Source: Sipunculus nudus (Eukaryota > Annelida > Sipuncula > Golfingiida > Sipunculidae). From it: a DNA stretch of 64,000 bases. The position numbers and the translations under genes are program-made. This document shows positions 1 through 64,000 of this stretch, piece by piece (the first letter of the stretch is position 1; each line of letters begins with the position of its first letter). The stretch is from assembly GCA_026874595.1 (NCBI GenBank), contig CM049321.1:7936979-8000978 (forward strand), read 5' to 3'. The notes under the pieces were generated by a model, which was given only the letters and a program-made list of their open reading frames with translations, searched no databases and was not told where the DNA came from.

Positions 1-87
1 TCGACACCGCCTTCTACAATTGCTAGTCATAAAGCCAGACTTGGATGATCAATAAAATTGTCCAGAAAGGCGATTAGTATCTAAAAT

Positions 88-351
88 CTACAGCGGCATC
101 GTCTTCTTGATTATTTTGAAGGCAAGTTTGAAATCCTCATTGGTTTCCTGTGCAAGTGGTTGTCCAACTCTATCATCCATCTCTGTCAGCCTCCCAGACT
201 CCTCGAGGGCCTTACCAACTGTTTCCCCGCGACTTTACTCTCATGTCATGGACAATATGCGCTCCATAAACCCTCCAAGAACCGCTAGACGCTGCTGGCA
301 GCGTGTGACAGCAGCCTGACAGATACGGTTCAATGAATATATAGCATGCTT
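88..351 (-). pseudogene. Coding-like frame with two internal stops, unknown family
   Basis: One minus-strand frame runs from 351 to a stop at 88-90. It is interrupted only by TGA at 241-243 and TAA at 235-237. The first half reads AAVTRCQQRLAVLGGFMERILSMT and begins after a CTGTCAG that could be a splice acceptor. The second half reads SRGETVGKALEESGRL, then TEMDDRVGQPLAQETNEDF and KLAFKIIKKTMPL. The charged, helix-like composition and higher GC than the flanks suggest former coding sequence, perhaps a decayed retrocopy or a piece of a mobile-element protein. Alternatively the first half is a short terminal exon ending at 241 and the rest is 3' UTR. I do not recognise the family. Confidence 0.22.
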
Positions 352-3300
352 TCAGGTTACATTCATCAGGATTTGGGCGTCGTTACTTCACTGGGAATCC
401 GTAATGGCCTGAGTTGTGGGTGTCTGTCCACTGTTTACCACTCAAGCTGTGATTCAATTGCGACTCTCGTGTGGCTCTTTTAATCTTGATGAATAATCAA
501 GTTACTTTTTAACCTGAGGCAAAATTTTGGTCTTCTCTTTCTTTCATCCTTCTAGACCCTTGTGTATTTTCACCCCTTTTTCTTCACTTAAACCTTGATT
601 CTGCCTGTTAAAATTTCAATGATGAGAGTCGGTTCCTTTTCATAATCAATCATCGGTTTGATCAAACCGATCGATCCATTATTAATCGGTTCAGACAATT
701 ATAAAGAAATATGCAATTATCTGTGAATCTATACTTTCTTAACCCAGCCCGCATGTCTTAGTAACTCTACCTTGAGAAAAGAAGTTTTTGCTTTATTTGT
801 ATTTTCCTATTATTACTGAGAATATGTTTTTTCAAAGTTTCATTTTAATTAATTATAATAATCAAGAATTAAACCACAATCCAGGATATCTACTTGCTGG
901 CCCACATGAAAACCCCGCCTATTATATTTTAATTTTACCACCAGCAAGGACTTTCATTTTATAACAATTTTGATGACTGCCAACATGCATACTGGTTTCA
1001 CAGGCTTGCCAGGAAAATGACAGGTCCATTTAATTTTTGTGTAAAAATTTAAAAAAAGTAATTGAAATGTAAAAATATAATTAATCACGTATGATTTATT
1101 TGTATTACGTTAACTGCCTAAAGGCTTTGGGGTTATTATTTCTATTTGTTTTTGGTTTGAAAAACTAGGTCACTGTTGTTTGATTTTCAGTGCCAGTTAT
1201 CAGTTTGATCATAATGATGCATTCTATATACCATCTACCATGTCATACTCAGTTACATATGGAAGTTCTTTGGAAATGCAGAGTCTTTATTAAAGCACAT
1301 AATGTTGTAAAAAAAAAAAAGGAAGAATAAGTTTTGCCTATAACATAAGGCATTCTGAAAAAAAAAACATGATTATGTAATTGATAGTTACCTTTGGTAA
1401 TCAAGTGCTTGAAAGTGGCAGCAAAGCGATGGACTTTCGATAAAATTCGATGATCGGCCCACCAAAAGTTTAAATACAGGAAACATATACTGACGTAATA
1501 TCACTCATTTTTGTTTAATTTCATTCTGTACTTCCCATTCTCTCTAAAAATATGTTAACTTGTCAGTTTTTTTTATCTTTACATAAAGCAAAAATCATAA
1601 GATTTTCTAAATTAAGATTCCTGGATTATTTCATATTCCTTCTACACAATTCTGTTTCAATTTTCTTCCAATACAGAAGGTCCTCACTTTTTGTGTTCTT
1701 CATACCAGACCTCACTTTGATGAAGACCTCAACAATGCAACCACTTTGTAGAGGTCCTGTTGGTGGTCAAAATTTTGAGGAAACACTAAACCTCTATGAA
1801 TGTGATGATCTACTGATAATAATATGTCAATATAAAAAACACTCCTCTATTCAGTTTCAATTTTATAGAAAGCTAATAATGATGGTTTTCCAGCCTACTG
1901 AACTATTTTATCACCATTTTTGGAAAGAGCTACATTTGAGAAGATTTCCACAACCTGAAAACTCCATTTCATGGTCTATTCTTGCTATCACAATTACATT
2001 AATATGAATTTGTAAGGCAAATTTTTGCACACTCTCCCTTGCAAATTATTCCAGCTGTCTCATCCTTATTTTTTTTTACTTTTTTTTTCATAATTTCCAT
2101 TCATGTATGTATAGTTTACATAAAACTTAATCTTTAAACTGTTAAAAGGTTAATTGAAGTATGCCTGTAGCTGTAGCTGTTACCCCTCTTTGTTTCACTT
2201 AGACAACAACTTGAGTAAATTCAAAGTCTTTTAAGGAAATTTAAACATTAAATTATCTAAGTTCAAGTATCTCCAAGGCATTGAAAAAAAAACATAGTAA
2301 ATCTTCAAAGATATAAAATGATTCAGAGAACTCTATAGGTTGAGCTTTGGCATACATTTCCAAGACCAAGACATACCCTCTGGCAGTACATTTAGCGTGA
2401 CCTTGTTATTGACATATTTCATCAGTAAATTCATTCCTCCACATTAATGAAAATGGATGTGCTCTTACATGAAGTACCCAGCCTTCCTGTCTGTGGGAAC
2501 AGAACACCATCATGCCATATTTAGCTGGGTACAGATTTCATAACCTTAGATTCCCACTTAGTGCAGTCAATAGGTTACGTTTATTTTTCGCTTGTGTGGC
2601 ATGCTACCAACAAAGCCAGACTCATGTAAGAAGCGTGGGCCTGAACATGATCTCGGGTTATAAGTCCGCTTTCATACTCCCGAGCCTCCATGTTGACTGT
2701 CCATATCAAACCAAGTGGCCTGGTGCATACTGATGTCTGCGACAACGACATTCAACTCTGAGGATCCTGTGTTAGGAGAATCTCAATCACTGCGTGCAGT
2801 GAGAGCTAACAGGACATTATCACTATTGATCTCTTTTCACCAACTGATTAACTTAAATACGCCACCAGTCTGTGGATCCACATGCCTTAGTGGTTCTGAC
2901 ATTGAAATCCACTGCTGAAGGCCAAGTATTTGAAAGTAATAGAAGACCAATAAACATTAAAGTTGCCCAGAAGGCCACTGTGGTCTTCTTACACTATTCA
3001 CTTACTACACTACAATACATCCTGCCTTTTGTATATCTTACCAGCAACAGAATCTCACACATACATGCATAAAATCCAAATATAACTCAAAACAGATAAC
3101 TAACCTTAAACTTGCAGAAGCAGGCAAAAGATGAATATCTGTTTAATGATTACTGTAAAGTCTCCATATAAAGCTGCACTTCTATTTTAAATTGCACCCA
3201 GATCTTCCTATAGACATGGAATTATAAATATTTATTAATTAATAAAATTTAATATGTACCAAGAGTAGGTAAGAAAAACCATATATTCTTCAAATTTGGA

Positions 3301-6300
3301 TAGAATATTTGGTGAATAGATGACTTTTAGTTATACATAAAATAATCAGATATATTCTTTTTCCTTTAATTTCAATGGAGAATACTCTAATCAGCATTCT
3401 TATTTTTAGATATTTGGTACAACAAAATTTTCCAAACTTCAGCCAGGGTCATCTTGAGTTTCCAATAAAACTGTGCATTTATAATTCAAGCAGTTGTTTG
3501 TGCATTTTTTGTAATAATCAAAGGACACTTGGGACTAAAAATAGTTTCAAGGCTGTGTTTTCAAAGAGAGCCAAACTGAATGATTTTTCTGAGTCTGTCT
3601 GTCCCTGGTCATACACTCGTCTTCTGGCTGCTGCAAGAGAAATTTAATGACAGTTTCTCCCAGAGTTTATCAAGTGTCCCTTTCTGTAATACTAAACAGT
3701 TACTGAAGGTTTCCTGCAGTCTCCTGCCTGTCTGAAATGACACTTAAAAGTCTTTGAAGAATGTCAGACTGCCATTAGCAAGGTATTCTGTTTTTACATT
3801 ATTTCAATATTTTCAAGTGTGATTCACCTCAATACACTGTTTGTTATTCTCACTTTAACACTCTTTAATGGATTTTGTAAGCCCTTTATCTAATATAATA
3901 ATACATTGATAATAAATTATAGTGCAAAATAAATATAGTGCAATTTAAAAACACGTTTCACATACGCTTCAAAACTAAAACATATTATAAATAAAACCAC
4001 ATATGTAGCTGCAAAGCCTATATATATCTACATAATGCTGTATTTATATAAATAAACCATTTGAATTGTGTATTAATTAGGTACAATTATATATGAATAC
4101 ATGCCAATCAAGTTTTGCTGTGATTTAAAAGAAAAAGATATTTTAAAATCTTTCTTTAAACTTCATCTTGTGTAATAATTAGGCCAGGCATCCTCCTACA
4201 AATCAGTCAGCCAACAGTAAGTTTTGTCCACCTGGGGGCAGTACTGGGGGCTTTTTTTATAAAATAGAAATCTGCTTTCTATTGAATGCAAGTCTCCACC
4301 ATGTAGGGGTGCCTTTTGTTGGATGCTCCCAAAACCATGTTTGCATCCACTTATTCAGCTCATATTCCCAGGTTCATTCATGTATAAGTGACTGTACATT
4401 TGTGTATATTCCTTGATGAGTTCCTGAATCCAGATAATGTGCCAGATCCACACCAAAATCTTTCTGATTCTTCACTGGGCCATTTTCAAAATGCCCTGAA
4501 AATTTTATGAGATTTCGTGAGTTTTTTGTAAACAAACCCACAATCACCTGGTGATGAGCCAAAGCCTCCTGGAAGAGACAATCATAGTAGTAGATATATA
4601 CTATGGGACAAAATTGATCCAATTTCTATTTCTGGATCTTGATCAAATCCAAACTTTAACAATGGCTTCTAAAGGTCCTGCAGATCTTCTCCTTATTTTC
4701 AACAACTCTCGTAGATTTCTTTTAATATACACAAAAGGGCAGACACAGGTGAAATAAGAACCCAAGGGGCAATCTAACACTGTCCATCAGTCAACTATTG
4801 CAGTTCCTCCGGCTGACACATATATCCATATTGTCTACCTGATTACATTCATGATATCATAGTGACAATCTTCAAGGCCGTCTCTACAGCTATTTATTAT
4901 GTGCTGGAAACGGACAAAAACATTGCTACGAAAAGACATGTGTCATGATTGATAGCCACATCACCATGGAAATAGATCACACTGAGCTAAAATTGCTGAA
5001 ATTGAATTGTCTCTCTTCATAGTTTATGCAAAACAACCAGTCAGGGCTGATTGCTAATAAAACGACGAGGGATGATAGAACACAGCCATCATGTCAGGAA
5101 GGCAACTACTGCTGGCCATTCAACCGTAGGTACTAATCCGACTTCTCCTATACAACACAATGAAGCAAATCCCTAAAACCCTGTAAAATCAATAAAACAC
5201 CTACTAAATCAAATTAAAGAGCACATAAAGGGTGATATGGCCCATTTTCACCAATGAGACAAGCTAGAGGAAAAACAGTGCAATGTAACAAGGCTTTCTG
5301 GTCTTGTACCATTCACACACCATTAAACAGAACAAGCCCTGGGCCTGAGGATAGGGCCATGTTTGAACATGGTGTGAAAGAAACCTCAATTAGTGACGGT
5401 GACCAACTAGGTGTGAATATTGGAAAACGGGTGGTCCTGGAGCAGCAAATTAGAAACAAAGTGATAGATACTGCCACCTCTGTTATAAAGATCAATATGT
5501 TTTTAGTGACAAGTGCTGCTTCAAAGGTAATCTTTTCTAGTGAGATGTAAAATTAATAAACAAAAGAGTTTTGGATGGTATTTCATCATCATGACTTGTA
5601 AAATTATGCTGTGCTTGTCAAGTGTCTGTAATTTCTGATAATTATAGTGACATAATAGGTCTGTATTAAATGGTATGAAATTATAAATAATATTTTTTTT
5701 TATGAATGAAAATGATCAAATAATGTCATTTTGAAATATTTAATACAAAAACTTAAATTCAAGAGCAAGTAATTTTCATGAATTTCTCAAGATCATTTGA
5801 TCAATTTGAAAAGTACAAACACAAGTTTGGGAATTCCTATTAAAATCTGGTCTGTTTTAATTTTGAAAGCACCATAATAAGAAAGAACAGGAAAAATATA
5901 CTGACACCCTTAAATACGCCCCTGAGCATTGCATAAAGGTTGCAATTCAGCAAGTTTTCAAGATCATGTTTTAATTATCATCCATTAACAATTACATCAA
6001 ATCTTGCCGAGTAAAATCAATATTATTGATAATAATGCTAACACAATATCAATCATTTATGAGATGTCAAGCCGATATTTTAGCACACAAGTATTTTTAA
6101 ACCATAGTCATTTTTCTTGTCTACCTGGATTTGAGTATACTGTCTGACAGCCAGGGCATATTAATATTTGCACCATGCAGGGTGCACTGTTAAGAGATTA
6201 TCATGCATGAATTGCCCAGAAGGCTTGTATTCTTATTGTGACAAGAATAGAAAAGGTCAAAAGTTCTCTGACAATCAATGATGCAACCTACAGCTGACTA

Positions 6301-7375
6301 GGGTTGTTTTGATGCTACCAGCAAGCTGGGCTAATTTTAGTTCCAGCATTTATGGTCATTGGTTTTAGTATTTGTATAACTGCCTAAAACATTTATTGAT
6401 TCCTCTTTCATTTTTAAGTCAACATTTTACATGTTTTCGCATGCACTGAAATATTCATCTCTGATTAGTTGATAAAAATTAATCTACTGACATCAATTGG
6501 TTTTTATTCTTCAATTCATTTATATTCATAGCATCAATGTTAAAACTGTTTTTATTCACTAATAATTTGGAAATTCTGATTGTGTATCTTGTTTCAATGG
6601 ATATTTTACAATATAAGCTGATTTCTTAATATATATTTATCTATATTTGAGTCAGGAAAGCTGTTTAAGTCATGAGCAGTATAAATATTATATCATATTA
6701 TTTTGATAATGATAATTATTTTAGGGGTTAGAACACTGCTCTCTGTAACTCTGTAATTATCTATTTTTCATTTTGTCAATTTGCAGACAAAAAGGCAAAA
6801 GCAACATGCATATTCTAATGTCTAATGTCAAAAGTGCACTATTCTTGCAGTCTTTGCAATTTTGTACACAATGTGTACTCTTTCTGCGGTCCTTTGCATA
6901 TTGACAGTGGACATTGTTCCTGTAGTCCTTTATAATTCTCATGATAATGGACACTGTCCTCTAAGTCCTTTAAATCCTATAATGAATGCTCTTCTTGCGC
7001 ATTGTTGCAACAATTCATTATCTAGCCCTGTCTATCTTACTGTTACTAAGGAATGATGAAGAATTATATATCCCTACACACCCCCCCCCCCTCCCAGTTA
7101 CTGTAACTATATAAAGTTTAACCTATAGCCCTGTCCCTTGGATACTGTTACTATGGAACAACTCTCATAGCCCCACCCCTTGGTAACAGTAACCAATGGG
7201 ACTATAGCACAACTGCCCATTGGTTACTGTAAAAAATGAATGACATTTATGGCCTAACCAAGACACGTATACAGTTTGGTGTCATTTTTATGTAACTCAC
7301 TATGGCTGTCTGTGAAAATATATACATATTTCACCATTGCAAGAATACTTAAAAGTGTAATATAAAACACCTTAC

Positions 7376-7476
7376 CACCAGTTATGGTTGCCATGGTTGC
7401 CTTTTACTGCCTTTGGGTCCTTGCTGAGCAAGGAGGCGGCGAACATCTTCTTGAACGCCACGGCTGCAGTTTAATC
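7376..7476 (-). other. GC-rich island with a short open minus-strand frame
   Basis: In AT-rich surroundings this 100-bp stretch is GC-rich. On the minus strand it begins after AACTGCAG (acceptor-like) and stays open as AVAFKKMFAASLLSKDPK, then AVKGNHGNHNW, before a GTAAGG donor-like site. A second frame (GVQEDVRRLLAQQGPKGSK) is also open. It could be a small exon or a mobile-element remnant. I recognise no family and it does not match PDE1. Confidence 0.2.
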
Positions 7477-7820
7477 CACCAAACACACGAAAAATACAAA
7501 ACAGATAGCCAGTGGGGTCAATGGTACATCCTGCGTTAGAAAGCAAACAGGAAGACCAGACTACCAGGGGAAGTCTGGGATTTATCTGAAGTGGTGATCA
7601 CAGTTGGTGTATCGAGACTTGTTCCTGATTTGGTGGACTCTACTCGGTCCAATATGATCACGATTCAGAGCATCCAGGTGTAAGTAAAACTATTTGTCCA
7701 TTCTGCTGGAGATCGCAATGTCCAAATGTCATAATTCATAAATATTACAAGACTATTCCACCCTGCTAATTTTATTTTTTCTGGTTAGGTTTTGTTATAT
7801 ATGATTGTTACTCTTTTATA

Positions 7821-7890
7821 TGTGATTTATTTTCATTACGATCATCAAGACATCCTGTGATTTATTTTCATTAAGATCATCAAGACATCC
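7821..7890. repeat. 35-bp direct duplication
   Basis: Two adjacent 35-bp copies (7821-7855 and 7856-7890), starting TGTGATTTATTTTCATTA and ending CAAGACATCC, differ by one base. This is a recent local tandem duplication. Confidence 0.85.
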
Positions 7891-8907
7891 AGCGAAAAGA
7901 AACGTTTTGTGATCCCCTGTGATATGTGGATATCCTATTCACTCCTTGTTGAAGTCAACAGTCAGGCATCCCAGCAGATATTGATAGTTTTTTTTAACTG
8001 AGTAAAAATATGCTTGTGAAGTCATTTGTTTTACAAACCATTCACAGTAATCCAACACGTGCAGATTTCTTAGTTTTGTGACCAAAGCATATTTTGACTG
8101 ATCACTTCATTGATGTAAATTACTGATGTAGAAGTCAAAATTGTATATGCAATTTTCAATGACCATCAAGTATGAAAGAAATTGCCAAAATTTATCAGGT
8201 CTTTTTGCCAGTCAAATTTGGAAATCCTTTCACACAGATGTATTACTGATCATATCAGTCTGTATTTTCAGATCTACATAGCCTGGATACATGAGAGACC
8301 TGGAAAAGCAAAGGTGTACCAGAAAAAAATCTTCCTTTGAATCCTAGGACAGGAATTTAATTTTCCTTCAGCAGGTTTGTTCGGCAGCCATCAATGTATA
8401 AATAGTGTAATAGTAACCAGTCCCAGCTGCCACTACAGTGCTGGAAGTCACAATGACAAAAGATCCATCGTTGGAACCTTCTGATACCGATTTACATATA
8501 AGATCCCTTGTAGTCACCTTCCTCAAACAATACTGGATCAAGTATCCTTCTACGTATTTTTTTTTCACTAAATCTTCCTGATATGTTTGATAGTTTCTAT
8601 TCTTCACTGATTTGACAGTACTTGTAAATTTTTTTTTTTTTTGGTTCAATAGTTCTTCCCGTTTACCTTACAGAAGTTGTGTACACTTTACAAAAAGTGC
8701 CTTTTTATTTTTTATACTGCCTGATACAAGTTGTCAGTTTTGTGTTTCCTGATAATAAAGCTTCTTTTTATAAACAACAATAATTCGATTTGATCACTAG
8801 AGCTTTAGTGGTTTTTTTCATAAATGACAATAGTACTCCATACAGGTTTTTATAATACTCATTTTATTAATAGATTTAAAAGAAGTTTTGCTCCCGCTTG
8901 ATTTGTT

Positions 8908-9027
8908 CAGCTTGAAGGAATCAGTATTAATTGCTGTACAAACAGGAATTTTCTTTCTCTTGTGCAGGTCAAAAGAATCACTTCAAATGGCTGAAAATCA
9001 TATTCTTTACATCAGGTCACAGGATCA
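8908..9027 (+). repeat. Dispersed repeat family A, copy 1
   Basis: About 120 bp beginning CAGCTTGAAGGAATCAG and ending CACAGGATCA, matching 12346-12475 in the same order. The best-kept block is AAAAGAATCACTTCAAATGG, identical in both copies. The ends are sharp, suggesting a short mobile-element fragment; family not identified. Confidence 0.7.
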
Positions 9028-12000
9028 AATGCATTCTGGAGAATATGTCTGCAAGAGGAGTATAAACCAAATCCTGCTTTTGTTCATCTGCTGTATTTTT
9101 GTATATGGTTTCCTGCCTACATCTCCTCAGCACTGGATTTTGGGTTTTCTACAAATTTCTAACCGTTAATTAGTCATTTTCTTCAATTAATTAGTCACTT
9201 TCTCCCAATTATATGCTCAATATAGCATTCACACGAGCTTCAATGAACAGCAAAACTTGATGTTTTTGTTAAGCCTTAAGGCACCCGGTAAACCTTGTCT
9301 CTCCTGATGCTTCACACACCGTCACTAACCAATTGAAGTCCTTGCGTTCTCTGTGAGTACATTAACACCTGAGCCACCAGATATTTGCCATCTGCATTAC
9401 AGAGAATTTGTTGCGACCATCCGGGACAACACAGCAAATGACTGTGCAAAAAATACTGCTTGACTGAGATTCAGTGGGAACTATTTTAAGAGCTGGTGTT
9501 ATTCCAAACCCATCACTGGAAAATACACAATGCTCTTTTAATATTGAAATGCAAGATTTGAAAGTGCTCCGTGAATGTTTATGGCAGCTAATCCAGGTAA
9601 TTTTAGCAGGAGAGATTTTTTTCCACTACACCTGCTGTTTCTTGCTATGTTCGGCATAGATCAGCATGTTCCTCAGGTGCTGCGACTGTCGCAGTCAGAA
9701 GATCCAGAAATGTCACCATTGTGCTATTTTGGTCTGCTGTTGGGATGGGCTTCATGCTGTTCAGCACACTGCTCCAATGTCCATGGTTTTCAAAATCATT
9801 CTGTGTGAGATATATGCCACCTAACAATACGCAGCAACAATATATGAAATATGATTCCTTTAATTCAGACTATACACTGATTCTGATATCCTTTCAAGGC
9901 ATCCCCTGTGTTATGTATTCTGATTTACATACTTATTAATATTCAAAGCTCAATGGAAAAAAATCAAACCACATTAGCCACACAGATATTCTGAATATTA
10001 AGAGTAGCATCAATAGTTACATTTCTCTGTCTTGCTAATATAGTATGGTCAGTTAACCCACGTTATGTCCATATGTTTAGCTGCTGTCCAGTACTCGGCA
10101 ACAACACCAATAAAGAAAACACACACTGCCCGTGAATGCAGATAATGGTCCATGTGAACCACTGTGGCCGTCAATTCCCAGGTTGTCAACAAGGTTTCCT
10201 GGTTGTGGCTCTCAATGAAGCATCGTCACGGGGACTCTATGGCAGTGTCCATGCCCGGTATTAATTATTAGCGTTGTGTTGTGCGGGCAAAGCTGCATTA
10301 CTGGAGAGGGAGAATTCCTACACAGCTTCACAGTCTGTGGAGTTAACGCAGATGAAATCGCCGGGTGACATCCAGACCTAGATATTTCATTGATTAGGAT
10401 ACACAAAGGGTCTCAGAATCCTTGTAAGTGTTTCCTGGTCATGGTGGACCTTAGCTGTACCCGGCTTCTGCTTGTCAGCTCCTTGTAACCATGCTTGTAA
10501 TATTGAGACATAGCTGTTTTCCCGTGCTCAGGTAGCGCACCCACCATGACATTTACATAACATTATCCATGTTGTCCTTAAGCCTAGTATTACCAAAACC
10601 AGTGTCCTCCATCTATCCTAAGTTCTGGTTTATCACTGCTATTGTTAACACTGAATATACATTCCCTCCTGGGATTAGCTTGAAAAAATAATTAAAATAC
10701 TGCCACACCTGTGGATTAATTTAGTATACCTGAATGCTAGGCCCTGCACAACAAAGAACCAAACTACCCTTTCTACACTTATAGCAAACCTGGTTTTAAC
10801 TCTGCTTCATTAAGGTAACTCTTTACTCTTTACACAGCTCAAAATTGGAGAAATTTTCAAACTGGCAATGGGGTTAAGCAAGGTGGAAAATTTAATAGGC
10901 TCAACAGAATTTTACTGGACCGTAGTTTTTTTTACTGAAAAAAACCTTTTTTTGGTAATATTGTGCCCCCTTCCACTGTGTATAATAATCTCTTGCACTA
11001 TTAAAATATGTCTGAAAATAGTACTGGTAGGAAAAAATATAAATCACTGCCAAAGTGTGGATTTGAGACAAGCTACAGATTTAACATTAGCAAATATTCA
11101 TGATTTATATTACATGAATTTGTCCATACTACAATTTTTGATCACTTTGTCCAACCAATCTTCAAACAATAAATTCTGCTATTATGTAGTGCTATCAAAG
11201 TATATCTATCATGTATAATTGTATTTATAAGTTAAGAAATATAGCAGTTTAGAGGATAAGATAATAATCCTGAAAAATAAAGATTTGAGAAAAAAAGTAT
11301 AATAAGGATTAATACCTGGAAAAAGTATGAAAATGTACATAAAAGTTTTCCCCCAAAAAATATAATAAAAAGTATATAGTGGCCACATTGTAATATGATT
11401 GAAAATACTGTATTGCTTGGCTTTGTACACATTTTACTGTATTGTTTATGTTGACTTTTTTCACGAGCAGTCAATGAGTCACAGCTAGGTGACACTGATT
11501 CTTTTACTGTGCTGCAAATAGAATATCAGCACAATTCCCAGATAAAGGCCCTGTAAATATAATTGCTGGCTGTTAGTGCTTAGATCTTTTTTTTGCAAAG
11601 GACGGATTTGAATTATTAGGTTTGTTTGTAATGATACATTATTAATCTTCAATGGAAGTCATGCAGTTGAAAGGAAAAGGTAAATATCAGTATCCAAACA
11701 GATCCTAAAAATATAACAAAAAGTCCTCTTCTCTCAGGTTCCAGATTTTAAAGCATGGTATTCATGAACATTCAATATCACAAGAACTGTAAAATATTAA
11801 AAGCTAGCTATAAATCACCTGTATACCTTTCCTATAGAATTTCTGTGATTTCTGGCTGAATCTGGGTACTAATCAATGAACTAATCAAGTATTTGGTGTT
11901 CAATAATATATAATATAATATATGTCTCTGTGAGGATGTTTGAGCTTGTTTATCTACAAACTTTTGATACACACAGCAATGTGTACAAATGGACAAATCA

Positions 12001-12227
12001 TGTAATCTAAGATGGTGATGTAATCTAACATGCAGATGTTGGAAGGTAACTAGTCTCAAAACTCTGGTACATCTGACTTACCTCCATATATGTCCTTATT
12101 GAATGTGTTTAGATTATTTTGGCAGGCCCCCTAGATGTTATAAACAGGTAAAAAGGATAAATTATCTTTAGTTTATAAATGTCAGATATATAGGTCCCTT
12201 TAAACATATAAAACAATTAATAAATGT

Positions 12228-12335
12228 CTTCTGTGGTCTAATTATAGCTAGATCACAGGACTCAAAGCCGGGAGATGAGTTAGAATCCCAGCAAAACAGT
12301 GGTTGGATTTTCCATGGTCTGATGATGTAGCACCC
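12228..12335 (+). mobile_element. Possible tRNA-derived SINE head
   Basis: TGTGGTCTAATTATAGCTAG resembles a degenerate RNA polymerase III A box. GAGTTAGAATCCC, about 45 bp downstream, resembles a B box (GGTTCGAATCC). AAAGCCGGGAGAT between them also occurs in the SINE copy at 56.7 kb. It is degenerate and lacks the rest of that SINE. Confidence 0.4.
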
Positions 12336-12345
12336 ACCCAATGTG

Positions 12346-12475
12346 CAGCTTGAGAAATCAGCATTAATAACTGTACAAACAGGATTTTTCTCTCTCTCTT
12401 GCATGGTTAAAAGAATCACTTCAAATGGCTGAAAATTTTATTTGGGGTCTTCAGTTTACAGCGGCTCACAGGATC
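12346..12475 (+). repeat. Dispersed repeat family A, copy 2
   Basis: Diverged copy of 8908-9027 in the same orientation, with a small insertion near 12450. It lies directly after a tRNA-like stretch (12228-12335), so it could be the tail of a SINE; copy 1 does not have that head. Confidence 0.7.
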
Positions 12476-12936
12476 ACGATAGCCCTCTGCAGATTTAATG
12501 GGAAGGCTGTGCCCCATGGCTGTATATCACAAATAAGTGTCTTTAAGGGTGACTCCTGTGACCAAGCAATTATGGGGAAGAATACACTCACAAAGGACCT
12601 GCATGTGTGGTAGTTACCAGGCCTGGCAAGATGACACCAGAATATTAAAAAGAAGCTTGTGCTACTGCCCTGCAATGTAGTATGAAACTGAACAGGAGTT
12701 CTGTTAAAATACATACTGAAAGTAAGAGACCATTCAAATGAGGGAAGAGTTTACCTACACTAAAAAATACTATAATTATCAATATCCCTCCAGATAAACA
12801 TAACTATTTCTATGTATTTACAAGATGCCTTTTATTGATAAACATTTATTTTATATGAACTATACAAACAGTCAATATAACTAATCTTAATCTAGTCTCA
12901 CTATGGAAGATCAGATGGTGGTAGTTTCTGCATGCT

Positions 12937-13390
12937 GTAAAATCCTATTCATTCTGTTTGAAATTTGACCTAAATATTTATTATTAAATTTTGGTGAAGG
13001 TATGCAGTCTTTGAGTGCTATCTTGCATTCTCCCATGAACAGTAAAATCCTATTTATTCTGTTCAAAATATGACCTAAGTAATTTTTATTACATTCTGGT
13101 GGAGGTATGCAGTCTTTGAGTGTTATCTTGCGTTCTCCAATGAACAGTAAAATCCTATTAATTGTGATTGACCTATGACATTAGTATTTAATATTAAATT
13201 TTGGTGGAGGCATGCAGTCTTTGAGTGCTATCTTGCATTCTCCCATGAACAGTAAAATCCTTTTAATTCTGATTGACCTATGACATAAGTATTTAATATT
13301 AAATTTTAGTGGAGGCATGCAGTCTCTGAGTGCTATCTTGCATTCTCTATAATGAACAGTAAAATCCCTTTTTGTTATGTTTGACCTGTG
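12937..13390. repeat. Tandem array of a 105-bp unit, about 4.3 copies
   Basis: GTAAAATCC recurs at 12937, 13042, 13147, 13252 and 13359, so the period is 105, 105, 105 and 107 bp. Each unit also carries a GACCTA-type block, a run like TTAAATTTTGGTGGAGG and ATGCAGTCTTTGAGTGC. The units differ by small substitutions. No reading frame spans it. Confidence 0.9.
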
Positions 13391-16300
13391 TACACTGTAC
13401 CATTAACAGTGATAAATGGCTTTCTGACCTTGATTAACACCACATTTGCTAAGCTGATGAAGGCTGGGAGCAGCATAGTTTAATGGGGAAGAAAACCACT
13501 GCTGCAGGCAGAGGCTGACCCGTTCTGTACTGTTCCTGCATCAGTCTGACCATAACAGTCCCATGTAAAATCCTGTGGAGAACCGCTAATTGTGTTTATT
13601 TATAGTAACAGAGTGCGCCCATCAGGGATGGGCTGGTCCTTGACTATTGGTAGCACGTTAATGGTTGGATCATGTCATGGAAGAGCTACTTTTTATGTAC
13701 TGTAAGTGCAGTACAGTAGGCATTACCACCGGTCAGAATATGAATGACCAGAGGTCATTCTATGAGTGTTTGTTTGTGTGCAGATATACACAGATGTAAA
13801 AAATCAGCATTTTTGTTTGTATATTATACAACAAATGTGCTACCCCCATGTCATTAAAATATGTTAATTTAATTCCTCTGAGCTAAACAGGTGAACATTT
13901 TTGATTAAATTTGCAAGGTGATTTGTAATATACATTTCGACAAGAATTTTTGTTAAGATACAACAATAATTATAGTAATCACCAGCAATCTTTAACTTAA
14001 ACAGGATCTGAAGGTGCAAAAATTGTGTTTTCATTCCTTAATATGCTGAATATAGGTCACTGTGACCTAATTTTGGATCATCAAAGATCTCAAATATCCA
14101 CTGGATGGGAAATTACCCATTTTACAAAATTCTGTCCATGAATTGATACCTGCATGGGCATATCTGATCTTTGAATTTGAGATTGACAGGACCTGACAGG
14201 ACTTCAACATTTCTGTTGCCATGGACACTGCTGCTACTGATGAGGACTGCTGACCTGTTCCTGTGTTTATACCATTTCTTTGATCTCTACAGACTCTCAC
14301 AGACCCAGACATTAGATGACAGGCCAGCCTTCCATGTTTTATCAAGGAATATGCAATCCTCACGGCTGACATCACTTCCCCTTCCTATAAACCTCAGAGC
14401 TGTCTCTAAAATAATCCTTCGGAACAAAATAGTAATTTTATGGGTTTACCTTCATTATCTTTCGAAAGTAACAAATAGCATTCCTGAATGTGTTTTGCTT
14501 GGACGAGATATTCAATATATTAGACAAGATATGATGACTGGAGATATAGCATGGTTTAATGCTGGTTAGTAAGAGCTTGAAAAACCCAACCCTTTAAAAG
14601 GAGAAGGTGTTGTCACCTGTGTTTGTTAGTTGGTCGGTTGGTTTGTTTATTTTAGATTTCAAACAAATTCGAACACTATTACATTACAGGAAATATCTTG
14701 TTCTTCTTTTGGTGTATCTGGAAAAATTTTCAACAGTTTGTTAAAACAATATGTTTAACCACAGATTATTGATAGATATGATTGGAATCTGGGTGCCATT
14801 TTAAAATGCACTTTAGTGATCCTGCAAATAGTACACAATAGCTGATACTATTTCAAGAAAACTTTGTGGAATGTTGGGTAATAGGTAGCTGTGACAACCC
14901 GACTCAGTAGGCAATCAGATACTTGGGCTGGTAAGCCTACTCGAGCTGTGATACAAAGTTACATCGAGGAATGTATCACAGTGGTTTTGCATTCATCTTG
15001 TGGTAAACAACCCATAATCTCAAAATTATGCTAAAAATAATGAATTTACACAATAGTTTACATGTGAGCTCACAACCCAAACTGAAACACCGTCTCCATG
15101 AACACGGGTCATTTCCTGTATCACCTGCAAGTTGCCTGCGTCCTGTAACCCGTGCGAGCCATGCTTGTAAATTCAACAAACATGCCAAGGGGTTTACCAA
15201 TGTGCTGGGTTAAAACAGAACTTTTCTCGCTCATGTTTGATATTATTAAAAAGTACACAAAAATGCTAACGATTGGTCTGGTTTATGTTGATTGACAGTG
15301 TACCTGTAAGCCATGAAGCGTTGTCAGTAATGAAGAAAATATTTGCATCTTCATAAGGCCTTATAATGCGTTCCGCAGATGTAATGACACTCTGGCGCAA
15401 GTAATCTGGTCGTAATGCCAGAGGGTCGACATGATGCTAGGTAATAGGACATTGGAGTTAATACAAAGCACATGGGTGAATTTTTCCAAGAGTATCTGAT
15501 TGGCCCGTGTGTCTGATGTGGGCTACCCATCTTCCAGTGCAAATATGTGATCAAGCTTGAGTGACAAGACCATGCGCTGAATAATATTTGTGACAAATAA
15601 TGCCATAAAAACTCAGTGAAAATCAACTCTTGTGACAAAAAAATAAATCAACATGGAGGTAAATTTATACAAGTTTAAAAGAATAACATTTATTGTGATC
15701 TAAAAAAAAAGAAAATTTCCCACTGATCTTCTTTTTCTTTTTGCCTCAGCTGATTAGTGAAGTATATGACTATATGTATTTCGGAGCATCAAAGTTTTGT
15801 TTATCAGATGAGTCAAGAGACAACATGGGTTGTATATTCAGTACAGCATCCATCAATCTGTTTCGTACACAGGTGATGTCCCCTGCCAGGCAAATCACCC
15901 AAACAACCAGACCTGCCTATTGTATCATAACAGAGCGTCAGTCCCAAGATGACCCCTCCATAAAAAACGATCAGAGTTCTGTATTCTACTACCATCTATA
16001 CCTCCTAGAATTCCGAGAAACCCTGTGAATAGTTTGGCATTGAATATTCTCAAATTTGCAGAATCTTACATTAATATTTGTTTCTGAAAAGTTCTCAGGT
16101 TTTTTTTTCATTTGCAAAATTATTATGGGTATCCAAAAATAAAAAAAATCCTATAAAAATCCTTGATGGACAATTCTTCTTGGAAATTTCTCCAAAATCA
16201 TTATGGCTAGCAAATATTCAAAACTGATTAAGTGCACTGCTCAGTATTGTTATTAACAAAATAGTGTTTTCTGATTTTTAGATTGCTCTGGAAAGAATAT

Positions 16301-18557
16301 AATTAATATATTTGTGGCACTGAAAGGAATCAATTCAATTATCAATGTCACAGACAAAAACTGATATGATTACATATGGAAAGGACAAATACTGACATAA
16401 AATATGTATACAATGACTGTACTACAAACGAAACAAGTGTTAACACGATCCTAGTTTTTTGAAGGATCATACAAAATGATAAGATGACATTTCAAGAATT
16501 TTTTTCTAATTTTCAAAGCCAAAATAAATAACATGATAGAGATTAAAATGCAGCTGTATGAAAAAGGTGTTAGATGAGCAGGTTTAAAGACAAAGATGTG
16601 AATAATTTATAAATAAATGTGTATAATTACAAAATTGGAAAAATAACTATGTACATATAACACATTGGTAGAAATATTTAACAACATAAAAAAATATCTT
16701 GGTTCCCCAAATGTGACTTGATTTGTATGTTCACGTCTTGTTTAGCCAGTTTTCTAGGCTGCTTTCACTCAATTCCTGGACACATTTAATAACTCTATTC
16801 CCACCGCACCCCACCGCAACCAGGACTTGTCAGACCTTGATTCTGAAATGGTTATTTTCTTGATTTTCCATGAAGTCAAAGATAATTAAAAACTGTGTTT
16901 ACTGCAGAAATTATCATAACAATCACTATGAGCAATTAATTATAAATGTAACCATGGTTGCAACACCTAGCCTTTTTAATGGCTACACCAAGCCAATGTT
17001 ACTGTCAGGCATAATAATTTAAATAAATTTCAGATACTCTTGTCTAGTCAATATCGATACATCTGTGGTGATAACTGATACTACAATTTACCTCATCGCC
17101 AACTGAAGTTGGGTTATACACCACATAACAAAGAGCTGGAGTAAATCTTATAATGCTAAAAAAGCCTGCTTCAAAAAGATATCATGCCTTGTAAAATATT
17201 ATTATTTCTTTCATATTTGTGTCAACATGCTGCTTAAATCCATGGTTATGGGAAGCAGACTTGTTATCATTGATTGTCAAACTCTTAATGCTAAAAAAAG
17301 CCCCCCATAAAGACGGTCTGGTGTGAATCTATTACCCTGTTTACAATGGATCTTCAGATTACAATATGTGTCTAGTGCTGAATAAACAAGGCGAGATTGG
17401 GACGTTCTCCGCAAAACATGAGTCAGCATAATTGATGGTTACAAACCTCAGATGTTCACTGTTCAGACTAAAATCAATTTTTTTGCCCTTTATGGTTTGG
17501 GCCATTTCCTGTAGATGGAGCTGTTTTCTACAGAACAATGAAGGCAGTATTCCCAGTGTCCATCAATTGCAAAGGAAATATGTGGATCTCAAGCTCTTCC
17601 AATAGAGAAAATGAGGAAATTGCTATATGCAGGACGGACGACGGAAAAAGCACCATTCCCATACCTCAGTTGTCTTTCAATCAGCTGAGCTAAACACTGT
17701 GCAAATATGACCAGTTGTTGGGCACTAAACTATCTAATTTAAAAAAAAAAATGTTTTTAAAATAACAGAATCTTTTTTATTGGAAATTAAGATTATTTAG
17801 AAATTTAAACTTCTATCTTATATTTATTAATTTTAAATTTATTCTTTCTCATTGGCGGCTAACCAAAATAATTCCATCTTATGACTGATTATCAGTTGTT
17901 TTTCAAGCATAATAACACATTAAGCTATTAATTAAGGCTCTGTAACCAAATTTTATAACTGCCCTGAACCAAACACAATACATATTTGATTACAAACAAT
18001 TTAAATTTACATACATAATGTATGTAACAGGAAAATGAATATTTAATATTGATTAACTGAATTAAGGTTCTAAAAGGAAGGGACGCCATAGCCTTCTGAC
18101 CTGATCATCTGCTGCCAAAGCAATCTGAAATTCAACTGCTTTTCAATGGCTTTCCCAATTAATCACAGAATTCCACAACTTTTGAAGAAATTCCCTAACT
18201 GTTCACTGACCTTGAAAAAAAATTCCTCAGTATTTCTTTGACCACAAGTAACTTTGTTTCTTTATCTCTTTATTTTGAAATAATTAACAATCAAATGAAT
18301 GTACATTATTGTAAATTTACATTACTTAGGATTTAAAGGATTTTACTAGCAATTGAAAAGAGTTATATATGACAAAATTGGTACTGGGATCAAATTATGA
18401 CATTCCTTACAATTTACAACCAACATTAATTTACATATGCAAATGATCTGAGAGTGAACTTTTAACTACCATCCTGTTTATATTTAAACCCTTAAGTCTC
18501 ACATACCCATGAAATTCAGAACAAATCATATAATGAGGTCAAACATTTTTATGCAAG

Positions 18558-18588
18558 CCCCCCCCCCCCCCCCCCCAAAAAAAAAAAA
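18558..18588. repeat. Poly-C then poly-A tract
   Basis: Nineteen C followed directly by twelve A. Other long homopolymers are C runs ending at 7091 and 32028, a G run at 34517-34530 and a T-then-G tract at about 25960-25982. Such runs are prone to assembly and sequencing length error. Confidence 0.95.
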
Positions 18589-19696
18589 TTTAATTATTTT
18601 GAGTTTTATCCACTTGGACATTTACACAGAAAACAAAAAATAAAATTTCTATACAATTTCCTTTTGTTATGTTGTGCTTTCATCTTTCTGGCAAAACATT
18701 TTTATTATTTACCAAGTTGTCCCCTGACCATATGAAATTTTAAAAATAAATAAATATAAATATATAATAATATAGAAATATAAATTCTATAAATATATAG
18801 AAATATTAAAAACATATTATAAAGGTAAAAAAATATTGCCTGTCTGCAGTGAATTCTGGAAAAAAAAGCCCAAGAAACCTACCTTTACTGAGCCTAATGT
18901 TAATATCAGTCAAACATTTTCACATAATGTCAACTGATGAGCAGTCCTTAGTTCACAAGTACCCGTGTTGCTCATGACCTATCAGACTAGAAGGCCATAT
19001 GGGATGCTTTTTCAGTATCATTTTACCTGTACATCTCTACCATCATGCCTAACAAGACTCTCAATTTGCCATTCTTTTACGTTCGACTGGTGCATGATGG
19101 GAAGAAAGGCTTGTGAAGTAGCTGAGGCAGACTCAAATGCCCTGTGTTAATTCTGGTATATAATTTGGTTGTCAGAGGTTATTTTGTATATATAATTATA
19201 ATGTCAGAGGCCTTTTTGTAAATATGATTTCTATTTCCGGTGTGTAATAATGGTGTCAGGGTTCAGCAGTGATTTCTTTTTACCCTGTAGGTTGACAGGA
19301 TGCAGGTTTTATTCTGCGATTAAAATTCACTCCGCTGGTTGTTAAAAATCTAGGAAAATGGTGCCTTCAAGTTAAATTTTGCCTCTCTGACATTAGAAGG
19401 TCTGTGGAGGTCAGAGTGGCTGTACTTGATGTAAAAAACTGCACTGCAAATCTGGATAACATTTTGATACATATAACTACTAGATGTGCAAGTTACAGGA
19501 TAATGTGATCAGACCCTTTAACCTGTACCACATAAGCCAAGCTTTCTATTGCTTCTGTGACCAAATGTGATGTGTATTAAAGCAACCTTTAGTACAGGCA
19601 TTATCATTATATAACCCTAGTTTATATTAATTTAAAATTAAATTATTTTGTTTTTTAAACAAACATGATTCATGTTTTTATACATAACAGACATAC

Positions 19697-20001
19697 GGCC
19701 AAAAAAAAAGTATGGTTCTCCAGGACTTTATTTTTTACAGAATTCTGTGCAGGCCGGTGAAATTTTTTTATTTACCTTTTTTGTATGTTTCGATAAAAAT
19801 GTCATATGATCAGGGAAACTCATGAAAATGACAGAATTGTTTTGCTAAACTGGTAAAAGCACTACATAACAAAGGAAATCTTATCAAAATTGTATTATTT
19901 GATCTTTTTGAAAGATGAAAATCAAAAAATTTTTGATGCGGGGGGTTAAAATTGATGCAGGCAGTGCCTGAGAACCAAACCTTTTATGTTTTTTTTTTAC
20001 C
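19697..20001 (+). mobile_element. MITE family H, copy 1 (Harbinger-like)
   Basis: Begins GGCCAAAAAAAAAGTATGG and TTCTC, and ends with the inverted equivalent GTGCCTGAGAACCAAACC plus a T-rich tail. It is a non-coding, roughly 300-bp relative of the better preserved copy at 55776-56107; both contain AAAAATTTTTGATG-type blocks and a GCAGGC near the right end. The right terminus is eroded and no target duplication is visible. Confidence 0.7.
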
Positions 20002-20197
20002 TAAAGCCTAAAGCTTAAATTTTACATCTGGCTGAAATGAAGCAAACCTTGCATGCTCATTGTGAAGTATGTGTTCATCTGGTTTGTGGCAAAAGGAAAA
20101 AAAAATTACCCATTAGATTATTGTGACCATTAATTTTTTTCCAGCACAGAAGGAAATAAAATATCTACCGAACAAATAAATCTTAATATAGCTGACA

Positions 20198-21628
20198 AAC
20201 TAGAATACGGGTAGTCGACAAGCGACTACTTGTATCCGCCTAAATCAGAGTGGAACGGGTGAAGTGTTGCATATCAGCATGGATGTCTGCAGCCAAATTG
20301 TGTATGTAGGTTGTGCTACCTACCAAAAAATCCAGAAAGCCGTCCAAGTTGTATACATATGCAAAATTTAAGGCAGATAAGTCAAACCACTATATTGTAT
20401 ATGAGTGATTTTTGCCCTTGGCAGACAAACAGATGGACGCTGTGCAAAAAAGGGTTGCAGGTGGCGCCACCAGTTTAGCATATGATAAAGAGCTTTGTGA
20501 GAACTATACACATGCAAAATTTTGGCCCAATCGGTCAAACGGTTCCCTAGATATGAGCTTGGATGTCTGCAGCGTAAACTTGATTGTAGGTGGCGCCACC
20601 TGTCATAAAATCAGAAAAGCTATCCAGGATGTATAAGCATGCAGAATTTCAGGTGAATTAGTCAAACCACTGCAGAGATATGAGTGATTTTAACCCAAGG
20701 TAGACGAACAGCTGGACACTGTGCAAACGTGGTTGCAGGTGGCGCCACCATTTTTTGTGTATGTTATAAAGCTCTCCAAGGGCTACATTTGTGTAAAAAA
20801 ATTTTCCTGATCGGTCAAACGGTTCCCTAGATATGAGCTTGGATGTCTGCAGCGTAAACGTGAATGTAGGTGGCGCCACCTGTCATAAAATCAGAAAAGC
20901 TATCCAGGATGTATACGCATGCCAAATTTCAGGTGAATTAGTCAAGTCACTGCAGAGATATGAGTGATTTTAACCCAAGGCAGACAAACAGATGGACACT
21001 GTGCAAACATGGTTGCAGGTAGCGGCACCATTTTTGGTGTATGTTATAAAGCTCTCCAAGGGCTACATTTGTGCAAAAGAATTTTCCTGATCGGTCAAAC
21101 GGTTCCCTAGATATGAGCTTGGATGTCTGCAGCGTAAACGTGAATGTAGGTGGCGCCACCTGTCATAAAATCAGAAAAGCTATCCAGGATGTTTGCGCAT
21201 GCCGAATTTCAGGTGAATTAGTCAAGTCACTGCAGAGATATGAGTGATTTTAACCCAAGGCAGACGAACAGATGGACACTGTGCAAACATGGTTGCAGGT
21301 GGCGCCACCATTTTTGGTGTATGTTATAAAGCTCTCGGAGGGCTACATTTGTGCAAAAAAATTTTCCTGATCGGTCAAACGGATCCCGAGATTAGGGGTT
21401 TATGTGTGGAAACAGACGCACAAACGGATGCAGAGCCCAGAGGAAAGGTCAGAGGTCAAAACAAAATCGGGGCGCAGCAGTTCACATGTGACCCGAACAT
21501 TATCCCGGGTTTCGGAAAATTCTGCCCAGCGGTTACGGAGGAGTTCTCCGGACACCTACGTGGCGGTAGCGGCGGCATCCAGCTGAAAACATAGTATCCG
21601 CAAAACTCTGTTTTGGCGGATACAAATA
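20198..21628 (+). mobile_element. Tandem-core hairpin-ended element T1, copy 1
   Basis: A 1.43 kb non-coding element. The left end has AACTAGA, a 7-bp-stem hairpin GTAGTCGACAAGCGACTAC (20211-20229) and the motif TTGTATCCGCC (20230-20240). The right end is a hairpin, GTATCCGC-AAAACTCT-GTTTTGGCGGATAC, finishing GGCGGATACAA (21615-21625), the inverse of the left motif. The core is a dimeric tandem repeat with GGTGGCGCCACC every 130 and 150 bp alternately. Subterminal inverted repeats, a 3' hairpin and a tandem core fit non-autonomous Helentron-type elements (HINE/DINE-1-like) and bivalve pearl elements; that class is inference. A second full copy is at 26.7 kb. The reading frames inside are by-products of the repeat. 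Confidence 0.82.
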
Positions 21629-23732
21629 TGATTGGTTCCAAATATGAGACATCTGGTGAATGGAGGAAAATGATTGACAACAAGCACCTGTTGATCTAGG
21701 TCATGACCTCCTGAAGTCTCTTGGAAATCAATTCAAGAAGTGTATAATACTCCTCTTCCTTTGAACAGCCTCATTTTGGTTTTCCCCTGATCAATATGTA
21801 TCTCTATATACCACATTACTTCATGCTGTGAAACAAATAACCTCATCTTAGTGAGTAAATGACATGCAGTTAATGGCTATAAGGTGAAGACCTTTTTACC
21901 TCAGCCTGGATTCAGCAACTAAATTTGGTAAAAATTGGAATAATTTTGAAAATGTTAATGTTAGTTATCTGCAAAGGATTCCAGCATTTTATCAAAATGA
22001 ACTTCCTCTGATCACATTAGAAAATTCCATGATGATTCTTTAGAGAATTTGTAAAATTTTGCTGGAAAAAAAAAACTTAGTTTATCATTCCAAAAATTAA
22101 TTCAGCATAATGAATTTGACCTGAAGCCGTTTTTCATATTTTAACATTTTAATATCAAACGATTTTGTGTGTTTTCCGAAAAACTGGAACTAGCTTGACC
22201 TCTGGGAGCATTCACATCTAGAATACATTTTCCCGCTGGCAGAGACTGGCCTCATTTGAGACGTGCTGTTAATTTTGGCCAGAATTAACCGAGTGCCAAA
22301 TTGGAAATCTATCGTACAATTACCTCGCAGACCTGCAAGGTGTAAATAATTACTCTCTGGTAATACTGAACACAGGGTGTCTCAGACAGTAATGCCTGCA
22401 TGAGATGTTGCTCTGCTAAAGGAGCCTATTCTGTTATCTGACTTGTATTAACTACAGATAATCCCTTGACCCTTTCATAAAACTGTACCAGAAATGCTGA
22501 TCCAATCACACACAGGTGGATTGTTTATAACATGTTGGGGGGCACCAAAATAATCCAACCACATTCCACAATAGCATCTGACAGCAAGGCAGATGAACCA
22601 GTGTTTTGAAAAAGAGTGTTTTGCAACTGGTGACCTTTCAATTTCTGCACATATGCAACAAACTTACATTTGTTTCTGTAGTCAACACTGCTGTGTTTAC
22701 TAACGATCTGTAAAAAAAACAAGCCAATACATTCATAACAGAGAGGTTATAAAAATTAAATCAACCAGAATTACCTTCAGTTCAGTAAAATGTAAGCAGA
22801 AAAGATAGAAATCACATAAATTCTACAGCAAATTTGAGTGAATAGCTGGCTTTAAACAAATCCACAGGGTCTCACCGTTTTTTTATCTTATTTAAATTTC
22901 AAGGTCTCATCGAGGGCAAAAGTAACTGATACAGATCTCTGGAAACAAATAAAAGCATTTTAACTTGAATTTATTAAAACTTTGAATTTTTTTTTATGTT
23001 ACCTGACCAACTGCATCAAATTGAGATTTTCATGGATGTCTGCTGTATGGTGTTTAAGTGCTGACACCTCCTTTATTTGATATACTTAATATCATGTGTT
23101 TTTCATTAAAAAGTATATTTTATATTGTTTATGTTTTCTTGTAATACATTGTCTATTTTTGTATATTATTGTATATATATGTACGTGTTTCTACAACAAC
23201 AAAAATCAAAGTTAACTTGTCCCTCTTGATCTACAAAAGCCAATATTCAAGGTCTTTTCAAAATTAGCTCCAAGGCCTTGAAAATACATACAAAATATTC
23301 AAGTGTGGGAAACCCTGAACATTCCACAAATATGTTGCAAATTCCTGCATGTCCCCGGATATCCTTGGAGAGATTAAAAAAAATTCTAGGAATTTCTTGG
23401 AATTCCTGGAGGTGCGTGTACCTGTCACTGGTATGCACACCCAGATCCCGTCAAATGGACCAATACACAAGTGGTTCCACCTGTTGTGTTACAAAGTAAT
23501 CTCTGGGGTCGGAAATAAATTGACGGACATGGTAGTGAATACAAGATGTGAGTTTTCCAGTGATACTTGGGCTGCAAGAATGCATTAATTACCTCCTGAA
23601 AAGATTGGTATGACAGAAGATACATGATATGTATGAATGATACTGAACTCATATTGTGCTATACAAAACAATAAATGTTTTATGGTAAATTATGGTATAA
23701 TGAAAATTAATGATAAGCCAGTGTTCCTTCTT

Positions 23733-24126
23733 AATTAAAAAAAAAAAATTTGGTGGAGGCAACTGCCTCCATTTTTTAATGCTTGCTTAACTAAGTGCTC
23801 TGTACATCTAAAGAATTCCCTTCTGGTTTTGGAGTGTGACAGGGACTTACACCCAATTTAAACCTTGTTGTTATCCCGGTGTATCGATCCAGTGGGTCCT
23901 GGGTGTGTCTTCCCCATCCCCGAATCATAACACTGAAGAAATACCTAAAGGCGCACTTGTTTGTCAGTGAATCACAACTGTAAGGAACAGTCTGCCCATC
24001 AAGTCTGCAGAGCGCTTACTCTGGGTGGGGGCCAGCCATGAAAAATATCACGGCCTTGGCTGAGATTCGAACTCACAATCTCCCAGCTTTTAGCCTTGTG
24101 CTCTACCCCTGAACCATAGAAGCCAG
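23733..24126 (-). mobile_element. tRNA-headed SINE (family S1) with 9-bp target duplication
   Basis: Read on the minus strand it starts CTGGCTTCTATGG and carries an A-box-like GGTTCAGGGGTAGAGCAC and a B box GAGTTCGAATCTC. It then has a conserved body (GACAAACAAGTGCGCCTTT) and a tail ending GGCAGTTGCCTCCACCAAA with an A/T run. TTCCTTCTT flanks it on both sides (23724-23732 and 24127-24135), a clear target-site duplication. Other S1 copies in the window are at 42.3 and 56.7 kb, with a truncated one at 36.25 kb. Confidence 0.85.
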
Positions 24127-24544
24127 TTCCTTCTTTCACTGATAATGGAAAAATGGCAAATTTATAACGTATCTGAATTAACCCCATTCACTGGTATAAT
24201 CCTGCTCAGATCAGCCAATCAGATGCTGTTCTGACCAATAGGGTTTTAGCTAAGCTGTAATGTGTGGTCCTGAGAAACACACTGTCTGTCTGCCTGCTTA
24301 TCATGATTAAGGCAGCTGGCCTATCATCAATGTATCAAAACAGTGACTTCCAGGGCTGTACGCTGATACATCAACGTACAAAGTCAAACAAAAAGACAGT
24401 AAAGGAAAAGGATGGGTTTATAGTCTCACTTTACACTAGCCTTGCCTTCCTGGACTAAACGGACTGTTCTTGAAGCTGTTCTAGTACATACCCTATTAAC
24501 ACATGCCTTCACAGATGCAATATCTTGGGTAATCCATTCTACAT

Positions 24545-24735
24545 TTTACCTGCTGTCCATGCATGACCAGTACCCATTCACTCCTGGGTGGAGAGAGCTC
24601 ACCCTTGAGGTAAAGGCTTCGGCCAGGGGTCTTAGCGAGGAAGGCGGTCTGAACTGGATTTGAACCCATAACCTTGCCAATTCTGCTTCTTAGTTAAAAC
24701 CCAGCCTCTTAACTCCTACAAGCTAGCTATTACCT
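24545..24735 (-). mobile_element. Second tRNA-related SINE family (S2) fragment
   Basis: On the minus strand GTTATGGGTTCAAATCCAG is a good B box. Upstream, TTGTAGGAGTTAAGAGGCTG sits where an A box should be. The downstream body (CTCTCTCCACCCAGGAGTGA) is unlike family S1 apart from a short CCACCCAG. It is not a functional tRNA gene: no cloverleaf closes. Confidence 0.6.
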
Positions 24736-25738
24736 ACCCATCAAGCACTGCTGTAGTACTAATAGTGAAGAAAATGACTAAAAAGGAAGCCACCAACAGG
24801 TGGCACTGACAGGCTAATGTGGTATGTATTACTGTAGCACCATGATTTCTATTTATGAAAGAATATACAGCTATGCTGGGATGGTATTAAACTATATGGT
24901 CTCATATGTTAAAATACCTATAATTTTACGATATCCTACATATAATAAAAGCTGGGGATCACCTGTGAGTAGGAAGTATTGATAAACTAATGAATGGTCG
25001 GAGATTCTAGTGAGAGCTTGATCCTGTGGTAAATGAGATTATATTCTGTGCATCAAACTTTTTTATTTATTATATTTATTATAAAGTTATTTATTCAGGG
25101 CATACAAAATCCATGAGGGGTCGCTAATGTGGATAGTATGTCTCATATTAATTCTGTAATTATCACCAAACAGGTGCCTGTAATGGACAGGAGTGAATGA
25201 TATTTATAAAGGCTCGCTGTAGGTGGGTAAATTGGCTCAGCGGGCTGGACAAATTGGTCGCGTTTGTATTTGGCAGATCACCATTGTCCAATGTCACAAT
25301 CAGCTGTGACAGCCAGCCCCTGGCTTTGTCATCTCCAATGCTGTGCTCCAATACACAGCTCTACAACAGCCACCTGGACCTGGACATAGACTGGTACCAT
25401 CTCTCTATAAAGCCATGTTGGTCAGATAATGCAAATATTAACATTTACTGCTTTAACTACCTTTCCATGTTCATTGTACACCATAATCTTTCCACAAACA
25501 CCTAATCCATGCATGACGTACGTATTCTACCAGAACAGTCTAAAGTAATCAATGATGCAGTCAAACTGGCTGATCCAGTGCTGCCACTCTGGATTTAAAT
25601 GTAAAAAGTATATAATCTTAAAAGAAAAAGAATAAAGTGTCTGAAAATAAAAAGTATGATTAAAGTAAAAATCAATGCTAAATAGTGCAATTTTTGTACA
25701 AATTTACAGCATGTGATACCTCTAAACACACTTCAGGT

Positions 25739-25742
<4 letters not shown>

Positions 25743-25790
<48 letters not shown>
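25743..25790. repeat. (AT)n microsatellite
   Basis: Perfect dinucleotide run of about 24 units, likely length-polymorphic. Confidence 0.97.
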
Positions 25791-25792
<2 letters not shown>

Positions 25793-26168
25793 TCCAATGT
25801 TCCATATATCCAACGATTTTGTAAAACATTAATTGCAAGATCACAGAAAACAACAACACCTAATAAAATGACAGTAAATATTGACAGAGGATGTCTACAG
25901 TCAGTTGGTCCAGGTTAACAACAACCTATAATCACTATCTGAAAATGATGCTTTCGTAATTTTTTTTTTTTTGGGGGGGGGGAAGGGAATGCCTCAGAAG
26001 TTTCCTGTAAAAGAAATATAGAAAAGTATTTATCCTTAAAAAACTATGAATAAAGTATGAAAAGACTTCTTGCCTGAAAAGTGTTATTTTTAGAAAAAAG
26101 GTATAGAGTGATAGCTCTGCTAATATGATACTAAAAATGAGACCATGCCATCAGAAACTGTGACCATA

Positions 26169-26439
26169 CAGGGCTCGACATTAATGGTTAACCACTTGCC
26201 TGGGGCAAGTAAAAGTTCCAGAAAATAGTGGAAGGGGATCTAGAAGTGTCTTCCTACTTGCCCCACTGTGGGTCCAACATACACCTTTACCCAAGTAAAG
26301 GCTTGAAAAAGGATCTTTGTGTTCTTGGATACAAGCAATAATATTTGTAGGGCAAGTAAAAATTCATGAAGGGCAAGTGAAAGCTAGATGTTACTTGCCC
26401 AGTCAGGCAAGTACTTTCAAAAGTTAATGTCGAGCCCTG
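26169..26439. mobile_element. hAT-type MITE with 5-bp target duplication
   Basis: A 271-bp element with perfect 16-bp terminal inverted repeats, CAGGGCTCGACATTAA and TTAATGTCGAGCCCTG. It is flanked by CCATA on both sides (26164-26168 and 26440-26444). CAGGG...CCCTG termini are typical of hAT elements, and a 5-bp duplication fits the hAT5-type group rather than the classical 8-bp one. The inside is non-coding but contains several copies of GGCAAGTA and its complement. Confidence 0.88.
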
Positions 26440-26674
26440 CCATATGTCTTTTGATACCAGAATCTAAGCATCTGAGACCAAACACAAGACCAAGGAATCC
26501 AAACAGGTCTGATTATCACAACAGGACATTGTGCCAGTTATACTGCAAGTTTGACAGATTTTTTCTTGTTCAGACTGAAGCACTTTAATTGAGGCCAGGG
26601 TTCTAGAAACCATAGTTTTGCTCAATTTAAATTTAGTTGCTGCCTAGGAGAAATGCATGCTGCCATCATTTATT

Positions 26675-28131
26675 AACTAGAAAGCGGGTAGTCGACAAGC
26701 GACTACGTGTATCCTCCTAAATCAGAGTGGAACGGGTAAAGTGAGGCATGGATTGAGTGGCAAGGGGAAATAGAGTGAAGTGTTGCATATTAGCATGGAT
26801 GTCTGCAGCCAAATGGTGTATGTAGGTTGCGCCACCTACCACAAAATCCAGAAAGCCATCCAAGTTGTATACATATGCAAAATTTGATGCAGATAAGTCA
26901 AACCACTATATGTTTATGAGTGATTTTAGCCTGTGGCAGACAAACAGATGGACGCTGTGCAAAAATGGTTGAAGGTGGCGCCACCAGTTATGCGTATGAT
27001 AAAGAGCTATGTGAGAACTATACACATGCAAAACTTTGGCCCAATCGGTCAAATGGTTCCCAAGATATGAGCTTGGATGTCTGCTGCATAAACTAGAATG
27101 CAGGTGGCGCCACCTGTCATAAAATCAAGAGAGCTGTCGGGGATGTATAAATCTGCAAAATTTTAGGCAGATATGTCAAACCACTGCCGAGATATGAGTG
27201 ATTTTATCCCATGGCAGACAAACAGACAGGAGCTGTGCAAAAATGGCTGCAGGTGGCGCCACCAGTTTTGCGTATGATAAAGAGCTATGTGAGATCTATA
27301 CACATGCAAAATTTTGGCCCAATCGGTCAAACGGTTCCCGAGATATGAGCTTGGATGTCTGCAGCGTAAACGTGAATGTAGGTGGCGCCACCTGTCATAA
27401 AATCAGAAAAGCTATCCAGGATGTATACGCATGCCGAATTTCAGGTGAATTAGTCAAATCACTGCCGAGATATGTGATTTTATCCCATGGCAAACAAACA
27501 GACGGGAGCTGTGCAAAAATGGTTGCAGGTGGCGCCACCAGTTTTGCGTATGATAAAGAGCTATGTGAGATCTGTACACATGCAACATTTTGGCCCAATC
27601 GGTCAAACGGTTCCCGAGATATGAGCTTGGATGTCTGCTGCATAAACTAGAATGCAGGTGACGCCACCTGTCATAAAATCAGAAAAGCTATCCAGGATGT
27701 ATACGCAGGCCGAATTTCAGGTGAATTAGTCAAATCACTGCAGAGATATGAGTGATTTTAACACAAGGCAGACGAACAGATGGACACTGTGCAAACATGG
27801 TTGCAGGTGGCGCCACCATTTCTTGAGTATGTTATAAAGCTCTCCAAGGGCTACATTTGTGCAAAAAAATTTTCCTGATCCGTCAAACAGTTCCCGAGAT
27901 ATGTGGGTTTATGTGTGGAAACAGACGCACAAACGGACGCAGAGCACAGAGGAAAGGTCAGAGGTCAAAACAAAATCGGGGCGCAGCAGTTCACATGTGA
28001 CCCGAACATAATCCCGGGTTTCGTAAAATTCCACCCAGCGGTTACGGAGGAGTTCTCCGGACACCTATGCGGCGGCGGCAGGCAGCTGAAAACAAAGTAT
28101 CCGCAAAACTCTGTTTTGGCGGATACAAATA
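26675..28131 (+). mobile_element. Tandem-core hairpin-ended element T1, copy 2
   Basis: Full-length sister of the copy at 20.2 kb, same orientation, with the same terminal hairpins (GTAGTCGACAAGCGACTAC at 26688-26706; right hairpin ending at about 28130). Its left motif is GTGTATCCTCC, with two changes. The core holds eight palindrome sites, six intact as GGTGGCGCCACC and two changed (TTGCGCCACC near 26825 and GTGACGCCACC near 27658). A 150-codon open frame at 27198-27650 arises because the 279-bp dimer happens to be stop-free and a multiple of three. Both copies share the flanks AACTAGAA and ATACAAATAT, which marks the element boundaries. Confidence 0.82.
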
Positions 28132-29962
28132 TCACCCCCAGTATATTCATGAACCAGTTCTTCAAAGTGAAAATTTGTAAAATGAAACATTCATTAAGGC
28201 CACACCTAAAAAAATTCACAAGCTCTGTGATCAAAACACACAGCCCTAGAGAGATAGTGATCGTTTTCTTTGTTTAAATTTTCAAGTAAAGAAAAAATTT
28301 TATAAAGATTATTGCCAGCTTGTATGAAGGGTATGTACATAATGATACTTGTGGACAACAAGGCTGCATACATTTTCAGTACCACTTTTATGACTGAAAA
28401 TGTTGCATTATTTAAACAAGTAATGATTTCTTTAAAGGAATAGAGTCAATATTAACAAGGACTTGAAGGTCATTTACCAACTACAGTGAATTATTAAAAA
28501 AAAATAGAAGAGATTTAAAAATAAAAATAAAAATGTTTCACCCTTCGTACCATAAAACTTGATTACATCCACAGACCCACATACTTTTATTTTTATTTTT
28601 TTTAAATTCTAAGATAGTAAGACATTCTTCACACCAAAAAGTAAAATTATTCACTACACCCACAGCAGAAAGTAACTAGGTATGAGACACAGATTTCTGT
28701 AAGGCTTTGGCTGCTTGGTTCTGCAGTTTAGATTTTCCCACATCTCAGCTTATAAATGATGCAATAAAATGTAAAAATGGTGATCTAAAAAAGAAACTGA
28801 CATTAAAGGGGAGGACACCAGCAACAGGTTTTTGTCTGATTTAATGCCAAGAAAGGCTCCACGGTCTTCAGTCACCCGAAGATGATGCCAAAAGAAATAC
28901 CTGTACCTGCAACCATATTTCATGGCTGTGGTTAAAACCTTTGTTTATGTGGTAAAACTTGTTCTGAACTAACTTTCTACACACCATTTATTACATATTC
29001 ACATTTGGTATTTTTAGCACTTGTGGAAACAAATTTATTACACAGAATTTAGATATCTGGTTGCATCAACTTTCTGATCTCTTATATTTTTTTTGTGAAT
29101 TCTAAGAATACATATGGATTAAATACCTGTTTTTCCCATAAATAAAATATCTGGTCCCTGCTAATGCAGGCTGTCCTGTCCTCATAAAATATTATAGCTT
29201 CTTTCAGCCTCTTCTTTTTTACATAATCTCATCCTTCATCACTATCTAAGTGATGAAGGAGACTAAATAATTATTATGACACAGTAGAACCATGATTATC
29301 TGAATTGTTTCAGAGACATAAAACTTATTTGGTTAATTGAGGTTATCGATACATGAAGTCAGATATTGTTCAAAAAGTATACTGCTAATATGTTGATAGG
29401 TACTTATGAATGTATATTATAAATGTTTTCTAAATATGCTACTCCGGGCATACAGGAACATTATCTTATCAGATCATTTTTAATCAACAATAATCCTGTT
29501 TTCCTTTCAAAAGCAGCACAGCATTTACTAGAGGTAAATTTTGGTTCCTTACTTTAAAGTTAGGAAAAAACAAATTTTCTCAGAAAAGAGTAAATGAATT
29601 TCATCATTCTACTGTATGTTCAATAAATAAATAATTGTTGCCAGGGACAGGTTGCAAGGGAAGATGACTCTTCAGTTAATCATGAACCAAACTTTAATTA
29701 TGTATAATCATTCCATGAATGAAATTTTTTTTGGTCTTCTGCATTATTTTTTTATATACAACTTTATGTAAACCCTTCTTCCTCACTTTCTTAGAAGAAT
29801 TTTGACTTCCATTTTCTCAAGCTTGATTATCAAACTCATACCGGCTTACATCTGTTATGTTGTCTTTAAATGCTCTGTAGTCCAGAATTACTGATATAAA
29901 GTCCAGTGACTCTGGAGTACATGGCCATTAATTTTATACACGACTTCCTACTTATAATTATG

Positions 29963-30359
29963 CAGGGTTCCTGCACCTCTTGGCAAAGCAAATTTAAGAC
30001 CTTTTTAAGACCAGCTGACAGAAAATTTAAGACCCTTTTATACATAGAATTCTTTAATGGCCCTGCCATGCTTTAAATCTTGTGAAGAACACCTGCATTT
30101 GTAGAATCTTCATTTATTAGCGGAGGAGTCCTGAGAATCTATGGAGATCTTTCTTCGACAAGTAACCACGGCAACTTCTCCTAATATAAACTGTCTCAAG
30201 CTTACGTTCGATTACCACTCTGTTTGTGCACATTAATTATACCAGGATTGGTAAAATCAAATTTGAGACCTTTATAAGACCAATATGTCAGGATTCCAGG
30301 CATTTTTAAGGCCTTAAAAAAGGCAAGATAAGACTTTCAAAGGCCCTGCAGGAACCCTC
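29963..30359. mobile_element. Second hAT-type MITE, 5-bp target duplication
   Basis: Left end CAGGGTTCCTGCACCTC, right end GCCCTGCAGGAACCCTC, with target duplication TTATG at 29958-29962 and 30360-30364. Both subterminal regions carry inverted AAGACC/GGTCTT-rich blocks (TTTAAGACCTTTTTAAGACC at left). The last base is C instead of the expected G. The middle (about 30.07-30.23 kb) is unrelated to the ends. Same duplication length as the element at 26.17 kb, though the terminal sequences differ after CAGGG. Confidence 0.85.
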
Positions 30360-32486
30360 TTATGGCCTGGATAATCATCTGTTCCTAAGCTTCAACACTA
30401 AGCAAGCTTGAAGAAGCATATGACATTCTTGGCAATTCTAACTGCGATATTCAAAATTGAATGGACCATACTGAAATTCCTCAAAGTCTGCACTTACAAT
30501 GTAATGCAATAGTCCACGGAAGAACATTAGTGCTCTGTAGATAGCAACACAATAACACGGGTAAATTAATCTTTGATCTATATTTTAATTCAGAACTGGT
30601 GTGGAGTGTAAATCCATAAATCATACGGGATATCGCTAATGCTGTTTCTCAAGATGGAGGAGAAAAAACGACTGGCTGGTGCAGCAGGAAGCCCGTTTGT
30701 GCAGGCAAGGGGGATTCAACAAAACACTCATTAGCATGGACGAAACAGACAACCCCCATTTTGTTAGCTTATATACGCAAAGGAATCTGATTAAATAACA
30801 TAATCATTGAATAAATATGAGGTTACATTGTTTGGTATCAGAATGTACGACCAATTCAAGGAAACTTGCAAATCTGGACTTTACCAATGACTGAACACTG
30901 CATAATGAATATGATAAATGATAAGTATCAGGATGACTAGCAATTAAAAACACTATGCCCAGTACCCACACTGCTGTGATGAATGTATGGGCTTGTCAGG
31001 CTGGAAGCTAGGGGGCACCAGTTGTTTGCCTGCAGTTTATAAAACAGGCAGTCATTTACTGCCTCCACACATGAGAGTATCGATATTAGCAATATCCCAT
31101 ATTTAGAACTCCACTGTGGAGCTGAATTCTATGATATAATATTAAATTTTACCTAGGCTACCCAATCTTAACTTTTAAGTGTACTAAGTTTTCATTGACT
31201 CATTCATAACAATGTTATGCAGGATAATACTACTAAATTCAATACACTCAAACTGCTCTGACACAGGTAAACGTTTTGAAAAGATCATACATATTTTTCA
31301 TGGGATCATAATGATTAGTCTAACTAGCATAGATGAACAAACTTAATGTTAGGTGTCTCACACAAGTTACCTTTTCTCTGCCTGTACAGGAATATCAGCC
31401 TCTTGTACGCTGGAATCAAGCAGCTCACTATGTATATCATTTAATAAAACTCTTTGCGATTGCATTATTTTAAAACTTTGGTATTTATATTAACCATACC
31501 TCTGCATGAAAGGTATTATTAATGTTTTCCCCTTGGTTTGTTGGTTTGCCAGTAATCAACTTTCATGAACTCTGTTACACATTACCACATTGATGACAAT
31601 GATGTCAAAAATGATACTTTAAATACAACAATTTAACCAAAATTTGTTATTCCAAACAAAAATATTGTCTCCTGAGTAATTAAGATAACAGCTCTTCACT
31701 GTATCATAAATCTTACTTGAAAAAAAAATTAAATAATATATGTACATTAAAAAAAAAACTTTGAAATATATTTACTGTACTAACAAAGTGTATATTAATA
31801 TTTATAAAAATGTACATATATATTTAAATTTAAATACAACTTGGAATTATGTGAACAGTTCATGAAACAGACTGATGTGTCAATCAGCTGTAATTATGTC
31901 AGTTTAGTTGAAAAGAAAGATCAGAAATCACTCTGTAAATTCAGACAAGATTGGCAGCTCAATGCTGCCATCTAGTGACTGGAGCGTAAACTAAAGTTAG
32001 ACCCCTCCTCCCCCCCCCCCCCCCCCCCGACTTGATTCTGTAAATCAGAAAATAAAATAATATATTTAGCAGACAGATTTAATGATTAAGAATGCAGAAT
32101 TGTGTTATACTATATATTATGTACCAACACATATTATACGTAAAAGAATACATGTGTATGCACCAAATGTAATATTCTGTATATCTTATGGCTACAGACC
32201 CATATTTAAAGTAATTCCAATCCTTGCATACATACATACACATTCTTATAACACTTTTAGAATGGCCTCCAAAATCTGAAAATTGGTGTGAATGTTGTTC
32301 CAACCCCATAATCACACCTTCCATTTAGTGTGATTTTACTGAAAACAAACTTCAAGGTTTTTTATCCACAGTGATTTTTTATGGTTTCCGGTAATCAAAG
32401 TGGCTAAGATTTAACCACAAACCTTACCTTCAAGGCCTTCAGATGGCTACCTAATAAACACTAGAATATCAGCAGAAGCTGACAAA

Positions 32487-33496
32487 AGCCCTCAGCCAAA
32501 AGAACAGTGTTTAGAGGTGGTAACAGTAACAAGTACTAAATATCTGTTCTCACATGGATGTATATCTGTACATGTCTCAGTTATAAATTTAAAATGGAGA
32601 GGTATGTACCATGATTCATAATAATCCACCAAATGCTTCCTGAAAAATAAGCTTCTAAGTTTTATTCTATTATAAGCTCTGTGACCTTGAAAAGTAGGTC
32701 AAGGTCACCCATCTTCGAACATGAACGAGATTGTTGTCGATATACATCTTCACCAAAGAAATAAAATTCCTATTGAGAATACTTTTAGAGATATCCCGCT
32801 CACAAGGCCAAAGTTGAAAAATCCAAGAAAAATTCAATAAAAAATCAGAAATTGCAGGTGGCGCCCCCAAACTTGTGCAGCAGTTAATGACCATCAGTAC
32901 CTATGATCATAGTAAGTATTGTGAAAATCCATCCAATGGTTCCTGAGAAATAAGCTTCTAAATGTTTTTTCTATAATCAGCTCTAAAACGTAGAAAAATA
33001 GGTCAAGGTCACCCATCTTCGAACTTGACCGAGATTTTGTCAATATACATCTTCACCGAAAAAATAAAATTCTTACGGTGAATCCTTTTCGAGATATCCC
33101 GCTCACAAGCCCAAAGTTGAAAAATCGGATAAAAATTCATTAAAAATCAAAAAAATTGTAGGTGGCGCCACCAAACTTGTATAGCAGGTACAGACTATCA
33201 GTCCCAATAATCATAGTAAGTTTTGTGAAAATCCACCAAATGGTTACTGAGTAATAAGCATCTAAGTGTTTTTCTATAATCAGCTCTAAAATGTAGAAAA
33301 ATAGGTCAAGGTCACCCATCTTCGAACTTGACCGAGATTTTGTCGAAATACATCTTTACCGAGGAAATAAAATTCTGACAGTGAATCCTTTTCAAGATAT
33401 CCCGCTCACAAGGTAAAAGTTAACGGACGCCGGACGGACGGACGGACAGACAGCTTGGGTGACGACAATAGCCCATCAGCCTAAGGGCTGAGGGCT
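32487..33496 (+). mobile_element. Tandem-core hairpin-ended element T2 (pearl-like)
   Basis: A 1.0 kb element. Left motif AGCCCTCAGCC (32487-32497). The right end is a hairpin, TAGCCCATCAGCC-TAA-GGGCTGAGGGCTA, ending in the inverse motif GGCTGAGGGCT (33486-33496). The core has about 2.6 units of roughly 300 bp, each with GGTCAAGGTCACCCATCTTC, a GAGATATCCCGCTCACAAG block and GGTGGCGCCACC (intact near 33165; altered near 32860). A GGACGGACGGACGGAC microsatellite (33424-33450) lies just before the hairpin. Tandem core, microsatellite and hairpin together match the published description of bivalve pearl elements; assignment is by architecture, not search. Confidence 0.8.
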
Positions 33497-35523
33497 AAAA
33501 ACCAGTCCAACACACACGCACACATACATGGAGGAACTGAAACATTGGTCACAGAATGTTAGGTCTACACTTAATGAAATGACTGAGAAAAATAAGATCT
33601 AAGACTGCTCTTAAAAACATACACACTACACCATCATCATCAATATCATCATCTCAGTGATAAACAAGGTGATGTTCTCAATCTGTTATGATACACGTGA
33701 ATCAAATTCTCTATCTATAAATGTATAGTTGAGCAAAACCGCACACATGCAAAATACTGAATCGTTGAATTTAATCTAACCTGGTGCACTATGGGTAAAT
33801 TTTAGCTTGAAAAACAATACGTGCACACCACTTGATGAGAAAATCATAATCCGACAGCGAAAATTGTTAGCCGCGGGTGCATCTGTGCTAAAGAATTCTG
33901 ATCGTACTTGCGCTACGTCATTCCAGAATTACTCGAGCATGTGGATTAGTAATCGCTTGGCTACACTAGAAGCGTTAGATTTCTATACATAACATTACCT
34001 CTTTTCTTGCTCAATGGGGTGATGACTGAAATTGATTCATAGAGAGATTTACAGAAAATGCAGAAAGCACAAGACAACACTAAAGCATAACAGAGCATAT
34101 TTTAAATATGCCCAACTCTGATGGGACTTCACCCTTTATGACTGTATAAAACTGGCTTAAGGCCTTTGAGAGCTGATAGATCAAATATATAAATATATAT
34201 GTACGATTTTAATGCAATATGAAAGAGTCGAAATAAGAGACAAGGGGCTCATGGACAGGCATTTGAGTAAAACACAGGGTGCATCATGGGAATACAGGAT
34301 CCAGAGTCATGTAGGTAAAAAATTCATTATTATTCATATTTTCAGTCCTCTGTGATTCTGTTTTTTTCTCTGTAATTAAGGACAGGGTTTGCAAATCCTG
34401 ATAAAATACACATAACTTGTGATATAATGAGAAGGTGTATTGTAGAACATCACTTATCTAATATTGTTAAGGCACCATGGAGAAACATTGCCATGATACA
34501 ATGACGGGCAGGGACTGGGGGGGGGGGGGGATGGTATGGCACACTAGATGAAACTCTGCTGAGGTAATATTTGATGAGCGCCATCTGTAATCAACTGAAT
34601 GTACTATAATCTTCACTCTGAGACAGTTTTGGAGGCAATGTTTCATCCCTGTATAAACTATTCAAATTAATATTTAATAATATAACATTATTATACATGC
34701 AGATTTCTATGAAATATATAAATGCAGTTAATAAGAGATGTGTATATCACAACTTAAACAGAGATGAAATACCTAATTATTCTCACAAGCACTGACTAGA
34801 CCAGCACTGGCTGATTTAGATAATCCACACTAGATGTCTCTCTTGTATGCATCACTACCTGGCTGACTGACCATCTTTCATATGAACTGTTGCTGGTTCA
34901 GTTCACTCCTGGAACATTTAGTTTCTTAACTGCCAGGGCTTGGAGTACAAAAGCTTATAGTATTAGGACTCAAAAAATTTGTTGGGTCTAAAATTGTGAT
35001 TTTGACATGAAACACCATTCATGGGGTTAATCATTTTTGGAATAATCATTCCTGAGTAGCTGCTGTTGTTGTTTACAGACTTCGCTGATGACATTAGTCT
35101 GATAAATTTAAACAAGACAAGCAGTAGAAAATAGTCTTTCAGCATAACAACAAGTGAGAAAGAGAGATTGTATTGATCACTGTGTATACCAATGTACACA
35201 CATGGTGAGGTGATATTTTGCAGCAGGACACCCAGATGATGTAACTGGTGAATTGATGTATCTAGTATGATGGATTCCATTCACCACACAGAGCATTAAG
35301 ACACTGAACACCTTGTTCTGTGATGAACACAGATACAGCTTTAGGCTAGGGACACTGAACTTTACTACTAGGATATGAATGATTTACACATTTGTACTAG
35401 GGTTATGTTTAAACACACAGGTACAACTTCAGGCTTCAAACACAGGCCAAACTTGAGCTTACAACCAGCTAAAGAATGATGCATATATTTGTAACGAAAA
35501 ATTCACAAAACTAGCGGACTTAC

Positions 35524-35637
35524 CTCGTCTCATCCAGGTAAACGGCCTCCAGGACCGATGCTGCATATTGTAGGTTCTTCAGAAGATTCTCCGTGGAGAT
35601 ATCATTATCCTGAAGTTTTCGTACGATGTGCCTCAAC
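35524..35637 (-). CDS. PDE1: PDE1 exon 3, conserved N-terminal regulatory region
   Basis: A 114-nt exon on the minus strand with acceptor ATTTTAG and donor AG|GTAAGT. It encodes LRHIVRKLQDND, then ISTENLLKNLQ, then YAASVLEAVYLDETR. The pattern LRxxVxxL...KNLxYAAxxLEAVYxDETR is characteristic of PDE1, the calmodulin-activated phosphodiesterases that hydrolyse cAMP and cGMP. It lies in their N-terminal domain (Pfam PDEase_I_N) next to the calmodulin-binding and autoinhibitory segments, upstream of the HD-type metal-binding catalytic domain. Both ends are in phase 2, so it joins exon 2 without a break. The next exon, expected to carry the DWLAST-like segment, was not found on the minus strand to the left, so the catalytic part is probably outside the window. 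Residue matches were judged from knowledge of the family, not by a search. Confidence 0.87.
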
Positions 35638-36250
35638 CTAAAATTACATGAATCGCCTTCACTTATGACCGTGTGGGTACAAAGGAATGACAAAGGGCTC
35701 ATGCAACTGATTGCTCACCAATTACTCTCTGCATCAGCACCAAATTAATCAAATATTTATTTCTAAATAAAATGCAGGTCAAGGTCACAAGTCCTAAGGT
35801 CAAGGTCATTTATCTTGATTTTATAACCCTAAGCTCTCCTTAATACATCAACTTGCGACTGTTTTCTATCACCTTAGGGATATGGTAACCACTCATACCT
35901 GTTGTCCCAGTTAAATAAATCTGATGACCATTAACTGGCACCTCTGACAATGTTTATTTTTTTTTTACATTAGAACAAATCTGGACCCAGTGCTTCAGTC
36001 AGGGGGAAAAAGGTGTCCTTTCTCTATTGGGAAAAAGCTGAGGATTGCTTGACGTACCCTTTGGGGAGTTTACTCAATCAGCTAAATTCACACTCGGGGA
36101 GTTTCAATTAATGACCCTCTTAGTTTTAGGACCTGAATATTCGGGTCATGTAAACCCAGGGTTTGGTTCATCTTTGTTGTTTTGCAAGTGAAACATATGA
36201 AGTGAATTTTTGTCAAGGTGGATGAAATTTTTTTTTTATTCTACTTCTTT

Positions 36251-36400
36251 TTGGTGGAGGTAACTGCCTCTTTTTTTTAATACTTGCTTAACTAATACTT
36301 TATACATCTGAGAGTTCCATTCTGGTTTCCAAACATGTGCTAGGAGCTTATACCCGGTTTTACCCGGCTATGGCTCCAATCACCACTAAACTCTCTCTCT
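36251..36400 (-). mobile_element. 5'-truncated copy of SINE S1
   Basis: GGTGGAGGTAACTGCCTC, then TGCTTAACTAATACTTTATA and TTCCATTCTGGTTTCC match the 3' half of the SINE at 23.73-24.13 kb. The tRNA head is missing. It lies in PDE1 intron 2, immediately downstream (in element orientation) of the LINE tail. Confidence 0.75.
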
Positions 36401-36454
36401 ATATGGATTCATATCTTGGGACTTTCCTCAACAGTCCTTTTGTGTTATATTTGT

Positions 36455-38190
36455 TTGGTTTGTTTGAATGATTTATTGACAATACATAGTAAGTACATTC
36501 ATGTGGTATTCTACCTAAGCACATATATAAATATAAACATGTATCAATAGATTGAGCGCAAGCTACTTAAAGCTTATGAAGCTCGCTCCTGAATTCTAAA
36601 GTGGTAATTTTCTGATGCATGGCGGGGAGTGTGTGTGTGTGATGTTAACATATTGATGACTGAAGTATCATGGAAGATGTGGATAGCATAATGACTATGT
36701 TTTTAGTTGTGATTTGGAAAGTGTAAGGTGCCAGTTGAGAGGAGAGAGAGAGTTTTGGTGGGTGTCGGATGAGTTTGTCAAAATCATCAAATTATTTTAT
36801 GTTGGAATCTGTTTGAGTTTTCAATTAAGTTTGCAACTGATTCGAATATTTCCTTGTTTGATTTGTCATCTATTTTTGGGTCATCAAAAAGTAGAACTTT
36901 TAATGGGGTATCCCTAGGTAAGTATGTTTTCCTAGTGGAGTTGTAGAGGTGGCATTGCAGTAGGTAGTGGTTGGGATCTTCTGATGGGTGGCCACATTGA
37001 CATTTTTTGGTGTCGCTAATATGTCTTGTGTACATGTGATAATTTAGATCACTACATTTCATTCTCATGCGTGCATGGATTATTTGTGATTTTCTGGTTC
37101 CCGAGTTGTAGTACGTAGGTGTTTTAGTTCTTAGATATGATTTTTTCAATTGGTAGTTTAATGAAGCACTTGTTAAGGAAGCTTTCTTATCTTATCAAGA
37201 TCCATTTGGTTCCATAATCTGACTGATTTTGGGAGAAAAGAGTTGAAATATAAATCAGTTCTTGCTTGTATTGGAGTTAGGTTGTGTATTACAAATCTGG
37301 TTTCGTATATGTTACTATGTCGAGGTGGAAGAAGAATGCGTAGATACTGTGGACTTTCGTTGTTAATCATTTTATGTAGAAGGAGGATTTGTTTGTTTTC
37401 TCTTCTCTTTTGGACAGTTTCCCACCCTGATTCAAGATATAAGAGTTCATGTGAAGTTCCTTTTACCCCTCCCGTTACAATTCTTGCAGCTATCAGTTGT
37501 ATTTTTTCAAGTGTCTGGTCTTGTTACTGGGTACAGTTGCTCTCTTAAGTTTGTTCATTGCTTTAGCTGCAATGTAGTTTATGTGTTCTTGCCACTTGCA
37601 ATTATGGCTAAGGATGATTCCTAATGGTTTGTGCATTTTGAGTCTACTTATTTTTGTTTTATTTAGGTATAAGTCAGGGAGGTTTACAGGTGCTGTTTCC
37701 TTGAAAAGATTCAATTTTTCCTGCATTGAAAGTGACTAGCCACTTTCTTCACCACTGGTAAATCTTTTTAAGGTCAGCATTAAGTATCTGGGCTGCTCTG
37801 ATGGGATCTTCTATGGCTAGGTATAACATTGTATCGTCCGCAAAGAGACGAATATTACTTGTGAGTTTTTCTCCTATGTCGTCGATAAAGACTAAGAAGA
37901 GTAGGGGTCCTAGGATCGATCCTTGTAGTACCTCTTCCTGTAGGAATTTCCATTCAGAGGGCGCATTTTCTATGATAACTCATTGTTGTCTATTTGTTAA
38001 ATAGTTGTATAACCATCTGTGCAGTTTACCTGTTATTCCTGCTGAGAGTAGCTTACTGAGAAGGCCATCTGTCCAGACTTTATCAAAAGCCTTACTTATA
38101 TCTAGAAAGTAACTCTCCTCCGACTCAAAAGAGTCCATCAAGGTGACAGAGTGACACTCCTTCTGTATGAAAGCCTAACATGTATCAAGA
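36455..38190 (-). mobile_element. Decayed non-LTR retrotransposon (LINE), 5'-truncated
   Basis: Minus-strand remnants of a reverse transcriptase in order: FLDISKAFDKVW (near 38090), LHRWLYNYLTNRQ, VLQGSILGPLLFLVFIDDI, the catalytic-type FADDTMLYLA (37832-37843 encodes FADD, for the usual YADD), then KPLGIILSHNCKWQEHI (about 37.6 kb), WNQMDL and a C-terminal CQCGHPSEDPNHYLLQC, a Cys-His motif typical of the tail of such polymerases. In-frame stops at 37980-37982 and 37749-37751 and several frameshifts make it inactive. There is no endonuclease region. The untranslated tail ends near TTGTCAATAAATCATTC at 36.47 kb. Jockey/CR1-like by motif layout. It sits in PDE1 intron 2 in the gene's own orientation. 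Confidence 0.88.
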
Positions 38191-38689
38191 TTCCTTTTGT
38201 ATACTCCTGTACATTAATAACAGGATTAAAAACGCCCTCTCAAGACACAAAACTCCGCAAACCTCCGTCACCACTAGCACCGTATGGAATTTATCTGAGC
38301 TATCACACTTGAGACAGACATGACAAGCACAGTCTTCTAAAATTCAAAATGACACTGTCAGCAAATTACAAAACAAACAGAAAGACAGCATGACAGGAAC
38401 TGCAGTAAAACTCTGAAAAAGAAAATAATTTAATATCCTCTTGTCTCTGTAATCAAGGCCTCGGGTCTCCGTTGATCCAATATCCATTGGAATGATATCC
38501 TCTGATGTATACTCTCTGGTATAGTATTCAAGTTCTCATGCTCAGTGTGTTTGTTTTATAGTATATTGTTCATTCACAGTATATATCAAGTGTCCTTTTC
38601 TTTTTTCATGTGTTGTACTATCTTCTAGTTCGGTGTCTTGTGGTCCCTTCCTCTTATACACAATATCTCATTCATATTCAAATCTTGGG

Positions 38690-39305
38690 TGGCATATCAT
38701 GTTGGGGTACTGGCCTCTGGGTTTATCTCCCATAATTATTTTCCTCTGATATACAATGCTTTATTCCAGTAATCCCATGGTACATCATATGGTATAAATA
38801 TAGCATCCAGCAAATTTCTGTCCAGTCTCTTGATGATAGTCATCCTTATTATATAATTTAAAATATAATGCCCATAAAGTCCAGTAAGAATATGCACTGA
38901 GGTCTTCTCTGCTGTGGGATGTATAGTAGTAATTAATATATGTGCTCTCATCTTGTTATATTTTGGCCAGTGGGTATTATATATAGGTTATGAGCTATAG
39001 TCTCTCCTGTGGCTATTTGGCATGTAGTTTACCAGCCTTAGGGTTTATCTTCCACAAATTTTCGCTGGTATAAAATCCTTTTTAAACACCTCACAGACAG
39101 TAATCCTGGGGAACATTCTCTGATATGCAAACATACAGCATCCTCCCAACTCCTGGTCAGCCTCTGGACAATGTCCATCCTTATAATGTATGATCTCCCT
39201 ATATATGTCTTTTCCATTGTTTTCACTGATACATCTTGATATAAAGTGACATGGGCATCAACAAGTCCCTGAATATGACGTACCCTGTATATGTCCATCA
39301 AAGGG
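38690..39305. repeat. Two-copy direct repeat, about 335-bp period
   Basis: Blocks recur 322-334 bp apart: CTGGTCAGCCTCTGGAC-ATGTCCATCCTTATAATG at about 39.15-39.2 kb corresponds to CTGTCCAGTCTCTTGATG-TAGTCATCCTTATTAT at 38.82 kb, and GGTTTATCT with a following CCA appears in each. Each copy has an open minus-strand frame (38736-38951 and 39038-39301) with the shared pattern Tyr-Ile-Ile-Arg-Met-x-Ile-x-x-Arg-Leu-x-Arg. A weaker third copy may lie at 38.46-38.6 kb. I do not recognise the family. Confidence 0.6.
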
Positions 39306-39570
39306 AAATTTAAGTCTCACAATTAACTGGCGAGACATTTGGCAGAAACTATCTTAATCTTAATTGGTAACCACTACATGATCATAGCAAAAAGGGGGTT
39401 GATTCATACATAGTTCATACATAGAGAATGGATGCAATGGTATGATGAATTTGAAACTTAATTTAACTCCAGAAACAGCGGAGAACAAATAACTAGGAAT
39501 CAGAATCAGAACTGATAGCAACTACTTTCATGTATTGTACATACAAGTAAAGTAATGAATATAAATCAAA

Positions 39571-39953
39571 TCATAACAAGCAAATTCGTGGAATTTATGT
39601 CCTCTGCTTCCACCTCATGTTGTCCCCTGCTTGCCCTATCAATATGTTTTTGTTTTTATTGTCCCCTGAAGATGTCTCCAGATGTCATAATTTTTGGTTG
39701 TGAATTTGGAACCAAAGGGAAATATTGTTTTGTATTTGAGATGTTGATCATAAATTTTCAGAGAGACATTCCAAAACCAATTCCAATTCAGGTAGGCATG
39801 AGAGCAATCACTGACCAAAATTCAAATGAAATTGCACAATAATTTTAATAATAATTCTGCATGAAAACAAAAACCTGACGGAAGGACAGACAGACAGATG
39901 GACAGACAGACAAACCAAGATCAATGTCCCTATTCCGAGGAAGCAGATATAAG
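39571..39953 (+). mobile_element. Dispersed repeat family B, copy 1
   Basis: About 380 bp, from CAAGCAAATTCGTGGAATTT to ATTCCGAGGAAGCAGATATA, matching 44681-45134. The ends are imperfect inverted repeats (TTATGTCCTCTGCTTCC against the inverse of GGAAGCAGATATAA). A GACAGACAGACAGATGG run lies just before the right end. Non-coding, MITE-like; located in PDE1 intron 2. Confidence 0.75.
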
Positions 39954-39988
39954 ATAATGTATCATTAGATCTCTATTACATATCTCAC

Positions 39989-40169
39989 CTTATTGAGCAC
40001 ACATGTGAGGCCTCAGGGGTGTCGACCTCCGGTAATTTTTCAGTACCAAGGTCAAAATTAGCATAGGAATCTCGCTCTGTGTTGACCGGCGCAGGGCTTC
40101 GAGGGCGTGCACCGGCTTTCCTGCCACCCCCTGAGAGGGTTCGCTTTAACACCGTCAGCGACCCTGTTC
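39989..40169 (-). CDS. PDE1: PDE1 exon 2, N-terminal region
   Basis: A 181-nt exon read on the minus strand. It is preceded by TTGTCTTTGCAG (good pyrimidine tract and acceptor) and followed by GTGAGA. The single open frame gives about 60 residues: GTGSLTVLKRTLSGGG, then a basic and proline-rich stretch (RKAGARPRSPAP), then an acidic stretch ending EASHVCSIR. KRTLS fits a basic-directed kinase site (Arg at -3). GC content is clearly above the flanks, as expected for coding DNA. It ends in phase 2 (AG|), and the first base of exon 3 completes Arg. PDE1 N-termini vary between isoforms and phyla, so this exon is assigned by its phase and position next to exon 3, not by strong similarity of its own. 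Confidence 0.72.
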
Positions 40170-41096
40170 CTGCAAAGACAACAGATTTTCTGTTCATTGG
40201 TTGGGAAACTGTTATACAGTGTATTATAAATTGTTAATGAAATTGTTATATTGTACAGCTGTTGAGGTAAAATATACATCTCTTCCATCATTTCCATTTT
40301 TTCTCTGCAAAAAGTCAAGCACCTGCTCTATCGGACCTCAAAGCATGCTCCAACATATCTCAAAACATGCTTTAACTTACCTTAAAGCACAATATTCCAT
40401 ACCAATCCATCAGTAAGTTTTACATATCTTTTTAATTAACATACAAACAGACAGACAAACTGACAAACAGACAGGTGAAAATATAACCTCCATCAGCCCT
40501 GTTCGGCAAAATGAGTTATTCGGTATACTGAACAGTGAGTGTGGTCACCTAAATAATATATATCAAACGCAGGATATAAAAAGTTTTCTGTTCCCTGAGG
40601 GAATAAAGTTTACTTACAATATGGGGATAGATCAATGCCTTGAATCAGTGACTGCTTTGGGATTGGTTCTGAGTTTACAATATTGATTGAAAGCAGTTTT
40701 TTATGGAATTTTTGATCGAGGATATTTATGTATATCATGACTACATTGAAGGTTTGGTGAGATCAAAATGACCTGCTCACCTAGGCTAGTTCTTACTTTA
40801 GCCATCAGAGGGCAGCAGACAACAAAGTCTCAACATAGTGTCTCTGAGAGACAAAGGAGACAAGAATCTGAACTCAACAGAAACAAATCTAATCTATTCA
40901 TTTACAGGTCTGGGACTTAGTGTGTGCAGGAAACAAGCATATATCCTATTTTGGAAAATTTAATTACATAATGCTAGAACACAAACAAATTAAGAAAAAC
41001 ACCTTTCTTTTCCAGTTCTCAAACAGCCATCAGCACCAGACACATGCCTCATTCTCTCAGACAGTATTAACTCTCTCTTTCATTCTATGCCTTGCA

Positions 41097-41104
41097 TGAC
41101 GTCA
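41097..41104. promoter_or_regulatory. Perfect CRE palindrome TGACGTCA
   Basis: TGACGTCA, the full CREB/ATF site, lies 928 bp upstream of PDE1 exon 2 inside intron 1. An 8-bp site occurs about once per 65 kb by chance, or more rarely in CpG-poor DNA, so chance is a fair explanation. Functional relevance is inference. Confidence 0.3.
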
Positions 41105-42317
41105 GTGTGTCTCTCATTCTCTCACTGTGCCTGCCTCTTCCTCTTTCTTTATCTTGATTTTTTGTCACCAGTCCAATTTGTGTCAGAATATATTTTGTCA
41201 TGTGGTGTTTAACTGTTATTTATTTTCACCGATGACTTACCCTTCCACAATGTTCCCTTCATCAGCGTCCCATAAAATTATCTTCAAGTTTCTCCCTTCT
41301 CGGTTATACCAATGAAGCATATTCTCTGGAGCCATATTAATTACCTTATGCTGGGCTTGTGGTACTTACTAATCCTGCAGATGTCTTTACACAACTAGTC
41401 AATTTAAGAATAAAATATGGTACTTGAAAGTAATATTTTGTAATAATTATTTGAGCCTTCTAAACACTGTAGGGTAAACTGAGTAAAACTAGCAGCTACC
41501 CTGTATTAAATATTAATGTATAAATCTCTGGAATTTTTTGTATGCAGACTGCATGTTCCTAAATGGATTTATATACCAAAAACCCGAGCTACTCAATCCT
41601 TTGTTGTCTTTTTCAGTGATTTTTTTTAAACATTTTCAAAATATCATTATATATTCCTATTTTCTGCTCATACATTACCATACACATACCTCGATTGTTT
41701 CATTTGTTAATGGATTTACAGGCAGTGAGCCAACCACAACTTACAAATGCCACATCATTAGGATCGTTATGCTGTTGATGGCTTCATATTAACAATGTTA
41801 CATTTTTGTTATTTTCACATTTTTTGGTTCCATTTTTGATATATTACCGCACGGTATTGTACATAGAGAATAAAAATTATTACATGAATAATTTATTATC
41901 TTTAAGATCTGATAGTATTTATGATATATCAATATCTGATTTATGGGTAACATGAAAGGTCTCTTATTTTATAAATATTAATCTTTTGCCTTTTCTCTTT
42001 CGATGCTGCAAACATAGCTATACAGGGCACACAATTCCAATGAGGCCACAGCATAAATAAAATTTTATTTATTACACATGTAAGCTGACATTTTGTGACT
42101 CTAGGATTCTTTCTTCCCATGAGGCCAAGTAAAATGTCAAGAGCTGCATTAGTAGCTATTTACTTTGGAGTGTAATAGAATTTAACGTGCATGAGTGTAC
42201 GTAATATTCATGGGACCATGCAACATCTATACAAAGTAGAAAAAGTAAAACAAAGACCACATTCTGGATCACCAGATACACAATATTGCCAGGGTCTTTA
42301 TTAGAGATGATTTTTAA

Positions 42318-42712
42318 AAAATTTTTGTGGAGATAACTGCCTTTATTTTTTTAAAACTTAAACACGTGTATGTACATTTGGAAAATTCCATTCCTGTTTT
42401 GGACTAAGTGACAGGGCAGTAACAAAGGTTCCTCTCATTTTTATATCCTGGCGTTAACCAGGCCTGGTGACTACTGCACCTGCAGGCCCTGGGTGCGTAA
42501 TCGAGCCCATTGATGAGTCATACCACCAAGGAACCCCTGAAAGGCGCACTTGTTTGTGAGTGAAACAAGGCTGTAGGGCATAACCTTTCCATTAAGCCTA
42601 CAGAGCACTTATCCTGGGTGGAGGCCAACCGTGAAAAACCTCACTGCCTCATCTGTGATTTAAAATCACAATCTCCCAGCTTTGAATCCCTTGAGCCACA
42701 AAAGCCTGTTTA
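42318..42712 (-). mobile_element. SINE S1, near full length
   Basis: Minus-strand copy with a degenerate head (GGCTTTTGTGGCTCAAGGG, B-box region GATTGTGATTTTAAATCAC), the conserved body GACAAACAAGTGCGCC-like segment near 42545 and the GGCAGTTATCTCCAC-type tail. The B box has lost its G-TTC core, so this copy should be inactive. Confidence 0.78.
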
Positions 42713-43751
42713 ATCGAGATGTTACAATGCACTGAATAAACAATGCATTTAATTACAACCTCTCATTTATATTGTAAATGACTGATACCCTCAGGATTGA
42801 TTCATTTTGATTTTTTATTACTTTACATGTACCATCCTGAAACCCTCACTGAGCTGTCAATGTTGTTGGACTATGTATTGTGTGTTTGCTAAGGATCTTG
42901 TTTCAAAGACCCCCTGTAAACTGCTCCATTCCCACAGAACAAAAATGGTGGGGATTAACAGAGGGCAAACTTTATTGTTCATTTGCTAATATTAACATAC
43001 ACTGTGGTAACGTGTTTATTAAAAAAAATATATTGATAAAGTAATAACTGAATCAAAAATTGAATCAATGGTACAGAAAAGTTTAAATGAATCAATTCAA
43101 ATTAAGGTCTCTCACAATTAATAGGTCTATAAATAATCTTAATACTGCTTTGAGGTATGGAACAGAAGTGCAGGAAGTACATAAATCCAAGAAATTTGTA
43201 TCATGGTTCATCAACTCAATGGTTGCATCACAAGTCAGCTCTCCCTGCCAGAACACAGGCAGCTCCAATTAGGTGACACCTGTGCATTCAAGCAGAGGTA
43301 CATTTACCTGGTTTGGGAATTTCACTTAAGTTTACCTGTAATATATATGTTAGTGATTGAAAAATTGTCTCACCCTCTTGCCAGAACAAACATATTGCAC
43401 CATTTCACAATATTGTAAGCCTGCTTTGTGCGACAGGGGTCTGGGATTGTAGTTCATTAACATTAGAAATTTTAAATTAGGATTAGGAACTTGCAAGTGA
43501 TTATATACATGAATATATGTATCACTTTCTAATTAATGTCTCAAGAGAAAACATTTGGTAATTCAGTAAAAATGCAAACTTATATTCCACAAGTTTCTTA
43601 CATGCACTCATTGTGGATTTATTTAATGAAAGTCTGCGAATATCTAGGTGCTAATCAATGGCCTTAATTTCATCTAAGGTGCACCTAATGGATATTTACA
43701 ACCCCTGTCTTGTGAAGGTAAATTTACAATGTTTGTGCTGAGCACGACCAC

Positions 43752-43841
43752 TGGTCATATTAAGCTTTCAATCCCGTGGTTATCTTGGAAATTCTGACAC
43801 GGTTACATCAGTGGCAAGTTTAAGCTTGGATAATATGACCA
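43752..43841. repeat. Short inverted repeat, 90 bp overall
   Basis: TGGTCATATTA at 43752-43762 and its exact inverse TAATATGACCA at 43831-43841, with AAGCTT just inside both arms. Possibly a small MITE; no target duplication seen. Confidence 0.45.
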
Positions 43842-44680
43842 CTTCTAAATTTATGGTAGCATTAAGTAGCAGGTTAAATACTTTGCACAGGAAGTCAGAC
43901 CCCATTGCATGGTGCCCTCCCATAATTAAATCTACATGAAGGCATCTTGCAAATCCCAGTTCTAATATTCATGTGCATAACTACTGCATTTTGTAACCCC
44001 TGTTCTAGATCTCCCTGCCAACATATAGTGTCTTGACTTAACGTCATACCAGTGACTGTGAGGACAATGCTGGAAGGGGGCTGAGCCCTAAGGCATGTGC
44101 GCAGCTCAGTTTAACGAAGACAGACAATTTTGAAGTGAACGGTCAGACTAAGGACAATACACCTGACCTTGAGATACAGTCGTTAAGGTTTGAGGCCTGT
44201 CTAGGGCTCATCACCAGACCCCATAAAACAAAAGATCATATGACAACGGGCATAAGGAGGGCAGACCAGATGATTCTTATATATATTTCATGGACATACT
44301 GGTATCTGAGATTATTGCACTGATAACAGCTAGGTTGAGAGATGCTGTGAAAAAGAAACTAACTGAAATACAGTCAGATATTACGCAAACTAGAAAGCTT
44401 TAAAATGGACAAATAAAGCTCTAAATATCCATGTACAAACAGACACAGATGTAGAACGTCCCTACAAAGTTTGGATTTAATTTAGAGTCTTTTTTACAGT
44501 TTTTCAAGGACTGTTCCATACCACTGCATGGACATTGTATGCTCTGATTGCCAGTTTGTTCCCAAGGTTTTCAAATTTGTGATGTTTGTAAGAGGGAAAG
44601 TATCATGAAAATAAAGCCTTCTTGAATAAGAGGCCCCATCATTGATGGCAAGTCGAAAAAAAAAATTGATTTTATGAACA

Positions 44681-45134
44681 ACAAGCAAATTTGTGGAATT
44701 TATATCCCCCACTTCTGCCTCTTTTAAATTTAGCTTCCTGTGATCTTCATGCTTGCCTTCTCAATATGTTTTAGTTTTTATTTTCCCCTGGTGATGTCAC
44801 CACCTGTCATTGTGACTGTGTTTTAGTTTTCATTGTCCCCTGAAGAAGTCTCCACATGTCATAATATTTTCTGTGAATTTTGGAACATAAGGGAAAATTT
44901 TGTTTTGTTTTGGTGATAATAGATGGTGATAATAAATTTTCAGACAGACACTTAAAACCAATCCCAACCAAGGTATGCATGAGAGCAACCAGTGACCCGG
45001 CCATATCTGAATGAAATCAGATAATATTTAGAAATGTAATCAAACAGAAATGAAAACTGAAGAATGGATGGATACAGGGACAGACAGACCGAAATCAATG
45101 TCCCCTGTTCTGCGGAAGTGGAGGAAAATAACTT
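44681..45134 (+). mobile_element. Dispersed repeat family B, copy 2
   Basis: Longer copy of the repeat at 39.57 kb. The extra length is a duplication inside it: the block TTTTAGTTTT(T/C)ATT-TCCCCTG occurs twice, near 44770 and 44820. Right end GTTCTGCGGAAGTGGAGG is inverse to the left TATCCCCCACTTCTGCC. The GACAGACAGACC run is shorter here. Confidence 0.75.
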
Positions 45135-45793
45135 ATCTTGTATGTTACCGTTAATCTATGATTGGTATAAAAAATAATCAGGTCTTTCAAGAAGCTGCCA
45201 ACAAAGAATAATGATTTCTACTCATTTGATGTCACTTGGGTCCCCAACAAAATTTTAGGATTTTGCTAAAATATTACTTTGTATAATTAATTCATAAGAT
45301 GATGGCTATACCCTGTGTAGTTTTCTTTATGGTGCGATCGTTACTCTGAACCCTTGCACAACAGTGAAAAGGTGAAATCATGAAATTTTAATCTCACGAA
45401 TATGAAGCCGATCACAGTATACAGCAGTAGATGATGCGCTGTACAGATATATACCTTGCCTTATAGTAATGGAACTTTGAGAAGTAACAGCGAATCGTTC
45501 CCCTGGACATTTGATGTCTGGCAGTGCCTATACAACAGAAGACCCATCATAGGATCAATACAGGACCTCAATATTCACAAGAGTAAGACAACCCCAGGGT
45601 GATGCAGCAGCCTCTAAACAATGCATAAGATGCCCAGAGGGATCAGCGGGTATACATCTTCCAAGTGATCCCTTCAGGGACTGGCTTGCTCATATTTTAT
45701 TAAATGATCCCTGGGGAATCAGATGAAATCTTTAAATGTTTTATCAGCTCTGTTTTTTTATGTAAATAACTTGTTTTCACAGGAGATATGGCC

Positions 45794-45983
45794 AGCTTTG
45801 TTCAGCCATTTCTGTGTAAATGTGGGAGGAAGATCACTGGAATTGATATCTTATTTACTTAACATGGAATATGTACAAATTAATAACTAGCTTTGTTCAG
45901 CCATTTCTGTGTAAATGTGGGAGGAAGATCACTGGAATTGATATCTTGTTTACCTGACATGGAATTTGTACAAATTAATAACT
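45794..45983. repeat. 95-bp tandem duplication
   Basis: Two abutting copies (45794-45888, 45889-45983) beginning AGCTTTGTTCAGCCATTTC and ending TACAAATTAATAACTA differ at only about four positions. This is a recent duplication inside PDE1 intron 1. Confidence 0.92.
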
Positions 45984-46019
45984 AATGCTTAGGCACTCTG
46001 CATGGCTTACGTGGTATCA

Positions 46020-46178
46020 TTCAGTAATCTCTACATGTGGAGGATACCAGATGACAACCAGAAAACCACAGACCATGATAAGGCCACTACAACCCTCTTT
46101 CATAGCTTTGCAAGGAATTGAACCAAGGGTCCAAGTGGAGAGAGCTGAGCTTGTTACCACTCAACTTACCAGGCCCTA
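46020..46178 (-). mobile_element. Third tRNA-related SINE family (S3) fragment
   Basis: On the minus strand GGCCTGGTAAGTTGAGTGG, then CTTGGTTCAATTCCTTGC, give plausible A and B boxes about 50 bp apart. The downstream body (GTGGTTTTCTGGTTGTCATC) matches neither S1 nor S2. It follows a 95-bp tandem duplication. Confidence 0.55.
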
Positions 46179-46290
46179 AATAATACCCTGACAGGCTTCA
46201 CGTTTTTATAGCATTTTTTCCCCGGCAATACAGATTAAAACTAAATAAAAGTCATCCTTTGGTTTCCTAGTATATCAATTTATATATTGG

Positions 46291-46430
46291 TTATAGCCCG
46301 AAGAAATGTAATGCAAGCCATGAGGTTTGTGAGGCTTGTGTCACCATGCGAGGGGTTTAGCCGAGCTGTGCCATGATTCACACAAGCCTAGCAAACCTCA
46401 CGGCTTGCTTTACATTTCATTGGGCTATAA
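46291..46430. mobile_element. Foldback element, 51-bp arms
   Basis: TTATAGCCC...AGGCTTGTGT (46291-46341) is followed by a 38-bp loop and then the inverse, ACACAAGCCT...GGGCTATAA (46380-46430), with about seven mismatches in 51 bp. The whole 140 bp can fold into one long hairpin. Termini TATAGCCC/GGGCTATA with outer TA suggest a TA-target MITE (mariner-like), but this is not certain. It would be transcribed as part of PDE1 intron 1. Confidence 0.88.
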
Positions 46431-47689
46431 CTGATTTATCCCATATGTCACGTGTGTCACATTTTTCTTTGTTATGCATCGGATTCGCTACATCTCAGAA
46501 TGTCAAACTTAAATTTTTGTTTGCTCGGGCTCCAGGAACGTGAAGTTACTATTTTTATGTAAATAAACCAGTTCTTTGCCTTATTTGAAAAGTTGCATGC
46601 AACCTGACTAGCATGGTCACTTTGCATGACCCTGTGATGCAAGCAGATTTAAATGAATAGTAAGAACAACGGAAAATACGCTGCATGTGGGATAAGAACA
46701 CTGAACTGACTGAATTCGTGATAATTTTTATCACAATTGTTATTTTAAGGTATATTTCTTTTATTAATATGATACATCTTGATGGATAAGAGAAATTGTT
46801 GTGACAAGATCAAATGCCTCTCAGGTAAATAATTCAAATTGTCATTCAAATTGTGCTTTATTTTTTTTTAAAATTCTTGATAAACAGATACTTTTGATTT
46901 ATGAACTACTGATAAAGAAACTGTTGTAACTGACATATTAAAGTGATCAGCAAATCAAACACAACGTAAGCGTGGCAGATCTTTATCGTTCTGGTCCAGC
47001 ATAAGGACTTGTCTGCAAGGTCATTTATCACACATACAGCTGACAAAGACTGGAGAAAGACCAATGTATACCCAAAACACCAGGGCCAGGAGTGCTGGCT
47101 CTCAAGGGGTCACCACACTTGGCTGAAACCCATAATGAGATAGGAAGGAGAAATTATACTTGAGGAGAATACTTTGTCAACTGATCAACACAACGATTGA
47201 GTGCCCTAAACTAATCCTAACAAAAGACAGAATAGCAAGGATAACTTACACAAATTAACAAATGACGATTGATTTTTTCCAAATAACTATGGAAACTCAA
47301 ATGCAGAATCATTTGTTTTTAGGTGACATATTACAAATAAGGCATTTCAAAACTAATATAATAACAGATGGAAACATTTTCTTGAATTCAAGCCTGAATT
47401 TACAATGTGACCTTGTGTACACAAAATGGTTATAAACCAATGAAAATTAAAAAAAGGTTTTGCTACAAATGAAACCTGCTACCAATTTACCAAATTATAA
47501 AACATAATCCATCAAACAACATGTTCTGTATGAATTCAAAATAAACTAGTGTGGGCTGAGTGATGCTTTGGAAAAATATAATTAAAGACCTGATTACATG
47601 CAGAGACAAGATGAAACTGACCCAAAACAGTATTTAAACACTGAAGCAAGATGGAACAACTGGTAAGAAAAGTTTGACTTATAAGGCAT

Positions 47690-48520
47690 TCACATATTTT
47701 TTAGAAATAGAAGTCCTGAGACATTGACCTCTGACCTCAGGACCCCAAAATCATTAGGGTTCTTGCTTTTTTGGTTGGTCATATATATATATTAAGTTTG
47801 AAATCTATAGATGAATCCAAACTGGAGTGATGAGAGGTTTTGGAACTCAATGCATGTACAGCTGACTCCTGTGACATTGACCTTGAAGCTTGGGACCCAA
47901 ATATGGAAAGGAATATTTGCCCATTGGCTGGTGAGCTGTATGTGTAATATAGGACCTCTGGTATGAAAGGTTTTGCTTAAAATGCATCCACAATATTTTT
48001 AAAGATGTGGGGACTGTGACCTTGACCTCTGACCTCATGTACCTACATGAGGAAAGATGTTTGTTTTAGTGTTTGGCCATATAAAAGTCCAGTTTGAAAT
48101 CCATATATGAATCCAAATTATATGGAATTATCATCATGAAACATTGAATATGTGAACAGATGGCTCCTGTGACCTTGACCTTTGAACTTTTGACCCCAAG
48201 ATTTATGGAGATGTTCCCCTGTTGGCAGGTGTCATATATGTGCAAGATGGACAGACTGGCATGGAAAGTTTGGCTAAAAATGCATCCATGATGTTTTTAA
48301 AAAATGTGAGTCCTGACATCTTGACCTTTGACCCCATGACCCCAAAATCTATAGGGTTCTTGCTTTAGTGGTGGGCCATTTATATATTAAGTTTGAAATC
48401 CATATGTGAATTGAAACTGGAGTTATCTTCTGGAAATGAATTTGTGGACGGACAGACTGTAAAGGACAGACAGGGAGATTAGTATAGGGCACGTGCTTCT
48501 ATTGAAGCGAGGCCCTAATG
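47690..48520 (+). repeat. Tandem array with TGACC(T)-rich units (element T3, 5' end lost)
   Basis: About 2.3 units of roughly 300-310 bp. Shared blocks are AAGTTTGAAATCCATATATG (or near variants), CCTGTGACCTTGACCT, GACCCCAAAATC-TATAGGGTTCT and AAAATGCATCCA. It ends with GACGGACAGAC-AGGACAGACAGG and a 3' hairpin GGGCACGTGCTTC-TATT-GAAGCGAGGCCC (48487-48515), the same right-end design as elements T1 and T2. The matching 5' motif was not found, so the left end appears truncated. Related units occur inside the element at 57.9-59.9 kb. Confidence 0.75.
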
Positions 48521-50098
48521 AAACAGGACACTCCAGAGAAATACATTGTAAATGAAATTGGTGATCCTCAAGAGAAACTGACAAGTGTTGCTCATAATGC
48601 ATGGTAGATTCAGACAAAAAACTTAGCCTGGCTACTCTCAACTCATTTAAGGATACCACTGGATTATCACTTTTAAATTCTTAATGCATGTGTCCTAACC
48701 ATAAATTATGATTAATCCTTAACACTAAAAAATATGAAAATTCCTCATAATTTTCTCAGCCGAGTCTTAAATATACCAAATTTATTTACACTTTTAGTTT
48801 ATATTTATTTAAATATTTGCTTTTGTTTATCTGTATTTGATATAGATCTGGATGTATATCTTTATTTACCTTTGGCTGTTCTATTAAAAATAACATAATA
48901 TTTGCCTAATTATATTTATATCATTAATAAATTGCCATCAACCCAAGCATATCCTAAGTTTACCTATACCATGCATGCAGAAATGTCATTGCTGAGAACA
49001 GAAAGTTTTTAATAAAGCCTCCTGAGGAAAAAAACATGAGAAACTGTATTAAATTTCTCTTGGACAAAGATACACACTTTTCAACAATTACCCTGGCAGT
49101 TTTTCTGGATAGAATGCCAAAGAGAATTATCCGCAAGAACCAAGGCTCAGTTACAGCTGAAATATGTACGTAAAAAGCTGACAGGTAAACGACAGTGAAC
49201 ATTGGGACATTGACAATCCAGGAAGCCATACAAAACCCAGGCCTGCCAAATCTTTTCCAGAGAGGAAACAATGTATATATTGATATAGCAGACAACCTGA
49301 CAGGAATACCAGAAAATTAAATTTCTAGGGACCCTGGAGCAAATCAAAAGAAAATCTCAGGACAAACAAGAACTAGTAGATATTCACAAGAAAAGAAAGA
49401 TTTTATTTAATTCCTTCCTTAAGATAACGTCTTCAGATATTTTGTTATATCCGTTTGGTTAATGTATCATGAATGTACTCCAAACAGCAGGAAGTTATTC
49501 AGTTTTATAAAGATGGAAAATCTGAAAACCATCTGAAATCAAGCAAAATCTAAGACATATTTGATCCAGAATGTTTTACTGAAGGATATACATAACTAAA
49601 AAGAACAAATGTTTGATGATATTTAACAAACATTCCTTTCGTATATCTACTGCTAAAAACTGATAATTTCATCTACTTTATTTAACAATACTTCACACCG
49701 GTGAATAATGAAAATAAGACTGAAACCTGAATGTCCATCATCAGGAAATTTCTCTATACAGACTAATAACTGTTTTTGGTAAATCATACACTTTGTACAT
49801 ATATATAATTTGGGTGTTTCATTTTTCTTCTGATATTGTGAGAAACAAGATCAAGGCACCAATAAGAGGCTTTGTCTGTTTCCTTGAAAATATTTATGTT
49901 TCATCTTTAACGGAGGCTGAAGAAGATTTCGGCTATTACTTGCAGACTCAAATTGCTAAAGGGTAAATTGTAATTCAAAATTTCCTCTGAAGAAAAAAAA
50001 ATCAAATATTAAAAGTCTTAGCTTGCACAGCCAGGGGATATATGCAACTGCAACTTCCACAAAACTTTTCCAAATTCCACTCCCAAATCAGCTATTAT

Positions 50099-50135
50099 AT
50101 TTATATATATATATAAATATATATATACATTAATT
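50099..50135. repeat. TA-rich low-complexity tract
   Basis: TATATTTATATATATATATA and following TA repeats, imperfect. Confidence 0.9.
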
Positions 50136-50384
50136 ATATTTAAATTAGCCTAATAAAGACAAACAAATGTAACTTTGGTCAAGCTGCTTGTACTCTGAAT
50201 AAGGATGACATGACAACTTTTAAAGTCATAGTTAATCATCAGGTAATCATACATTGTAAACATCATTGAATATAACATTAGCCAAGATATGTTTTATTAC
50301 AATATGTTGGTCTGCAGCCACATAAAAACCAAATTTATAATGACCCCACAACTTGCTCTCAGATACAAAGTAAAGGAAGTCTTC

Positions 50385-50890
50385 ATGACTGAGACCAAAG
50401 GATTTGTGACTGAGACCAAAGGATTTGTGACTGAGACCAAAGGATTTGTGACTGAGACCAAAGGATTTGTGACTGCATGAGAACAAGGGGTCTGAGATCC
50501 ATGAATGAGACCAAGGGATTCATTACTGACACCAAAGGCATCAATGACTGAGACACAAGGATTCGTGACTGCATTAGAACAAGGTATCCGAGATCTCAAG
50601 ACCAAAGGATTCATGACCAAGACCAAGGGATCCACGACTGAGACCAAGGGATCCACGACTGAGACCAAGGGATCCATGACTGAGACCAAGGGATTCATGA
50701 TTGAGACCAAAGGATCAAGACTGAGACCAAGGGATCCATGACTGAGATCAGGGGATCCAGACTGAGACTAAAGGATTCTTGACTGCATGAGAACATGGGA
50801 TCCGAGATCTCAAGACCAAAACATATATGACTGAGACCCAGGGATTCATGAATAAGACCAAGGGATTCATACATGAGATCTCAAGACCAT
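50385..50890. repeat. 21-bp minisatellite, open on both strands
   Basis: GACTGAGACCAAAGGATTTGT and variants (GACCAAGGGATCC-type) repeat from 50385. The first four units are nearly perfect and later ones diverge, with two longer units containing GCATGAGAACAAGG. Because 21 is divisible by three and the unit lacks stops, long frames appear on both strands (TETKGFV repeats on plus; SHKSFGL or LVSVTNP on minus). There is no other sign of coding. Confidence 0.93.
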
Positions 50891-52183
50891 ACATATTTAA
50901 CCAGAGCTGTCATCTACTACATGACATCAGAGTCAATGTTCACACAAGATACCAGAAAACCCCTTACATGCAGCTTGTATTATACTGTCACCAGACCAAA
51001 CAGACAAACAAACTAACAGTGTAGACAGTTAACCTCTGTCTTTAGTAACAGAAAAAAAATATATGTTGAACAGCGCATGTATTTTACAAGCATGATTGAA
51101 TTCTTCCATGTCAAGTAGTCAAACCAGTACACTGACGGCAACCATTTTGCTTTGAGACCAAAAACAAGACCAATTAAAACCTGTTCAGACTGACCTTGAG
51201 ACTGACCTTGAGAAAAAGTCCAGTTAGGAGTCTTACATCACTCAAGCAGGGTATGTTTTTACCAATGTTCATATGAATATACTGTGTCTGAAATACCACA
51301 AACACATTTGAATGGATTTCACTGAATGTTTGTGAAAATTATGATTTTAAGGAAATTTTGGAGTTAATTTTTTTAGAGTGTCCCTCTAATAAATAGATAA
51401 AAAAATAAAACCATGACTAGCACAGACATTTATACTTATGTTATGTACAATACTGGTGTATTACATAAGGAAGTATTCACATATTTTTACCATTTATGAT
51501 AAATCAATTGTTGACAGAACAGTGTTCTGTCTTGTCTGAAATCTTACTCCCTGGTACTAATTAAGACACAGCTTCAGATCATTTTCTTTACATCCATTAT
51601 GTAATTAACACACAGACATTTCAAGAAGAAACAAACAATCTCAACAAAATAATCTTTTATAAGTAGAAAAATCATGGCTCCAAACTTTAGAATTCTTTAA
51701 ATCAATTTCCTCAAAGCCACCATTTACCACAAGCTTCATTTCACGTGTCAAATTTCATCAAGCGGACCAAGAATATTTACATCTCAGCTATTTGATGCAT
51801 CTTTCAAAGTGAATCTTAAGACAAGCATTCTTGGAGGTGTCAGACACTGACACTCAGGTATCACTGAACCTAGTTTTAATTAATCAGTGAAGTCAAATTA
51901 CTTCAGAAAGTGATCTTTGAAAATGCTTCCCAAATCCAGCCAATTCGATGAAGGGAGAATGATAATTATTGAAGCTTAGCAAACTAAGTTGCCAGTCAGT
52001 TCTGTCAGTGTTCTCTGAAAATACCCAGCCTACTGAATTATGACAAATGTGGTATCATAATACTGCATTTTGTTTTTATTTTATATTTATTTAATTTATA
52101 TATTGAATTTATTTTTTGTTATTTAATCCTAATTGTCTTAGGATCATAGTATTCATTTGACAGTGATATCTTATTACCTTTGC

Positions 52184-52380
52184 CAAGGAGGTTATGTTTT
52201 CAAGTTTTTTTGTTAGTTTGTTATAATGTTAGAAAACATATACAGAACATATTTTTAGAAAACTTTGTGTAGTGTCTGGTGAGAAAATGGGCCTGAGATG
52301 ACCCCATTAGATTTTGATAATTCCAGATCAAGGGTTAGATTCAGTATTGTTTTTCTTTGCTTGAGGTTTGTGCAGCACAG
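52184..52380 (+). mobile_element. Possible MITE fragment (CCAAGGAGGTTATG type)
   Basis: TTTGCCAAGGAGGTTATGTT and a following TTTTTTTGTTAGTTTGTT resemble the left end of a MITE class widespread in marine invertebrates, which starts with a gene-like CCAAGGAGGTTATGTTTTC and a GTTTGTTTGT run. CTTGAGGTTTGTGCAGCACA near 52.36 kb may be the eroded right end. Identification is from memory of the pattern only. Confidence 0.4.
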
Positions 52381-53461
52381 ATACAATAAACACAGTCTTG
52401 TGGAAATAATATTCAACCAACTACCTGACAATTCTGATTATAGAGCTATTTGATAGAACAACATTTAGACCTTTTTTACACAGTAAAAAATAATGATCCA
52501 TAATAATCTTTATTTAATTGTCTCTACTTGGCTTTGGAGACCAATATTGAGACGTGAAACTCTTCCAGATGATCTGGTTATAATTTTGTGGATAAAGATC
52601 ACTGCTAAAAGATTTCAATAGAATAATACCCTCCTTTATTTGATTCCATCCAGAAGCTTAATGACAGAGTGCAGACTGGTAGATTGTTCCCAAGCAGATT
52701 AAGCCAGTTTTTATTCATCCAGTCTTCTCTACAAATCACATATTACCCACATTTTATGCCTGGTAATCTTCCAAAGACCAGCAACTATGGTTTTATTGAC
52801 TCCTGAGCAGATAATGCCCTCTTCTGTGAAATGATGTGTGTGTAAAGAACTTCTGAGGACCCCTTGGTTGCCCCACAGAGCCATCCATTCTGAGGACTCG
52901 TCTCAAAAGCTAAACACCAATTTGGTAGGGATGCTGATAATCAAATTTATTGGTTCCTCCAATGAGCTGTGGCGTATTTGTTTTTCTTTTATTTGTTTTA
53001 ATACCCTTATGGTTCTTCTGAGGCCAGATGAAAGTCTTTCTAACGGAAAAGATGATGATTAGAACATGCTGTCTCTTTAACCTGAAAAGCATCAGCCCGC
53101 ACGGACCAAGAGAAGACAAGTGTGTCATTCATTTTGCAGGAGACCTTTCATCTACGCTCGAGATTCATTTTACACTAATTTCTTCAATGTGAGAGGCTCT
53201 TTCTGGAAAATATTTTTATATGTGTTGATCAAGATTTAATTTTTCCCATAGCTCCAAGATCAGAATTGCTTTGAGATAATTTTTTTACCATTCTTCATGA
53301 AGCCAGTTTTTACAAGTAACTTTATACAAAGAGGACTTTTAATAGGATGACAGAGTGGAGAATTCAGGATGCTAAGGCCAAAATATTAGCGTTTTTTTTG
53401 GTATCATAACATGATCAGAGATTGCGTCATTGTATGATTATTTGATCAGAGTGAAACCTAA

Positions 53462-53630
53462 TTTAGGGTCAGTTGTTAGCACAGTGTTTACACAACTGAT
53501 TGGTTTTTGAGGTATAATGGCCTGGGATTGCTACAAGTGCCACCTTTGATCCTCTTGGTCCAACAGGATGAATTTCAAGCACCCAGTTGGATGCTTGGAC
53601 TCCTATAAGTGAGCGTCCAAATGAGATTTT
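53462..53630 (+). mobile_element. Possible tRNA-related SINE, degenerate
   Basis: TCAGTTGTTAGCACAGTG resembles an A box of the type common in animal SINEs. The expected B box near 53530 (GGCCTGGGATTGCTACAAG) is badly decayed. Downstream CACCCAGTTGGATGCTTGG suggests a SINE body. Weak call. Confidence 0.35.
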
Positions 53631-55775
53631 GGGCATCACAGATGCTTATCCCTAGTTTCCTGAAAGTCCTTTATAGTATACTGTTGTTCAACATTGCAAT
53701 TACCAAAGTCAGCAATACACAGAAGGATCTAAAGTGCACAGAAATTAAGAAAATGAGTTCTGTATTCTTCTATTTTATAGAAACCATGCTGCAGAGGCAG
53801 CCAGACTCAACAGGAAATTAAATATTCCATATAAGGACATGAATCTGTATTCTAGTATTATACATGAGAGCTAAAAACACCTGCTACATGCAGGCCTGAG
53901 GAAGATTTTTAATGTGATGTCCATCAAAATAACAAAATATTCTTAAGAGTTTTTGCAATTCTCATTCTTTTTTTATTCTTCTCTCATTTCATTTCTGCTT
54001 CATAATTTTTCATACAAGTGTCAAGAATGCTGCTGAGGATGGAATTAAATGGTATATTGTTAATCAAACACCCTTCTTGTAATCTTAATTGATGGCTTTT
54101 TTATGCATAATTAGGCATGTTTAATTCACATCAGCTGGTTGTTAAGCTGGAATTAAAACAAAACTTACTTAATTTGTAACTTGTTATTTAATTTTCTTAG
54201 ATTTAAGTGCATTAGTTTGGCTAATTCCGGCGGAGTTGCTATTTTTAATGTTAATTTGATGGTCATTTGTATATCTGTTTTTTTTGTGTCCAAGTTGCAA
54301 CATAGAGCATGTTACCATACTTAGAATACTCTAACCCTTTCATTTCTCAAGGTTAAAAGTTAATGAGCAAAATATAGAATTTTTAAACCAGTCATATTTC
54401 ATTCTTATTTAGTAGGTTGAGACGTGAACTTCTTTTGAGTCATGCACTGACAAGCAGAATGGGAAGTGGATTACGGATAAAAGGAAAATGACACGCCATT
54501 CACTTCTCTCAGAGCTATACAGATAGCCAGATTTGTGCATCCCTGTATTCCTGGAAATTGAAATAAGAAAGTCAGAAAATATATAAGATTTACTTGTATC
54601 TCATAAGAAATAAATCTAGAGTCCCTTCATGTCCTTTTCCTGTTTTAACAATACACATAACTTCAACTTTCTGTCAATGATCTTTGATGCTTCTATTGGT
54701 AAAAAAATGATAAAATCCTTCAAAATTAAGCCCTCTCTTTATAGTTACTGACAAAATCATGGGTTTTCCCACTGTCATCTCAGTAAAGGATCCTTTTTGT
54801 GTCTTTATCCTGCATTTTGTTGTGCTATTATCTAGGGCAAGAAGGATGTCTATGAATAAATTCAATCAGGTTAAAAAATGCAAAAACGTAAGGTTTATTC
54901 AAATTCGGCTAAGGACCTTGCTTCAAAGTTATTAAAAACAGGAAAAGCAAAACTCAGGCATATTCCCTGAAAAGTAAAAGTAGCAGTACTCAATTTTGCC
55001 AATCTGAAATAAGAATGTCTACTGACAAGTCAGAAATAAATGACATCATCCAAAATTGTGCTGTAAATCTCAATTGAATTGGGAAGTAAATTGAATAATA
55101 ATTTTTACAACGATTAACACACTTCTCACAGGTATCAATCTTGTGACTTAGAAAGGTGGAACAGACCCCAACTGTTAAATATCAGTCTGCTTTGGACAAA
55201 ATGATGCCATTAAAATCTCAGCCTCCTAGTAAATCTTCCTGTCTATATATTGATTAGCAGTAATTAATAATGATATCCCAAATTTTCTATATATGACCTG
55301 AAACATCCTAGTGTTAGGGTGTACACAAAAAGACAGCCCCCATGAGCAGTTTTGAGAAACTGGGAGAAATATAAAACCTGCCAGGTTTTGAATAGGGCAA
55401 ATGTAGGTATACTACAAGGAGATCATCCGGGTGAGAATATCAATGGACAGTTTTGTGGCAAAGACTTTTATTCAGCCAAGTTTACGGTAGAATAACACTT
55501 TATAGGACCATCACAAAATTAGAAATATGATTACTGACCATACATTGAGCCCATCTTCCATAAGTTATAACTGAAAAACAAGTCATACGAGGACCAGGAA
55601 AGTAAGATGATCACCACACAGATGGGATTTTTACCTTAGTTTACACATTCACATGTATTTTTTGTGATAATTTCTCTGTCACAGACTATAATGCTGATCA
55701 AGATTACTAACTGTGCACAGGCCATCAAAAATGGTTATAGGATGTTATATATGTTAAATTTATGGATAGCCATTA

Positions 55776-56107
55776 GGCCAAAAAAATAAAAGGTATGGTT
55801 CTCAGGCACCGCCTGCATCAATTTTAAACCCCCACATCAAAAATTTTGATTTTGATTTTCAATAGAAACCAATTTTGAGCTTCAGCCGCTCAGACATTTC
55901 TTTCAAGAAGATAAAATCATACAATTTCCTTTATTATGTAGTGCTCTTACTTGTTTAGCAAAATAAATCTGTTTTTATCATGCTTTTCCCTAAAAAATTG
56001 AAATTTTTATCGAAGCAGACCAAAAAACAAAAATAAAAAAAACACTCGCCTGCACTGATTTATGATAAAAAGTGCCTGAGAACCATACCATTTTTTTTAT
56101 TTTGGCC
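55776..56107 (+). mobile_element. MITE family H, copy 2 (Harbinger-like, TTA duplication)
   Basis: A 332-bp non-coding element. Left terminus GGCCAAAAAAATAAAAGG then TATGGTTCTCAGGCAC; right terminus GTGCCTGAGAACCATACC then ATTTTTTTTATTTTGGCC, a nearly perfect inverted pair of about 34 bp. It is flanked by TTA on both sides (55773-55775 and 56108-56110). A TTA/TAA 3-bp duplication with GG-starting inverted repeats fits the PIF/Harbinger superfamily. The copy at 19.7 kb is the same family. Confidence 0.88.
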
Positions 56108-56742
56108 TTACAGATCAGTTTTAAGGGTGACCAATGTCACAATTCAAAGTAGGTCCTATCAGTCCAAGAATGCCTGAGTCATGTTTTCACAGCTGAAGTG
56201 AAAGATCTATGGTTAAATTTAGCAACAGGGGACAGAATGAAAATGAAAGTAACTTGCCTAACAAATCCATACTGATGCTTCTAACAGAAATAGCATCTGG
56301 ATTGTTCTCATAATATAAAAAACATAGCTAGCTCAGATGGCTTAATAAAAGCTAGAGAACATCAGTCAATATCATAATGTAACCTTCATCCTCATTCACA
56401 GATCAATGCCATCTGCTGGCCAAATGTTGTTTCACCTCTTATGCACTGGTCTTCATAACATTCCACCTACCAGTCCATTTCATTTAACCACTGCCTGCTC
56501 CAGAAGCATTGCTGGCCAGTAGTCTGCCACCAGGGCAGCATTGCTTTCTGGCTACAAGCAGACCATTCAATCTTTGCCAACAACTCCAGAATGCTTCACA
56601 TTCATTGGTCAAAATACTCATAACTAATAATAAAATGATCCTGGCTCTGTGCCAATGCCTGGTGGTAGTCTACAACAAATGCTTTTAAAAACCCAGTGGT
56701 TGAATAAAATGGATAAGTAAAAATAATGCATATATTGAACTG

Positions 56743-57115
56743 GCTTCCATGGTCTAGGGACAGAGCACGTCAGGGCTCAAAGCCGGAAGATTGTGAGTTC
56801 CATTCCTGGAAGAGGCAGTGAGATTTTTCACAGGGCGGCTCCACCCAGGGTGAGTGCTCTGCAGGCTTTATGGCAAGACTGTTTCACTCACAAACAAGTG
56901 CGCTTGTCTGGGGTACCTCTGTGTTATGACCCAGCAACAGGGATGATCCCCACACACCAAGAACCCACAAGATAGGACTATACGTACACTGAGTCTGGCT
57001 GACACCAGAATTATCATGTGTTAGCCCCTGTCATGTAGTCTGAATCTGGAATTTAATTCTGCAGATCTATAACAGAGTACTCTGTTAAGCAAGCATTAAA
57101 ATATGGAGAATGTTA
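56743..57115 (+). mobile_element. SINE S1, plus-strand copy
   Basis: CTGGCTTCCATGGTCTAGGG, a B-box-like GTGAGTTCCATTCCTGG, CACAAACAAGTGCGC and a tail containing GTTAAGCAAGCATTAAAATA match family S1. It lies in PDE1 intron 1, opposite in orientation to the other three copies. Confidence 0.8.
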
Positions 57116-57911
57116 CTCTGCAAAAAAAATAATCCATACTGAGATCAATATGTAAGAAGAGTGATTTTGTGTTTAACCATTGGCTTAATTACTGCTGTTC
57201 TGTCACTCAAAAAAGCACCGACAGGCAGGCAATTAACAACCAAATGAGAGAGTGTGCAAATACAATTAACAGCTGCAAGAACGACAGGAACAACTGTCAC
57301 AACTTAATGTGAACTTCTGTGTGACTGCTGTGAAATCAGGTTAAATGAAATGAACTGCCCTGGTAATGGATTTTAAGTTGAACTAAAAAATTCTTCAGGT
57401 TGCGTGAAGGTTCAACAGTAATAAATAATTAATACTCCAAATCTCACAGCTGGCCAATTGGGTATGCTAGCTGACAAAGAGGCCGGGCTTACCAGAATCA
57501 ACACCAATATATGAACACTTAAGGTGCGTTAAACATGGTCAAGAACAAAAGGCTCTCTACAGTCTTGATACAGTGGTTATATGCTGCATTTCCATGTAAT
57601 ATTTGTTTACAAAAGGGCCTTTTCTGGGTTTTGTCACCAAAGCCAAGGCCAAGAATGTTCTGGTGATTAATAATGCATTGTAATTTTGTGAAAAATAAAA
57701 CATTTTAAGTATTATTGTATGTATTATAGTAGACACTTTTTTCTAATATAGGAGTACAAGTCCTGTCTGCTTGAAGACTGAAGGCAGAATACTAAGTCCC
57801 ACGTACAGTTCAGCCACTACTGTAAAGCTCTGCATGAAGCTTTTAAAAAAAATACATATAAAGCATATGTCTTCCTTATAATATCCCTGGGAGTGTAAAA
57901 CAGTCACCATG

Positions 57912-57912
<1 letters not shown>

Positions 57913-57949
<37 letters not shown>
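57913..57949. repeat. (AAT)n microsatellite
   Basis: Perfect ATA/AAT trinucleotide run of about 12 units, abutting the left end of the tandem-core element at 57948. The element may have inserted into it. Confidence 0.95.
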
Positions 57950-57950
<1 letters not shown>

Positions 57951-59937
57951 TAGATATATCTTGGCACACAGGTGCCATAGTATCCTCAGACAATTAATCC
58001 CCCCTTTAAGAATAGGCCCCCCATCTTCAGCAGAAAATACTGACACTTAGCAAGCGACTATGGTTTCTTCCATATAACAACTTGAGAAACAATATTTTTC
58101 ACCAAATATGGGGGCCAATACGTTGAATCTCTCTTGAGAAAAGAGCATTTATTTATTTTACAGAAACAGGAAGGTAGGTGGCACCACCTGTCTGGTTTTC
58201 AAGAAAATTTTCCAAGATGGATAGACATGCTAAATTTAAGACCAATACCTTCAACCACTCCAGAGATATGAGCAATTTTTACCGAAAGCACATATACAGA
58301 TGGACACCATGGCAAAACGATATCAGATGGCACCATCAGTCTTGAGTACAAGATGTAGGAGTCCAATCTATGGATATGCAGAATTCCAGGCCAATAATGC
58401 AAATCTCTCCTCATGCAGCAAAGAGCATTAATTTATTCAATGGAAATGGGAAGGAAGGTGGCGCCACCTGTCTGGATTACCAGAAATCTTTCCAAGATGG
58501 ATGGACATGCCAAATTTCAGACCAATACCTTGAACCAATCCGGAGATATGAGGAATTTTCACCAAAAGCACATGTACAGATGGACACCACGCTAAAACAA
58601 TTGCTGATGGAGCCACACGTCTTGAGTACAAAATGTAGGAGTCCAAGATCTATGGATATGCATATTTTCAGGCCAATAGGGTTAATCACTCCTCAGAAAA
58701 GGGTATTAATTATTCTACAAAAAAAGGGAAGGTAGGTGGCGCCACCTGTATGGTTTATGAGAAAACTTTCCAGATGAATGGACATATGTAAGTCAAGTTT
58801 GAAACCCATATATCATCCCAAGCTGGAGTAATCAGGAAATGAATTTATGGACAGATGGTTCCTGTGACCTTCACCTTTGACCTTGTGACCTAAAAATGGA
58901 CAGGGGTCTTCCTCTATTGGCTGGTGAACTTTATGTGCAAGATAAAAGGTCTGAGATGAAAAGTTTCGCTGAAAACGCATCAACAATCTTTTTAAAGATG
59001 TGTCCTGTGACCTTGACCTTGTGACCCAAAAATCAAATGGGATCTTGTTTTTTCAAAGGGACATATTTAAGTCAAGTTTGAAAACCATACATCAATCCAA
59101 GCTGGAATTATCATACCATGACCTAATGGCACCTGTAGCCTTGACCTTTGACCTTGTGACCCCAAAAATTTATATGGATCATCCACTATTGGCAAGTGAG
59201 CTATATGTTCAATATGGAAGATCTCGGATGAAAAGTTTGGCTTAAAATGCATCCACAGTTTCTTTAAAGATATGAGTCCAGTGACCTTGACCTTTGACCA
59301 CATGACCCTAGAACCTATAGGGTTCTTACTTTAGTGGTGGGCCATACATAAGTCACGTCTGAAATCCATTTGGCTATGAACACTAGAGATATCATAAGAG
59401 GTGTGTGATTTTCATCAAACATGGAAATATTAAAGGTCAAGGCCACTCTCATGGTAAAGCAAGGTCATGACCCAAATTTAAAACAGACCTCATCCCATAA
59501 CCCATCTCTCTACATGTTCATAATATGAAAGAAATATGTCCAATAGTTTTTGGTTTATAATGCTCACAGTACTGTTGTGGCAATTATGGGGGTATTTAAA
59601 GGCATAAAAACAAGTAAAAGGATAATAGGTGGTGCCACCAGTTTCCAGCATATTCCGTCCATTTTTGGACCAGTCCATGCAAGCTTTCTTGAGATAATCA
59701 AGAATTTATTACTTTCAGCAAAAATGGAACTAATCAAGGTCAAGGTCACTCTCATAGCAAAGGTCATTACCCCATTTTAAATAGGCTTCGTCCTCTTACC
59801 TATATCTATACAAATGTAAAGTTTGAAAAAGATCAGTGAAATATTTTTTAGTTATCCTGCGCACAAGATTTTTCCGTGGCGGCAACGGGACCATTGTGAA
59901 ACCCTAGTATCCCAACTTTGTCTTGGGATACAATAAT
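57948..59937 (+). mobile_element. Composite tandem-core hairpin-ended element T4
   Basis: Left end AACTAGA, a small hairpin TGGCACACAGGTGCCA and AGTATCC (57990s). Right end hairpin GTATCCCAA-CTTTGTC-TTGGGATAC (59907-59931), then AATAAT. The core has two kinds of unit: GGTGGCGCCACC monomers (sites near 58174, 58326, 58456, 58733 and 59629, some altered) related to T1, and between about 58.79 and 59.37 kb, TGACCTTTGACC units related to T3. It also shares AACTAGA with T1. It looks like a hybrid of two satellite lineages inside one set of ends. Confidence 0.75.
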
Positions 59938-60639
59938 GATCAGGCTGTTATAGACTTTAATTATTTACTTCCAAATTTTAAATAATAATTTTAAAGAGGT
60001 TAATACATTAGGGATTTCTGCTGTTAAACAGACAATGTGTATTTTTTAAGACTGTACATATATAGAACTATAGTGTTTTTTTGTTCTTTTTGTTTTATTC
60101 AAAATGCCACAGTTGTAGGTTTTTCTTGTGATAATGTTACTCATGAAATTTATCTCACGTAAATCATGATACTCTATTTGGCATTGTGCAATACTGACTA
60201 TACATAATTATTTGATAATACATGTATGTACTAATATGTTTATAAATGGCCGCAACTTTATAAAAATTGACCAACATATACTGTAAGAACTGATGTAATG
60301 TACTTACATTTGCTTTTGTAATTATGTGCATAATCAGTCAGTAAACAGAAGAATGTCACACTGGAATAAATTAGATTTAAATTTAGATACTTATAGTGTA
60401 TCTGAAATTTATTATTTCAATAAAGTGTAGTACAAAATAAAACCACACACTTTAACAGCTCCTTTCAGTGACAAAACAGGAGTAGACAATGATATACAGT
60501 TGGCAGGGCTTGTCATAAATAGAACAGCACTGCCAAAATCAATTTTAATCTCCCCAGTATGTGATATATAAGAAAGCCTAAATATATTCTGTCAGGAATG
60601 CCTTTTTAAGTTGTGAGCCGTGAAGTACATCCATTCAAA

Positions 60640-60765
60640 CAGAGTGTTCTTTTCATCAGAACAAAGCCTAGGAAGCGGACTACGTCATCCGGACAGCTGA
60701 TGCTGAGACGGAGCATCACCGGTGACAATAGATAAAGATTGTCTTACCAGGTGCGCTAAATATGG
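60640..60765. promoter_or_regulatory. GC-rich island in PDE1 intron 1, candidate alternative promoter
   Basis: This stretch is GC- and CpG-rich within AT-rich DNA. It contains TACGTCATCCGG (60681-60692), combining a CRE-like TACGTCA and an ETS-like site (CCGGA on plus from 60689), and AAATATGGCTGCC (60758-60770). On the minus strand GCGCACCTG is followed by GTAAGA, a good donor, so an alternative non-coding PDE1 first exon could end at about 60751. Equally, on plus, an ATG at 60762 opens a 41-codon frame. These are alternatives; neither is proven. Confidence 0.3.
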
Positions 60766-60887
60766 CTGCCAGTGTCAAATTCTACAATCTTGAAGACTAT
60801 TTATTTTGGAAAGTGGTGTCCCCAATAGTAAACCATACACTGGCATGCTTTTTAACTGCCAAATATACAATATTTTTGATGCTCTAG
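60762..60887 (+). CDS. Small 41-codon frame, uncertain
   Basis: ATGGCTGCC in a good start context (A at -3, G at +4) directly downstream of the CpG-rich island begins MAASVKFYNLEDYLFWK, then VVSPIVNHTLACFLTAKY and TIFLML before TAG. The second half is hydrophobic. It could be a short peptide, a first exon of a plus-strand gene (a weak GTGGTG follows the FWK codons) or chance. I do not recognise a family. Confidence 0.18.
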   Translation: MAASVKFYNLEDYLFWKVVSPIVNHTLACFLTAKYTIFLML

Positions 60888-61314
60888 ATCTAGCAGCTAT
60901 AATTCATACTTTAATGGATAAGAAATATTATTTTTAGCTACAGACTGCTTAATATAACCCACTAATTATATTCTTGTAAATCCTTCATCTTTTATACCTC
61001 AACTGAAGTTATAAAATATTATAATAATTAATTTATTACCTAAACAGAATACAATACATGTTAATAGTTTTGAGAGCTTATGAATAATTTATGATCACAG
61101 AAATATAAAGAATTAACAACTTTAAATACCTGGTTACCTAAATATATCATTCTATACAATATATTATGTACAACCCTGGACAGTGCTGTCCTGATAAACA
61201 ATTCATTTTAATATATATACTATATACAATACCTTTATTGTTTTCTATACAAAACTTGCATGCTGCAAACTCAAGCACCCCTACCACCAGCATATGGTCT
61301 GACAGACTACTTAC

Positions 61315-61324
61315 CGGTAGCCAT
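61315..61324 (-). CDS. PDE1: PDE1 candidate first coding exon (ATG plus 7 nt)
   Basis: On the minus strand the sequence reads CAAC-ATG-GCT-ACC-G followed at once by GTAAGT, a consensus donor. The start has A at -3 and G at +4, a strong initiation context. The exon ends one base into a codon. Exon 2 at 40169 begins with the two bases GA that complete it as Gly, so the joined protein begins MATGTGSLTV. The phase match, start context and donor are seen directly; linking two exons 21 kb apart is inference, since one phase in three would match by chance. A TTTCAG lies just upstream at 61381-61386, so this may be the second exon of the transcript with a separate 5' UTR exon further right. Animal PDE1 genes commonly use several alternative 5' exons, so other starts are possible. 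Confidence 0.5.
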
Positions 61325-61380
61325 GTTGACAACAAGGTGAATGATAATGAAAGATCTTTGTTCATTATAATGAACTAATA
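61325..61380 (-). promoter_or_regulatory. Candidate 5' UTR of PDE1 exon 1
   Basis: This is the 56 nt between an acceptor-like TTTCAG (61381-61386, weak pyrimidine tract) and the candidate ATG at 61324. It contains no other ATG that would stay open into the exon. Either this is the coding part of a second exon after a non-coding first exon, or transcription starts nearby. I see no clear TATA box or initiator placed to decide between them. Confidence 0.3.
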
Positions 61381-61386
61381 CTGAAA

Positions 61387-64000
61387 CACATTTGACCAAA
61401 ACATTAATACACACTCCACATTAAAGCAAGAAACACTTTATAAATATCATCTAAGGCTGAAAATTTTTAATTACTTACTTCATTTAAGTTAATATAACTT
61501 TGATGTATGCAAGTTTCTACTTCTATAATGTAATATGCTTAATTAATAAGTTCCAAACCTTTCATGGAATTCAACTGTAAGACTCAGTAATACCTTGTGG
61601 ACCAGAAGGACCACCTTATACAAGTATTTTGATATTCTTGCATTCTTACTTTTAATTGTCATTACCAGACTGTTTTTGCATTGGGACAGGTCTATATGAC
61701 TTTGATCACTTTGGTCTGGGTCAGGTTTTCCACAGACCAAGTGTAATCAGTTTTTTTTATTACGAAAGAAAACAACCGACCATCGATATGATGAGTTAAC
61801 TGGTTAACCACTAATGGCCACATGGGAGTATACATCATGACAATGATTTAGTTCTACTCTCCATTATAATAAAGTTTAAAGTAAGGATATGTCTTGTAAA
61901 TGGCTCTTCCTAATTTTGGGTTACTCCAGCATATATTACAATACATATCAAATTAACATGATCCCATTTAAACAGCTGCAACATTATTCACACTTTTGAA
62001 ATACATTCCTTTGTTTGATATATTTTTATTCATTTCATTAATTTAAAACATAGGGTGATGCCCAAATCATTTTTTTAAACATAATTTTCAATGAAGTCTC
62101 TTCTTTATTAAATGTGTATATCATTTTATTTAAAAATGTTATTTTGGAAAAAAATAAGCTCTCTTATCTGGAAGCAGAGAATTTACTGTTTCATCTGTAA
62201 GAAATTTCTTGGATTTTGATAAATATGATAGCTCATGGAAATACTACAAGATATACTCAATATGCAGAAATGACAGTTCCATTATATACAAAATTCAACA
62301 ATGTATATGGTATGTACCATTTCATACCCGGGCACTGAATTTATCCCAGGTATCGTGTTCACTATTACCATGCAATCACCATGTACATAAATAGCCTCTG
62401 ATGCATGTGGATGTTTTTTATTAGTAGAAGTACAACATGTTACCCACAGTGCTGTATTGATTTATTTGGAAAATATTTTTCAAAGAAAATAATAAAAATT
62501 AAGCATGACATAATTTGTAATGCATGAAATATAGCCATGTTTAGGTGATATTAATTATTCCTCTGGTCCTGATATTCATCTGACGTGCAGTAAGTTTCGT
62601 CAAATTTTCTGAAGTCAGGACTAGAAGGTACGAGGAAAATACATTCAGTGAAAACTCATGATATTGATGTATTCTTATCTGCTGATAAGAAATCAGCAGA
62701 AGGAATGTAAAAAAAAAAAGACCAATGAGGAAATAGCAAATACGCTCTCACAAATTAAGTTTTAAAAGCTAATACTCCCATGAAAGTAAACAATATTTAA
62801 TTGTTCAGAAACAAAACTGACCACCCTCAAAGCTGAACTAGCATTCAGGCTTCAGTTATAAAAACACAGACACATGCATGCAGAGAAATTATTTTTTTTA
62901 TGTCCCTTGTTGAAGTAGTGATTAATTACCAAAATGGTGTCTAACTCAATTTAACCTCCTAGGTCTGATAGCTGTTAAAGTTGTACAGCTTGTGACTAGT
63001 CGGAGACTGAACAATTGCAAGAAAAGACATGAATTAGCGAAAATTTTTACTTGCAATCACACTTTTGACACATCTGCGTACATCCCACGAGTATTTGCCC
63101 CAAAAATCAGCTAAAGTTCATATACCTGTCGTGAAAAAATGTTGTTTGATGTTCACAGGACATTCCAACAACATTTGTGAAATATTCACACAACAATTTG
63201 TACCAGAATGCCAGATTCTCAATTCAACTCAATTAATCACAATGTAGTTGCATAGGTCGCAAACCCCTCACAAAGTTGTCTTGCAGTTCTCACACTTCCT
63301 GACTTGCTGAAAATGACTTGTGACTATTTTGAGACATGTTGAAGACAGGTTCAAGACAAAGACACCAGCAATGCTTCTGTGACTATTTTGAGAGAATTTT
63401 TTTCTTGCGAATTTTTTTAACATGTTCAAAATTTCTGTGACAAGGGAGCGAGCGACACTATACGAATCAACTGAGGAAATTTAGGTCACCACAAATGTTC
63501 CACGACACTTTTAAAAAACTCTGGTGAATGCTGTTAGCAATTTGTTGCAAGCTGTCACAGTCCAGTGAGATAACCAGCCCCAAAGATTAATGCCTTCATA
63601 TCTACTTTGTAAGAGACACCAATAAATGATAAAGCAAAAAGTTGCAAATCTGTGTATCCACATCAAATTGTGAGCAGGTGCCATGATAATAGACAGATTT
63701 TTTTGGGTACCAGTCTATCAATGAAAGGAATATATTGATCACTTGAGTAATAGTTAACTTATCCACACCAGTGACAAGACAAAAATCATCTATCTGTGGT
63801 ACTTTTGCTGATAAGAAACGTCAGCTAATCAAAGAATGATAGCCACAGTTCCAGACTCCTTGATTGCTAGCGACAAGATTGTTTTGTATGTAGTTATTGC
63901 AGCCAATTTATCACAAGACGTGTGTTACTGAATAATAAATAAAGCAAGAAATAAAAAACATTCTACCTCAGGTCTAAACCTTGGCTGTCCACAGTAAACA
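61387..64000. other. Upstream flank of PDE1, no feature recognised
   Basis: AT-rich, with no exon I can support on either strand. A 16-bp phrase, TGTGACTATTTTGAGA, occurs twice, near 63320 and 63380. The part from 63.0 to 63.56 kb is richer in CpG (GCGAGCGACAC near 63450) and may be an old repeat. If the PDE1 start model is right, the promoter lies at the left of this stretch or beyond an upstream 5' UTR exon. Confidence 0.5.

Follow-up and report, generated by a model that had tools for sequence, protein, structure and literature searches.

The window analysed here, a stretch of 64,000 nucleotides from the Sipunculus nudus genome, holds copies of four repeat families, T1 to T4, which are very probably non-autonomous rolling-circle elements of the HINE kind, with tandem cores, Helitron-like CTAG 3' termini and a Helentron Rep acting in trans. 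The families are new; the HINE layout itself has already been published. An initial annotation had placed these repeats among the non-autonomous Helentron-type elements, and this assignment is supported: subTIRs, an IR, a 3' palindrome, CTAG and a T-rich target are found, the target shows no consistent duplication apart from an ambiguous TT, and the genome has Rep-helicase-endonuclease ORFs of the Helentron type. Now that the orientation and the real termini of the four families are settled, their copies can be correctly identified, dated and tested.

All window elements (T1a, T1b, T2, T3 and T4) are on the minus strand (Table 1). Read on that strand, the 5' end of T1, T2 and T4 is composed of TT, the subTIR, a loop and a complementary IR. 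The 3' end consists of the inverted subTIR, a separate palindrome, 4-8 nt and then CTAG|T. The subTIR is present at both ends and measures 11 bp in T1, 11 bp in T2 and, in other genomic copies, 14 bp in T4. T1, T2, T3 and T4 all have a complementary IR a short way behind the 5' subTIR, and the palindrome between the 3' subTIR and the terminus is found in T1, T2 and T4 of the window and in the genomic copies of T3. The motifs quoted in the initial annotation are where it placed them, and the repeated end-design is real, as both the window sequence and the genomic copies confirm. Its polarity has to be reversed: what was taken for a 3' hairpin is the 5' end on the minus strand. Re-use of a 5' motif in a 3' hairpin is not supported, this hairpin being formed by the 5' subTIR and its IR. 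The elements also extend beyond the supposed opening motif: the palindrome and CTAG lie 30 (T1a), 26 (T2) and 29 (T4) bases further out. The motif reported to open both T1 copies is exact in one and degenerate (GTGTATCCTCC) in the second. AGTATCC, given as the opening of T4, is there, but it is too short alone; other copies carry the 14-base GTATCCCCAGACAA / TTGTCTGGGGATAC or a near match.

Table 1 Positions of the T1 to T4 elements and of their parts in the window.
Feature	Position	Strand	Details
T1a, whole element	20200..21625	-	5' TTGTATCCGCC ... CTAG 3'; both ends common to 20 fetched genomic copies
T1a 3' palindrome	20211..20229	-	GTAGTCG-CTTGT-CGACTAC, then CCGTATT CTAG; missed by the initial annotation
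T1a 3' subTIR	20230..20240	-	GGCGGATACAA; 'opening' motif of the initial annotation (TTGTATCCGCC at 20230)
T1a tandem core	20271..21392	.	280-bp unit; two boxed parts of ~130 and ~150 bp; 7 GGTGGCGCCACC boxes, 6 exact
T1a IR	21594..21601	-	GCGGATAC; pairs with 5' subTIR
T1a 5' subTIR	21615..21625	-	TTGTATCCGCC; complement of 20230 motif
T1b, whole element	26677..28128	-	
T1b 3' palindrome	26688..26706	-	
T1b 3' subTIR	26707..26717	-	degenerate
T1b tandem core	26820..27831	.	278-bp unit; 8 boxes, 6 exact
T1b IR	28097..28104	-	
T1b 5' subTIR	28118..28128	-	complement of TTGTATCCGCC at 28118
T2, whole element	32461..33498	-	scored in 40 copies, this one among them; both ends read in 10 copies
T2 CTAG	32461..32464	-	
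T2 3' palindrome	32469..32482	-	
T2 3' subTIR	32487..32497	-	AGCCCTCAGCC at 32487
T2 tandem core	32623..33412	.	303-bp unit; boxes 32857 (one mismatch), 33161 (exact)
T2 IR	33470..33481	-	AGCCCATCAGCC at 33470
T2 5' subTIR	33486..33496	-	complement of AGCCCTCAGCC at 33486
T3, 3'-truncated copy	47546..48518	-	5' subTIR/IR hairpin within 48485-48517
T4, whole element	57950..59933	-	
T4 CTAG	57950..57953	-	
T4 3' palindrome	57962..57977	-	
T4 3' subTIR	57980..57993	-	
T4 tandem core	58126..58785	.	280-bp unit; boxes 58177 (one mismatch), 58457, 58735 (exact)
T4 further box	59628	.	one mismatch
T4 IR	59907..59915	-	GTATCCCAA at 59907
T4 5' subTIR	59918..59931	-	complement of GTATCCCAA at 59923

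The ends were read base by base in 22/22 T1 copies (20 fetched and two from the window) and 11/11 T2 copies (10 and the window copy), and those of T4 in 11/11 copies at the 5' side and 10/11 at the 3' side. CTAG closes 21 of the 22 T1 copies, the exception (L017) having CTAC, all 11 T2 copies and 8 of the 10 readable T4 copies. Among the other scored copies, 27/39 of T1 span the query from 1 to 1406-1413 at 93-98% identity and 39/39 of T2 span it from 12-21 to 1062-1065 at 95-98%; the T1 query omitted the outermost 20 bases, and the true end was read in the 20 fetched copies. This close similarity suggests that T1 and T2 spread recently. For T4, four copies are nearly full-length (82-85% identity) and a fifth stops ~60 bases early. 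Copy boundaries were compared with the hairpin structures and coincide with them. Set against 200 shuffles, the 5' hairpins of T1, T2 and T4 had no equal (0/200), the subTIR/IR hairpin of T1a reaching -10.7 kcal/mol with a z of -6.95, and that of T3 was equalled by 2/200. For the 3' palindromes, the shuffles as good were 0/200 in T4, 5/200 in T1a, 10/200 in T2 and 17/200 in T1b, with modest z values in T1a (-2.34), T1b (-1.58) and T2 (-1.80). A scan of the whole window for a hairpin followed by CT(A/G)(A/G) gave many matches outside the elements, so this pattern alone has no identifying power; it is the genomic copies that identify the elements.

The target can be written as TWW|TT. TT occupies positions -2/-1 in 44/44 copies of T1, T2 and T4, and a host T stands at -5, five nucleotides before the subTIR, in 43/44. 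On the right flank, TT is found in 22/22 T1 and 10/11 T2 copies, the window T2 ending in CTAG|TG. The elements could instead be labelled derivatives of canonical Helitrons rather than of Helentrons, a possible but rather unlikely alternative that overlaps the HINE reading. CTAG with a palindrome 4-8 nt upstream has the form of a canonical Helitron 3' end (CTRR and a palindrome ~11 bp short of the terminus). An A precedes the element's TT in 19/22 T1 and 11/11 T4 copies, the right flank begins with T in 22/22 T1, and oyster CTAG elements with A-T insertion are described as partly having subTIR and IR (PMC7992393). However, the 5' end is TT in all 44 ends, not TC, subTIR and IR are present, and T precedes the TT in 10/11 T2 copies. 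Both labels are compatible with these data. The T-T insertion proposed in the initial annotation fits T2, most T1 and all T4 copies having A instead.

The HINE-kind assignment can also be set against that of MITEs, which would carry short TIRs (TTGTATCCGCC...GGCGGATACAA), be moved by a DDE transposase and duplicate a 2-bp TT. Inverted repeats do occur at both ends, TT flanks both sides in 22/22 T1 copies, and the Pearl elements, according to a later account, were originally termed MITEs (PMC7492417). But the repeats are asymmetric, one being terminal and the other ~30 bases internal and followed by the palindrome and CTAG; TT is a target preference as well, the window T2 has TG at its 3' side, and T stands at -5 in 43/44 copies. 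A MITE origin is very unlikely. Flank matches that include TT were found at k=3 in 2/22 T1, 3/11 T2 and 0/5 T4 copies and, upstream of TT, in 1/22, 4/11 and 1/5; at k=5 including TT there was one match in each set, and at k=4 and k=6-9 none in the T1, T2 and T4 sets. No consistent target duplication longer than 2 bp was found in these sets, nor do duplications of the DDE kind appear; a 2-bp TT duplication is compatible with the sequence data. Two T1 copies, L010 and L020, occupy two copies of one host repeat and are reciprocal empty sites, with TT once in each, so the empty-site check likewise gave no duplication beyond the ambiguous TT.

On the preferred reading of T1 to T4 as HINE-kind elements, the 5' end would be nicked by a Rep (HUH nickase)-helicase-endonuclease that a Helentron provides in trans, and a single strand would be displaced. 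The 3' subTIR and palindrome would then be recognised, with termination at CTAG, and the displaced strand would be inserted within a TWWTT site. T3 bears on the termination step. It had been described as keeping only one hairpin, at the 3' side; that hairpin is at the 5' end, and the genomic copies carry a 3' end too. Ten genomic copies extend past the point where the window copy stops, and 9/10 reach a recognisable 3' end of the T1/T2/T4 kind, with CTAGTT in 7/10, a one-base variant in 2/10 and loss in 1/10. The subTIR, judged by eye, is ~10 bp with one mismatch. The window copy ends precisely at its sole CTAG (47546-47549), ~52 nt before the end of full copies, and lacks the 3' end because it is truncated at this internal site. 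The end of this one copy is interpreted as premature termination at a cryptic CTAG; if so, CTAG itself would belong to the stop signal, and T3 would be a natural test of the requirements of a rolling-circle 3' end.

The initial annotation proposed one mobilising machinery and suggested looking for a Rep-helicase ORF flanked by the same ends. Rep and PIF1 domains were found in 6/6 Helentron-type ORFs scanned, and the endonuclease domain in 5/6 at E <= 0.001 and in 4/6 above the Pfam cut-off. PF14214 has 143 matches in the genome, some being pieces of one locus. From these, 24 Rep regions were picked that had open frames and covered different match types, eight of 9 kb downstream from Rep and 16 of 5 kb lying ~3.5-8.5 kb downstream. 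In these mostly downstream regions, the ends of T1, T2, T3 or T4 were found in 0/24; the part searched thus held no autonomous element with such ends on either side. Positive controls for the two ends gave 20/20 for T1, 10/10 for T2, 10/10 (5') and 8/10 (3') for T4, and 8/10 and 10/10 for T3. Four upstream pieces of 8 kb each were also scanned, and two (L085 and L086) hold T1-type ends. These belong to one complete nested older relative of T1, 0.86 and 1.35 kb long, in the same flanks and ~68-72% identical to T1. They were rejected as the ends of the partner because the relative is wholly before the main ORF, so that both ends precede the ORF rather than bracket it. Two partial negated-context tests found the exact T1 3' end in a non-T1 context 0 and 0 times (positive control 984); from base composition, they are estimated to miss ~79% and ~44% of other contexts. 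The T1 5' end occurs in another context at five places, all older T1 relatives, with the 3' end seen in 4/5 and no similarity there to the Helentron proteins tried; the T2 5' end does so at one place. Two copies of Helentron family B have a palindrome at the 3' end, together with CTTG|TTT, and family A has no clear palindrome; the two families do not clearly share the T1-T4 design.

The interior of T2 contains a GTCC-type microsatellite and 303-bp core units, and the T1, T2 and T4 cores consist of units of 278-303 bp in tandem. Such a make-up would also fit ordinary satellite DNA with chance hairpins at the array edges, a reading that is practically discounted, decisively by the fetched T1, T2 and T4 copies, which share their ends across unrelated flanks, and also by the T1 3' end (41 bases plus host TT, <=3 mismatches), which occurs 8,065 times in the genome against 0 for the reversed control. 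The T1, T2 and T4 cores are otherwise dissimilar and have in common a palindromic box, AGGTGGCGCCACC, which the initial annotation did not report. This box has 76,139 and 76,127 matches on the two strands in 1.43 Gb (control, 5-6 per strand), and GAGATAT follows it after 73-77 nt in 30/42 sites examined. Conservation was measured in 20 of 21 collected T1 copies; L016, whose flanks equal those of L002, was dropped and T1b was left out. In these copies, box cells off the column consensus number 27/1,680 vs 392/26,907 elsewhere and, outside CpG, 22/1,400 vs 276/24,733. The box is therefore not extra-conserved after insertion, which speaks against strong selection at that stage. CpGs in the box change less than others (5/280 vs 116/2,174, Fisher p 0.008, the copies not being independent).

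We take AGGTGGCGC to resemble the CTCF core, which the palindrome would present in both directions. The cores might then be arrays of sites for a host factor, CTCF-like or another germline factor, that favour mobility and would have seeded the genome with ~10^5 sites; we regard this as a speculative and decidedly unlikely proposal. The shared box offers a concrete, testable reason for tandem cores in such elements. In the literature viewed on the box sequence, on CTCF in molluscs and on Helitrons with CTCF, tandem repeats and HINE, nothing concerned this box, sequences in figures not being text-searchable. A full-text search for GGTGGCGCCACC had as its sole match, by title, a chitinase study, and among the matches listed for AGGTGGCGC none was by title on such a motif. 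The box is absent from the CTCF passages of a review of spiralian genomics (PMC10658182).

Comparable elements have been described before. As described, Cg_HINE of the Pacific oyster has subTIR/IR and a microsatellite on the left, a tandem array in the centre and subTIR with a palindrome on the right (PMC7492417). The S. nudus elements are alike in having a 5' subTIR with its complementary IR and a microsatellite (in T2 of the GTCC type), in the short central array, in the 3' subTIR and palindrome, in a TT-rich target without duplication, in having several families per genome, and in two conserved segments within otherwise divergent monomers of one group; the likeness is to the described layout, not to sequence letters, and the partner of Cg_HINE is likewise unidentified in that account (PMC7492417). 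Core units are 278-303 bp here and mostly 140-180 bp in Cg_HINE, T1 having two boxed parts of ~130 and ~150 bp, and the description used for Cg_HINE makes no mention of a terminal CTAG (PMC7492417). The DINE-1/HINE elements and Helentrons described earlier match the S. nudus case in the 11-15 bp subTIR, the 3' stem loop, the TT preference, variable terminal Ts and Rep/helicase/endonuclease Helentrons; DINE-1 has the IR after the 5' subTIR, which some HINEs lack, and, unlike here, partners were demonstrated by near-identity (PMC4067079). Oyster Helitron-like elements are described with CTAG 3' ends, a 16-20 bp palindrome upstream and mostly A-T insertion, as here; about a third have a subTIR and a subset subTIR and IR, these being proposed as possible Helitron-Helentron intermediates, whereas their 5' end is TC instead of TT (PMC7992393). 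The 751 intact oyster elements and the 8,065 T1 3' ends are different kinds of count (PMC7992393). Pearl (CvA, CvE), DTC84, which carries a conserved palindrome, and BIV160/Cg170-related bivalve repeats are, like T1 to T4, mobile with short tandem core arrays, and the two conserved motifs of BIV160/Cg170 monomers can be likened, by description only, to AGGTGGCGCCACC and GAGATAT (PMC7492417, PMC5139131).

The initial annotation had called the tandem-core elements of the window (T1 twice; T2, T3 and T4 once each) Helentron-type, with the 5' motif re-used in a 3' hairpin. Its quoted motifs are found in the window where it placed them, and its sense of a Helentron-like nature is correct. Its direction is reversed: on the minus strand, the supposed 3' hairpin is a 5' subterminal inverted repeat (subTIR) followed by its complementary repeat (IR). 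The limits it drew are also incomplete, since the true 3' end, which has a palindrome of its own, is positioned outside the 'opening' motif and was overlooked. Read on the minus strand, the 5' part of T1 is composed of TTGTATCCGCC (subTIR), a loop and GCGGATAC (IR), followed by the core, and the 3' part of GGCGGATACAA (subTIR), the palindrome GTAGTCG-CTTGT-CGACTAC, CCGTATT, CTAG and host TT. The corresponding parts of T2 are TTAGCCCTCAGCC, CTTA, GGCTGATGGGCT and a GTCC-type microsatellite ahead of the core, and GGCTGAGGGCT, TTTG, the palindrome TCAGC-TTCT-GCTGA, TATT, CTAG and host T. T4 begins with TTGTATCCCAAGACAA and the IR TTGGGATAC, which precede the core, and ends with a subTIR (TTGTCTGGGGATAC in several non-window copies), the palindrome TGGCAC-CTGT-GTGCCA, AGATATAT, CTAG and TT. 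As single-stranded DNA, the 5' hairpins were better than 200/200 shuffles for T1, T2 and T4 and than 198/200 for T3. The folding of the 3' palindromes is weaker, with z of -2.34 for T1a, -1.58 for T1b, -1.80 for T2 and -3.08 for T4.

The genome searched comprises 1.43 Gb in 153 contigs. With a T1a query that began 20 bases inside the true element end, 40 of 5,919 first-look candidates were scored, and 27 of the 39 other copies covered query position 1 to 1406-1413 with identities of 93-98%. Both ends of T1 are common to all 20 copies fetched with flanks and to both window copies, while the flanks are otherwise unrelated; the flanks of two fetched loci, L002 and L016, are identical, so that at most 21 T1 copies are independent. 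For T2, all 39 other scored copies span 12-21 to 1062-1065 with identities of 95-98%, and the ends were read in 10 genomic copies. The copies of T4 are older; four span 5-10 to 1995-1998 at 82-85%, and a fifth reaches 1935. Including the window copy, the T4 5' end was readable in 11/11 and the 3' end in 10/11 (locus L059 had no match).

T3 had been described with one hairpin only. Its window copy has the 5' hairpin and stops at CTAG, followed by host TTTATT. All 10 genomic copies inspected, of 40 scored, extend past this stop (by 52 nt in locus L095), through GCAGGGCCCT-like and then TGAC-CT-GTCA-like sequence, up to a terminus that reads CTAGTT in seven, a one-base variant (CAAGTT, CTTGTT) in two and is unrecognisable in one. 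Because the genomic copies continue to a terminus of that kind, T3 has the same design as T1, T2 and T4, with a 3'-truncated window copy. The CTAG at the stop is the sole one within the 974 bases examined, and a random break would fall there with a chance of about 1 in 970. In this single copy, the stop may be read as rolling-circle termination that came too early, at a cryptic CTAG, and it merits follow-up. Units with repeated TGACCTTTGACC-like stretches, similar in appearance to nuclear-receptor half-sites, are shared by T3 and the latter half of T4.

The five bases preceding the subTIR are T W W T T. The T at -5 is found in 22/22 copies of T1, 11/11 of T2 and 10/11 of T4; position -4 is C in a single T4 copy, and TT occupies -2/-1 in all 44 copies. 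The right flank opens with TT in 22/22 T1 and 10/11 T2 copies; for T4, the automated flank table contains misplaced matches, and the preferred end-by-end reading gives 9/10. Flank repeats longer than TT are sporadic. Counting the TT, they occur at k=3 in 2/22 (T1), 3/11 (T2) and 0/5 (T4), at k=5 in one copy per set, and at k=4 and k=6-9 in none; immediately upstream of TT, they occur at k=3 in 1/22, 4/11 and 1/5, respectively. Two loci, L010 and L020, contain copies of one host repeat; the T1 insertion point within this repeat differs between them, and T1 runs in opposite directions with respect to it. Each therefore gives the other's empty site, which is uninterrupted and has TT once. The second TT would be either part of the element or a 2-bp duplication.

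Genome-wide matches of the palindromic box AGGTGGCGCCACC number 76,139 and 76,127 on the two strands, against 5 and 6 for the reversed control; a box with a T directly after it enters both counts. The box is similar to the CTCF core. The box is present in the cores of T1, T2 and T4, and none was found in T3 at up to two mismatches. Five extra box sites, chosen among the first 100 listed, show one element resembling T1 and one resembling T2, an end like that of T4, and two further types of core (~336-bp units in loci L089 and L091; a different array in L090). A GAGATAT-like box lies 73-77 nt downstream in 30 of 42 core-box sites, many of which are units of the same arrays and thus not independent; it lies at 63 nt in one more and was not found at 11. 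As background, one-mismatch TGAGATAT occurred in 219 of 3,000 random 65-base stretches. The cores look like distant relatives with two boxes in common. For divergent bivalve monomers, PMC5139131 and PMC7492417 describe a pair of conserved motifs, which may or may not correspond to these boxes. Within T1 copies the box is no better conserved than elsewhere (variation of 27/1,680 versus 392/26,907); therefore any selection on it would have acted as the element lineage spread, not after insertion. This shared box merits follow-up.

Positions of elements, nested relatives and repeats (L, fetched genomic loci; C, chromosomes)
Feature	Sequence	Positions	Remark
T1a	Window	20200-21625	Minus strand
T1b	Window	26677-28128	Minus strand
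T2	Window	32461-33498	Minus strand
T3	Window	47546-48518	Minus strand
T4	Window	57950-59933	Minus strand
AGGTGGCGCCACC boxes	Window	20460-59639	Range
TGACCTTTGACC-like stretches	Window	47700-48350; 58850-59310	T3; T4 second half
Tandem array	Window	50382-50878	21-bp unit, TGACTGAGACCAAGGGATTCA-like; several sub-blocks; outside HINEs (non-autonomous Helentron-associated elements)
Tandem repeat	Window	12937-13367	105-bp unit, ~4 copies
Nested older T1 relative	L085	3464-4323	Reverse-complement coordinates; family-B Helentron copy, upstream of long ORF
Nested older T1 relative	L086	2490-3844	Reverse-complement coordinates; family-B Helentron copy, upstream of long ORF
Tandem array	L085	~6280-6870	Reverse complement; 63 bp, in family-B long Rep ORF region; apparently coding; shared with L086
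Tandem array	L025	7549-9000	179 bp, downstream of Helentron Rep ORF
Apparent Helitron_like_N clusters (by eye)	C1; C7; C14; C8	63.9-71.8 Mb; 46-50 Mb; 41-42 Mb; 28-30 Mb	

A profile search with PF14214 (Helitron_like_N) gave 143 matches in the genome. All six ORFs scanned contain Rep and PIF1 domains. Five also have an endonuclease domain (E <= 0.001), which in four exceeds Pfam's cut-off; this combination is given as the Helentron signature in PMC4067079. One Helentron family has two copies that are 98.5% identical over 5.3 kb, and both end in a palindrome and then CTTG|TTT. The initial annotation had proposed a search for a Rep-helicase ORF flanked by the element ends; T1-T4 ends were found in 0/24 Rep regions, mostly downstream sequence. 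Two of four upstream pieces contain a complete older T1 relative, nested ahead of the Helentron ORF between matching flanks in both. Exact T1 3' ends number 984 in T1 context, and two partial tests found none in other context. Five T1 5' ends in other context all belong to older relatives of T1; both ends were visible in 4/5, which measure 0.8-1.2 kb. The partner is unproven for the oyster Cg_HINEs in PMC7492417, and likewise for T1-T4. The elements are an instance of a published design, that of Cg_HINE, DINE-1/HINE and the oyster Helitron-Helentron intermediates, and T1-T4 are new families of a kind already known.
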